This document shows, one piece after another, positions 1-64,000 of a stretch of 64,000 bases of DNA. The notes beneath the pieces were generated by a model. It was not told where the DNA came from and did no database searches. It saw nothing but the letters and a program-made list of their open reading frames with translations. Source of the DNA: Arabidopsis thaliana (taxonomy: Eukaryota > Streptophyta > Magnoliopsida > Brassicales > Brassicaceae); contig NC_003074.8 of assembly GCF_000001735.4 (NCBI RefSeq), forward strand, positions 12,400,101 through 12,464,100, in the 5' to 3' direction. Both the position numbers and the translations under genes were made by a program. Positions within the stretch are counted from its first letter, which is position 1, and each line of letters starts with the position of its first letter.

Positions 1-18
1 CAATCAGAGACACAATCT

Positions 19-1303
19 ATGATCCAATCACATAGAAGTCTTCCATCCCAGTACCTGCCGAGGACACAACCTCTTCCTGCTCCTCAACCACCGTCTCCTG
101 TTATTCAACAACCGCCTTTTGCTCCTCAAAATGACAAAGAGGAAGATGACGAAGAAACAGATGATGACGACAACGACATACCAATCCAAGAAGATGATGA
201 AGAAGAAGAAAATCCAGACCAAGACTACCAAGAGCTGTTAGATTGTTTGCTTAATCTTCAAGGCCGCCAACATTTACTTTTTCTGTCCAAGGTTCCTATC
301 CCAGGCGTTGAAACTCTCTGGTAATTTCGCTCTCTCTCATTCTCTCGCTCTCCTTTTCTTCCTATTGTTGATGTGTTTAGAGCACTGCTAGAGATTGATT
401 TGTGATTTATGATTGTGATTGTGCTAGAGTTTAGAGCACTCTCTAGTTACACTAGTTCTTGTGATTTTTTATTGTGATTGTGCAAGAGTTTAGATCACTC
501 TCTAGTTCCTTTAGTTCTTGTATTTGTGATTGAGCACAGCTAGAGATGGATCTTTTTCTTGTATTTGTGATTGAGCACTGCTATAGTTTGTCTTTATAGA
601 GACTAGTTCTCTATTTTTAATATAGGTTTAACATGCATAAATATAAACTACCTCGGGCGATTGCTGAAGTATTTAGGAGGAAATTTGATGGTCCATACTT
701 CAATTGGAAGGTTACTATTTTTAGCATCCAAGAGAGATATTTCAGGAGTTTCGCGGTAACAATTTCACTTTTATCTTTCAAATTCTTATTGTTACTCATT
801 TACTAATTATCCGTGCTAACTTATCTCTTTAATTTGTACCATGTAGAGGATGTTCTATTTGGATCATGGGCTTACTGAGGCTGTTAGAGAGGGGTTCAAA
901 ATGTTAGCCCAAAAGCGTATGAAGGGCATTGTTAGTGAAGTTAAGAGGAGTGGTGTACAACCTCTTTGGATTCGTGGTAAACTTTGGGATCTGATGTGGG
1001 TTCATTGGAACACCAGTCGTGTAGTGGTGAGGAGTGAAAGTGCTTCACAATGAAGAAAATCCAATTGTGGCGATCTTGGTCTCTACAGATATGCATCCGA
1101 CAGAAATCGTTTGTGCAAGTTTACGAAGAATTGGTAACATTCCTCTGATTTTTATCCAAACAATTCACTATTCTTATATATTAATTACATGATTTTAATG
1201 TGTTTCAATTTCATTGTAGGAGGACATATATGGGCGCCCTGTATAAATTGGGGAAGTGTTTATGAAAACACATACTCGGGAAGTGTTTATGAAAACACAT
1301 ACT
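19..1303 (+). pseudogene. CACTA accessory gene (Transposase_24 / TNPA-like), 3'-truncated
   Basis: Four exons can be read: 19-320, 626-755, 847-1132 and 1220-1303. Exon 1 is proline-rich, then acidic (runs of E and D around residues 40-65), and ends in a PIPGVETLW-type motif split by a TG|GT donor. Exons 2-3 carry the core resembling Pfam PF03004 (KFDGPYFNW, then YLDHG and VQPLWIRGKLWDLMW). Exon 4 has the GRPV...GEVF..THT block. The homologous gene at 39652-41815 has the same exon phases, which supports the model. It is dead: TGA at 1051-1053, and a 27-base direct repeat near 1250-1303 (GGAAGTGTTTATGAAAACAC...) just before the join to an Athila LTR. Proteins of this class are thought to bind subterminal repeats of CACTA elements. 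No CACTA terminus is visible here, so the element's left part lies outside the window. Confidence 0.75.
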
Positions 1304-2855
1304 CGAAGCGGACCTGATCATGTCAAACCACTCGACCCCCTGGTCGAGTAGACGCTTCACGACCTCAATAGACCACTCGACCCCCTGGTCGAGTAGAAGA
1401 CTTCACTACTTCACTTCACCACTCGACCGCCTGGCCGAGTACCACCATGAGAGTCACTCGATCACTTCACTCGACCACCTGGTCGAGTATCATCACCTCC
1501 ACCACTTGACCATCCCTCGATCACGCCACTCTACCACAAAGTCGAGTATCACCATCACCATCACTCGACTACATACTCGATTGCCAGCTTCAGAGTCTTC
1601 TCCATTCCGCACTCAACCAGACACTCGAGCACAAGGAAGAAAAGAAGACTCCAGCTTATCACTCGACCGCTCACTCGACCACCTGGGTCGAGTACCGTTC
1701 TTAATCCGTCCCACTACTGCGTCGTTTTGAGTGTTAGGGTTTTGGAATATTTCGCTATAAGTAGCATGTATTTTACATTTTCGTTTATCTAAGTTTTATT
1801 CCGCAGACACTTTGTTCTTCACATTTTGTAATCCGGATTTCTTTTAATCTATTCAGTATTCAACATTTTGCTTTTGATTTCGTTTACTTTTGTTCATCCT
1901 GTTATCATCATGCTATTACTTTGTTGTTATCATGTTTTCATTCTATTCAACGTTTATGTTCTCTACAATGATGTCTGAGTAGTGAATAGGTTTCTGAGGA
2001 TGGGTTAGAGTAGTTTAGGATTCTCGGTATGCTAGGTGGTTGAGTTTGATATATAAATCCCTTCTGGATTAGTTTTTCTTAATGCCTATTGCTTTCTGAT
2101 CAACTGGAATTTGAGCCCAGACATTTCCGCGCCCAAAAGGTGTTCGATGAAATTTCTGAACCACTAATTCCAGAGATTCGTGGCTCTGTACCAAGGTATT
2201 GGTTGCACAGAGCGTTTTGGCTTTAACTTGTTGATTCGTAATGCATGTTAGGTTAGCTCTCGTCAATGGTGATGGAGTCTGGGACTGGTTTAACTTGAGG
2301 GTCTCTGTTGCGGTGGCACTTAGATTTGGTTACCGAACTTGTTATCTAGGGATAATTTATTGAGCATGTTAATCACCTGTAAACTGAAGAAACGAAACTA
2401 CTCAATTACCCCATCCTTGGGAATTCTTTATCTGATTGATTTTTTTGTTTACTCTACTGTTGTTTACTACGTCTTGTTACATGTTGCTTAGTTTCTGCAA
2501 ATCTTTCCTGTTACTCGACCTGATACTCGACCACCCAGTTGTCTGGCAACAGACTGTGCAGTCGAGTATCTTTGTTTCATTTACTGCCTGTTACTCGACC
2601 AGTCACTCGACCTCACCCAGTTCTCTGCAAAGAGCTTTGTTGGTAGAGTGTTTTATTGTTTCTGCTTGAATTTCTGTTTTCTGCATGTTCACTTAGGACT
2701 CCTAGAACACGTCAAAACCTGTTATTGCTTGGCTTGACTTAGTGACTTCTGATCACATCTTGATTGTTAGCATCACACCCATTTGGATTGACAAACTAAA
2801 ATACTACAACGACATGATTGGTGTTTAAGGATAATTGACTAAAACCTATTATCCA
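1303..2855 (+). repeat. 5' LTR of the Athila-type element (5'-truncated)
   Basis: It shares AAGCGGACCTGATCATGTCA and the following ACTCGACC...GGTCGAGT blocks with the 3' LTR at 13824. It ends in ATCCA just before the primer-binding site. The U3 part (about 1325-1720) is crowded with paired ACTCGACC and GGTCGAGT motifs. A TATA-like GCTATAAGTAG lies at 1754-1764. The open frame 1320-1730 is a by-product of the motif repeats, not a gene. Confidence 0.85.
1756..1761 (+). promoter_or_regulatory. Putative LTR TATA box
   Basis: CTATAAGTAG sits directly downstream of the cluster of ACTCGACC/GGTCGAGT motifs in the U3 part of the LTR. Position and context fit the core promoter of the retrotransposon; the start site itself cannot be seen. 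Confidence 0.5.
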
Positions 2856-2876
2856 TTTGGCGCCTTTGCCAATTGG
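2856..2876 (+). other. Primer-binding site of the Athila-type element
   Basis: TTTGGCGCCTTTGCCAATTG follows the LTR end directly. It resembles the TGGCGCCGTTGCCGGGG primer site of Athila/Tat elements, with a few changes. The same kind of site is seen, better preserved, at 35949-35962 on the minus strand. Confidence 0.75.
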
Positions 2877-3119
2877 GTGTTTGTTTGTTACATTTAAGAT
2901 TTCAGACTTGCTTAGATCAAGTTCTTTTTCAATTTTCATTTTAGTTACTAACTATTTTTTTTTTTTTTTGTTGTCTTGTTGCTCCAGGTACACCTCTGCT
3001 GTATGTAAACTCGATCAACAGGCAATCAGAACCTCCTTTTCGATAACATCGACCGCATCGCTCGCAAACTCAGATAAAGGAGAAACACAGTCAACCTTTT
3101 ACCCCAGCAACTACTCGAA

Positions 3120-5722
3120 ATGGCTGACAAACAGAATCAACAGAATGGTCCTGCCAACATCGGTGCTGGAGATGCACCAAGGGACCATCGTCAGAGGAAA
3201 GGAATTGCACCTCCTGCTATCAAGAACAACAACTTCGAGATTAAGAGTGGTCTCATCTCGATGATTCATGGGAACAAATTCCATGGTCTGCCAATGGAGG
3301 ATCCACTCGACCACCTTGATGAATTCGATAGGCTCTGCAACCTAACAAAAATCAATGGTGTCAGTGAAGACGGATTCAAGCTCCGGTTGTTTCCATTCTC
3401 CTTGGGCGACAAAGCACACATCTAGGAGAAGAATCTGCCACATGACTCAATCACCACCTGGGATGATTGCAAGAATGCTTTTCTAGCAAAGTTCTTCTCA
3501 ATGCCAAAACTGCAAGACTCGGAAATGAGATCTCTGGCTTTTCATAGATGACTGGTGAAAGCTTCTGTGAAGCATGGGAGCATTTCAATGGTTACACCAA
3601 CCAATGTGATATGGTTCAAATTAGCTAGAACTACTCTCTCAAATAAGAGATTAATTGCAGTTATTTAAGATCGAATCACGGAGTTCTTTTGTTTAAACAA
3701 TGAGTTAAATGTCGAGATTAAGCTAGTAGGGTGTAAGTGAAATAGTAAGTAAACAAAGCAAGAAAACAGCAATATTGATTGTGTTGTGAACGTTTAGGAA
3801 AAGAGCTAGGAACAGGGTATTCTCAGGAAACTATTGGTTAGTAGATCTAATGAAAGCTAGGTTGTTATCAAACCATTCTTAAACTCAAACTCTAATTATG
3901 GAATAACCGGTAGGCGTGCCGCGAAACTCTCTATACCTATAGCTAATAATAACCGGAGAAGCCGAGAAACTATCAACCTAAATATGCATTCTTAACGAGT
4001 TCAATTGTTCATCTTAGTAGATAGGCCGATTCTTATTACACACCTATAAACCAGACTCATCAAATAATAGATCCAACTACAGATACCTATGGCGGGCATA
4101 TCTATTGTCTAGATTCAAGATCTAGTTAATTACTCTAGATCTAGCATTAAACATAATTTTTTTTTTTTTTTGGCAAACATTAAACATAATTAAAGATGAA
4201 GAATTCTATAGATAACCTAGCAAAGTGGACAATCTACTAAACCATATGAATCCCTAATGAGAAACCCTATTCCTAACAAGCAGATTACTCAGACATATTG
4301 AATGAAGCAAACAACATATTCGAGTGTGAAAGCATAAACACAGTAAGTAGAGAAGGGGAAAGAAGGGATCTCTTCACTGTATTAAGATCTGAATAAAACT
4401 CTGAAAAACAATCGATGAATAGCTTATGTCTCTTAGTAACAGGGATTTGCAAAAGCTTGATAAAAGACTTGATAAAAGAAACTTAGGTCTAAAAACAATA
4501 TATAAAACCCTAAAAACGTCCAGGGACTAATAATACAAATAAGGAAGTCTTCTGAGGCAAATTTCCTCTTATGTAAACTTGAAAGCGTCATGGACTTCTG
4601 CCGGGCCGAAACTGGTGTCGATCGACACCAAGAGTGTGTCGATCGACACTCCTCGCTGATTCCTGAACCAAAATCGTCCTTAGCTTCCTTTTTCTTAGCT
4701 TTTGCTCCAAAATGTCTCTTTATCTCCATTGTTGTCCCATTGCATAGAATACCTGAAAAGACACTAAAAAGACTCGAGAAATAACATAAAGACTCAAAAT
4801 CCTATACCTAAAACATAGATAAAATCAGTGAAAATTGGGTTATATCACAATACCCTCATCATGGCTTCAAGAAAGCCTCTCTGCTCAGCACTCTTTACAG
4901 AGGAGTTCTACCACGCATCAGAATGCTTCTGGATACCGCCAGCAATGGGAATTTCCAGAACAAGGATGTTGAAGAAGGCCGGGAATTGGTTGAGAACCTT
5001 GCTCAATCAGATGGTAATTACAACGAGGACTGCAATAGGACCATCAGAGGCACAGCTGATTCCGATGACAAACATAGGAAGGAGATCAAAGCACTGAATG
5101 ACAAGCTGGACATAATTCTACTTAGCCAGCAGAAGCATGTGCACTTCCTTCTTGATGACGAGCAGTATCAAGTCCAAGATGGGGAGGGTAACCAGTTAGA
5201 AGAAGTTAGCTACATCAACAACAACCAGAGTGGCTACAAAGGGTATAACAACTTCAAGACCAACAACCCCAACCTCTCCTACCGCAGCACCAACATTGCT
5301 AATCCACAAGACCAAGTGTATCCTCCACAGCAACAACAAGGTCAGAACAAACCCTTTGTTCCCTACAACCAAGGTTTTGTTCCCCAGCAGCAATTTCAAG
5401 GGAACTTCAGCCGCAACCACCACCTGTGTTTGCACCTCAGCAAAACCAAGGTCTTGCTGCTCCTGATCTTGACATGAAACAAATGCTACAACAGTTGCTT
5501 CACGGGAAAGCATCTGGCTCCATGGAGATAGCTAAGAAAATATCTGAGTTACACAATAAGTTGGACAGTAGCTACAATGATCTAAATGTCAAGGTGGAAA
5601 CACTGAATACCAAAGTCCGATACTTAGAGGGACATTGCATCTTCTTCAGCTCCAAAACAGATAAGCCAACTTCCAGGCAAAGCAATTCAAAATCCAAAAG
5701 AATATGCTCACTTCCAACTTGA
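3120..5722 (+). pseudogene. gag of the Athila-type element, interrupted
   Basis: Begins with [13 protein letters not shown] at 3120. A Retrotrans_gag domain follows ([21 protein letters not shown] ... [11 protein letters not shown]). TAG at 3423-3425 stands where a Trp codon is expected, and a frameshift lies near 3545. At 3607-4847 a solo LTR splits the gene; across it the frame resumes (TNQ before, PHHGFKKAS after). The 3' half (4923-5477) is Gln/Asn-rich ([25 protein letters not shown]) and passes through further indels into a coiled-coil-like segment (5450-5630). The product would form the capsid of cytoplasmic virus-like particles. It is non-functional. Confidence 0.85.
3607..4847 (-). 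repeat. Solo LTR of the gag-only retrotransposon family
   Basis: Ends are TGATATGG and TTATATCA. Flanking 5-bp target duplications are CAATG (3602-3606) and CAATA (4848-4852), one mismatch. It aligns along its length with the LTRs at 31357-32555, 35967-37157 and 27613-28753, so the sense strand is minus. It contains two copies of the TGTCGATCGACAC motif near 4613-4645. No internal region remains, so it arose by LTR-LTR recombination. Confidence 0.9.
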
Positions 5723-5887
5723 GAGGAACCAAAGACAGTCACTGAGGACAGTGAAGATCAAGATGGGGAGGATTTCAGTCTCGGTAAAGATCGAGCTGAC
5801 AAACCACTCGAGCAGCCACTTGACCAGACACTCGAGCAACCACTCGAGCAGCCACTCGACCACGTTACTCGACCAAATACTCAACCA

Positions 5888-8800
5888 ACCTTCCTAGCAA
5901 CATCACCAACTGCTCCAAAACCAGTTGTTGTCAAGAACATAGAAAAGGTCTTTGTTCCTCCTCCTTACAAACCACAACTTCCATTTCCTGGCTGTCACAA
6001 GAAAGCCTTGGCAGATAAGTATAGAGCTATGTTTGCCAAGAACATCAAGGAGGTTGAGTTGCGGATACCTCTTGTTGACGCTCTAGCGCTAATCCCGAAC
6101 TCTCACAAGTTTCTGAAAGATTTGATCGTAGAGAGAATTCAAGAAGTGCAAGGGATGGTAGTATTGAGTCATTAATGCAGTGCTATCATACAAAAGAAGA
6201 TCATTCCTAAGAAGCTTAGTGATCCTGGTTCATTCACTCTACCATGCTCTTTAGGTCCATTGCCTTTCAACAGATGTCTATGTGATTTAGGAGCATTAGT
6301 CAGTCTCATGCCGCTCTCTGTTGCCAAAAGATTAGGGTTCACTCAATACATATCCTGCAATATATCCCTTATCCTAGCAGACAGGTCAGTAAGGATCCCT
6401 CATGGTTTACTCGGAAACCTACCAATCAGGATTAGAGCCATAGAGATACCAACTGACTTTGTAGTCTTGAAGATGGATGAAGAGCCCAAGGACCCTTTGA
6501 TTCTGGGGAGGCCTTTCTTAGCAACTGCAGAAGCTATGATTGATGTCAAGAAAGGGAAGATTGATCTAAACCTTGGCAAAGACTTTAAGATGACCTTTGA
6601 CGTCAAAGACGCGATGAAGAAGCCTACTATGGAAGGGCAACTCTTTTGGATCGAAGAAATGGATCAGTTAGCTGATGAGTTACTGGAAGAGCTTGCAGAA
6701 GAAGATCACCTTAACAGTGCTTTAACCAAAAGTGGTGAAGATGAGTTTCTGCATTTGGAAACTTTGGGATACCAGAAGCTGTACTCCCATAAAGCAATGG
6801 AAGAATTACAACCTTCTGAGGAATTGAATGGACCACCAACATAGGTAATGGTAATGAGCGAAGAAGGGTCAACACGAGTTCAACCTGCACACTCGAGAAC
6901 ATACTCGACCAATGACTCGACCTCGACTGTCAGCGACTCTGGAGAGCTGATCATTCCAACTTAAGATGACTGGTCTGAACTCAAGGCACCGAAGGTTGAT
7001 CTCAAACCACTTCCTAAAGGTCTAAGGTACGCATTCCTTGGTCCAAACTCTACTTACCTTGTGATCATTAATGCTGAGTTAAATGATGATGAAGTGAACC
7101 TGCTATTATCTGAACTTAAAAAGTATAGGAGAACAATTGGCTATTCATTATCTAACATTAAGGGAATTTCACCTAGTTTATGCAACCATAGGATCCACCT
7201 TGAAAACGAATCCTATTTTAGCATTGAACCACAGAGGAGGTTAAATCCCAACTTGAAAGAAGTAGTGAAAAAAGAAATTTTGAAACTGTTTGATGTTGGT
7301 GTCATCTACCCTATATCTGATAGTACTTGGGTTCTTCCAGTTCATTGCGTCCCTAAAAAGGGTAGAATGACTGTTGTTAAAAATGAAAAGGATGAATTGA
7401 TCCCTACTAGAACTATAACTGGTAATAGAATGTATATTGATTATAGAAAGCTAAATGCTGCATCTAGGAAAAATCATTTTCCTTTACCATTCATTGATCA
7501 AATGCTTGAACGGTTAGCTAATCACCCATACTATTGCTTTCTTGATGGATATAGTGGTTTCTTTTAAATACCGATTCACCCTAATGATCAAGAGAAAACT
7601 ACTTTCACATGTTCTTATGGAACTTTTGCTTATAAGAGAATGCCATTTGGTTTATGCAATGCTCCTGCAACATTTCAGAGGTGTATGACCTCTATATTTT
7701 AAGATTTAATCGAGGAGATGGTGGAGGTCTTCATGGACGATTTTTCGGTCTATGGCCCCTCTTTCTCCTCTTGTTTGTTGAATCTTGGCAGGGTATTGAC
7801 CAGGTGCGAAGAGACGAATCTTGTTCTCAATTGGGAAAAGTGTCATTTCATGGTGAAGGAAGGCATAATGTTGGGCCACAAGATATCAGAGAAGGGTATA
7901 GAGGTTGACAAAGGAAAAATTGAAGTGATGATGCAGTTGCAGCCACCAAAAACGGTGAAGGACATCAGAAGTTTCCTTGGTAATGCTGGGTTCTGCAAGG
8001 GGGCTTTTGGTGGCCAATAATGTATAAGGACGCTCAGAAGTTCGTTTCAAAATGTGATTCATGGCAGAGAAAGGGAAACATCAGCAAAAGAAATGAGATG
8101 CCTCAAAACCCACTCTTGGAAGTGGAGATCTTTGACGTATGGGAATTGATTTTATGGGTCCATTCCCATCTTCATACGGTAACAAGTATATACTGGTCGT
8201 CGTAGCTATTGCTAGTCCTACCAACAATGCAAAAGTTGTGCTGAAGCTGTTCAAGACCATAATCTTCTGGAGATTTGGAGTTCCTAGGGTAGTAATCAGT
8301 GATGGTAGGAAGCATTTCATCAACAAAGTCTTTGAGAACCTCCTGAAGAAGCATGGAGTAAAGCACAAAGTCGCCACCCCTTATCATCCACAGACAAGCG
8401 GGCAGGTTGAGATCTCTAACAGGGAGATAAAAACAATTCTGGAAAAAACTGTTGGAATTACAAGGAAAGACTGGTCTGCAAAGCTTGATGATGCACTGTG
8501 GGCTTACAGGACAACTTTCAAGACACCCATTGGTACAACTCCTTTTAATCTCCTCTATGGAGAATCATGTCACCTACCTGTTGAGCTCGAGTACAAAGCT
8601 ATATGGGCGGTAAAACTCCTGAACTTTGACATAAAAACCGCTGAGGAAAAGCGGTTGATCCAACTCAGTGACCTTGATGAAATCCGTTTAGAAGCTTATG
8701 AGGGCTCTAAAATCTACAAGGAGAGAATTAAGCTTTTCCATGACAAGAAGATCATCACTAAGGATTTTCAGGTCTTTCCAGGAAAGCTTAAATCCAGATG

Positions 8801-8966
8801 GTCTGGCCCCTTCTTTGTCATTGAGGTCCGTCCTTATGGAGCAGTCACTCTACCTGGTAAGAGTGGAGATTTCACAGTAAACGGTTAAAGGCTCAAGAAG
8901 TACTTAGCAGATCAAATCCTTCCAGAGGTGACGTCGGTTCACCTCAAGGAACTTCTTGATGATTAA
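5888..8966 (+). pseudogene. pol of the Athila-type element (PR-RT-[RNase H lost]-IN)
   Basis: Upstream linker 5940-6170 (VDALALIPNSHKFLKDLI). Retropepsin at about 6245-6600: the active-site region reads CDLGALVSLMP, the Athila-style DLGA variant. RT at 7061-8000 includes VIYPISDSTWVLPVHCVPKK, YIDYRKLNAASRK and the catalytic FMDDFSVYG at about 7722. RNase H is missing: sequence jumps near 7995 from FLGNAGF to FWWPIMYKDA of the integrase zinc region. Integrase 8020-8890 has D in GIDFMGPF, D in ISDGRKHF and E in [12 protein letters not shown], but about ten residues normally following KYILV are gone. In-frame stops include TAA near 6174, 7565 and 7700. It encoded the enzymes for reverse transcription and integration and is now inactive. 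Confidence 0.9.
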
Positions 8967-10127
8967 AGGAGTAAAGGAGTCAAGCTATTGACTTTAAACA
9001 AACTCACTTGGGGGGAAATTCTATGACTATCTCTGTAAATAAACTTTTATTTTCTTGTTATTTTTGATTTGTTTTAGTTGTGTTTTTGGTTTTCAGGAAC
9101 AAAGGAACGATGTGGAGATAGAGTAAAAATTCAAAACTTTTACTCTACAGAAGACCAGGAAATCGAGTGTATAGCATGGTGGAGTGCAAAATTTTGAAAT
9201 TTTTTTGTTGCATCTGGAGACCCTGAATTCGAGTACATAAGTCGAGTATATGTGATGTTTAAAACCCAAAAAAATTTAAATCATCATTATACTCGACCAA
9301 CAGGAGCTACAAAGACTTGCAGGGATTTTGTCAAGTTTACAGTAGATTTCCTTCTGTTTTCCCAGTCAACAGAGTGTGGACCACACGCTGAAGATAAGAT
9401 GGAGAGAGAATCTCAAACTCAATTTCCACCACTCCTTTTGAAATTTTACTCGACCAACCTCTATTCAATTTTCCATCACTCGACCGCAAGAAACAATTCT
9501 CTGAAACCTAAGCCGCACTCGACCTCGCTGAAACCAATCGACCGTCGTTGGAGAGAATTACTCAGCCGCCGCAGTCGAGTTCCAAGTTTCACTCGACCAC
9601 CGGTTTTGTTTCACCGTGAATCACTCGACTGCTACGCCACCGACACTCCAATTTTTCTACTTCACCACAAATCGCCGCCTCTCACTCGACCACTTCACTT
9701 CACCGTCAAAGTCTCGGGAACTACTCGGTAACAACTACAGTACTCGACCGTCGACTTGTGGTTTCGTCCTTGCCAATTCCGGCTCACCGAAGAAGTACTC
9801 GACCTCTGGAGCCAACCACTCGACCGACCCTTCACGTTTCAAGATTCCAGGCTTCAATTCCGGTTCACTGAGGTATCACTCGATCGCTGGTGCTAGGAAA
9901 TCAGCAGATCCACTCGACTTCAGAAAAGTTACTCAACCGCGGTCTCTACTCTACTCGATCCAATTCGTGTAAGAGGAACTCGAGAACAGCTCAGTTTACT
10001 CGAGTACTAGATTGTACTCGACCAATTTGGTCAATTTCATTGCCTGTTGATAACAATTTTGGTTTCATTGTTATCTTTGAGACTAACCTATTGACATTTG
10101 AGTTTTGAGTTCTAAATCTTCTTGCAG
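8967..10127 (+). other. Athila internal non-coding region with ACTCGACC motifs and splice acceptor
   Basis: No credible gene. Between 9160 and 10050 the motif ACTCGACC (or GGTCGAGT) occurs roughly twenty times, often in TTCACTCGACCAC contexts; the open frames 9252-9731 and 9616-9972 follow from this repetition. At 10110-10127 a pyrimidine-rich TTCTTGCAG precedes GAGAATCATG of the downstream ORF, a plausible 3' splice site for a subgenomic mRNA. Confidence 0.6.
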
Positions 10128-10134
10128 GAGAATC

Positions 10135-11991
10135 ATGAGTAATTACAGTGGCAGTTCTTCGGTTGATCCTGACTATAACATGGATGAGACAGAACGAGAA
10201 CAGAGAGAATACGATAGCTTCAGAAGAAAAGCTGAGATAGCTCGAGGGAAGAGAGCAATGACAGGGAGGTATGAGCTTATAGATGTGGATCTAGAAGACG
10301 AGTACATGCCTGAGCATACTCGCAAAGCCACCAAACTTCTGCACAAACCTAATGTATTGCCTGCTGAGGAGTATATCAGGCTCTTCAAACTGAATGAGTT
10401 CTGTAGCACAGGGTATCCATGCTCGACCACACTTGCTCAATTTGGATTGTTGGAGGATGTTCAGCACCTGTACCAGAGTTGTCATCTGGACACTCTGATG
10501 GCTTATCCCTATGTAGCATATGAAGAAGAAACGATTCAGTTCCTCTCCACACTACAAGTGGAGCTTTACCAAGGTATGACCTCTGATGATTTGGAATGCG
10601 AAGGATTGGGATTCTTGAGATTCTCTGTGTATGGTCATGAGTATAGGTAATCAATCAAGCGCTTCGAAGGATTGTTTGGTTTCCCCAATGGAACGGGTAC
10701 TAAGCCCAAGTATGATAGAGAAGAGTTGAAAGACTTATGGATCACAATTGGCAGCTCTGTACCGCTGAATTCTTCTAGGCCAAAGAGCAATATGATACGC
10801 AGCCCTGTCATCAGGTACTTCCAGCGTTCTACAGCCAATGTCCTCTACTCCCGAGAGATCACAGGGACTGTTACCAATTCTGATATGGAAATGATCGCTA
10901 TGGCTCTCAAAGGCACTCTCCGCCAAACTAAGAACAAAATGTCTCTCCAAGGTGAAATCAATGACACACCTCTCTCTGTACTTCTTCTGATCCACCTGTG
11001 TGGATACAAGAGCTGGGCTGTCAACAATAACCATAAGAGAATACGAGGCGCTCTTTGTATTGGCGGTGTTGTGACACCGATTCTGATCGCTTGTGGAGTC
11101 CCAATCACATCTGATGGACTCGAGCCACGGGCAATGGATATCGAGCATCTACGTCACTGCGAATTCGTGGAGTTCGCAATGGTTGGCGACATGCACCGTT
11201 TCAGGTTTGAGCACTCTACGGATAAGAGAGCTAGCATCCTTCTCCCCAGCCCAGAGGTTACACGCATAATAGAGGGAGATAACATTGATTTTAGGCCTGA
11301 GCTTGGAAACCTCTACTATGAGAACGCTCCGCCATTGGATGAGGATGATCTTATAGAAGAAGCTGCTGAGGATGGGATGGATGAAGACAGAGCAGTGGAG
11401 TTTGACACTAGCATGTATCATTTTAGTGAACATGTACCTCCAGCGAGGGAGAGCAAGAGCTTGAGTGAAGCTCATAGGAACAATAGCAAGCTGCAGAAGT
11501 GGTGCAAGAAGCAGGACAAGCTACTCGCCAAGTGCCTCAAGACTATCAAGTTTCTGACGGATACGCTGAGCTGTTCCTCTTACACTACAAATGTTCCACA
11601 GGGACAACCTCCTCTAGAGATGCCATCGAGGAGATTTGATGAGCCTGAGCCAAGTCAGCACAGGCCTGAGCCTAGTGAGCAGAGAGTCTCACATGTCCCT
11701 GCTAGACATTCATCATTCGAGTCTCGGGAGCACAAGAGAAGAAGGAAGGCTACACTCGTTCGCTCTAGCAGCAGATCACGCCTTATTCACTCGAGGAGAT
11801 CACTCGACCACGGTGCTGGTCGCAGCAGAAGAAGAGAGGTCGAGTATCCTCAGAGCGGTGTTGGCCGCCATAGAGCTGATGAGGTCGAGTACCCACATGC
11901 TGGAGCTGATACAGAACAGGGCGGGTCGTCTATGGCCTGGGAGCAATCACAGGCAGCCATTGACGACCAACTCCGTTCATTCTTTGAGTGA
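10135..11991 (+). pseudogene. Athila ORF-1 family gene, one nonsense codon
   Basis: This downstream gene of Athila elements (family resembling Pfam PF03078, ATHILA ORF-1) lies where retroviruses carry env. It starts MSNYSGSSSVDPDYN at 10135, just after a splice-acceptor-like TTCTTGCAG (10119-10127). One TAA at 10648-10650 interrupts it; the frame continues as SIKRFEGLFGFPNGTG. Otherwise about 618 codons are open to TGA at 11991. The middle is conserved-looking (LLLIHLCGYKSWAVNNN, IRGALCIGGVVTPI), then an acidic stretch, then an Arg/Ser-rich C-terminus with REVEYP and DEVEYP repeats created by GGTCGAGTA motifs in the DNA. I see no convincing signal peptide or membrane span. The function is unknown; it is much better preserved than gag and pol. 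Confidence 0.8.
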
Positions 11992-13639
11992 GGTAAGCGC
12001 CTCACTTCACCATTGTATTATATCATCTCTTGTGATTTGTTCTTTATTTTGTTTCTGTGATTGGATTTGTCCTAAGTACTCTCTTCCAAGTTTAGTCACA
12101 CAGTGGATTGTGTGTTTTAAGTTTGGGGGAGGGCTCAGGAAGTGTGTGTTGCATTGTTTATACTCTTGAGTCTGCATTCATCAAGGCATAGGAAAAAAAA
12201 AAAAATTGAAAAATTCAAGAAAATGATTTCACAAAAATAGAGTGTTCATGTAGTTGCATTTCATTTAGGATCGAGTCTAGAGTGTTTCATTTAGGATTGT
12301 TGCATATGCATAGGGGATAATGATGAGATAGCCTTGTAAGCATTTTGGTTCACCGGATAAACTCAGTGCCCTCGTTGCTAGTTGTCTGTTGCGTAGTCAA
12401 TGAAATTGAAGTAAAACTGAACCATGCCTAGATTGCTCTACTCGACCACACTGTCATGATCTGATACCATTCCCTATCAATTTGAACCTGAATTTGATCT
12501 TTAATTATCTTGTCTGCATCAAATTTGAACTCATGGATACCCTAAAATACCTGGATTTTCTTATTCATTTTGATCACTCTTGTTAATCCAAGTAGCTGAC
12601 TCTCCTTATTAAAGCAGTTAACCCGAACTCAAACCTAGACTTTCTTTCAAGCCCTATATCACTTGTGAGTGTTTGTGAGGTCTTATTCCGATTAAGCTTG
12701 GTAGAAAGTGTTAGGTTCGTAACGATAGAGATAGTGTCTCATGGAGTTCTAGTTCGCATTTTTCGGACTAGATAGGACTAGGTGGGCGCTTATACTTTGG
12801 GTTGGGATGTGTCTTAAAGAAAAAAAAAAAAAAGGGTTGATTCATTGATGAGAAAGGGTAAAAGACTCTAGGTGAAGTAAGCTAAAGAAGCAAAAAAGTC
12901 TAGTAAAGGTTTTGAGATATGTAAAGAAAAGAAAGAGAGAGTTCTTGTTAGCAATTGAAGATGGGCAAAAGCCCTCGGCTTTAAAATTTTAAAAAATAGG
13001 AACCTTAGTTGTCAAAGAAATCCAAATCCGCTAGATGTATCAAAGTGTTGAGAAAGCTTCTCCTAAGAGTTAAGAGAGAAGAAAAGAATGATTAGAAAAA
13101 GGGCTTAAAGGATTCATGAATGCAAAGGGTAGAGTTAAGTTCTTATACTGGGATTGGAGATGGGATTACCATTAGAGCTTCATTTGATATACTCTGGGTA
13201 GATGGGATCTTATCTCTGTATGCATAGCTTGGGACTTACCTTTAGCATTCTACTAAAGCTCAATCATTTTTTGAGAGATCCCCTGTTGCTGAAGCCTATT
13301 CTATAAGGGACCATCTTTGTCTCTTGGCCTTTACCTTAGCCAAATGAGTTCATTGATGATACATTGCTTGATTCACGTTCGAGAACTAATGAATGTTAAA
13401 GGGATTGGTAGATTTGAAAACATTATGTAGGTCGAGCAAATGAGTCGGATTGATTGATAACAAGGCTTGGCTAACCTTTTTGAGTAGAATTCGATCATAT
13501 CGTAACTTAGAACTATCAACTTGGACATTGATTTCATCTGATATACCTGCTTTGGCTCTGAGTCCCCGCCTTCAAACCTCACCTCCAGCTTGTTCTTAAT
13601 TGTTTGCTTAGGGCAAACAAAGACTAAGTTTTGGGGAGT
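11992..13639 (+). other. Athila 3' non-coding region ending in polypurine tract
   Basis: About 1.6 kb without a supported gene. It is rich in A/G with homopolymer runs (12191-12204, 12819-12832). One GTTTGGGGGAGGG stretch lies at 12120. The PPT AAGTTTTGGGGAGT (13626-13639) abuts the LTR start TGATAAGTGTG. Confidence 0.7.
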
Positions 13640-13948
13640 TGATAAGTGTGCATTTTGCCTGTTTTGAGCATCCATTTGTCATCACTTTAGCATCATATCA
13701 TCACTGTTTTATATCATTTGTCATCATTTGTCATCACTTTGCATGTTTAGGATAGTTTTGCATGCATGTTGCATATTTGTGTTGTTTTCAGGTGATTTGG
13801 AGCTGTTGACGAGCTAATTCAAAAAAGCGGACCTGATCATGTCAAACCACTCGACCCCCTGGTCGAGTAGACGCTTCACGACCTCAACCGACCACTCGAC
13901 CCCCCTGGTCGAGTAGAAGACTTGACCACTCGACCACCTGGCCGAGTA
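13640..13948 (+). repeat. 3' LTR of the Athila-type element (3'-truncated)
   Basis: Starts TGATAAGTGTGCATTTTGCC directly after the PPT. It includes a short run of ATCATTTGTCATC repeats (13677-13740) and the same ACTCGACC/GGTCGAGT pairs as the 5' LTR. It is cut at 13948, where a different LTR begins. Confidence 0.85.
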
Positions 13949-14850
13949 TGATGTGATCATGGAAAGCACAAAGGACTTGGAATTTGATCAAGAGCTTGTA
14001 GCCGCGAAAGAGCTTGAAGCAGAGGAGCAGCTTGAACCTGAGGAGCATTTTGAAGCAGAAAATGAACTTATAACGGAGAAAGAGTATGGGAAAGATGTTA
14101 TCTTAACCTCATTGGTTTTGATACATGATCATCAAATGGGCATGTGTCTCATTTGTACTCTTTTTCCCTTGTCAAGTTTTGTCCCAATGGGTTTTCTTGA
14201 CAAGGTTTTTAATGAGGCAAATGATTCACATTCAAATCACCCATTTGATGATCCAAACCATGGTATAACTTTCAGAAGTTGGCCTCAAGGAATATATATC
14301 AAGTCCAAGTCATTTTATGCCCATTACAAGCCCAAGAAGAGCCCAAACCAAGTGGTTAATTTGATGGTCAAGAGGAGTGACGAAAATGGAAGTTTAAGGG
14401 TCATCTTTAAAGTGAAAGAGTTTTTTCTATTCAAATTCTATCTTTAATATTATGTTGTGTTTCTAAGCAGCCTTGGAGTATGTTCCAAGACTTGTCTCTT
14501 TCTCTTCTTTTCTTCTTCTCTTTATAAACTCATGTAATCTCTTATGAGAACCCATCTATCTTTTTATCAAAACTCTCTCTTAAAATAGATCATGGATCCA
14601 TTTTCGTATGTCAAATTTTGATCTTTCTCGACTTATCAAAAGGCTTTTCCGCATCCTTTTGTGGCGTCATTCAATCCATCATCTCGTCTTTGAGTCGTGT
14701 GTCGTCTCTATTTTGAGATATCCACTCCAGATCTTCCAAGTGCCGAAATTGGGATTGATTCCTCACCAGCATCATATCATGTGGTATAAGAGCACACTTG
14801 GAGGTTGAGTCGTTTCTGTCTGTCATCTTGTTTTAATTTTCATAATTATT
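13949..14850 (+). mobile_element. LTR plus PBS remnant of another retrotransposon
   Basis: LTR 13949-14779 starts TGATGTGATCATGG and ends CATCATATCA. It is followed by TGGTATAAGAGCA at 14782-14794, a near match to the initiator-Met tRNA primer site TGGTATCAGAGC. Inside, CCCAATGGGTTTTCTTGACA and AGGTTTTTAATGAGGC form a block common in plant LTR leader/polyadenylation regions. TTTATAAACTC at about 14521 is a TATA candidate. The open frame 13953-14447 (164 codons, rich in E at the start) lies wholly inside the LTR, so I do not call it a gene. Only a few dozen bases of internal region remain before the MULE. Confidence 0.65.
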
Positions 14851-14869
14851 TGGCGTGTGCTACGTTACG

Positions 14870-15360
14870 GCTGATTTGTAAAAGGTTGCCTGAGTTATAC
14901 GATAACCCAGACAACGGTATGACTGAGTTAAGGAATGTTGTCTGAGTTATAAGAATTTATAGCCTAACCCAGACAACGTTATGTCAAAGTTATGAGAAAA
15001 CGGCTGGCTTATTCCCTCGACACAGCTGAGTTATATTTTTGGACGGTTTAGTTATGGGATGATGTGACGGCTGAATTATGATCGAGTGTTATAAATCAGC
15101 CGTAAAGGGGAAGATTACTAAATAACTTAGCCTTGTTACGGCAGACTTATGTGCAAAAAAATTAATTACTATAATAGCATGCAGTTACGGACGAGTTTTT
15201 TAAACGTTACGGCTGAGTTAGTTGAGTTACGACATTACACAGCTAACTTAACTTTGTTTTTTTTGCTTTTTTAATTACGGTTAAAGTATTCATGTTGCGA
15301 CTGACTTATAGATTTGCTTGATGGCTGAGTTATCAAATGTTCGTTTGGTGGCTTACTTGC
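14870..15360 (+). repeat. GGCTGAGTTA motif array upstream of MULE transposase
   Basis: About fifteen copies or near copies of TTACGGCTGAGTTA, mostly on the plus strand, with two reversed-type variants (ATAACCCAGACAACG). Spacing is irregular at 20-50 bp. No gene. The array lies just upstream of the transposase start at 15557, where a promoter would be. Confidence 0.8.
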
Positions 15361-15556
15361 CACCTCATCAATTCAAAACGACGTCGGCTGTAATATTCCA
15401 TGTCAGCATCATCAATGGAAATACGAAACGTCCCTTGCTTCTTTATCTCGTCTTTCCGGTCTGTGTTTAACGCCTGAGCGTTGGAACATCACCGAAACTT
15501 CTATCTAATCATCTTTTTCTTCGTTCATCTTCAATTTCTTTCATCTTTCTCTCGAT

Positions 15557-17978
15557 ATGGCTGATCCCGTTTCGGTCATAGTTGTTTCCGGTATTTGGGT
15601 TAAGAAATAGATATTCGTATTTAACCACGACGAAAGAGGGTGTAGAGTTGTGCAGCTAGAAGCGGAAACAACGCACGATAGGCTTTTGAAGCTGGTGGTC
15701 GATGATTACGGATTTAATCAGTCGACCCATCAGTTAAGGCTAAGTTACATGTTCTCCAACAAGACTCAGAAAAATATGTCGTTCGATACTTCATCAGTGT
15801 ATATCTCTAATGATCGACAGTTGCAATGTTATCTAGGTCTCTGTGTGGAGTTTACAGCGAAAGAGTCAAGGGATATAAGTCGGAAGGATGGATCTTGAGG
15901 AAGGATGAAACGGCCTATTGAATCTGACTCAAGAGTAGAATCTAGATTCGAAGTTTCGGGTAGGCCAACGATACAGTAGCAAATTCGAGTTGGAGTATCG
16001 ACTCAAACTTTTTGCGATAAGGGATGGATTTGATTTTGATGTACCAATATCTAATACTACTACAGTGAATTACCAGTGCTGGGTTGATGGATGTCGTTGG
16101 AGTGTTCGTGCATCTAGACAAGGGGATGAGCCTTATTTTTATGTTCGTATATACGATTCGGAACACACATGTTCTGTGACGAAACGTTCTGATCGATCCC
16201 AACAAGCAACACTTGATGTTCTTGGAGTTCTTTACAGGGACTATCTTGGTGACATTGGTCCGGATGTAAAACCAAAAACAGTCAAAATAATCATCAATAA
16301 GCATTTTCGAGTAAAGGTAATTACAATGTTTCGACTGACTTATTATTATATGGCTGACTTATAGATATATTACGGGTTACTTATGGATATATTATGGCTG
16401 ACATATAATTACACTCCGGTTGATTTATGACCCTTTTACAGCTGCCTTAACATCACTTTGTGGCTAAGTTGTGTTATAGTTTGCCTAAGTTGTACATATA
16501 TTATGGCTGACTTATAAATTAATATGTTTGTGTTAACAGATGGGTTATTGGAAGTCATACAAGACATTGAGGGTTTACAAGGGAGCTCACTCTAGGAACC
16601 CTTGATAGTAGTTTTGAAGAACTGCCTTCTTACCTATACATGATAAGACAGACAAATCTGAGTACAATCGCACGTCTTCAAATTGATGAGAGTGGAAGAT
16701 TCAACTATATGTTCATTGCTTTTGTTGCCAGTATCGCTGGGTTTCATTTCATGCGCAAAGTTGTTGTTGTCGACGGTACGTTTCTCCATGGTAGTTACAA
16801 AGGGACGCTCCTAAGAGCCCTAGCTCAGGATGGTAATTTTCAGATTTTTCTGTTAGCTTTTGGTGTAGTTGACACTGAAAATGATGAATCTTGGCGGTTG
16901 TTTTTACGCAACTCAAAGTTGTTATTCCTGACGCAACGGACCTGGCGATAATCTCGGACAGACATAAGTCAGTAGGGAAAGCAATTGGTGAAGTGTATTT
17001 GTTGGCTTCTCGTGGGATTTGCACTTACCATTTGTATAAGAACATTTTGGTAAAATTCAAAGAAAAACATATGTTCCCTCTCGTGGAAAAAGCGGCAAGG
17101 TATTTTAGGCGGACTGATTTTGATGACGCGTTCAACGAGATTCAAGAGCGTGATCCTCAACTACATGCATACCTCCAAAGAGCGGGTGTTCAAATGTGGG
17201 CGTGTGTTCATTTTCCCGGTGATAGATACAATTTAATGACTACGAATATAGCGGAATCAATGAACACAACACCGTCAAAAGCCATAAATCTTCCCATAGT
17301 TCAACCGTTAGAAGCGATAAGATAGATGATGACAAGATGGTTTGCTGAACGGAGAGATGATGCGAGCACGGAGCAAACTCACCTCCCACATGGTATTGAG
17401 AAACTGTTACAGGTAACTCAGCTGTAACTATGTGTATAACTCAGTCCTCAAATAATGATAAACAAGACATAATAAGAATAACTCAGCCATAACGTCTTTG
17501 TTTTTTTTTCCTTCTGTCTAATAAGCATGTGTCAAGACTTATGGATGTACAAACGATTGATGCTTTTCGCGTACAAGTAACTTATGGAACATCTTTGCAT
17601 GTTGTAAATGTGGATGCAAAAAGAAGCGCATGCCGTCTTTTCGAGAAAGAGAAATTACCATGCATCCATGCAATCACAGCTGCAAAGCATATGTGTGTGT
17701 CTCGTATATCCCTGTACAGTCCTTACTATAAGAGCAGTTATTTGGTCAATGCGTACGTTGGTGCAATCATGCCTTCAGATACGGAAGTCCCTGTTCCTCA
17801 AATTGTAATTGACCAACCGTGCTTACCTCCGATTGTTGTTAACCAACAGGGCAGACCCAAGAAACTAAGGATGAAATCAGCACTAGAAGTAGCCATTGAG
17901 AATAAACGCCCTAGGAAGGAACACGCATGTTCTCGATGTAAAGAAGTTGGGCACAATGTTAAAACTTGTCGTGCATAG
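15557..17978 (+). pseudogene. MULE transposase (MURA-like) pseudogene
   Basis: Segments in order: a PB1-like N-terminus (15557-15895; TAG at 15608-15610); a zinc-binding DNA-binding domain (15987-16314, YQCWVDGCRWSVRAS ... FYVRIYDSEHTC); a short exon (16541-16602, WKSYKTLRVYKGAHSRNP); the MULE catalytic domain (16603-17325) with D in VVVDGTFLHG, D in AIISDRHKSVGKAI and E in NIAESMN; then a SWIM zinc finger (17600-17700, ACRLFEKEKLPCIHAI) and a CCHC knuckle (CSRCKEVGHNVKTC) at the C-terminus. A frameshift lies near 16895 and a stop after QPLEAIR at 17325. Two introns (16315-16540, 17413-17525) hold TTATGGCTGACTTAT-type motifs. An active copy would cut and paste the element in the nucleus. Confidence 0.9.
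16315..16540 (+). repeat. Motif-bearing intron of the MULE transposase
   Basis: Between GTAAAGGTAATTAC and TTAACAG lie about six variants of TTATGGCTGACTTATA, close to the element-wide GGCTGAGTTA motif. Their presence inside an intron shows that the motif is confined to non-coding parts rather than only to the ends. Confidence 0.65.
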
Positions 17979-18660
17979 TATTGTTTGCACGAATTGTATG
18001 TTTCTTCTTTCCCTTGTTTGGTAAATGTTATATGTATTTCGTGTCAATTGTAGACTCTAAGCACCATAATATTTGCAATTTCTTTAACGTCCCGGCTGAT
18101 TTATTTTTGATAATGTCTTGTCGTTTTAAATGTTGGGGTTGAGTTAGTTAAATATGGAAGACTAAAGGTTGGGCCATTTTATATGTTGCGGCTGAGTTAT
18201 CTAAATAAGGAAATTGAAAGGTTCAGTTATTTTACATGTTACGGCTGAGTTATCTAACTAGGAAAGTCAAAAGGTTCAGTCATTTTACTTGTTACGGCTG
18301 AGTTATCTAAATAGGGAAGTCGAAAGGTTAGGTCATTTTACTTGTTACGGCTGAGTCATCTAAATAGGGAAGTCGAAAGGATCGGTCATTTCATATGCCG
18401 TTTTACGACTGAGTTATGCGGTTTTACGGTTGAGTTATATTTGAATTATGTTATTTTACGACTAAGCTATGGAGGTAGGACAATGGCTGAGTTATCTGAA
18501 TTATGTTACTTGGCGGCTGAGTGATTCTACTATTTAGCTGAGGTATATTACAGATCAAATATGAACATTTTGAAGGCTAAGACAATATGAAACTTCCCAT
18601 AAATATATGTTTGAAGGATACATAGGAGGAAATTAAAACTAAACAATATGAAACTTCAAG
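17979..18660 (+). repeat. GGCTGAGTTA array downstream of MULE transposase
   Basis: After the transposase 3' end the array 18090-18550 contains about a dozen copies of TTACGGCTGAGTTATCTAAA. Several sit in a short tandem unit of about 55 bp (AAATAGGGAAGTCGAAAGG, 18190-18400). No gene here; the 60-codon frame at 18342 is repeat-derived. Confidence 0.75.
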
Positions 18661-18689
18661 CAGCATGACCCGATTCCTTCCATCTTGCA

Positions 18690-19696
18690 TTAGTCGACGG
18701 CCATTTTTATCTCTACCACTTCTTCAATATTGTGTTTGGTAGTCACATCTGATATGGTCGAACGATTGAAAATCGTCACGTGTTGGGGGCCAGTATGATA
18801 CCTAACGATCCTCCACCAAGTGAGTGCAATAACAATATTGTCATTGCGAAAAGATCGAAACCTACTATCGAAGTCAACCGCCATTTGGCCAACAACCTCA
18901 CATTTCCATGTCACCTTGCTGAAACAGAATAGAGCATTGTTACAATTATACCCCTCTCAAGGAAAATACATGATGAAAAGAAAGAAATTTAAAAGGAAGT
19001 GATCGAAAGAAATTGTACTATTTGTCCATAATCTTGAAGGGAAGTATGAATCCGTTTATCTCGACACCGTTGTGTGAGATATTTCTCATACATCCGATAT
19101 CGACGTGCACCAACTAAATCTTGGAGTATGAAATAAAAGTTAAAAACATGCATGTCAAAGGTGAAAGTATGAAATCTGCATTCCATACGTATTACTTACC
19201 GACCAAAGTATTTGTAGGAATGATTTTTTCAATAATGTTGTCAAAAGGTGTGAATCTGTTAAGTAAAACAGTTTTCCTTGGGTCGGACATTATGACCAAT
19301 TGCTTCCATGAACTCAATCATGTAGTGGTGAGTTGTTGCTCGGATTAGTCCACCGTTTGCAATGACACGAAAAGTTGAGATTGATTTCCATTGATTCTCT
19401 TTGAGCATATCACAGTAACATTGTGAAAAACGTCTTCCGATTATAGGCTCAATTTGTATTCCCTATGAAAACAACATCGGAGGGTAAGTTATATAGGGAA
19501 TAAGATAGGAATAAGGTTAAGTATGACTTGTAAGAAGAGTGAAGATTCCATTAATTACCCATTCATCAACAAAGACGACCTGTAGTTCGAATGTGTTATC
19601 TCTGTATAACTTTATGTACGTTCTAAGAACCATAACACAAATTGTCCATCCAGTTATGAAAGGAGACAAGTCGCAAAAACCGTGGAAATACACCAT
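18690..19696 (-). pseudogene. RPA1-like OB-fold protein (DUF223 type) in the MULE, degenerate
   Basis: Exon 1 (19696-19559) starts MVYFHGFCDLSPF and includes TGWTICVMVLRTYIKL, the N-terminal OB-fold pattern of plant replication-factor-A-like transposon genes. Exon 2 (19462-19200) has GIQIEPIIGRRF ... ISTFRVIANGGLIRATTHHY, which matches the DUF223 pattern, then a frameshift into TPFDNIIEKIIPTNT. A third segment (about 19112-18990) has an OB-strand-like FILPFKIMDK in one frame. The last exon (ends 18690) has NIVIALTWWRIVRYHTGP and ISDVTTKHNIEEV, the usual C-terminus. Introns are bounded by GGTAATT and ATAGG-type signals. Single-stranded DNA binding is the family's expected activity. It is oriented opposite to the transposase. 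The frameshift makes it a pseudogene. Confidence 0.65.
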
Positions 19697-19759
19697 GTTG
19701 AAATTTAGAGTCGTAGAAAAGTGAAGAAATATTTTGATTGTGATATTCTGTTTGTGAGA

Positions 19760-20455
19760 GTTTAGCCTTCGGGAGTTTAAAGGAGCAGCTGTTTTTATAG
19801 GCGTATAAAAACGTTGTTAATTGGGCTGGATATAACCGTAAATCGGTTAGTTAGCAAATCGAATGTAACCAGCAGCTTTATAACTATTGACAACTCAGCC
19901 GTAATGTGGATTAACTCAGCCGTAATAGCTCATTTTCCTGCAAAACTCAGCCGTAACCATTTAAAATTTCCCGCCAAACAGTCATAGACGCAACCTTTCG
20001 TATTCATTTCTCTATTTTTTTTTGTATAATTCTACATAACTCAGCAATATTGTTACATGTTACACCTAAGTTATCTAAATAGGGAAGTCAAAAGGTTCTG
20101 TCATTTTATATGTGGTTTACGGCTGAGTTATTTGGTTTAACGGCTGAGTTATCTAAACAGGGAAGTTGAAAGGTTTTATAGCATTATAACTATTGACAAC
20201 TCAGCTGTAATGCCTGGTAACTCAGCCATAACAATATATTTTACCGCCAAACTCAGTCGTAACATAGAAAACTTTCCCACCACACGGTCAGAAAACTCAG
20301 CCGTTTCATTGTTACATTTCCTGCCAAACTCAACTGTAACCTAGAAAACTTTCCCACCAAGCGGTTACGGACGCAACCTTTCACATTCTTTTTTTTCTTA
20401 TATATATGTTACTTCATCTCATCATTTAGGCGTCTCATACTCTCTTCCTAACGAC
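19760..20455. repeat. Mixed-orientation motif array between divergent MULE genes
   Basis: Motifs occur in both directions here (AACTCAGCCGTAAT at 19893, 19915 and 19945; TTACGGCTGAGTTATTTGG near 20118; AACTCAGCTGTAAT at 20197). The block lies between the OB-fold gene (minus) and the gene at 20456 (plus) and probably holds both promoters. This is the switch point: mostly GGCTGAGTTA on the plus strand to the left, mostly TAACTCAGCC to the right. Confidence 0.7.
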
Positions 20456-20948
20456 ATGGTCGTTGTTCCTCACATTGACAGACAGTTTCTCAAGGATGTT
20501 GAAGCCGTATTCACCGCTCGTGCTCGCGTGAATCTCCCAGTTCCAAACCCTGGCTTGGGTACATGGGTTGACAGAACCACGGATACGTGGTTCAGATTCA
20601 ATCACCAACTATCTGTCGCGATTGCAGATATACTTCAGCGCAACTTTCACTATGCGTGGCTGACGTACCAGATGATTCTCGTTGTTTTTAAGGCAAGATG
20701 GTTTTTCTCCTCACGGTAAGCATCGAGTTTGTTATTTAAAGCACTTCTAGTAAACCATATACCAAAAAATTCATACTATTTGCTCTCTTTGTAGCGTAAA
20801 TACATGTGGGATTCAAGGCACACTCTAACGGTGTGGACGCAGTTTAATTTGGTGGCTAGAACGTTGTACCGAGACGACAACAGTTTGGAATGATTTGGTT
20901 GACATGTTTAATGAATTTGGCCCAGATGATGTCGGTTTCATGTCTTGA
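20456..20948 (+). CDS. Small MULE gene of unknown function, probably two exons, frameshifted
   Basis: Exon 1 runs from ATG at 20456 (MVVVPHIDRQFLKDVEAVFT ... FRFNHQLSVAIADILQ) to a GTAAGC donor near 20715. Exon 2 resumes after TTTGTAG near 20794 (KYMWDSRHTLTVWTQFN). A one-base shift near 20870 is needed to continue as VWNDLVDMFNEFGPDD and stop at 20946-20948. The product would be about 130-140 residues, with no domain I recognise. It sits between motif arrays inside the MULE, in the same direction as the transposase. It could be an element accessory protein or a captured host fragment. Confidence 0.45.
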
Positions 20949-21440
20949 GTGCTTTTGTATCTCTTACTTGTCTTCCCTTTTAAACTTAACAACTATGTTT
21001 TTATATCTCCTTTTTTGGTAATGGTTTTAAATCTCCTATTATCTACGATTGTCTTTTCACTATAATCAGTTGTTATCGCTTGATGTCACTTGTTAAATTT
21101 TATCATAATTTAGGCGTAACTCAAACATAACTCAGCCATATCAATTGATTAACTCATTCGTATCAATAGATTAACTCAGACACAACATTATAATAACTCA
21201 ATCATAGCGTTGAATTAACTCAGCCACAACATTACCCGTATAACTCAGTCATAGCGTTGAATTAACTCAACAACAATATTAACTTAACTCAGCAATAACA
21301 TTATATTAACTCAGCCATAACATTAGATTAACATGGCCGAACACACAATACCATTTCATTACAAGCCAATACTAAAAATAAAATGAATTAACCTTAGAAG
21401 CAAGATAAACATCAAACACATAATGGAATCCAACAGCAAA
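20949..21440. repeat. TAACTCAGCC motif array
   Basis: 21110-21335 holds about nine copies of AACTCAGCCATAACATT and variants, separated by 10-20 bp, in the 3' region between the gene at 20456 and the GRF gene. No gene is seen. Confidence 0.7.
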
Positions 21441-21444
21441 CACA

Positions 21445-21998
21445 TCATCCAAACATCAAACAAACTATTAGCCAAGAAGAAGCCTTTGTTCGTTGGTTTT
21501 TCGGAACATTAGGATACCAAGTACAATGACATTGATAATAAAGCCAAGACAAAAACAGCAAAGTTTGATCATCAATTGCCATTTCTGGTTTTCCCTTTCG
21601 CTCCTCATTACTTCTTCCTTCAGTTCTTTCACCATCCCCTGTAATGCTTCTAGCTCGACTGCAACCGGACTTGGCAGCGTTTATCTCACTGTCCATGGTG
21701 GACAATTTTGGCCAACTGTCTACAACCACTTCGTATGTACCATCTTCGACCCATTTAAACAAATGGTCCTGCATTTTCAATCACTAACCAGTTAACAACG
21801 AAACCAATAAAACCCAAAATCAATTATACTTACATCTTTACGCGTATGACAACGGAAGTATGGTCTTCCAGGGTTCTTTGCTGACGTCGATGTATAGATG
21901 ACCACGTCTAATCCATGATGACACTTTGATGGTAACCCACGTCCCCAACGGCTTACGGATTGCGTACTCGAAATCGAGTTCTCAGAATTGCTACTCAT
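21445..21998 (-). CDS. GRF-type zinc finger protein carried by the MULE
   Basis: Two exons (21998-21834, 21768-21445) give 162 codons plus stop. The N-terminus is Ser-rich; then the GRF zinc finger GLPSKCHHGLDVV ... NPGRPYFRCHTRKD and, across the intron, DHLFKWVEDGTYEVVVD. Zinc ligands visible are C-x-H and the later C. In plants GRF fingers are often followed by a coiled coil and a C-terminal membrane helix. In the chosen frame the tail is hydrophilic, but a +1 frame near 21560-21500 reads CCFCLGFIINVIVLGILMF, so a frameshift probably removed a transmembrane anchor. GRF domains bind nucleic acids. The role in the element is unknown. Confidence 0.65.
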
Positions 21999-22228
21999 TT
22001 CTTTAGCTATAGCTTGGGAGTTCAGAGAAGAAAAATAAGAAAGAATGAAGCTCCAGATCTGAAACCAGAAATTGGATTTTTCTAACTTAGGTTTTGATTT
22101 TGGAGATTTATAAGTGGGGATCTTTCGTTTATGTCACAATGACGTCTTATGTGGTCACTAATGGAGACTCTTTCACAACCGACGTCGTATCTGGTCAATA
22201 ACAGAGACTCTTTTTCTCTGTATTTTGA

Positions 22229-25200
22229 CATAACTCAGTCGTGACGCAGGCATAACTAAGCAATGTGACTGTTATAACTCGGCCAAACCCTAAAATTGCT
22301 TTCCTTAAGCCATCAGTTGGTACAATCAAGTAATTAACATATCATATTCACTTTCCAACTAGTAGAATCATGAAACTAGCTCATATTCTGTATACTTTAT
22401 CCGACATCATACTTTATCCAACATCATACCCAACAACATCATTCCTAGAAGTTTGGTCAACATAATTTGTCAATAGACCCTTAGTGCAAACCCAATTTAT
22501 TTTCTGTTTTGATATTATAGATCTTGACACTAATAGAACCAACAATTTGGTGGCTAGTTTGAAATCTCATAATAACATTTGGTTTCTCATAACTCGATCA
22601 AACCACGAAATCTTCTTGCATTACTCAGCCGTGACGTATTGGTATTCCACCGCCAAACAGAAAATTTGAATATTTGAGGGTTCAGTTATTCGAACTCGTT
22701 TGAATTATTTTGAATATTAACTGTTGGCTTGTGTTCGTGTGAATATGGAACCAATCATTATTGGCGGTTCCCCATAAAAACACTTTTTGTAATCTCGATA
22801 ATGATAAAATAATGGTTTATGAACCCATTGAGATGACTCAAGAATTTCGCTATTTCGATTTTGCTAGTCTTTGGAACAGCGTAGCGACGGATAATTCAGA
22901 ATCAGAATAGGTCCACCAGTTCAAACATACAATATTAATGTGTTGTTACTCAGCCGCAAAGCTTTTATAACTTAGCCACTTCTAAATTTATTCACCAATA
23001 TTTGATTAGTGCTTTTTAGCATACACGACTATATAGATTAAGTGCTTTAGAGTGCCCTATTAATTGAAGACAAGATGATGGTGCAGGGATCTGTATGTTT
23101 ATTCCTAGAGAAATTATATCTCTTATTTAGGAATAAACTCAGCCTAAACAACACGTAATATTCTATTCTATATGAGTAAGGGACATTAGTAAAACCAACA
23201 ATAATGCGAGTATACAAATGGGCCTATTAATAACATTTGGTTTTCTCATAACTCGGTCGAGCAACGAAATCTTCTAACATAACTCAGTCGTGACGTAGGC
23301 ATAGCTAAGCCATATGACTGTTATAACTCGGCCGAACCCTAAAAGTGCTTTCCTTAAGCCATCAGTTGGTACAATCAAGTAATTAACATATCATAATCAC
23401 TTTCCAACTAGTGGAATCATGAAACTAGCTCATATTCTATATACTTTATCCAACATCATACCCATACATTGTTAAGCTCTACCTAACTTCCGTTCCTAGA
23501 AGTTTGGTCAACATAGTTTGTCAATCGACTCTTAGTGCAAACCCAATTTATTTTCTGTTCTAATATAATAGACCTTGACACTAATAGAGCAACCAATTTG
23601 GTTGCTAGTTTGAAATCTCATAATAACATTTGGTTTCTCATAACTCGGTCAAACCACGAAATCTTCAGGCATATTTCAGCCGCGACGTATTGTTATTGTA
23701 CCGCCAAACAGAAAATTTGAATATTTGAGGGTTTAGTTATTCGAATTAATTTGAACTCGTTTGAATTATTTTAAATATTAACTGTTGGCTTGTGTTCGTG
23801 TGAATATGGACCCAATCATTATTGGCAGTTCCCCATAAAAATACTTTTTATAATCTCGATAATGATATAATAATGCAATCTCGATAAACTCAGCCTAAAC
23901 AACACGTTAATTCTATTCTATTTGAGTAAGGGACATCAATAGAACCAACAATAATGTTAGTATACAAATGGGCCTATTAATAACATTTGGTTTTCTCATA
24001 ACTCGGTCGAACAAGAAATCTTCTTACATAACTCAGTCGTGACGCATGCATAACTAAGCAATGTGACTGTTATAACTCGGCAAACCCTAAAAGTGCTTTT
24101 CTTAAGCCATCAGGTTGTACAATCAAGTAATTAACATATCATATTAACTTTTCAACTAGTAGAATCATGAAATTAGCTCATATTCTATATACTTTATCCA
24201 ACATCATACTTTATCCAACATCATACCCAACAACATCATTCCTAGAAGTTTGATCAACATAGTTTGTCAATCGACCCTTAGTGAAAACCCAATTTATTTT
24301 CTGTTCTGATATAATAGACCTTGACACTAATAGAGCAACCAATTTGGTTGCTAGTTTGAAATCTCATAATAACATTTGGTTTCTCATAACTCGGTCAAAC
24401 CACGAAATCTTCAGGCATATTTCAGCCGCGACGTATTGTTATTGTACCGCCAAACAGAAAATTTGAATATTTGAGGGTTTAGTTATTCGAATTAATTTGA
24501 ACTCGTTTGAATTATTTTAAATATTAACTGTTGGCTTGTGTTCGTGTGAATATGGACTCAATCATTATTGGCAGTTCCCCATAAAAATACTTTTTATAAT
24601 CTCGATAATGATATAATAATGCAATCTCGATAAACTCAGCCTAAACAACACGTTAATTCTATTCTATTTGAGTAAGGGACATCAATAGAACCAACAATAA
24701 TGTTAGTATACAAATGGGCCTATTAATAACATTTGGTTTTCTCATAACTCGGTCGAACAAGAAATCTTCTTACATAACTCAGTCGTGACGCATGCATAAC
24801 TAAGCAATGTGACTGTTATAACTCGGCCAAACCCTAAAAGTGCTTTTCTTAAGCCATCAGGTTGTACAATCAAGTAATTAACATATCATATTAACTTTTC
24901 AACTAGTAGAATCATGAAATTACCTCATATTCTATATACTTTATCCAACATCATACTTTATCCAACATCATACCCAACAACATCATTCCTAGAAGTTTGA
25001 TCAACATAGTTTGTCAATCGACCCTTAGTGAAAACCCAATTTATTTTCTGTTTTGATATTATAGATCTTGACACTAATAAACCAACAATTTGGTGGCTAG
25101 TTTGAAATCTCATAATAACATTTGGTTTCTCATAACTCGATCAAACCACGAAATCTTCTGGCATAACTCAGTCGTGACATATTGGTATTCCACTATCAAA

Positions 25201-25350
25201 CATAAAATTTGAATATTTGAGGGTTTAGTTATACAAATCAATTCGAACTCGTTTGAATTATTTTTAATATTAATTGTTGGCGTGTTCATGTGAATATGGA
25301 CCCAGTCATTATTGGCGGTTCCCCATAAAAACACTTTTTGTAATTTTGAT
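22229..25350. repeat. Four-copy tandem repeat, unit about 746 bp
   Basis: The marker CATAACTCAGTCGTGACG recurs at 22229, 23278, 24027 and 24773, giving spacings of 1049, 749 and 746 bp. Copies 2-4 are very similar; copies 3 and 4 look nearly identical over hundreds of bases. Each unit carries ATAACTCGGTC, AACTCAGTCGTGACG and other variants of the element motif. Each also carries a 61-codon open frame (QTQFIFC.DIIDLDTNR) at 22484, 23535 and 24281, which is closed in copy 4. The frame has no recognisable domain and I treat it as repeat-derived. Copies 1-2 have an additional stretch of about 300 bp. Confidence 0.85.
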
Positions 25351-25378
25351 AATGATATAATAAAGAATATTATTTCGT

Positions 25379-25878
25379 ATGGAAATAAGGATGACAATGA
25401 GGTACGGCGAAATCAGGAGGCGCGATAAGGGCGTTCTGATCGAGTGTGATTGCAATGCTAAAGTTGTCGTTGCCACTTCTCGTGATCCTGTTACAAGCGG
25501 AAAACTGTATTTCAGTTGTCCGTATGAAATATCAGTTGTAAGCATCTTTTTTGAGTTATGATTCTTTATTTTATTTCTTTTATTTTTGTATCCCTATGAA
25601 TCAACCTCTTATTTTTCAGGGTCCCGGTCGAGGCTGCGGTTTCAAGAGATGGTGGACTGTTGCATTGTGTGACGAGTTTGACATGATAAAAGAGGAGACT
25701 ATTGTGATGAAGAAGGATCTGGAAGCAGCCAATAAGCGCGTCGAGGCTCAGGCGGAAAAGATCTTTTTTATGGAAAAGAAATTTGAAATGTTAGAGATGA
25801 ATTATGAGCTTGAAGAAGTATCTGTGAGCATAGCTAAATTTGATTTTTTCAATTTGGACTTCCTTGTACTGTCAATTT
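25379..25878 (+). CDS. Second GRF-like zinc finger/coiled-coil protein in the MULE
   Basis: Exon 1 begins MEIRMTMRYGEIRRRDKGV at 25379, with a C-x-C pair (IECDCNAKVVV), TSRDPVTSGKLYFSCPYE, and a GTAAGC donor at about 25539. After CTTATTTTTCAG (25608-25619) exon 2 gives GPGRGCGFKRWWTVALCDEF, then a coiled coil (MIKEETIVMKKDLEAANKR ... FMEKKFEMLEMNYELEE), and ends near 25878. Spacing C-x-C ... C ... C-x-F-x-x-W matches GRF fingers. The length is about 140 residues. The gene is opposite in direction to the GRF gene at 21445-21998 and separated from it by the 746-bp repeats. Reading frames are open, so it may be intact. Confidence 0.6.
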
Positions 25879-25879
25879 A

Positions 25880-26320
25880 ATTAAGTCAGCCAGTCTTCCG
25901 ATTTATGCGATGATAACTCAGCCATCACGTTATAATAACTCAACCAAATATCGAATTAATCTACGATAACTCAGCCGTTACGTTACAATGATTCAGCTAT
26001 CACACACGAATAACTCAGCCATCACACACGAGTAACTAAACTAAACATCAAGTTAATATACGATAAGTCCGCCTTTACGTTAGCATAACTCAGCCATCAC
26101 ACACGAATAACTCAGCCAAACATCAAGTTAATCTACGATAAATCCGCCGTAACGTTAGAATAACTCAGCCATCACACACACGTAAAAGAGAGACTGATTA
26201 TGAATCATACACACGAATAAAAGATAAAAAAAAAAATAACATAAATAACATAGAAGTACTGCAATTAAATAACATAAAATAAAATACAAATAACATGGAG
26301 ATGTAATTTTGTTATGACCA
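25880..26320. repeat. TAACTCAGCC motif array, convergent gene interval
   Basis: About a dozen AACTCAGCCATCACACACGA-type copies at 25910-26180, partly as a tandem unit containing AAACATCAAGTTAATCTACG. It lies between the GRF2 gene (plus) and the small minus-strand gene ending at 26344. Confidence 0.75.
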
Positions 26321-26343
26321 AACAATCACATCCATCGCCACCT

Positions 26344-26760
26344 TCATTCTTCATCTGATTCAAAACTTGAACTCTCGGTCGATCCATACCCCAGCTTATC
26401 CCAATCAATACTAATCACCTTGAATGCATTCTTCTCCTTGTAAGCCTTGCTTACCTGCTCCTCCACTTTCTGGAACTCTTCCTCCACGTTAAATCCGTCC
26501 TTCATCCTCTTCATTTTCCTTAGGAGTTTAAGTTTCGCTTCTTTCTCATGCAGTTTGAGATCCAATAATTAAGTATTCTTCCTCCATCTCCCTTATGTTG
26601 CATCTGATGAGAGAGATGATGCCTTTGAAACGTCTCTCCGTTTCATGCAGCCTTCTGCTGGAACCGTCATCCACACACGGCCTCTTGTTGGAACCGTCAT
26701 CCACACACGGCCTCTTGTTGGAAGAGTTTCGGAAGAGTTTCGTTGCTCAGAGATTATAGA
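26344..26760 (-). CDS. Small coiled-coil protein with acidic C-terminus, MULE accessory, frameshifted
   Basis: The clear part (26565-26344) reads LHEKEAKLKLLRKMKRM ... VEEEFQKVEEQVSKAYKEK and ends STESSSFESDEE, a charged coiled coil with an acidic tail. Upstream in another frame 26750-26580 reads NKRPCVDDGSNKRPCVDDG (a 30-bp tandem duplication at 26668-26727) then RRLHETERRFKGIISLIRCN, so a one-base shift near 26570 probably joins them. I do not recognise a family. It lies among TAACTCAGCC arrays, so it belongs to the MULE. Confidence 0.45.
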
Positions 26761-27314
26761 GATTAATTGGTAAGAATCGAGAAGAGAAAAGACAAGAGAG
26801 AACCAGTGTATGTATAGTCCTCTAACGAAGTTTGGGTTCTTTGATATAAGCGACGTTTGGGTCCTTGACTATTGAGTTATATTTATAAGAAGGTCAACCG
26901 GTGTATGTATAGTCCTCTAGTGATGTTTGGGTTCTTTGATTACAGCGAAGTTTGGGTATGACAAGTCAGCCCCCACGTTAGACTAACTCAGCCGCAACAT
27001 CGAATTAATATATGATAAGTCAGCCGTTATGTTAGAATAACTCAGCCATGACATGATCTGTGCGATGACAAGTCAGCCACCACATTAGAATAACTCAGCT
27101 AAACATCAAATTAATCTACGATAACTCAGCCATAACACGAATTGAGCGATAATAAGTCAGTCATTACATCGATTTAACCTATAATTAACACCGTGCATTC
27201 AATTTCATAGATTCATACAAACATAATTTTGGTTATCAATCCTAAAGCTTCAATATTTAGTAAAATCACATGCTAAAAATCCCAAAAGACACAGACATTA
27301 TTCGAAAAAGCCAA
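26761..27314. repeat. TAACTCAGCC array between the small gene and the ULP gene
   Basis: 26955-27175 contains about nine motif copies, several as GATAAGTCAGCC variants. Further left, 26805-26950 has a duplicated CCGGTGTATGTATAGTCCTC...TTTGGGTTCTTTGAT unit. No gene. Confidence 0.65.
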
Positions 27315-27612
27315 TTACGTCTCTAGAAACCGTGTAGGGGTCCTTTCCGGTGCTTCATCGAAGATCTCTGCTACCATCTTAACCCGTAGAGCCTGGATAT
27401 TTGCATCAGTATGACATCAAAAGAAACACCAACCAATAAACATTCAAGAATCTTTAATGCGTAAACGCCGCAGTCCCCTCTGATAGTATTTTGCGGGACC
27501 ATTTTCTTGTCCCTCCGCCAGAATGAAAATTGGTCGTATTGCGGGATACGGACTTTGGAAGGAATCAGTTCGTTCATCATCTGTGTAATCATCCTCGTGA
27601 ACGGCCTACAAG

Positions 27613-28753
27613 TGATAAGGTTCAAATTTCCCTAAGAACTACTATCTCAAATAAGCGATCAATTGCAGTATTTAAGGATCGAATTCACAAAGTTCTTTTA
27701 TTCAAACAATGAGTTCAATGTCAAGATTAAGCTAGCAGGTGATGACTGAAATAATAAGTAAACAAAGTAAAAAGACAGCATGTTGGTTGTGTTGTAAACG
27801 ATTAGGAAAAGAGCTAGGAACAATGTATTATCAGGAAACTATTGGTTAGTAGATCGAATGAAAGCTAGGTGGTTATCGAACAATTCTTAAACTCAAACTC
27901 TAATTATGGAATAACCGGTGGTGTTCCGCGAAACTCTCTATATCTATAGCTAAGAAAATCCGGAGAAGCGAAGATTATTAACTTAAACATTCATTCTAAA
28001 CGAGTTTGATTGTTCACCTTAGTAGATAGGCCGATTCTTATTACACACCTATAAACCAGGCTCATCAAATAATAGATTCAACTACAGATACCTATGATGG
28101 CATATCTATTGTCTGGATTAAAGATCTAGTTAATTACTCTAGATCTAGCATTAAGCATAATTAAAGATGAAGAATTCTACAGATAACCTAGCAAAAGGGG
28201 CAATCTACAAAACCATATGAATCACTAATGAGAAACCCTATTCCTAACAGCAGATTATTCAGACATATTGATTGAAACAAACAACATAATTGAGTATGAA
28301 AGCATAAACACAGCAAATAGAATAAGGGAAAGAAAGGTTCTCTTCACTAAATTAAGAACTGAATGAATCTCTAAAAACAATGGATGAATAGCTTATGTCT
28401 CTCTGTAACAGGGTTTTGCAAAAAGCTTGAGAAAAGAAATTAGGGTCTAAAACAATGTATATAAACCCTATAAAACGTCCAGGGACTAATAATGCAAATA
28501 GAGAAATCTTCTAGGGCAAACTTCCTTTTCTGTAAACTCGTGTGACGATCGACACTCTGGCTGATTCCTGAATCTAAAATCGTCCTTAACTTCCTTTTCC
28601 TTAGCTTTTGCTCCAAAATGTCTCCTTATTTCCATTGGTGTCTCATTGCATAGAATACCTGAAAAGACACTAAAAAGACTCGAGAAATAACATAAAGACT
28701 CAAAATCCTATACCTAAAACGTAGATAAAATCAGTGAAATTAGGGTTATATTA
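27613..28753 (-). repeat. Solo LTR inside the ULP catalytic domain
   Basis: Ends TGATAAGG and TTATATTA (a mutated CA). Perfect 5-bp target duplication ACAAG at 27608-27612 and 28754-28758. It aligns with the solo LTR at 3607-4847 and contains one GTGACGATCGACACTC remnant of the family motif near 28551. Removing it with one ACAAG restores the ULP frame from MLEAC to RPFTRM. Confidence 0.92.
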
Positions 28754-29514
28754 ACAAGCTTCCAGCATTTTTCCATCGCTCTCTTTTGTATGTTCTCCGA
28801 CGATGCAATCATAGCAATCAATGTGAGACCTAAGCAAGTTCACATGAAGGGTCACCCAATGATTACCTCCGGTTTGGTGGATAAGATACAAGTGATCCAC
28901 ATCTGTTACTAGAAAAGTCCTAGTGGTCATTTCATCGAGTTGAATCAATGAACTCCCATCCGAGGCCAACTTAACAGTTTTTCCCCTTGCAGCTTTTACT
29001 CTCTGCAGCCTCATGGTTTCCTCCTCATCTTCATCAGACTCATGCAACATGCTAGTATCTTCAGCTACCCACTGGTCAGTAACATTAAGTATAGAATCAT
29101 CATTAGTCTTGGGACAGCAGTATCACCGTCAGCTTTTTTCCTTGGCTTTCTCATGTGATTTTGGCATTTTTATTGTCAACTTTGGAGGCACCTTTCTAGG
29201 CACCTTTGTAGGAGCCTTTGTAGTAGTCTTTCTTCCTCTTTTATTTGTGGCGGCTAGCTCTTTCACGATTAGCCCTTTTAAGGTTTTCTCCTTAACTTTA
29301 GCTTTCTTCTTTGGTGATGTCTTCGCTTTGGTATTTCTCCTCGCCGGCGTCGTAGAGCGTAAACAGCGGGAACCAGGAGACTTCTCAATGAAATCAATAT
29401 CAACATTGTCTCCATCAGTGGTCTTAGCAAATTCGTCATCAAGATTCCTACTAACCTCAACCTCAGCAATATCAACATCCTTCTCTACCACCGAATCTAC
29501 AACTTCTTTCTATT

Positions 29515-29730
29515 GCATAAACGTAAAGAAAACTCAGGCATTAAATAACGAAAACTCAGGCCTATGTATAAATATAACTCAACCGTAACTAAATAAAAAG
29601 TTATACCTCAGCCGTATAATATGAAGATAACTCAGCTGTAACTAAATAATAGTTATAACTCAGCCGTATAATATGAAGATAACTCAGCCATAACTAAATA
29701 AAAAGTAATAACTCAGCCATTAGCTTACCG
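29515..29730. repeat. TAACTCAGCC motif array in a ULP-gene intron
   Basis: About nine copies, including ATAACTCAGCCGTATAATATG three times in tandem. On the minus strand it lies between a GTAAGC donor (near 29727) and the AG before the 29512 segment, so the array is intronic. Confidence 0.7.
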
Positions 29731-30439
29731 GAGGACGACTAGTAACAGATTGGTTATTTGTAGATTTCCGTGGAACTTTTGGTGTCTATTGAGTTTGGGG
29801 TTTAGGGTGGCCTTGCTCCTCTTGGGTTAAAAACATTTCTCTAATAACCACTCTAGAGTTTAATGTTGAGTCAGCTATGCCAGTTTGGCCAATTAGGCCT
29901 ACCCCAATGACCTTCAGATGCTCTTTCATCTGTTTGACCTCATTCTCAATAGATCCAAACCTTCTTTCAAACTTTGCATCAATCCTCTCTTCTACTTGAT
30001 CTCCAATCACCTCCCGACGGGAGGACATTTCTTTGATGCTTTTATCAACGGTGTCAAACCTTGAGTTTAAGGGAGATATTAAGTTGGACACCATATCCAC
30101 GAACGACACATCTCCCCGAACATCATGCTTGTCCTCGTCCTCATCAGATTCGACAGCTACTTCCTTATTATTCTTCTTCTTTTTCTTTTTTGCATCTCCT
30201 CCACCAGCTTGAACACCCTCACTGTGAGAGACTTTCTGCTTCTTTGCAGGAGATTCAGACACATCCGCTGCTTTATCTTTAACCGGTTTCTTCTTCTTCT
30301 CATTCGTCTTCACATCCCAATAACCTTTAACAAGCTTATCCCCATGTATGCCTTCGATCAAGTGATCGAGTGCTGGGTCTTCTACTTCATCTGGCCAAGT
30401 ATGAAACAGCTCGCTTACATCATCCTTCATAACCATTTA

Positions 30440-30895
30440 ATGCACACGCAACTACAACACAAGAGATAATAAAACCCATCAGTATGTTTAACTCAGCCAT
30501 ACTATAACTCATTCGTCACAGAACATAACTCAGCCATCACCTAACATATTTGACAAAAATAGAACATAACTCAGCCATTACAGAACAGAACTCAGCCATC
30601 ACAGAACATAATTCAGCCGTCACATAACATTTGACAAAAAACAAAACAGAACTCAGCCATCACAGAACATAACTCAGCCGTTACATAACATATTTGACAA
30701 AAAACAAAACATAACTCAGCCATCACAGATCATAACTCAGACGTCACATAACATATTTGACAAAAAACAGAACATTAACTCAGTCATAAGAGAGCATAAC
30801 TCAGTCGTAACACAAATATTTGATAAAAAACAGAACATAACTCAGCCATAACAGAACATAACTCAGTCAATAACTATCATAACAGAGCCAAAACC
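30440..30895. repeat. TAACTCAGCC motif array in a second ULP-gene intron
   Basis: About eighteen copies in tandem units of about 60 bp (AACATAACTCAGCCATCACA plus ACATATTTGACAAAAAACA). It begins after a GAG|GTAAGG donor at 30900-30895 on the minus strand. This is the densest array in the window. Confidence 0.8.
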
Positions 30896-31356
30896 TTACC
30901 TCACCACCATGCGTTTTGATATCTTCAGCAATGGCCGATTCTATTGTTGCACGGGTACGGTTGCCACCCCATCTAAGCAACGGAATCTCATCCGCTTTGA
31001 CTATGTTTCCAAATCGCTCACCAATGGTGATGATTGAATCATACGCCCAAGCCTGCAACACGAAAGCCATACCACTGATGGTGCACGTCTTGCCAATAGG
31101 CCTCAACAACTTTATAGAAATAACAAGGGCTTCAAATGTTGTCCGACCCCATGGATAAGTGTTCAAGACTTCGTCATCAAAAACTCTTTTGGCACTCTCA
31201 AATGGTATCCAAGAGTTAGGATGCATGCCATAAAGTCCAATGGCTAGAAGAGTCAATAACCCAAACAATTTACGCTTTCCAGGAGGCCATACTCTCTTCC
31301 TATTACTAAGCCTCGCCTAAGTTCTTCTTAACTTAGGACCTTTACCGGTTGGTACA

Positions 31357-32555
31357 TGATATAGGTCAAATTAATCCTAAGACCACTCTCTCAAATAAAG
31401 AAGTCAGTTACAGCACTTTGGGATCGAATTCACAAAGTTCTCGAATCACGCAATAAACTAAGGTTTTGAATTAAGCTAAGTAAAACAGTAATTAAATTAA
31501 AGAGAAACAAAAGTAAACAACAGCAATCGATTGGATGGTTGTGAAACAAGATTATAAAAGCGTCAAACTTAGGGTATTCTCAGGAAATAGATGATAGTAG
31601 ATCTAGAAATAACTAAGTTGTTATCGAACCGTTCTCGAACTCAAACTATGATTTTAGAGTAACCGGTGGCGTTCCGCAAAACTCCCTATACCTATAGCTA
31701 AGAATAACCAGAGAAGCCGAGAGAACTTTAACTTAAACATGCATTATTATCAAGTTTGATTAGTTCACCTAGTATCTAAACCAGAGCCCTTCTATGAGCC
31801 TACCTGTTCTTTCTTAAATGCCTAGGCTCATCTATGATGGATCAAATAGCAAGTACCTATGGTGGGCATACTTATTATCTAAGAACAAGTTCTAGTTAGC
31901 TACTCTAGAACTAGCATTAAGAACAATCAAGATGAAGAATTTCTACAGATAACCTAGCAAGGGGGCAATCTACTAAATCATCTATAACCCTAATGAGAAA
32001 CCCTAAACCTAACAGAAAAACTACTCAAGCATGATGAATGAAGTAAACAACATGATTAGAATAGAAATCAATGAATAAAACAAGAAGAAAATAGAGTAAG
32101 AAAGATCCAAAGGGAGTTTCCACAGGGTTTTGCTCCCCAAGTACAAAAGAGATAGAAAATAGCCTCTCCAAGCTTCGGGTCTAAACATTGACCTAAGAAC
32201 TATATATATATATGTCTTAAAAACGTGATGGGCCTTAATTAAACATAAGAGAAAGTTCTGGACCAAATTTGGAAATCTTCAAAACATCCATAAGTTGCGT
32301 CTCAAAATTGCCGTCAGGTATTGGTGTCGCTCGACATCAGGGGTGGTGTCGTTCGACACCTACGTGCATTTTCGTCTCCGGATTGCTTATGCAGCTTAAG
32401 TTTTCTGTTGATCTCCAGAATGCTCCATAATCTCCAAATGCATCCCAAACATGTAAAGACCTGAAAAGAACTAGAAAAGGCTCTAGAAATAACAATTAGG
32501 CTCCAAAACTTATACCTAAATAATAGCTAAAATCGGTAAAAATAGGGTTATATCA
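31357..32555 (-). repeat. 3' LTR of the gag-only element
   Basis: Left-hand copy on the plus strand. It has the paired GGTGTCG...CGACACC motif near 32324-32361 and, on the minus strand, a TATATATATA-type stretch near 32204-32212 just downstream of the motif, so the motif occupies U3. Confidence 0.88.
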
Positions 32556-33660
32556 ACTCCCCCAAACTTAGCTTTTGCTTGCCCTCAAGCAAAACACTAA
32601 AGCCGAACCCGTGGAAGAGGTTTGAAAACAAAGGAACTCCCAGCATTCTCTAGTGTATTGCCATGATCATTCTAACAAAATCTATATGCCGATCAGTTCT
32701 AATCAAATTCTAACCAACATGTACTTCTCTGCAAGCTTACACAACATTCTCTATTTTATACCTAAGTTCCACAACTATATCCACCAGGCTTTCATCACTG
32801 GGTCTCATCAAACAAGCTAACATTCTAGATCCTTCTAGACTCATTCATGTACTATACCATGATCAATCGACCATTCTTTTATCATTTTTTTCTTTGGTGT
32901 TCTTTCTCTCCCCGAGACTTATTTTGTTTTTCGAGAGTAAACAAAGGGGAACTCGCATACTGGATCCACACCCTCGGCATTTTTCCAACCTTTGTAATTG
33001 ATCATTCCAAATAATATATAATAATGGGGTCATAGGAAATATTCCTATCCCTAGAAACTATCTGAAAATCATCTCAATCTCTCATTATATTTTTTTTCTT
33101 TTTATAAGAGGAGATGAACATATTCTTTTTATCACATTGGTCTCAATATAAGGTATGAACAAGGAGTCAAGATCTATGAATACTAACTGTTTGAAGAGGT
33201 AAAAGGAAGAGCAGTGAGATTAGCTCCAGCCTTAGTGGTTGAATTGGAAACTAGGATATCCTCAAGTCTGTTGGTTTGCCATCTAGTTTTCCAATAGTCG
33301 GATTGAGTCGAACCTCATCATTAATCAACCAAGCAATAATCTAAAGAATAGAGATCATAATTCCAAACAAAATTTTGACTCAATAAAACGACTCAAAAAT
33401 AAGAAAAAGAAGAGTAAGAATAAGACTCAAAAAGAAAAACATAGTTAGTAACTGCCTCCCCCAGACTTAAACGACACTGTCCCCAGTGGTATTCAAATCC
33501 AGAGTAAGCGAAAAAAATAAAAGAAAAACGAAAAATAAAAGAAAAAGAAAAAGAAAACCATATCAGTGGGTTGCCTCCCACTAAGCGCTTGTTTAGAGTC
33601 AATAGCTTGACTTTGATGGAGTTTGGGGATCAGGTGGATCAGATGGAGGAAAAAAATACT
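32556..33660 (-). other. 3' non-coding interior of the gag-only element, with PPT
   Basis: The PPT (minus strand AAGTTTGGGGGAGT) abuts the 3' LTR. The rest of 32572-33660 shows no credible gene: pyrimidine-rich runs and a short AAGAAAAAGAAAAAC stretch at 33500-33560. A second TAAGTCTGGGGGAGG block lies near 33455-33470. Confidence 0.65.
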
Positions 33661-33682
33661 TCCTAGTAGAACCCCGCATCAT

Positions 33683-35700
33683 CTAAGGTAGCGTATAGGC
33701 AGTTGGTGTGTGCGCTCTACCAAGGAAGTAAGGAATGTCAGCAGAGTAGGACAGAGGTATGGGTGGTCTACTCCACTTTCCTGCACAATCATCAAAAGAA
33801 AGAACAAGCACTCGACGAGAAACTCGTGGCTTGCTTAACCGTAAAACAGTTTTTGGAGATTTGAAACTCTTATTGATGAAACCAGGAGGTTTAGGAGGAG
33901 GAGATGAGTACCTTTGCCGTTTCGGAGTTGCAGCAAAGGGTAGAGGTGCAGTGGGAGACGTGACTGTAGTGCCTGGAGTACCGGCTCTGAACTCAAACCG
34001 AAAACTAGCTCTAATAAAAAAATCTTGCTTAGCCTGTGTGGGGTGTTGATCGACACAGGTAATGGTATCGATCGACACCATCTCTGCACATCGATTCTCA
34101 GCAACGAATCTGGAGCTTGCTTCATGTGGATGCTTGCTGTTGCTGAGTACCTGTTCTGAGACAACCATTATCTTTGTCTTGTCATCTTGCTTCTCTGGAG
34201 CATCATCTCGTAGCATATCAATCTGAAGAAGGGGTGACAATTTCTCTATATCAATCGGAGGCAACTGAAGTGGAGTCTCTTCCATGATACCCATGCAATG
34301 CATCTTTGAAATCTCCTGCTTGGACTGTCGATGCAGAAGACAAGGAACTTGTGGTGTGAAGACTTGTCTAGTAACAGGTGGAGATGCAAGACATATAGGA
34401 GGAGTTTGAGTCCAGTGTAGATCGACACTAGGTGAGTGTCGAATGACACCACTGTCTAGAATCAAGCCTGCTCTGTCAAATGTCAACATTGTATTGTCTG
34501 TTTGGTGCTGGTGTCGATCGACATGAGGTGGGTGTCGTTCGACACCATCAGGGTCGACTCTGGTCGATCTGGCTTTGTCACAGCTTGGCTTCTCTCTGGA
34601 GAATTGTTGGTGTCGATCGACGCAGATAATGGTGTCGTTCGACACCATCGGGAATAAGTTCCTCCTCCTCTGTGAAAGTATTGATTCCACTCGACAAAGT
34701 CAAAACAGAGTCGTCAAGATTAATAGGTGTCGATCGACACCCTGATATATCGTTCGACACTGAGACGTTTCCTGCAACTGGACGAGATGAAGTTTGAGCT
34801 GAACATTCGCGACGAAGGATTGGGTTTAGTTGCTTTCCACTGGGTAGTGTGACTGCATTGATAGAGGCTGATGGAGGTGAGAGTTCGGATATATGAGAGC
34901 GTAGATTGTCAATCTTGCTATTTAGATTCGTGTAGAGAGAATCATGTTTGCTTTCGAGCTTTGTTTGGCCTGCAAGAAGCAGCGCAAGCATAGACTCCAT
35001 TCTGGTCTCTGATGAGGGTGGAGGGGAAGATAGGAGCAGAAATTGCTGAAACAGGAGTCGCTTTATTTGCGGTGGCTATCTCAGCTGAAATTCTTCGTTC
35101 AGTGTCAAATTCATGTGTCGAACGACTAGTTAAAGCATTGGTAATGAGGAGTAATGCTTCACTAGTAGTTCTTGTCATGAAGTTACAGTAGCTCGCTGCA
35201 TCAAGTTGAGCCTGGTATGGCATGGCTATCCCTCTTTAGAAGATATTGATGAGTTGGCTCTCTTGGAAACCATGTTGGGGACATTCTCTCTGATAGGATT
35301 TGAATCTGATCCAAGCTGCATTCAAACCTTCTGTTGGAGCTTGAGAAAACGAAGAGATCTTCTCCCGCAGTAATTATGTCAATGAATCATCAAGGAAGTG
35401 GATCATGAATGCATTCTTCATGTCAGTCCAATTCGTTAGTGAACCTGGTTCAAGTTGTTGCAGCCATGATGTTCCTCTGCCTGCGAGAGAGTGTGGGAAA
35501 AGTTTGCAAAGAAGATAATTAGCTGGTACACCTTCTACTTTGATTGAGGACACTAAATCTTCGAAGACTTCTAGATGATCTAGTGGTGATTCATCAGAAT
35601 GTCCTCGAAACTTTCCTCGTGAAACAAGAGTATAATTAGGCAGGGTGAATAGCAAAGTCTTCTCTTGCAAAAGGAGGTAGCAGGATCGCTGATCGATTGG
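33683..35700 (-). pseudogene. gag-like coding region of the gag-only element
   Basis: From the 5' end: a Retrotrans_gag-type domain at 35670-35374 (FRGHSDESPLDHLEVFEDLV ... KLFPHSLAGRGTSWLQQLEP ... WTDMKNAFMIHF); a segment at 35223-34942 (MPYQAQLDAASYCNFMTRTT); a coiled-coil linker (35000-34890) with VTLPSGKQLNP; then a 335-codon frame (34690-33683) ending in RPPIPLSYSADIPYFLGRAH. Because TGTCGATCGACAC occurs in it repeatedly, the protein shows VDRH, SIDT or CRST fragments according to frame. Frameshifts separate the parts. It would supply capsid only. The C-terminal part matches nothing I know, and its long open frame suggests past selection. Confidence 0.7.
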
Positions 35701-35948
35701 AGTAGAAAAGATCAGCTCTGTTGAAGTCGCCTATGGTAGCAGGTCTGTTTGCAGATGGTGTCGATCGACACCCAGTTGGTGTCGGTCGACACTGTCGTCG
35801 AAATCTGCCAGCAGTTTGTTGCGTTCCATCTTTTAGCTCCCCTGTTATAGGAAAAAGAAGAAAGAAAATGCGTGAGAAACAAAAGAAAGAAAAATAAAAG
35901 CTTAGTCTAAATTCTACACCTAGTCTAATGGTGACTCAAAGAGATCTT

Positions 35949-35962
35949 CGGCAACGGCGCCA
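35949..35962 (-). other. Primer-binding site of the gag-only element
   Basis: Minus strand TGGCGCCGTTGCCG follows the 5' LTR end with an AATT spacer. This is the usual Athila/Tat primer site and fixes the element's direction. Confidence 0.85.
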
Positions 35963-35966
35963 AATT

Positions 35967-37157
35967 TGATATAGGTCAAATTAATCCTAAGACCACTCTC
36001 TCAAATAAAGAGGTCAGTTGCAGCACTTAGGGATCGAATTCACAAAGTTCTCGGATCACGCAATAAACTAAGGTTTGGAATTAAGAAAAGTAAAACAGTA
36101 ATGAAAATAAAGAGAAACAAAAGTAAACAATAGCAATCGATGGTTGTGAAACAAGATAATAAAAGCGTCAAGCTTAGGGTATTCTCAGGAAATAGATGAT
36201 AGTAGATCTAGAAATATCTAAGTTATTATCAAACCGTTCTCGAACTCAAACTATGATTTTAGAGTAACCGGTGGCGTTCCGCGAAACTCTCGATGACTAT
36301 AGTTAAGAATAACCGGAGAAGCCAAAAGATCTTTAACTTAAACATGCATTATTATCAAGTTTGATTAGTTCACCTAGTATCTAAACCAGAGCCCTTCTAT
36401 GAGCCTACCTGTTCTTTCTTAAATGCCTAGGCTCATCTATGATGGATCAAATAGCAAGTACCTATGGTGGGCATACTTATTATCTAAGAACAAGTTCTAG
36501 TTAGCTACTCTAAAACTAGCATTAAGAACAATCAAGATGAAGAATTTCTACAGATAACCTAGCAAGGGGGCCATCTACTAAATCATCTATAACCCTAATG
36601 AGAAACCGTAAACCTAACAGGAAAACTACTCAAGCATGATGAATGAAGTAAACAACATGATTAGAATAGAAATCCCTGAATAAAACAAGAAGAGGATAGA
36701 GTAAGAAAGATCCAAAGGGAGTTTCCACATGGTTTTGCTCCCAAAGTACAAAAGAGATTGAAAATAGACTCACCAAGCTTCGGGTCTAAAACAATGACCT
36801 AAAAACTATATATATGTCTTAAAAACGTGATGGGTCTTAATTAAACATAGGAGAAAGTTCTGGGCCGAATTTGGAAATCTTCAAAACATCAATAAGTTGT
36901 GTCTCAAAATTGCCGTCAGGTATTGGTGTCGCTCAAAATCAGGGGTGGTGTCGTTCGACACCTACGTGCATTTTCGTCTCTGAATTGCTTCTGCAGCTTA
37001 AGTTGTCTGCTGATCTCCAGAATGCTCCATAATCTCCAAATGCATCCCAAACATGTAAAGACCTGAAAAGGACTAGAAAACACTCTAGAAATAACAATTA
37101 GGCTCTAAAACCTATACCTAAATCATGGCTAAAATCGGTAAAAATAGGGTTATATCA
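35967..37157 (-). repeat. 5' LTR of the gag-only element
   Basis: Same ends as the partner LTR. The minus strand has the GGTGTCG...CGACACC pair near 36925-36962, upstream of an ACTATATATATG candidate TATA (about 36810). Confidence 0.88.
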
Positions 37158-37585
37158 CTACACCCAATTCACTGAAGAACGCTTTGTAGTCCGCTTTAAG
37201 CTCAAACTTTTCTGGAGGCAGTGGATCTGTGTTTAAACCCGTGATATGATAAAACTCGTTCAAGCCAAACCGGATGGGTTGACCAGCCACGAGACACCAA
37301 AGCTCCTTCTTCAGTACTCTTAACTGTCTGCATAGTAGATAATGTACAGTCTTACAAACCATACAAAATGGCTATAAACAAGTTTAGCAATTAATCCAAG
37401 CGGTGTCTCTTTCAGTTCATCCCATGTATCTTGTCTTATTGATTCTCTAATCATAGGGAAATCTCCAAGCTTGATGTTGTGATTAATGGCTTTAGCCTCC
37501 AGATTAGAATCCCCCTCTGGGTAAAGTATTGGAGGGTAATCCCTTGCTTGGTCTTCAGCCATAAATCAGTCGTAAGGATACAATA

Positions 37586-37990
37586 CACTACAAGAAAACA
37601 GGTAAACGACGACTACAATCAGCGACAATAAACGTAGTCGTAACATTATACGACTAGTTGGCGACGGATTTACGACTCGCCTGCGACAACACGAAAAATT
37701 GTAGTCACATAGTCGTTGTTTTACGACTATCGTATGCAGTCGGCAAAGTGTCGGCAAGTGACGACTATTTGACGATTATATTATTGGAGGGATATTGTTG
37801 TCGTTGTTTAGTCGCTAATTAACGACTATTCTACCGTCTATTTTATTTAGTCGCTAATATGGCGACTACAGGCCGACCAAGTCGTCTAGTCGTCCTGTAG
37901 TCGTAGAAACGTCGCACCGTAGTCGTATAAAGTAGATGGAAAACATGTTTTGCATTGTTAAGTAGGTACACCTAATTATTTAGTTGTAGT
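37586..37990 (+). repeat. 5' TIR and subterminal repeats of the CACTA element
   Basis: After the TIR about fifteen copies or variants of TAGTCG(T/C)(A/T)A or ACGACTA occur within 350 bp. In En/Spm such subterminal motifs bind TNPA; here that role is inferred. Confidence 0.85.
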
Positions 37991-38111
37991 CGTAAATTAG
38001 TCACAAAAATTGGCCTATATAATAAACGTTCACGCAACTCTTCTTTCACCAACAAATCAAAACAACAACAACATCAAAAAGAAAAAAAAATACTAGTTAT
38101 TTTATTGTATA

Positions 38112-39660
38112 ATGGCGGGAAACTACAATTATGGCGGTACTGGCGGTTTCTATCGAGATTGGATGTACAAGAGATTTGATGAAGTGACGGGGAATTTGTC
38201 AGCCGAATACGTTGCAGGAGTTGAGCAATTCATGACATTCGCTAATAGTCAGCCAATAGTACAGAGTAGTCGAGGTAAATTTCATTGTCCTTGTAGTGTA
38301 TGCAAGAATGAAAAACACATCATCTCGGGTAGAAGAGTTAGTAGTCATTTGTTTAGTCATGGATTTATGCCTGATTATTATGTTTGGTATAAGCATGGAG
38401 AAGAAATGAATATGGATATAGGAACGAGTTACACGAATAGGACGTATTTTAGTGAGAATCATGAAGAAGTGGGTAATATTGTAGAAGATCCATATGTGGA
38501 TATGGTAAACGATGCATTTAATTTTAACGTGGGGTATGATGATAACTATCGTCATGATGATAGTTATCAGAATGTGGAAGAACCGGTCCGTAACCATTCA
38601 AATAAGTTCTACGACTTGTTAGAAGGTGCAAATAATCCTTTGTACGATGGTTGTCGTGAAGGGCAGTCGCAATTATCCTTAGCATCTCCACTCATGCACA
38701 ACAAGGCGGAGTATAATATGAGTGAAAAGTTGGTGGACTCCGTTTGCGAAATGTTTACAGATTTTTTACCAGAAGGAAACCAGGCAACCACTTCACATTA
38801 CCAGACCGAGAAGTTAATGCGCAATTTAGGACTTCCATATCATACGATTGATGTTTGTCAGAACAATTGTATGCTATTTTGGAAAGAAGACGAAAAAGAA
38901 GATCAATGTCGATTTTGTGGCGCGAAAAGATGGAAGCCTTAGGACGACCGTCGAAGAACCAAAGTACCATATAGTCGTATGTGGTATCTACCTATTGGGG
39001 ACCGGTTGAAGAGAATGTATCAGAGCCATAAGACAGCGATGGCAATGCGATGGCATGCTGAGCACCAATCAAAGGAGGGAGAAATGAATCATCCTTCAGA
39101 TGCAGCAGAGTGGAGATATTTCCAAGGGTTACATCCCGAGTTTGCCGAAGAACCCCGTAACGTTTATCTCGGGTTGTGTACTGATGGGTTCAATCCATTT
39201 GGCATGTCTCGTAATCATTCGTTGTGGCCTGTGATCCTAACTCCTTATAATTTACCCCCTGGTATGTGCATGAATACCGAGTACTTATTTCTTACCATTC
39301 TGAATTCTGGTCCAAATCATCCTCGAGCTAGTCTTGATGTCTTCCTCCAACCTCTTATTGAGGAGTTAAAAGAGTTGTGGTCTACTGGAGTCGATGCGTA
39401 CGATGTTTCATTGAGTCAGAATTTTAATCTAAAAGCAGTACTACTGTGGACGATTAGCGACTTTCCGGCGTATAGCATGTTATCAGGATGGACTACTCAT
39501 GGTAAATTGTCTTGTCCTGTTTGCATGGAAAGTACAAAGTCTTTTTATCTACCCAATGGACGGAAGACATGCTGGTTTGATTGTCAACGTAGATTTCTTC
39601 CTCATGGTCATCCATCCCGTAGGAACAGAAAAGACTTTCTGAAAGGAAGAGATGCTTCTA
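38112..39660 (+). pseudogene. TNPD-like CACTA transposase, N-terminal part
   Basis: Starts MAGNYNYGGTGGFYRDWMYK. Residues 10-100 fit the transposase-associated domain (Transpos_assoc), with zinc-type residues in KFHCPCSVCKN and HLFSHGFM. A linker follows, then the Transposase_21 (PF02992) N-part: CQNNCMLFWKEDEKEDQCRF, DRLKRMYQSHKTAMAMRWH, VYLGLCTDGFNPFG, LFLTILNSGPNHP, PAYSMLSGWTTHGKLSCPVC, RRFLPHGHPSRR. A single TAG at 38940-38942 interrupts it. After FLKGRDASSESS (about 39660) the rest of the catalytic domain is missing and the sequence joins the TNPA-like gene; a direct repeat TCGTCTCAAGGGAACAACTT (39667 and 39720) marks the deletion region. The product cannot be a complete transposase. 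Confidence 0.88.
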
Positions 39661-41815
39661 GCGAATCGTCTCAAGGGAACAACTTCGCGAGATTCAGACG
39701 CTCCAGCAAACAGCCACCCGTCGTCTCAAGGGAACAACTTCCAAGAGGAAGTTCCTGGGACGTTGCCGGAGCTACAAGAAGACTCGGCGTTGGCTCTGCA
39801 ATCGACACTCTCTGTGCCAAACCGGGAGCAGTGGTGTTGTGTCTTGTCTCCAATTCCCAAACCTAAAACCGAATGGTATGTTTTCTTCCTCTATTTTATT
39901 CTAGTGTTCTTAGCCTGTGTAGTGTAACTCGTGTTATGGTCTGTAGAATGGCTTGTTAGGGTTTGTGTAACATAGTAGAATCTGCCTTTGTTGGAGTTGG
40001 ATGTTTGTTAGGGTTTGTGTAACATAGTAGAATCTGCCTTTGTTCTAAACTCGTGTGTGATCTTGTTAAGTTCTTCAATTTGTCTATAATCTTGTTAGGT
40101 TATTTATTGTGTTCTGTGGTGAATCATGAACATAATTGTGGAACATTTGTTGATTGTTGAACTTAGCATGTTTTCGGCTTTGACATTGAGGATCTGTCTT
40201 TGTTCTATACTTGTCTATAATCTTGTTAAGTTCTTTATTGTGTTCTATTGTGAATCATGAACTTAATTGTGGAACATTTGTTGATTGTTGAACTTAGCAT
40301 GTTTTCGGCTTTGACAATGAGGATCTGTCTTTGTTCTATACTTGTTTATACTTGTTCATTACTGTCTATGATCTTGTTATGTTGACTATTGTGTTCTGTG
40401 TGTGATCTTGTCGGCTTATACTTGTCTAGAATCTTGTAAAATCTGCCTTTGTTCAATTATATAGTCTGCTGTAGTTGTAGTGTTTTGGATTTTAAACATG
40501 TTTACTTTCTGTCTGTGTTGCATGTGTTTGGAGGTTTACTCGCGACAGAGGATCTAAATTGGTTAGAAAGATCACACGGATTTTTACTCAAAAGTTCAAT
40601 GCTCCCTACTATAATTGGTCCTGTGTGCCATTGGATAAAAGAGAAAGATTGTTTTTAGAGTTTGCGGTAAGCTTCTTGTATTTCTTCAACTTTCATTAGA
40701 CTGTACTATTTAATCTGTCATTTGTTCACTAACTTCACACTTTTTTTGTAGAAAACTCACCATTGGGATCCTTTAATAACAGGGACAGTCCAATACTACT
40801 TCAATGAGATCGTTAAGAGGCGCTTGAAGGACATGGTTAGCACCGCAAGGAGAACTCGAGAGCAGCCTCCATGGATTGGAGAAACTCTGTGGAGAACCAT
40901 GTGCGACTACTAGGACACTGAAGAGGCACAGAAAAGGAGTAAGACATATTCCAAAGCTCGTCTCTCTGACCGTAACGGTCTCGGTCCTCACGTCCACTAC
41001 TCTGGGCCAAAGTCTTTCCAAGAAATCCAAGATGAATTGGTAAGTGTTTCTGCAATCTTCCCATGTGTTTTAGTGATGTTTGTTTAACTGTGTGTGATGT
41101 TTAGTCTGTTGATAGTAATGAAGCTTGTGATCTGTGTTTGCAGGAAGAAAAAATGGGAAGACCTGTCCCTCTTGGTGAGGTGTTCATCCAGACACACACT
41201 AAGTCGGATGGGACTTATGTTGATCAGAAGGCATAGAAGATTGGTCTGGCGTATGAGCAGAATGTGAGAGAGAAGCTGTCTGAACTAGAGGCGGATGCTT
41301 CTGCTGTGTCTGATGGCTCTTCACGTCCTCGGGATCTCACACTAGATGAGTATGCAGCCATATTTCTCGAGGTAAGATGTTCTTTGTCTTTTTCAGAGTC
41401 TTAGAGACATTTAGGATCTGTCACTAATTATCTTCCTCTTTATTTCTTGCAGTCCACAGAAAAGGATGCAAGAGGCAATCCTTATGGACTTGGCTGTCTT
41501 AAAGAAACTCTAGGCAGTGCCAACCGCCAACTCCCCGGAGACTCAACCTTTAAAGCCTTAGAAGAACGGCTGCAGGAAGCTCAGCGGCAAATTGAAGAAC
41601 AGGCTGCATATAACGAGAAGCGAGATGCTGAGATTGCTGCCCGAGAAGCCGAGACAGCCCGAGTCACAGCTGAGCAAAAGGACAAGCTCGAGCACTTGTC
41701 CTTAGTCGAGAAGTATCTCCGCCAAACCGATCCGCAGTTCTTGGACTTTATTGCCACACACTCTTCCACATCCACAGAGCGTATCCCAATTACTCCCCCA
41801 TCTAATGATCCATAG
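39661..41815 (+). pseudogene. TNPA-like CACTA protein (Transposase_24)
   Basis: Exon 1 fragment ends PKPKTEW at 39875 with the same TG|GT donor as the gene at 19-1303. Intron 39876-40533 contains a 60-bp unit in two tandem copies and a longer one repeated (TTGTTCTATACTTGTC...). Exon 2 (40534-40668) reads FTRDRGSKLVRKITRIFTQK, FNAPYYNWSCVPLDKRERLF. Exon 3 (about 40752-41040) has HWDPLITGTVQYYFNEIVKR, REQPPWIGETLWRTMCDY, stop TAG at 40912, and SDRNGLGPHVHYSGPKSF. Exon 4 (about 41144-41371) has GRPVPLGEVFIQTHTKSDG and a TAG at 41236. The last exon (41454-41815) ends in a coiled coil (LEERLQEAQRQIEEQAAYNE). It probably bound the TAGTCGTAAA subterminal repeats. Confidence 0.85.
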
Positions 41816-42626
41816 AATTTAGGTTTCCAAACACTAATTGTATCTTTCAATAAGTTGTATGTTTGAACAAGATAATTTTATGTTTTGAACTTGATTTTCA
41901 ATATATAAGCAGTGTTTTCATATTGTATAGCGTATCAATAACAAACAAGAACAATCGATGAACAAACAAGAACAAACAAGAAACCCATCACCTGATGACC
42001 AAATCTTTATTCGGACCAAACTATTAGTCGCAAAAAAGTAGTAAATAAGTAGCAGTATAGTCGCTGAATCGTCGTCAAGTAGTCACATAACTTTACGACA
42101 ATCATAAGACTAAACAAATTAGTCATAAAAGAATCGTAAAACTGACGTCCAATAGTCGTATATACTTATACGACTATGTTATGACAAAAAGTTTCAAATC
42201 CTTGGCAAGTACTTTTAATCGTCAAAGAGTCGTCGAATAGTCGTAAACATATTTACGACTACTTTACGACAACTGGAAACATACCCAGGGTTTATAATAA
42301 TTAATCGCAACATAGTCGTAAAGTCGTCGTAAACAATTAACGACTATGAAACGACTACATGTTCTCACACGCTCAGTACAGTACAAATAATCGTAGGATA
42401 GTCGTCAATTAATCGCCGACATAATACGACTACGTAACGACGATTTTTCACTGTTTAGTCAATTGTCGTATTATTGTCGTTGATCAACGACTAATAAACG
42501 ACTACTGTTTTTAGCGACTATGGATTAATGACTACAGTCATTAGTCGTAAATTAGTCGTATTAGCTTTAGTTACGACTACTAAACGACTGACTTGTAGGT
42601 CGTCAATCACCTGTTTTCTTGTAGTG
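41816..42626 (+). repeat. 3' subterminal repeats and TIR of the CACTA element
   Basis: After the gene end 42010-42608 carries more than twenty TAGTCGTAAA-type motifs on both strands, then the inverted TIR. No gene is seen. Confidence 0.88.
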
Positions 42627-43100
42627 ATAACTCAGTCATAACATAAACCAAACTCAGCCACAGATAACATAACTTAGTCAAAACATAAACCTAACTCAGC
42701 CATAGATAACATAACTTAGTCACAATATAAACCTAACTCAGCCACAGATAACATAACTCAGCCATAACATAAACCTAACTCAGCCATATCGTAATAGAAA
42801 CTCAGTCAAAACATAAACAAAACCATAAAATAAAAAAATCTCAGTCAAAACATAAACCAAACTCAGCCATAGCATAACCAAACTCATCCATATCGTAACA
42901 GAAACTCAGCCATAACATAAACAAATTCATCCATATCGTAACAGAAACTCAGCCACGGATTTAAGATTAAACCATAACTCAATCACAGCATATAACAAAC
43001 TAAGACACAGATGAATTGATAAATCATAAATCAGTCGGCAAACAAACGGTAACTCAGCCATCAAATCAAATAGATCTAACAAATCGGCACCATATGTCAA
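42627..43100. repeat. TAACTCAGCC motif array upstream of the ULP gene
   Basis: About twenty copies of AACTCAGCCATAACATAAACC and near variants with 25-30 bp spacing. On the minus strand this is the promoter side of the ULP gene, displaced by the CACTA. The array stops near 43065, which I take as the approximate end of the motif-bearing part. Confidence 0.78.
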
Positions 43101-43973
43101 TCAACAACGACGTTAAAAACCATCGTTAAGCATCGGAAACAATTTCAGTGACGAGAATCACTTGCGATTGAACTTAGATGTCGGATTCTTGTCGGAAAAT
43201 TCGAAATAAAGTTAGGAAACATACTTACCGGAACTTAGCCAGAAACCAGAAATGCAACTCCAGATGTCAGATGTGACTTCCCGAAACCAGTAATGCAACT
43301 GCGGCATAAGAATTTCGGTCGGAACAGACGAGAACAGCAAAAACGGCGACGAAAATAGGGTAAAGGGTTTGTTCCCGTGGAGAGAGAAAGAAAGCGACAG
43401 TTTTTTTCCGCTGATGAACAGTAATGCTCAAAAAAAAAAACTGAAACGTTTATGCGATTTGAGATGAGTAATAACGTGGATTATGTTAATGATATGGATT
43501 GATGACATGTATAATCAGTGTTTTTTTATTTAATATTAAGTTAAAAACGAATTAAATAATAATATTTAATTAAAACTAATGAAGGATTTAACTGTAATTA
43601 CATAAGTACTGAAAACATGTGAGTAATAAAAAAAGATGTATGTTATTGTAGGAAGAAACATACAGTTGTTTTTTATCTGAGTAATTTTTTCTTTTTATTT
43701 CTCTTACTTAATTTAAACATATTTAAATTTCAAAAAAATAAATCAAACAGTGTTAATACTTAATAGTTCTATTTACATAATCAACTACTTTGTTGAAATG
43801 CATATACTATATATTTTATATTATTTACATTTTTCAATTGAAAACATACAATGCATTAAATGTATAAATCTTTGTATAAAAAGCTTTCTTGTTTAAAATT
43901 TTGAAATATTTAATTTTGACAAGTTTAGTTAATTAAAATAAATGTATATAAAAACTAAAGTGTTTGGAAATAA
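43101..43973. other. AT-rich interval, probable MULE edge
   Basis: 43100-43400 has moderate GC without motif copies and could be the 5' UTR or end of the ULP gene. 43430-43970 is AT-rich. I see no gene, terminal repeat or RNA. Confidence 0.4.
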
Positions 43974-44226
43974 GAGCATCTCCATCAGGTAGATATTCTT
44001 GCCAGTTTCTAAAAAATAAAATATTATTATTTTAATTATATTATATATTTTAGTTAAATTGTAATATTTAAGCTAATACCCTATTGACATGTGGTGATTT
44101 TGTTAGAGAAAGGTTTCTCTTAGTTTCTCAAGTGAGAGACTCTTCTTTCCATCTCTCCTACTTTTTCATTTTTAATTATTATTTTATTATTAAGTTTCTC
44201 AATGAAAAACGATGATGGAGATGGTC
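43974..44226. mobile_element. PIF/Harbinger-like MITE
   Basis: Ends GAGCATCTCCATCA and its complement with one mismatch (GACCATCTCCATCA). Flanked by TAA on both sides (43971-43973, 44227-44229), the 3-bp duplication typical of Harbinger. The length is 253 bp, with no coding capacity. Confidence 0.75.
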
Positions 44227-45090
44227 TAAGGATGAGAATAGAGAATATGGTTCGTTATGAACTCATCTAAAGAGAAAAAAATCCTATTGAAGGTTTTGAC
44301 AAACAAATTTGTCAAAAAATGTAGACGGAGGTCCGTCGGAAATTTTTCGACGCAGTTCCATCAAAACTTTCCGAGGAACCCAATGGTCGGAAAAAATCAG
44401 AAATTTTTCAACAAGTTTTTAATAAAATTTGCATAGAAATAGTGAAACAAAACTGAGAAAATTGTTTGAAATTTTTAACTATTTTCCAACAAAATCATGG
44501 AAGGCCTAGAGAATAATAAACAGAGTTATGAATGAAACCAAGAAACACAAGCAACGATTACTAATAAGTAACTTAGGGAAAAGCTGAAAATATGTAGCTT
44601 AAACGATAGAGTGGACACATAAGAGGCTGCCAGAAAAGCTTCAAGATCTCATGACGCATAAGAGACGATTTCAGAGGTGATAAGATCCATAAGTCAAGAA
44701 GAACCATTTCTTACGATGTAAGATTGATAACGACGACCACCGCTATATTGTGAACTCTGCGATTTCCGTCCTCATGTACATAGTCCATCCTCCACTCCTA
44801 AAAGGTTTCTCATACCTATAAATTCCTTCGACAACTTGATGAGCTGGTAAAAGAAAGATAACTTTGGAGTTATAGGTTGCTCAAACTCTCAACTGCCTAA
44901 AAAAAAACATTAACTTTGACTCAACGCGTAATACGATGGAACACCAACGATCCGTCTAGGTAACGTACCAGCCATAAATCCCCACACCACAGCTCCTCTG
45001 TTGATTGATCCATGAGAAAACCAACATTGCATTTAAGGAAGCTTGATGGAAGATATCTCCACTTGGAGGTTGAAGACTGAAGATATATAA
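44227..45090. other. Unassigned sequence with possible broken gene fragment
   Basis: 44320-44420 contains CCGTCGGAAATTTTTCGACG and similar repeats that look like transposon subterminal sequence, but no ends are found. 44640-45030 on the minus strand has short open pieces (GIYRYEKPFRSGGWTMYMRT; NRGAVVWGFMAGTLPRR) that may be a decayed gene of unknown type. Nothing is certain. Confidence 0.3.
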
Positions 45091-45362
45091 TGATAAGATC
45101 GATTTCTTCTTATCGGGCTTCTATTGGGCTTATTGGATAATACCTCAAACTAATCTAATTAGGCCTGCTTATGAATTGAGTTTGTAATTAAGTTGTTCTT
45201 CTACTTCTGGAAACGCTATCGATTAAGAACCTAAAGAATGTTTATCTCCTTCATCTCCTTTCTTTTCCCTTTTCTTCTCTAATTCTTCTTTTCTCAATCT
45301 TATTCTTCTGTTTTTTCATCACCTTCTGTTACTCAACTTGATAAGTGATATTTGACCTTATC
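45091..45362 (+). repeat. 5' LTR of the gypsy element
   Basis: It shares GATCGATTTCTTCTTAT, GGATAA, CTCAAACTAATCTAATT and the ACTATCGATTAAGAA-type block with the copy at 48273-48463. Confidence 0.88.
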
Positions 45363-45392
45363 AATTGGTGCTTTATATTGGGAGTTGAAATC

Positions 45393-46820
45393 ATGGCTAC
45401 TCAAGCTGCTCAAACCATTCCAGCCACCATAGTCATAGATCTAGAAGCAAAACTGGATCAATTCGTTCAAAATTTCGAAGATAAGCTAGATTCCATCGTC
45501 CAAAGGCTCCAAGCACAACAAAAGGAGCATCGACAAGGGATGCGTGAAATTTTTGCTAACTTTTTCCCGGAGACAGCATGTGACGAACCACCTACGATGA
45601 AGAACCAAGAGCATCATGAGCTCCATCAAGTTATCACCACAAGATCTGAAGCCACCCCAACAAAAACCTAGACATCTCTCTTGAGAATTTTGTCGAACAC
45701 TTGGTGGGCACTGAATTCCCAGAAGCTTTTCTTAATCTTTGGGTCTTAGAGCTTCCAACGACGTATCATTCTCGCAGGAAAAGAAGAATCCATATTACAC
45801 AAGCTCGCAGGAGAGGATGTATTCATGTTAATCGAAGCTATCATAAGGTCAGGAAGAAGATCACACGGAAGAAACGTCACGAGATCGTACCTACAACACC
45901 AATCAACAAACACTCAACGAAAAGACATGGTAAAGGACCTCGTTCCTTTCTCTTGACTCTAGAACTCGATTCCATCAATTATTCTACGAGCATATTCAAG
46001 ATGATGCTAGCAGAGATAAACATATAGGATTTTCGTCTGATTATGAGGGATCACAGTCTCACGAATTGAGTGGTGGTGCTAATATTAGAAGGAATTCACG
46101 GAAACTTAACCAAGTCCGAGACAACAAGGAGGGTTACATTCGATCAATGAAACAAAGTGGTAAGCAACATGAATCTCTTGTTTTAAATGTGGGGCTAAAG
46201 GCTAATTCTAAAGAGATTACACTCTATCACAATGTTGATGATTTGATGATGCCGGAGAGAAATGGTAGAGTGGGAAATGGGTCATTGGATTGGACCAATT
46301 CTGCCAAGGCATGGGAACTTCAGACTTGGAACAGAATGGTTGGGATAGATAGTCATGGGGATAGATCATGAGCGCAAGTGGTGCCAAGGTCTCAGAGTAA
46401 AGGTGTTGATTTGGGGAGAGTATTCTGTTTTGGTTTTCAGAGAACAAATCCTCAAATGGCTATGAAAGTGGCACGAGATACTAATAGTGCTAGGCAAGCA
46501 GAATGACAAATTTTGGAATCATCTCATGGAGTTATTCAAGAGACACAATCACAAGGTGCGAATGGAGGAAGACTATGAATAGATCCACTAACAGGAGGAT
46601 ATCACAAGCAAGTAAACAAGCCAATGTGCCTAGGAATCTGTCAAGAGAGAACCGCGAAAGAATACAGGGACATGTTTGAAACTCTTTGCCTGAATCCTGT
46701 GATCTTACCAGGGCAACAGTTGGAGGAGTTATTTCTACAAGGGTTGAGGCCTGAGTTGCAAGCTGCAGTTAGGCATTTCCAGCCTAATGGGATTGTAAAC
46801 ATGATGGATTTAGCACAATA
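45393..46820 (+). pseudogene. gag region of the gypsy element
   Basis: ATG at 45393 (MATQAAQTIPATIVIDLEAK) opens a coiled-coil start LDQFVQNFEDKLDSIVQRLQ, stopping at 45669-45671. Later pieces are in various frames. 46624-46819 (TAKEYRDMFETLCLNP, LEELFLQGLRPELQAAVRHF) matches the end of a Retrotrans_gag domain and ends in TAG at 46819. Many stops: inactive. Confidence 0.7.
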
Positions 46821-46893
46821 GCTAGAAGAAATTAACAACAATGTCGCCCCAAGAACAGAACCATACGGTGACCAAGCGACACAAGTAGAGCTA

Positions 46894-47983
46894 ATGAGCT
46901 TTATTATGGTGGAAGGTAATACATATGGATATGGGAATGAGTGGGAAGGTTTATTAGAGGATTTTAAGACCATAAGACAAGTTAAAAGGCAATCAACGAC
47001 AGAATTTACCAAGGGCAAGGATATGAGATTCTATGGCTTCATATCATGTCATAAGGTCGTTGTAGTTATCGATTCTGGAGCGACCAACAATTTTATCTCA
47101 GATGAGTTAGCTTTAGTTCTCAAACTACCCACGAGCACTACAAACCAAGCTTCAGTTTTATTGGGACAAAGGCAGTGCATACAAACCATAGGAACTTGTT
47201 TTGGGATCAATTTGTTAGTTCAAGAAGTAGAAATCAATGAGAATTTCCTTTTATTAGATCTGACCAAGACTGACGTGGATGTGATTCTAGGGTATGGTGG
47301 CTCTCAAAACTTGGAGAGACAATGGTTAATTTGGCTGAATCAAGATTTCTCCTTCTTCCACAACCAACAATGGGTCACTCTTTGTGCTAAGGACAAAGAA
47401 CTTGAGCAAGTTACTACAAAAGTAAAGATGAAGAGTGAATATGAGCAAGAAAAAATTGATCATTACCTTGAAGACAAGGTAGTTTTAAAAGGGGGGAGTA
47501 AGGCTATGTGGGGAGGAATTGCTAAGGATATACCATGGAAACAGAAAATGAGTGGTGAAAGTCTTGCTAAGGAAATACTATGGAAACAGAAAATAAGCGG
47601 TGAAAGTCGAAAGAATTTTTCAGAGATTATGTTGAAAGTGTCAAGGCTCAAGAGTGCTCAAACCATTGGAAACTATGGCGGATTAGAGGCGCAACAGGGT
47701 AGTCTAGGAGTGATGCCCATGGGTTACAAGGGTGTTGGAGAGAAGCAAGAGGAGTTTCCATTGAGGCTTATATTTATCGGGAAAGCGGGTCAATCGCCAC
47801 GGCCACCAGAATTGTTTTGTGGTAAAGTGTTGGGACAAGAGGGAAGTCTTTTTCAAAAACACAAAGGAGAGAAAGGTGGTCACCTAAACTTATGGTTAAT
47901 GACGAATGGAGGGAAGTCTTGGTTAGAGGCTGGAATTTGTTTAAAACTGCAGAACGGAGTCTTTGAGTGTTGTAAGATATCAT
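46894..47983 (+). pseudogene. Retropepsin and 3' remnant of the gypsy element
   Basis: An open frame of 363 codons. The aspartic protease has VVVIDSGATNNFISDELALV (active site DSG) and DVILGYGGSQNLERQWLIW. The usual RT should follow, but after about residue 160 the protein becomes repetitive and Lys/Gly-rich (GGIAKDIPWKQKMSGESLAK then AKEILWKQKISGES), which suggests a large deletion and a short duplication. 48189-48246 contains a 29-bp direct repeat (TTTCAATACCTTCGACGATG...). The long frame probably stays open by chance. Confidence 0.7.
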
Positions 47984-48272
47984 AGTTGTTCATCTCAAAG
48001 TGGTCTTCATCATCAAGAAACACGGTGGCAGGGGAAGGACCAGCTAAAGAGAGCAGGTGGAAGCAGTTGGAGATCGTTCATAGGAGCTTTGGTGAAATCT
48101 TCTTTGTCAAGATTGGTTATGTTCGTACCTGCAACTTTGAATCTATAACAAATGATGGGGTACAAAGAAACAAGATATTGATCGAGGAGTTTCAATACCT
48201 TCGACGATGAGGACATAGTTTCAATACCTTCGACGATGAGGACATAGTCAATCTCAACAGGAAGGTATTGAA

Positions 48273-48463
48273 TGATCGATTTCTTCTTATTGAGCTTCTA
48301 TTGAGTTTATTGGATAAATGCTCAAACTAATCTAATTTGGCGTGCTTATGAATTGAGTTTGTATTTAAATTGTTCTTCTACTTTTAGAACCACTATCGAT
48401 TAAGAATTCTCCTTCATCTCCTTTCTTCTTCCTTTTTACTCAACTTGATTTCTGACCTTATCA
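48273..48463 (+). repeat. 3' LTR of the gypsy element
   Basis: Preceded by a purine-rich GGAAGGTATTGAA tract (PPT-like). It lacks about 80 bp present in the 5' LTR, mainly in the CTTTTCTTCTCTAATTC-rich part. Confidence 0.85.
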
Positions 48464-48729
48464 TATAACTGCTTCATGATCAGGAATCTTTGTTTTATTT
48501 GTTTCAAGCTATCTAATATTTTATTCACGGCAAAAGAAAATGAAGTAAAATATATAAAAAAGTAAAAAGCATTTTTATTGATAAGGTGAATATACATTTG
48601 TGAATGATATATTGATAGTAAAAACATAGTCCCTCATGAAAAATATTTAGCCACAGGAAATGTTCTTACCTACTCCATTTCTTATATTATAATTTTTTGT
48701 TTTCAATTTCTTAAACTACATAGAAGAAA

Positions 48730-48735
48730 TTTATT
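48730..48735 (-). terminator. Polyadenylation signal candidate of ProDH
   Basis: AATAAA on the minus strand 45-50 nt after the stop codon. This is plausible as a near-upstream element; no cleavage site is defined. Confidence 0.4.
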
Positions 48736-48779
48736 CATCTACATTTCCCAATTTCATTTAATGGCTCCATACTCTCTCT

Positions 48780-51026
48780 TTACGCAATCCCGGCGATTAA
48801 TCTCCTCTTAAGTTCCATCCTGCAATAACCAATACCAACATTAGTAAACCAAATCCAAAATCTATTAACTAAACTATATGGTTAAAGAACTAATCAAGGG
48901 TGTTAACTACCTCATGAGTTGACGGTCATGAGCTCCGGTGGCCATCATTCCCCGGTTCTCATAAGCGCGTCGGAGAAGATACGGTATAGCGGTTGCGACG
49001 GGTCCAAACGGCATGTACTTGCTAACATTGAACCCTGCTCTCTTTAACCCGAAGGACAATGCATCTGACATACCATATAGCTGTGCAAACTCTATCTTCC
49101 CGTTCTGTTTATCGATCCCGAGGTCACTCGCTTTCCTCGACGCAAGTCTCCCTGAGATTAAAACATTTCTACAATTAGTAAACCATTTCACTCTAACTAA
49201 AGCGCTAAAAAAACCGCGGTTACAATGTGATTTAATGGCTTACCCGAATCAGCGTTATGTGTTGCGAGAACGACACCGAAACCAGAACCGTTTGATGCTT
49301 TCTCCATCAGGAATGTCATACAATCATTGTAACAAGAGTGAGTATCCTGAATTGTGTCGTGGACTGGCGACTTGCAACCCAGGGAATCCGCCAAGCTAGC
49401 TTCGCTAGACATGTAAGCCCCTCTCACCAACTTGAACCCCATAGGAACATTCTCTTTCTCAGCATTTTGTACTGCCAAATGCAGTCTCTCACCGGCGTCT
49501 CTCAAGTACGCCTGAATCGTGTTGTAAACGATTGGTCGGTCTTTGTCAGCATTGAACATGATCGCCGATGAATAAGCCATGTAATCGATCGCGGGTTGGA
49601 GGATTGTGTCTTCCGCATCAATCAACAATGGTACATTGGACTCTTGGCATTTCCTACAGATTTCTTGAATCCTTCCATGAGCTGCTTCGAGCTCCCTTTC
49701 TTCTTCCGCGGTTAACGGTTCCGGTTCTGAGTTTGTGTGGTAGAGAGGACTCGATTCGGAGAAAACCGGAAACGATTTGAGCTTCCATGAGAGTTTGAAG
49801 TTCGGACTTTTGTATTCCCACCGCAGCAGATCGCTCACTCGTTTCAGAAGACTAATTGGACAAATGGCAGTTATCTTCACAACCACTGAGCTAAACTGTT
49901 AGGACAAGAAAACAAATAACCGGTCATTACAAAACCAAACCGGAACAATCCGTGTCGCACAACAATAAACCGGTATTTTAGTAACCGGAGAATATTCCTA
50001 AAGTGTTTTCTCCCGAAAGTTCTAGTCCACCTATACTCGTACGTGTAAATCTAATCCGATAATGACGCATTGCAATTAATTTTAATCACAGCAAAAATCG
50101 AATTTTAAAAAGCAAATAAATTCATTAGGAAAAAAAACTAAATAAATTAAACATAAAGTCATTTTCATAAGAGAAACATTAGGGAAACACAACTTTGGTA
50201 CGTACTTGTATAACGCGTAAGAGTAATTTAACCAATTTAAAATGAAAATAGATAGATATAATAAATGTAGTACATATCTATGCAAGTGTACTTTGTCAGA
50301 GTACGGAGATTTAGCTGTCGAACCAAACAAGTTGTCTGAATTTGATAATTACGTTTCCCATTAACAAATAATTACGTTTTAAGACAAAATGATTAGGGAT
50401 TAATGTAAAATAATCAGAAAAAACAGAGCAAAGAAGAAAAACAGAGGAATTAGGCTTACGTGAGATGTTGGTAAAGATTTGGCAGCTTCAATGGTTCGAA
50501 TGAATTGTTGCATGTTATCATCACAAGATACAGCGTCATCGGCGTGTTCGACGCCATAGACAAGCATCCCTTTAAGACCAGTAGCTTCATAAACGCTTCT
50601 CACGCGCTCAGCGGCTGCGTCGGCATCTTCACCGGCGCAAAAATGGTCATAAAACGTACTTTTCACAAGCCCTAAAACCATGCCACGCGTCACCGAAGCG
50701 TCCATAAGTTTAGAGCTCATGACCCACGTCCCTAGGTCGACCATAGGACCTATCGCCGCCGCATGCAACACGGCGGTGGAACGGAGGAGATCAGAGGTTG
50801 GGATAGAGGAGAAAAGACGGGCTTGATCGGAGAGATCGAGACCATCGTGAGATTGCTCGGTGGGTTTTGGGTGGTGAAGAGGTGGTTCCGGTGCTTGTTG
50901 TCCAAAGGAGAGAATCTCCGGGACGACGGCGGTGGAAGCAGTCACGGTGGGAGGACCCACCGGGCTAAAAGCGGGTAAACGGTAAGATCGCCGGATAAAG
51001 TTTGTTCGGAGAAGACGGGTTGCCAT
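48780..51026 (-). CDS. ERD5: Proline dehydrogenase, mitochondrial
   Basis: Four exons: 51026-50460, 49895-49244, 49151-48911 and 48819-48780. All introns are GT-AG. They join to exactly 1500 nt, 499 codons plus TAA, the length I recall for Arabidopsis ERD5/ProDH1. The enzyme oxidises proline to pyrroline-5-carboxylate with FAD and passes electrons to the mitochondrial chain. The N-terminus MATRLLRTNFIRRSYR is an Arg-rich, acid-free targeting sequence. ProDH motifs: YMAYSSAIMFNADKDRP, GFKLVRGAYM (KLxRGAY), VVLATHNADSG (FAD region) and LLRRAYENRGMMATGAHD (RRxxENxG). I found no stop, frameshift or damaged splice site. The start is the first ATG, 152-159 bp below a TATA box. Its similarity to ERD5 and its length fit ProDH1 better than ProDH2. 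It is the only clear host gene here, with a transposon 320 bp beyond its 3' end. Confidence 0.97.
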
Positions 51027-51177
51027 AAAATTCAAAGATTTTGTTTTTGAAAACGAAAACAAAAAAAAATAATTTCTCTTCTCTTTTTTTTTTGTTTGCT
51101 TGATGTTTCGGTTTTATCGCTGTTTTTTTCTAAACGCTTTGGTTGTGTGATTTTTCTCCTATGGTTACTGCCACATA

Positions 51178-51185
51178 TATTTATA
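51178..51185 (-). promoter_or_regulatory. TATA box of ProDH
   Basis: TATAAATA on the minus strand, 152-159 bp upstream of the ATG, would give a 5' UTR of roughly 120 nt. That leader contains a pyrimidine/purine-biased stretch at 51060-51100. Confidence 0.6.
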
Positions 51186-51249
51186 GAAGCACGTAAAACC
51201 TTATGCATGTACATACACGTTTTACCTGTTAGATATATATAGATGCCCA

Positions 51250-54200
51250 TGTGTACACTTCTTAATCGGTTTGATGCAGATAAATTAATCTATAAAAAAA
51301 CAGTGACAAAAAACAAATTCTAAAATTACAACGGAATCTTTGTAAAGAAAGTAAAAATTGATCTTGTTTATTCTTACGAGTTACGACTAATTTGCTGATT
51401 TCTTGTCATTTCAATCCAAAGGGAATCTTAAAATACCATAAAATTTTAAGTTTATTCTTAATTTTAATTAATGGACTCATTGCAAAGTTTTCTACTTATG
51501 TAGTGATTCTTGATTGGTATCATATATGATTGGAGTAAATAATAACAAGTTGTAGCATATAGTATTCGTAATTATATAAAATCTAGAGGCTACGTTATTT
51601 AGTTTAGGTCCACAAATATTAGCTGTTTTCGGAAAAGGGAAAGAGGAAGATTGTGGCGTAATTTTCTGAGAGAGACAAATTTAAAAATAATGATAATTAA
51701 GGACGTCAGAGACAGCAAGGCCCTGACCATAGGATGAGTCATCGGATAACTATTTAATTAATATAATATATGATAAAGTTTTTTCAAAATCAAATATGTT
51801 TTTTAGGATTTTTTATTGTTATTGTTTTTTTGGGCGGAGACGGTGGAGGAAGATATGAAGGATGAGTGGATGATGAATCGGATTCAACATGTGGACCTGG
51901 ACTTGTTCTTTGAATCTTTGACTTTTCTAAATTGGAATCTCCGGAATCTTAATGACTACTAGTTTGAATTAATCAACAAAAAGATTCATTTCTTAAAAAA
52001 ACTAAAAACTTAATATGTTTACTACAGCACAATCTCAATTTAGAGATTCACCTATGCTTTTTTTCTATATATATAAGGTCGTAGCACTTCGATATAAAGA
52101 AAATTCTATATTTTTGTTGATCTCTTACTCTAATTAAATTAAGAGTGTATTTCTATTAGATTGTTTATGTTTGACATTTATTTGTAAACATAACGCAATA
52201 GTAAAACTACAAATAAGTAAAAAAAAAATTATGTTCTATATGTCATTATTTGTAAATGATGTGTGTATATTTTATAACTATGAGAATTATAATTATAATC
52301 TTCTTGATATTATACTTATCACAACTAAATTAAAAATAGATGTGGTAAATGGCTAGATTTGGTATTTGTAAAATCATAAATAAGTAAAAATTGATTTGAG
52401 AAGTCAAAAATTGAACGAATTATTTTTTCTTTTAATAAAATTTTAATTTTTTTTTAAAGACACAAAACCAGATCTAAGTATGTTTTTTATATTTTTTTTC
52501 TTTATCACTGTTTAGTCTTTAGTGCAAGTTGAATCGTCGACAAATCGGTAGTCAATATTATTTTTTTCTACAATAGTAATGAAAGCTAGAGGATCTGAAT
52601 CTTGATGCAGCTTAGCGGTAAATTTTACAGTTGTTTTGAGAAGTTCCTTCACTAATACAATGGTCGAGGACACTAATTGAAGGTGATCGATGATACCAGT
52701 TGAGGGTGAACCTCAATGTAAGTGAATAGATTAACAATGGTTCATGTCGGTTCTAAAACTAGTTTTGGATAGTTGGGTTGCGCAAACGGTTGTTTCCACT
52801 ATCTTGATTTGACATTTTCTTCATCGAGTCTGAAGTTAGGTCAGGGAGTTGAAATAATGTCGTAGTTTTCTAAATCTGACATATTTAGTAAAAAAAGCTC
52901 TATGTTTTGGTTTTTGGCGTTAGTTTGTGACCAGATTCACTAACTCTGATCACGTCGACGGTGCTATGATAGAGTAATTCTTATTAGCGGTGATGTTTGT
53001 AGGTTTAGATGTTTGTATCCGTCGAACAGTTATTTCAAATCACGTCTTTACTTGATTATATGATTTGGATGATAATAAAATTTTGTTTAAATAAAAAATT
53101 AAATAAGATGATAATAAAATTTTGTTTAAAGAAAGAATTATAAGTTTATTTTTCACATCATTAATAGAAAATATATTATTCTACAATCATTAATTTATTT
53201 ACCGCATCAATTACAAAAATATATTCTAACTATCTTAACATTTAAATTATCTATTTAATCAAGGGTAATTCTCAAAAAATATCACATTCAAGTTTTGATT
53301 TTTAAAAATACCACTTAAATTACCCTTTATATTTTAAATCTAAAATAGTTAACCTAAACCTAAAAAATTTAAATTCTCAGGTCTTAAGAATTATTTTTTT
53401 GTTTGTAGTAAACTTTTTACTGATATTTTGGAATAATTTTGATAACAATATTTGAATATATGGAATGTTTGGATAACAAAATTTGACACTGTATTAGTTT
53501 AAAAAACTTCGTTACTCAATTATGATTGCCATATTCATTAAATTATGTCATCATTCTTCCAACCCATACCACTTGACACAGTAATGAAGAGGAACCAACC
53601 AAAGCTAAAGATAACTTACAAAAATGTTTAACATGAATTTGATGTCGCACCTTTTAGAAAAAATACAAAAGAGAATCTTTGAAAAAAGCAGATCTTTACA
53701 ACAACAACAAATATAAAAAAAATACGAGTGGGACCAATTCGTCCTCCCAAAAAGGCAATGTCACCAAGTTTTGGAAAAACTAAAGAAACAAAGTATTTAT
53801 TTATAATGATGTGATTTGAGCCGTTAAATTGAGGGAAGGAGAGGGTGAGAGGTCACGTGAGGGAGTAAAGAGAGTAGGTGTACATTAGACACGAGAGTTT
53901 CCAGCTGTAGCCGCCATTTTTATTGGTCCAACCCAACTACGCATGCAATATTCATTTTTTGTTTCTTAATCTTTTTATTTTTTATTTTTTATACTAGCGG
54001 TTTTTATAATGTCAAAAATACAATAATGTCAACAAAATTAAATTAGATTGTATTTTTTTGGATAAAATTATTATTTTATTAGACTAAGTGGTAACGAAAA
54101 TTAATTTCAAGAAAAATAAGTTTGATGTAAATCAGATTGCATTATCGACATTAACCTACTGAGTTATACGCGTCGTATACTCGTATATAACAAATAGAAT

Positions 54201-55031
54201 CATATTTTTTAATTAGTTTTACGAATTGGTTTATCGTGCAACTGGTAAATAAAATATATTAAAAAAATAAACACAAAAGAATAATGTCTTCTAAATACAT
54301 TTTAAAACTCAAATTAGTAAAAAAATATGAAATTAGTCATAAATATAAGATTATGTATATAGGTGATACATTTAAAGTATCAAGAGTCGTAAATAAATTT
54401 TTAATAGATCAGATAATATATTTTGTCTGATACTGTATCAGTGCAGTGATTCTTTTGATATCCAGTATCAAGTGATCTAGAGACTCATGATTCGTCTTTG
54501 AAACGCGTTCATTCCCGAAAGCAAAAAAATAATAATAAATTCATTCTTCTATCTGATAGTCTTTCTACTGTTTTAGCTAACTAACTATATTTTCTGCGAG
54601 TGAGTAATTTTACGGCTTTTTTGTAATTATACGATATAATTTTGCAGTAATTTTGTAATTTTATGTTTTTCTATATTTATTTTTTCATTTTGCAAATAAT
54701 TTTATTTTTAATGATACCAATATCTCTCGCCACTGAAAACATATTTATTATCAATATTATAAAAAAAATTAAACAATAAATAAATATTAAAATTAATACT
54801 AAAAAATTATTAATGATACTCATAAAGTATCAACTATATGCATGCTCTAAGAAGCTTTAAAACCAAAAGAAAAATGAGTTTTATTTACACCAAGCTTAAA
54901 AAAAAAATGGTTTCTAGTGTAACTTGTCAAAATAAGAGTTTTATCTGCTAAAAGGCAAGGCAAGGACGAATAAACTTTTTAAAACCAAAAAAACCTCGTG
55001 TTTCAGTGCTGACTTATATGTAAGATGGTGT
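51250..55031. other. AT-rich intergenic region upstream of ProDH
   Basis: No gene supported. A 30-bp direct repeat with GATGATAATAAAATTTTGTT lies near 53069-53130. The stretch 53740-53960 is less AT-rich, with a palindromic G-box (TCACGTGA, 53853-53860) and ATTGGTCC (53920), and could be a distal regulatory region. The rest is low-complexity A/T. Confidence 0.4.
51734..51739 (-). promoter_or_regulatory. ACTCAT (ProRE) element upstream of ProDH
   Basis: The minus strand reads GATGACTCATC, so the proline/hypo-osmolarity element ACTCAT sits inside a GCN4-like ATGACTCAT, a good S1-group bZIP site. It is about 0.7 kb from the ATG, further than the element described in A. thaliana. A second ACTCAT (minus) is at 51862-51867 and one on the plus strand at 51475-51480. 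Confidence 0.45.
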
Positions 55032-55279
55032 GAAAGATTATGGAAAAATGTCGTTTAATACTTCAACTTTCAAATTGTGGCCATTTTATACCTCAACTTT
55101 ACATGCGGCCATTTTAAACATGAAGATATCGTTGACCAACTGTTTAAACTATAAACATTCGTTGACCAGACCAAAAAAACTAACCGTTAACAGTCGTTAA
55201 CTGATTATCTAACGTCTGTTAACATCTCCGTTAGCCACCTTTAAACGATGTCGTTTTCATCTTTTAAAATTGATTGACG

Positions 55280-55345
55280 AACGTAGGATTCGAACCCACA
55301 ACCTGCGACAAGAACAAGACCCTTACTTAACCATCTCACCTATTG
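55280..55345 (-). other. tRNA-like sequence (A and B boxes) in the left arm of the MITE
   Basis: Minus strand TAGGTGAGATGGTTAAG (A-box-like, 55342-55326) is followed after 34 nt by GGGTTCGAATCC (55297-55286), a perfect B box. Spacing suits a pol III internal promoter. I cannot fold a complete tRNA (no clear acceptor stem or anticodon arm), so it is a degenerate tRNA or a TFIIIC site. Confidence 0.5.
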
Positions 55346-55740
55346 TATTTGATAGGTAACCTTACGAAACAAATATAATTATATAGTTTTAAAAGCTTTC
55401 TTCTTCATCTTTAACCTACATCTTTAATCTACGAAATCTGGGTTCTCTCTCAGATGATTTATTTTATAGTATTAATCATATCATTTTTGGTTGATTGAAA
55501 AGATTTTGAATTTGTTAAATTCAATTCCTCGCAACCTGTTCTTATGAACACCATTGATAGAGTCGTCAATTCATATGAAATCAGTAACACAAATAGCACA
55601 GTTCTTCGTCGTCTCACATGCACCTTCGTTCTCGCACCTACACCATATGTATATGTTCTGTTATTGCTCTTAGCGGATCTGATGTATCTAATGGCATAAT
55701 ATATAATTACGTGTTTTTGGATAGTAATCATTAAACAGTC

Positions 55741-55797
55741 TAGCTTATTTGGTATTGACAAGTACAGGGAGCAATTGAAGGTGAACAGTTCGAATCC
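55741..55797 (+). other. tRNA-like sequence in the right arm of the MITE
   Basis: TAGCTTATTTGG (A-box-like, 11 of 12 to TRGCNNAGTNGG) at 55741-55752, then AGTTCGAATCC (B-box-like, one mismatch) at 55787-55797, in the same relative position as the left-arm copy. The flanking TAAAAGAT.AAAACGAC is shared by both arms. Confidence 0.4.
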
Positions 55798-56050
55798 TAT
55801 AATCGTCATTTCTTTTTAAAAGATAAAAACGACGGCGTTTAAAGGTGGCTAACGGAGATGTTAACAGACGTTAGATAATCAGTTAACGACTGTTAACGGT
55901 TAGTTTTTTTGTCTGATCAACGAATGTTTATAGTTTAAACGGTTGGTCAACGATATCTTCATGTTTAAAATGGCCGCATGTAAAGTTGGGGTATAAAATA
56001 GCCACAATTTAAAAGTTGGGCTATTAAACGACATTTTTCCCGAAAGATTA

Positions 56051-57290
56051 TATTATCAGTTTCTCTTTTTTTTTTGTTAAAAATATTCTCAGTTTCTCAC
56101 TAAGTGTTTAAATAAGTTTTGAAATATTGGTAGATAATTTATGAAAATTTGAAAATATTAATTATCCAAACGAGTAATTTGTGTACTCCCTTTTTTACCC
56201 GTTAAAATAAGTTGAACAAATAATTTATTATTCTTATTCAAAAATTTAACTAATCTGGATTGGATACCTGTATAATTGAATAATCTAATTTAATATAAAA
56301 GAAAAATTCTAGAAAAATAATATTTTAATCTTAATTTTGTTTATTTTCTATTTTTTATATTTTAAAATTTTCAGTCGATTTCATCCGAAATTTCTAACAA
56401 AGATAACAACACGATTACGCAAGTGACAAATAAATCAGATGAAAGATAACAAAAGTAGATCTCCCATAAATTATTAAAGTACTACTACCGCGTTACTCTT
56501 CGCCCTCGTGCTTAAAACTATGCTAAAAACGTCAAAATCAAATTCTAAACAATAATTAAGCATGTTTTTAAAGCTATTAATTCTACAAAACTACAACAGA
56601 TTGTACATATCTTTTTCTGTTTTATATAAAGTACTGCTAATCTATATAATGATCTGATATATATTTTCTTCATAGTTGAGTTAAAGTTGTTTGGGTAGCT
56701 AAATAAACAAATAACCCGAATATTTGTCAGTATGATGGACCTATGGTACTGTAACTGTTTACAATTTAGTTTTGTGTCTTATTCACCTAATCATTATAAT
56801 GATTTTCCTTTAGCTTCACCTCGTCCGTCTATAGATAACTAAAAACGTAACTAAAAACAAATAAAACACATATATAACAAATATGTAGCACTAATAGAAA
56901 AAGACAAATCCAGAAATTCACCACACAAAACTAATATAGCATGTACATTATTAGGTTTTTACAGCTAGATGTATTCATGTTTTTTTGCGAAACCAATTTT
57001 TACTAATATATCCTGTTGTGTAATATTTTAGTGGGGCTTCGAATGAACTTATATAATACTTTATATAGAATACTGATTAGTGAATGCAACAAGTTGAGTC
57101 CTTTCTAAGCAAAAGCAAGTTGTCGTCCTTTCAAAACCCACATGCCAAAGGTTTTAGTAAGATGAAAACGACAGTCCCATGAGCTGCCAAATTAATTCAA
57201 TCGTGATGAGTCAACAATGAGTCGATGCCAACAATGTTTGAAATAGAGAGAAAAAGTTAGCAAATTATTAAACTAACACATATATTAATA
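56051..57290. other. AT-rich intergenic stretch
   Basis: No gene, repeat end or RNA recognised. Frames are short and low-complexity. Confidence 0.4.
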
Positions 57291-58055
57291 TGGGAAAATG
57301 TCAAAAAAAATGCTAACTTTCAAAAATAGGACGAAAAAATCACCAACTCTTAAAATGTCGTTTTAATCACATACTTTTGGTTAATTTCTCCAAATAAGTA
57401 AAGTTTTGTTGATCGGGCCAAATTAGTCATCGTGTTAAGTTTCCGCTAGAACGATGTTTACGGGATTAACAATCCGTTAACGCGCACTGTTTAACCGAAA
57501 CGACTTCGTTTCGTCAAAAACAAAACGAGCCAAAACAAGACAAAATGTCTTTGTTGTTTTAGAGACAAAAGCTCAATCCCCAAATCGATTATAATCCCTA
57601 ATTCTAAAATTGAAAATTTTCAAATTCTCTCAATCACTTGTCAATTGATCCCGATGACGAAGACGCGGGGAGGAAACTGGAATCCTCGTCGGTCGCGTAG
57701 ACTAATGGTTATGGCAGGCTACGATAATAGTGCAAACATTCGTAATCCACCTGAAGTGGTTGAGATCCCAGAATCAAAATCAACTTAGGGATTGAGATTC
57801 TAAAATCAATTTGGGGGTTCAGAGGCTCGTTTCTTTATTAAAGAGACGAAATGGTTTTGGTTAGACGGTGTCCGTTAACGGATTGTTAACCCCGTGAATA
57901 TCGTTTTAACGCGATGAATAATTTGGTCTGGTCAACAAAACTTGTTATTTCCTGGAAAAGTCAATCAAAAGTATATGATTAAAACGACATTTCAGGAGTT
58001 GATAATTTTTTCGTCCCATTTTCTAAAGTTGGCGATTTTTTTGATATTTTCCCAT
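57291..58055. mobile_element. Second Mutator-like MITE
   Basis: Ends GGGAAAATGTCAAAAAAA and the complement of GGGAAAATATCAAAAAAA. Flanking 9-mers ATATTAATA (57282-57290) and ATATTAATT (58056-58064) match at eight of nine. Arms of over 200 bp (AATCCGTTAACG, GATCGGGCCAAATTA versus CTGGTCAACAAAAC) pair imperfectly. The centre holds a 45-codon frame, 57653-57787 (MTKTRGGNWNPRRSRRL...), possibly the start of a captured or ancestral gene. Confidence 0.8.
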
Positions 58056-58400
58056 ATTAATTTATGTGCGTATGTATGCATTCCATATAGCAATTTCAGT
58101 TTTTACAAATAAGTTCAAAATTCACCAATATACGTACACTTTCGATTTACTTATAATACTTGTGTGTACGAAATTCTATATGAGGAAACGCCGTAAACTC
58201 ACATGAATTGTTTACTGGTTGTCTACTTTTATTACTTAAGTTAGAGTCAAACATATGGTATAAGTTCATACGATAAATAGCCACACATAACAGAGAGGCT
58301 AGGATTCTAAGTATATAACCTTTTAAAAAAAAGCTTTGGTATAGAAAATTTGGTGAAACTGTTTTGGGATAGTTTTTCAGATTAATCGATCATTTATACA

Positions 58401-59194
58401 GTGTTCATTAACAGGGTTCTCTCTCATCCTCTAGAGAGAGAAATTTTTTCTCTTCCCCGTGGGTTTTGTTCGGCGAGCTTTCTATTCTCTTCTCCCTTCT
58501 CTAATCATTAGATTACAGGGAGACAGAGTTTAGATCTCATCTTCACCTTTATGGTGTAAATAAATTATGGCATACTTGTCGGACTTTTGTCTCCGGCTAA
58601 TTCCGGTTCTCTCTCGTTTGTAGGCGAGATTAGATCTCCTTTCCATCTTTGTCCTATCCATCGATTTCTCTGTTTTCTTCTAAGTTTTTCCGATGTCTCC
58701 AATTACTTGTGGAGTAAAATCTTCGTCACTTTCCTTTGCTCAAGACGCAAGAGCAAATAAGGATCTTAGACTACATCAATTTGGGTGCAGTCGGTGGTGG
58801 AGCTTCCATGGAGTTGGTGATTCCTTGACAAATTTTGAACCAGTTTTAATTGATCAAATCCAAAAGATTTCGGGTCTTTTTACATTGGATTGGAGATCAG
58901 CATAAGGGAAGAGGATTCTCACCGCTACTTTGCTGATCGGCGGCGGCTAATCGAAATTTTTGGCGGTGTCTGACGAATTTCGACAGTAGTGCATGAAGAC
59001 CTGACGCGTGGTCTTTGGAAGAACACATCTTCTCCACGTGTCTATGCTAAATCATATGTGCAAATTGCAATTATCTTTCTTTGTTTAGTTATGATTTAGA
59101 TTGGACCGTTTGTTGTAATCCTCTTGGGCTTTCACCCTTATGTACTTTGCCCTTTGGGCTCTATGAATCAAAATGTTGGCCGACAAAAAAAAAA
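58401..59194 (+). mobile_element. Non-LTR (LINE-derived or SINE-like) retroposon
   Basis: Perfect 17-bp target duplication AATCGATCATTTATACA at 58384-58400 and 59195-59211, with an A tract just before the right copy. No LTR. The 3' part (TGTACTTTGCCCTTTGGGCT ... GGCCGAC then A's) looks like a plant LINE tail. It contains a 70-codon frame, 58693-58905 (MSPITCGVKSSSLSFAQDAR...), of unknown nature, with a TC-rich leader. At 794 bp it is too short for a LINE, so it is either 5'-truncated or a non-autonomous derivative. Confidence 0.8.
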
Positions 59195-59211
59195 AATCGA
59201 TCATTTATACA

Positions 59212-60309
59212 AAAACCATTATGTAATCAAATTAAAATATGTATGAAAGACGAACTCTAAGTCACCCCTTACATATATAACTGTTGATGGTTTAACATAT
59301 GCATATTTTTTAAATCTAGAATATTACTTTTGACAAGCATATATCTATTGTTGTATCTAGAATATCACTTTTGACAAGCATATATCTATAGTTGTACTTA
59401 AAATTATATTAAAATATTTAACATTATGTTAATACAAAACATCGTAACATCAATATCTGTGAACAAGCAAAACAGAGAGAAAATAATCGCCCTAATTAAA
59501 AAAAAAAATCAATTATAGATTTGCCATTTTTGAATAGTTTGCAGATTTTTTTTTTTTTTTTTTTTCCAGATTACAGAAATATTATTTAACATATATCTTA
59601 TTCGTTATGTTTGAGTTTAGTCGGTTGTAGTTTTTCTTATGTTTAAAGTTTTCGGTATAAAATACGTATTTTTATTAAAAAAACTTAAATATGTATATCT
59701 TTAAGTGTTATAAAATGGTAAAATTTGTAAGTTTTTAGTAAAAATAGCAATTTCAAAAGATTTTGATGAAAAAGACAAAAAATCGATAATAATCTAAAAA
59801 GAAAGGCCGACTAATTATATCGAAAAATAAAAAAAGTGTTTGTTTATGTCATAGGTCAACTAAAATGTTTTAGTGGAGAATGAGTGGTGCAACTTGTGAG
59901 GACTTTATAGACCTATATGCAAGTTTTCTCTACTTACGACGAGGATATCATTGTGAATTAAATCAAGATTCTCATGAATTTAGATTATATCACTCCCATA
60001 TATATATAATGTTTATTTATTTTTTCTTCTTACAGAGATTTCCAATTTATTTTTACCCTATACCAATAACAACGTATAGTAAAAAATTAATTAATACACA
60101 TTAAAAAAATTACAAATACAATGAAATAATACGAATATACGTTGCCCCTCAGTCACATAATTGATTCAAAATAGAAAAATAATTAACTTAATCCGCACTT
60201 GAAGGCCCAGACTAATTAATGGGTTAAATGCAGCCTATGTAGTGGCGGATGTAGAAATGTTTTCTGTCGCACTACCAAAATCAAGGGATCTAAAGTTATT
60301 TTTCAAGTT
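59212..60309. other. AT-rich intergenic stretch with homopolymer tract
   Basis: A short duplicated block (TATCACTTTTGACAAGCATA... near 59323 and 59363) and a run of about 17 T at 59549-59565. The 74-codon frame at 59880 is low-complexity and not convincing. Confidence 0.4.
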
Positions 60310-61524
60310 TGATATATTTCTATTTTTACTGTTTTACCTATGATTTAGATACATCCTTATTTTTACTTTTTTTTTTTCTAGAATTTGTTTAGAGTCTTTT
60401 TACAGTTTTTTCAAGTATTTAATGGATTAGGACAAAAATGGAGATAAGGAGACATTTTGGAGTAAAACCTGAAGAATTAAGCTAAAGAACGAATTCAATT
60501 CCACATCAAGTCGAGAGTGTCGATTGACACACTCTTAGTGTCTATCGACACCAGTTGTGGCCCAACAAAGTCTAAGACAGTTTAGAGTTTGAAGAATTGA
60601 AAATTTGCCCCAAAACATTTCCCTATTCACTTTATTAGTCCATGTACATTTTAGAATATATATATATATATTAGGTCATTGTTTAGACCTGTGAAGTTTT
60701 ATATCAACCTTTATTCTAGCTTTTGATATTTTGGAGACTAAGCAATTCATACATTGGAAATCCATGTTTTCAGAGTTTCATCAAAGATCTTTTCTAACTC
60801 TTTTTTTCTTTTGCTTTTGTTTATGCTTTCTTATTCAAACATGTCTTGTTATTCAATGATCATGTCTGAGTAGTATGCTTGTTAGGGTTAGGGTTTCTCA
60901 TTAGGGTTATAAATGATTTAGTAGATCGCCCACCTTTTAGAATATCTGTAGGACTCTTCATTTTTGTTGTTCTTAATGTTAGTTTTAGAATAACTAACTA
61001 GAACTTGATCGTAAATAATAGGTAGTACTCAAAAAGGCATCTATTACGAGATCTACTATTTGATAAGCCGGGTTTATAGATGTGTAATAAGAATCGGTCT
61101 ATTTACTTAGGTGAACTTATCAAACTCGTTTAGCATGCATGTTTAGAATTAGCGATTTGTGAAGCCAACGCTGAGAGTCTTTAGTTTTAGACAAAGTGAA
61201 TAATGCGAAGCCAACGCTCGGTTATTCTGTAGTGGTGATTTGAGTTCAAGAACGGTTTGATAATATCCTAGCAATTATTAGATCTACTAATCATTTGTTT
61301 CCTGAGAATACCCTAAGCCTAACGTTTTTATTATCTGATTGTACATCCTCACAATCTGCTATTTGCTTGTTTTGCTTTCATTTTATTTTCCTACTTATTG
61401 TTTAGCTTGATCTCGATACTTATGTCTATTGTATGAACAAAAGAGCTTTGCGAATTGGATCCCTAAGTGGCACAACTGACCTCTTTATTTGAGAGAGTAG
61501 TTTAGGGTAATTTGACCCACATCA
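60310..61524 (+). repeat. Solo LTR of the gag-only family, plus sense
   Basis: Ends TGATATATTTC and CCCACATCA with perfect duplication AAGTT (60305-60309, 61525-61529). It aligns, reversed, with the LTRs at 3607, 27613, 31357 and 35967. Two motif copies, GTGTCGATTGACACAC and GTGTCTATCGACACC (60516-60552), lie about 100 bp upstream of a TATATATATATA tract (60658-60671), so the motif is again in U3 near the promoter. Confidence 0.9.
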
Positions 61525-61759
61525 AAGTTCTCTAAAGTGATGACTCTAAGTTTTTTAGCTTCACTTGAGAAACTGACTTTAAGTTTAAAGTCATAAATCA
61601 ATATGGGCCATAATTCTTTAATGGGCCTTAAATTTTGTCTGAACCCATTTACTTTGTCGAATTTTAGTTATGTTTTTGTCTGAACCCATTTATATTTTTG
61701 TCTGAATTTCAGTTACATTTTGTCTTTAAATTTTTGTCTTAACTAAAACTGTAAATATA

Positions 61760-62235
61760 CACTACAAGAAAATACGCCAGTTGCGAGGGAAGAAACCGTC
61801 GCTAGTCCCTCGCAAAGAGCAGTTAACGAGGGAATTGCGACGAATTTTAGTTCCTCGCAAAACGCGCGTCGCAAAATCAAATTCGTAGCAAGTCCCTCGC
61901 AAATTTTGCGAGGAACAAATTACCTCGCAAAACACACGCAATTTGCGAGGGAAGTAATCTGTAGCAAATTCACGGCAAATTATGGGTCTCGCAAATTTCT
62001 CGCTAGTTGCGGCGGACGACCTGACTCGCGAAGCACACGCAATTTGCGAGGGACGTACTCGGTAGCAAATTAGCTGCAACAGAAGCCTCGCTCTTTCCTC
62101 GCAAGTTGTGAGGGAATACGTCAGTAGCAAAGTAGTCGCAATTTTTTTGTCCCGCTAATGCCTCGCAAACTTTGCAATGGATTTGCGTGGCTTCTCTCTG
62201 TAGTCGCAAATCCGTAGCAAAGTTTGCGATGGATT
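61760..62235. repeat. TIR and subterminal TTTGCGAGGGA repeats of the second CACTA
   Basis: Some twenty to thirty copies of a GCGAGG core on either strand in under 500 bp, GC-rich against an AT-rich surround. The motif differs completely from the TAGTCGTAAA of the CACTA at 37586 although the outer CACTACAAGAAAA is shared. Confidence 0.85.
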
Positions 62236-62478
62236 TTAAGCATGATTACTGTTGAATATAGAGATTACTGTTCTACTTAACAATATTTAATGATTATCTT
62301 AATTGGATCTTTATACTAAACTTTGAAGTTGAATACTAATTAAGAAACCTTAAACTCATATTCAAAAGCTGAAATTTTAGGTTTCAAGTACAGAAAACAA
62401 GCCAACAAATAATTTTACATAACAAACCAAAAAAAGATTCAAGTTTTGATGAGTGAAAAAGAAACTGAATACAGGATG

Positions 62479-64000
62479 TTAGAAGGCCTCAGATGGAGAT
62501 GACCCAGTGTTTGGGTTAGCTACAACAGCCTTAGGTTCGACAGCCTCAGATCCGATCCCAGCAGCTGTGGCATTAGGCGCATCAGGTGGATTGGAGCTGA
62601 CTGGTTCAGTTCTTGAAGAGGATCTGGCTCGAAACAAGGCAGCAAACTCCAGATCCTTTTCGGCAAGGTAATCAAAGTATGCGTCAAAACTGGTGATCTT
62701 CTCAGCCTGGTTTGCAATGAGGGCTTCAGCAGCAGGCAACTTCTAGGAAAGCACAACCGGATCATCTCGAGGAAGCACCGGACCGGCATGAGCTGAAGAC
62801 GCCTCATGCTGCAATGAACCAGCCCCATAAATCCTGTCTTTCTTCTTAGGAGCAACCTGTCACAAACTCATAACCAAAACAAGCAAACATGATCAAAGCA
62901 AAGTCGAAACATATAGACATAATGCAAAACTCTTAGGCCGAAAATACAATGATATTATTCAGACCAACAACACAACTGAATCAGGCCAAAAACACAAATA
63001 CACAACATATTCAATTCAGTTTCACAACATAATCATATCCGTTTACACACACTGCCAATTTGCAAACCAAAAACACAACATATTCAATTCAGTTTGAATC
63101 ACAATGACACAATGCAAGCCACAACATACAAATTCAATTCAAGCCACAACAGACCAATCCAATTCAAGCTAAAACAGACCAATCCAATTCAAGCTAAAAC
63201 AGACCAATCCAATTCAAGCCACAACAGACCAATCCAATTCAAGATAAAACAGACAAATCCAATTCAAGCCACAACAGACCAATCCAATTCAAGCTAAAAC
63301 AGACCAATCCAATTCAAGCCACAACAGACCAATCCAATTCAAGCTAAAATAGACCAATCGAATTCAAGCTAAAACAGACCAATCCAATTCAAGCTAAAAT
63401 AGACCAATCCAAAGCAACAAAAAAAGCTGTCTTCTATATTGGGTTGAAAGAGATAAGATACCTGTGCATAGATCTTGTTCTTTGCCTGAACAGATAACCC
63501 GCCTGAACCCGTGCTCTCTGTAGTGTCGCCTGAACACAGAAGTGACTCTTCCTCTTGAATATTCGAGGACACTTCCTTATAGATTTCCTCCGACTTTCTA
63601 TCGATGAAACTCCCATCAGGTTTCCTATGTGTTTCATCTAAGAGGAGGAGAAAATCTGGAGTACTTTCTCCTGTCATCTCACACTGAAACACATAAACAT
63701 ATAGGTCAATTGTTTGAAATACAAGCTTTTTAAAGTATGAAATTTAATTAACTTACACGTTTGCGGGCTCTGGCTTTGTATGAGGTCTGTCCAGACCGGT
63801 GTTTATGTATCCCGAGGCCTTCCGGATCATGATACCTTACATTCCTACTGTTGAGACTCTTTCTTTCCGACTTCGGATCCATCCAAAAGCTAACCAGACC
63901 TTTCCAAACTTCTGGATCTATCCACCGCGGTTTTGCCTCATTTCCCTTCTCCTTCCACTTTCCCTTCCAACGACCAACTTGATCAGACATCCTATCCTTC
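62479..64000 (-). pseudogene. TNPA-like (Transposase_24) gene of the second CACTA, 3' exons
   Basis: Exon to 63769: KPRWIDPEVWKGLVSFWMDP, NSRNVRYHDPEGLGIHKHRS, SYKARARKR, the PF03004-type core seen at 40.9 kb. Next exon (63686-63461): EMTGESTPDFLLLLDETHRK, PDGSFIDRKSEEIYKEV. Last exon (62856-62479): VAPKKKDRIYGAGSL, then PAAEALIANQAEKITSFDAY and a Pro/Ser-rich tail. One TAG near 62744 (between VVLS and KLPAAEAL) breaks it. The intron 62857-63460 contains a minisatellite. The 5' part lies outside the window. It presumably bound the TTTGCGAGGGA repeats. Confidence 0.8.
63118..63415. repeat. 25-bp minisatellite in the CACTA intron
   Basis: About eleven tandem units of roughly 25 bp with the shared core AGACCAATCCAATTCAAG, in two subtypes: AAGCCACAAC and AAGCTAAAAC (or AAAT). 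The subtypes partly alternate, as in a 50-bp higher-order unit. The plus-strand frame 63094-63297 only reads this repeat. Confidence 0.9.

Follow-up and report, generated by a model that had tools for sequence, protein, structure and literature searches.

What recognises the short motif that saturates the non-coding DNA of one large Mutator-like element (MULE) of Arabidopsis thaliana, and what would such recognition bring about? The element lies in a stretch of 64,000 nucleotides (the window), which spans C3:12,400,101-12,464,100 and which we take to belong to the pericentromere of chromosome 3, and the original prediction had proposed that one of its products recognises the motif in an anti-silencing role. 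Self-protection of a transposon, as opposed to a general release from silencing, is clearly exemplified by VANC systems, and the homologies presented below lead us to a reading of this type: with a probability of roughly 80%, TTAYGGCTGAGTTAT would be where the DUF1985 (VANC-type) protein of the clade to which the element belongs docks in a family-specific manner, triggering local loss of silencing marks.

A VANDAL-like MULE with nested transposons

The element is a VANDAL-like (non-TIR) MULE at 14,860-43,695, which amounts to ~18.0 kb net because an LTR retrotransposon and a CACTA element are nested within it. Its left end (14,860-14,862) is common to many copies in an alignment of relatives, and its right end falls at 43,690-43,697 in 9 of the 15 right-end loci aligned. 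Thus, the single Mutator-like unit originally placed at 14.87-43.07 kb is indeed a MULE, but its homology extends further to the right, and it is not one uninterrupted unit. Pfam scans run on stop-free ORFs recovered a MURA-type transposase, with PF03108, PF10551 and PF00872 all above cut-off, while the longest inverted match between the element's end regions (42,601-43,800 being taken as the right one) is 15 bp, as expected in an element without a long TIR. The copy is old, and no 7-11-mer indicative of a target-site duplication (~9 bp in VANDALs) is shared where its ends are estimated to lie. We considered ARNOLDY2 as one presumptive family name.

The nested LTR retrotransposon (31,357-37,157) sits inside the DUF1985 exon, with 1.2-kb LTRs that are 94.0% identical, TG...CA ends and GTACA/CTACA flanks. 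The CACTA element (37,586-42,626, plus strand) occupies the right terminal region and is recognised by its CACTACAAGAAAACA...TGTTTTCTTGTAGTG ends, an ATA duplication and PF13963 and PF02992 matches; a 131-bp tandem repeat of 2.1 copies lies within it at 40,080-40,350. A further LTR sequence at 27,613-28,755, with 72-81% identity to the LTR of the nested element, splits the Ulp1 domain.

The transposase gene, of the MuDR type (15,611-17,975, plus strand), combines in its ORFs the above three domains with a weak SWIM domain and zinc knuckle and is frameshifted near 16.9 kb. Additional coding segments comprise a DUF223 domain at 19,520-19,816 (minus strand; E 2.9e-12), which is probably the OB-fold product named in the original prediction, a weak GRF zinc ribbon at 21,448-22,133 (minus strand; PF06839, E=0.00097, under its cut-off) and a DUF730 domain at 25,542-25,877 (plus strand; E 5.1e-35).

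Distribution of the motif within the element

All 37 exact window sites of GGCTGAGTTA fall within 14,860-43,100, as do 95 of the 97 sites with at most one mismatch and 153 of the 177 with at most two, so that the earlier estimate of roughly 100-150 copies was a fair one. The RTAAC extension noted at the outset is likewise real, the consensus being GTTAYGGCTGAGTTAT. The non-coding DNA of the MULE holds 94 sites in 12,756 bp (7.4/kb), against a mean of 0.55 and a maximum of 2 in 60 dinucleotide shuffles. Its coding DNA, defined as 12 intervals from ORFs and Pfam matches, has one site in 5,238 bp, and the window outside the MULE two in 35,164 bp, which bears out the claim that the motif avoids both; five more ORF stretches that were classed as non-coding contain no site. 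The two nested transposons serve as a built-in control for these counts, with no site in 10,842 bp. Outside the element, 63,110-63,412 is made up of 12 tandem copies of a 25-bp unit, with 90% matches.

The CpG of the motif, in TTACGG, is often replaced to give TTATGG: across 343 sites from the window and the clade loci, the position before GG is C in 36% and T in 54%. This is the pattern expected of methylation-driven decay, though both forms may be functional.

The sites group into 14 clusters, whose orientation is largely that of the neighboring gene. Those within the transposase gene and on either side of it are mostly on the plus strand. They include the left terminal array (14,888-15,747; 10 sites, 8 on the plus strand), the last site of which, at 15,738, is the only one in coding DNA, the sites in the transposase introns (16,352-16,514 and 17,414-17,488) and a 10-site array downstream of the gene (18,094-18,524), mostly with 53-bp steps. 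The intron near 17.4 kb departs from this with three minus-strand sites, and the left array with two. An array with eight sites on both strands follows at 19,891-20,302, and one with six minus-strand sites, in 22/25/44-bp steps, at 21,128-21,316. Beyond it, a four-copy minus-strand repeat (22,223-25,365; steps of 1,051, 746 and 746 bp) bears 14 sites with one mismatch. In a relative, the C2 copy (C2:5,198,268-5,205,597), 10 exact occurrences of the 15-mer follow one another at intervals of 743-747 bp, apart from a single step of 1,350 bp.

The clusters between and around the coding segments of the DUF1985-Ulp1 gene are on the minus strand: two arrays of eight and five sites at 25,882-27,131, and, between the segments, six sites at 29,575-29,718 and 13 at 30,489-30,868, the latter mostly with 21/40-43-bp steps. 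The right terminal array (42,628-43,059; 10 sites, minus strand) has a counterpart in each of the 15 other right-end loci counted, with 9-22 sites apiece. Sites are therefore found in introns and intergenic DNA, as had been claimed of every intergenic and several intronic gaps, but the implied equal density does not hold, as all 14 sites between 22,231 and 25,164 have a mismatch.

Confinement of the motif to one transposon clade

Across the genome searched (119.66 Mb, 7 contigs), TTACGGCTGAGTTAT with at most one mismatch has 505 matches, as opposed to 8 for the reversed control. Among 100 of these 505 matches listed, 77 of the 86 exact ones lie within 15 kb of a clade landmark, stretches that make up 1.27% of the genome. 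Since most of the landmarks were themselves found with array-bearing DNA, we used the transposase as an independent test, taking 30 loci of its 151 matches. The 12 loci with a transposase at least 74% identical (one being the window itself) have 5-19 sites each, as against 2 sites in 61,347 bp for the 18 loci at or below 64% identity. Likewise, the 30 best of 150 DUF1985 matches, all of them elsewhere, have 9 sites altogether and at most one per locus. The sequence GGCTGAGTTAC gives 96 matches genome-wide (reversed control 16), 66 of which are near the clade; 24 of the other 30 are lone, and two, at C1:11.70 Mb, are part of a 10-site array. The confinement to relatives of the element that the original prediction had anticipated is thus largely seen, and the motif is neither common elsewhere, nor scattered in exons, nor absent from relatives, all of which had been named as outcomes against it.

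The arrays are also seen in defective copies. Of the 34 left-end copies, 21 have neither a family transposase within 6 kb nor a right end within 26 kb, which implies that non-autonomous or truncated copies also bear the array-bearing end. In-frame stops occur in 5 of the 12 clade transposase loci, and this, together with the broken copy in the window, indicates that the arrays outlive the genes. No transposase or right-end locus of the clade has more than one VANC21 or VANC6 motif (0-1 each), and sister loci (57-64% transposase identity) have no convincing array motif within the 3.4 kb examined.

The DUF1985-Ulp1 gene

The main part of a DUF1985-Ulp1 (KIU-type VANC) gene lies on the minus strand at 27,374-31,356. 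It comprises two Ulp1 C48 peptidase pieces (27,374-27,631 and 28,754-29,122; PF02902, 1.2e-13 and 2.1e-11), middle ORFs at 29,132-30,436 and, upstream of these on the same strand, a DUF1985 piece (30,870-31,356; PF09331, 3.6e-7) that, in this broken exon, scores 30.7 bits, under the cut-off of 35.1. The N-terminal part of the same exon is found at 37,160-37,567 (minus strand; ORF 37,323-37,565), with 85-91% identity to the exon of the relatives. Against the same cut-off of 35.1, the domain of the C2 copy scores 80.6 bits, and in a Sinapis alba relative (P0048) the DUF1985 and Ulp1 domains are in one protein. The best named DUF1985 relatives are those of Arabidopsis thaliana itself.

By both sequence and fold, the DUF1985 domain of the clade matches the DNA-bound domain of VANC21. 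The matching model was built from an alignment of 55 sequences (A2; pLDDT 72.6), while a first model from 35 sequences (A1; mean pLDDT 53.3) matched no PDB entry at E 0.001. Of the Ulp1 pieces, one found nothing in the PDB and the other only SUMO-protease rows at E 0.3 or worse. DUF287 was not among the Pfam matches in the window segments scanned, which cover part of the exons, and Ulp1-type VANCs may lack it. Speaking against our reading, constraint on DUF1985 is only mild, with a dN/dS of 0.63 (6 pairs, 4 copies) near the 0.58 of the transposase, and dN/dS exceeds 1 in two of the closest pairs.

As separate observations from alignment A1, the Plant Mobile Domain (PF10536), known from the host silencing proteins MAIN/MAIL1, has a weak match in 2 of the 35 DUF1985 members (best E 2.7e-4; 17.2 bits in the first member, against a cut-off of 34.9), and a homeodomain is matched in 2 of the 35 (best E 6e-5).

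An anti-silencing role for the DUF1985/ULP product is thus a prediction well supported by its homology to VANC21, and the part of the original prediction that assigned recognition of the motif to a product of the element gains in plausibility. The window copy, though, cannot supply the intact factor, since insertions split its exons for both DUF1985 and Ulp1; it is a broken relic target.

Helical phasing and competing explanations

Taking same-strand neighboring sites 12-120 bp apart, we found their spacings to be phased at 10.5 bp both in the window (R=0.63, n=68) and in 28 relative loci, some of which are two parts of one copy (R=0.69, n=374). In both sets 10.5 bp is the best period, and none of 2,000 jittered sets reaches as high. 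On-phase spacings outnumber half-turn spacings by 48:6 in the window and 298:20 in the relatives, where uniform spacing would yield 40:42. Odd multiples of 10.5 bp, impossible from repeats of a 21-bp unit but possible from a 53-bp unit, number 17 and 78, respectively. However, when each distinct window spacing is counted once (29 values), the phasing is weak (maximum-R P=0.24; P=0.035 at 10.5 bp), so that the signal is inflated by tandem duplication.

This bears directly on the possibility that the motif was merely copied, without any binder, by tandem duplication of MULE non-coding DNA in the manner of a satellite. Many of the arrays are indeed tandem repeats of differing unit length, and a unit of ~746 bp has been amplified in a relative, as such neutral spread would have it; yet one and the same motif is common to arrays with units of 21, 22/44, 24/52, 53 and 63 bp, it is almost absent from coding DNA, and its spacings track the helix, odd multiples included. 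We therefore hold neutral spread to be very unlikely. A different function for the arrays, as subterminal repeats bound by the transposase for transposition rather than as anti-silencing targets, would account for their density at both ends and for the apparently non-autonomous or truncated copies that match the array-bearing left end. It sits poorly with the internal position of most sites, in introns, 3' flanks and intergenic gaps, with their orientation largely along the neighboring gene and with the VANC21 homology, which points to a specific binder; we deem it quite unlikely. Finally, VANC systems compete with RdDM, and the regions that VANC proteins target are enriched for RdDM targets (Sasaki et al. 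2023, PMC10398659); the arrays could accordingly be mainly RdDM/siRNA targets, or else be bound by a host transcription factor. This is to our mind the least probable of the alternatives, as a host factor would have sites throughout the genome, and confinement to one transposon clade agrees better with a binder encoded by the element itself.

We hence favor docking of the clade's own DUF1985 protein. Copies with an intact gene would express the DUF1985-Ulp1 protein, which is predicted to bind the phased TTAYGGCTGAGTTAT arrays that clade members, non-autonomous and dead copies included, carry in their non-coding DNA; binding would then lead to local loss of silencing marks, probably through removal of methylation, with most of the genome spared. 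A more speculative version, which we consider unlikely as it stands, has the VANC-Ulp1 fusion lining one face of the phased GTTAYGGCTGAGTTAT arrays, with silencing lifted by local deSUMOylation of silencing proteins, as an undescribed VANC specificity. If true, it would supply the effector step of VANC anti-silencing.

Relationship to known VANC systems

At the level of sequence, the clade appears to behave as a VANC system, differing in motif and lineage and possibly already catalogued; it is not a new kind of system. An EMBO J study of 2022 reportedly describes ten or more VANC systems, traces specificity to motif sequence, density and helical periodicity, and has the VANC domains (DUF1985, DUF287 and Ulp1) gained and lost. 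If so, the phasing is a rediscovery and the motif may already be listed there; among the literature text matches listed for five 10-mers of the motif, none is on VANDALs by title. As the mechanism is already established, the clade is for the field an extension and no surprise. It adds a well-defined, if putative, protein-motif pair, with its phasing and a relic target in the window, for the study of changes in DUF1985 specificity and of any contribution of Ulp1, now that a VANC21-DNA structure exists.

Other motifs are arrayed in more distant MULEs. Repeats of GTACGTAC occur in loci at ~40% transposase identity, and GTACGTAC/TACGTACA repeats are seen in L032, L033, L034, L036 and L062, which have ~40% transposase identity or another DUF1985; we presume that these loci may be the VANDAL1/2/22 (VANC1-target) group, separate from the present clade. 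Another family (L035, L037 and L038; transposase 38-39% identical) has its own motif arrayed around the transposase, with a core TTTACAAG within ATTTTACAAGGATTTTTAAAAG and steps of, for example, 44 and 114 bp. Its TTTACAAG arrays show no 10.5-bp phasing (R 0.18, n=22), which speaks against the argument drawn from the phasing of the present motif. The targets described for VANC1 are VANDAL1, 2, 22, 1N1 and 2N1 (Sasaki et al. 2023, PMC10398659).

Like the present element, VANDAL21 (Hiun) is a MULE with a same-fold DUF1985 protein and a short, family-restricted motif, the same-oriented arrays of which lie in non-coding DNA (introns, intergenic and terminal) and turn over as tandem repeats (Hosaka et al. 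2017, PMC5735166). The motif itself differs, as the original prediction had it, being GTTAYGGCTGAGTTAT here, whereas VANC21 binds YAGTATTAY (PMC5735166). Moreover, unlike VANC21, the protein of the present clade is fused to Ulp1, with DUF287 not detected in the segments scanned. Its transposase is ~34% identical to that at C2:10,007,160, which we take to be Hiun, and ~33% identical to that at C4:5,949,108, presumably VANDAL6. The VANDAL6/VANC6 system represents another clade with another motif: VANC6 targets bear AGTTGTCC/AGTTGTAC, and VANC6 binds a motif-dense region in vitro (PMC5735166). VANC demethylation is sequence-specific, albeit imperfectly so, as AT9TSD1, though unrelated to VANDAL, responds to VANC6 as well (PMC5735166). 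Kaonashi (KIU) shares with the present clade a MURA-type transposase accompanied by segments for DUF1985 and the Ulp1 C48 peptidase that lie on the same strand as each other. According to a 2026 review (PMC13317346), Ulp1-carrying VANC genes of this kind act reciprocally, through motifs in the non-coding DNA of one another; the clade described here has a motif of its own.
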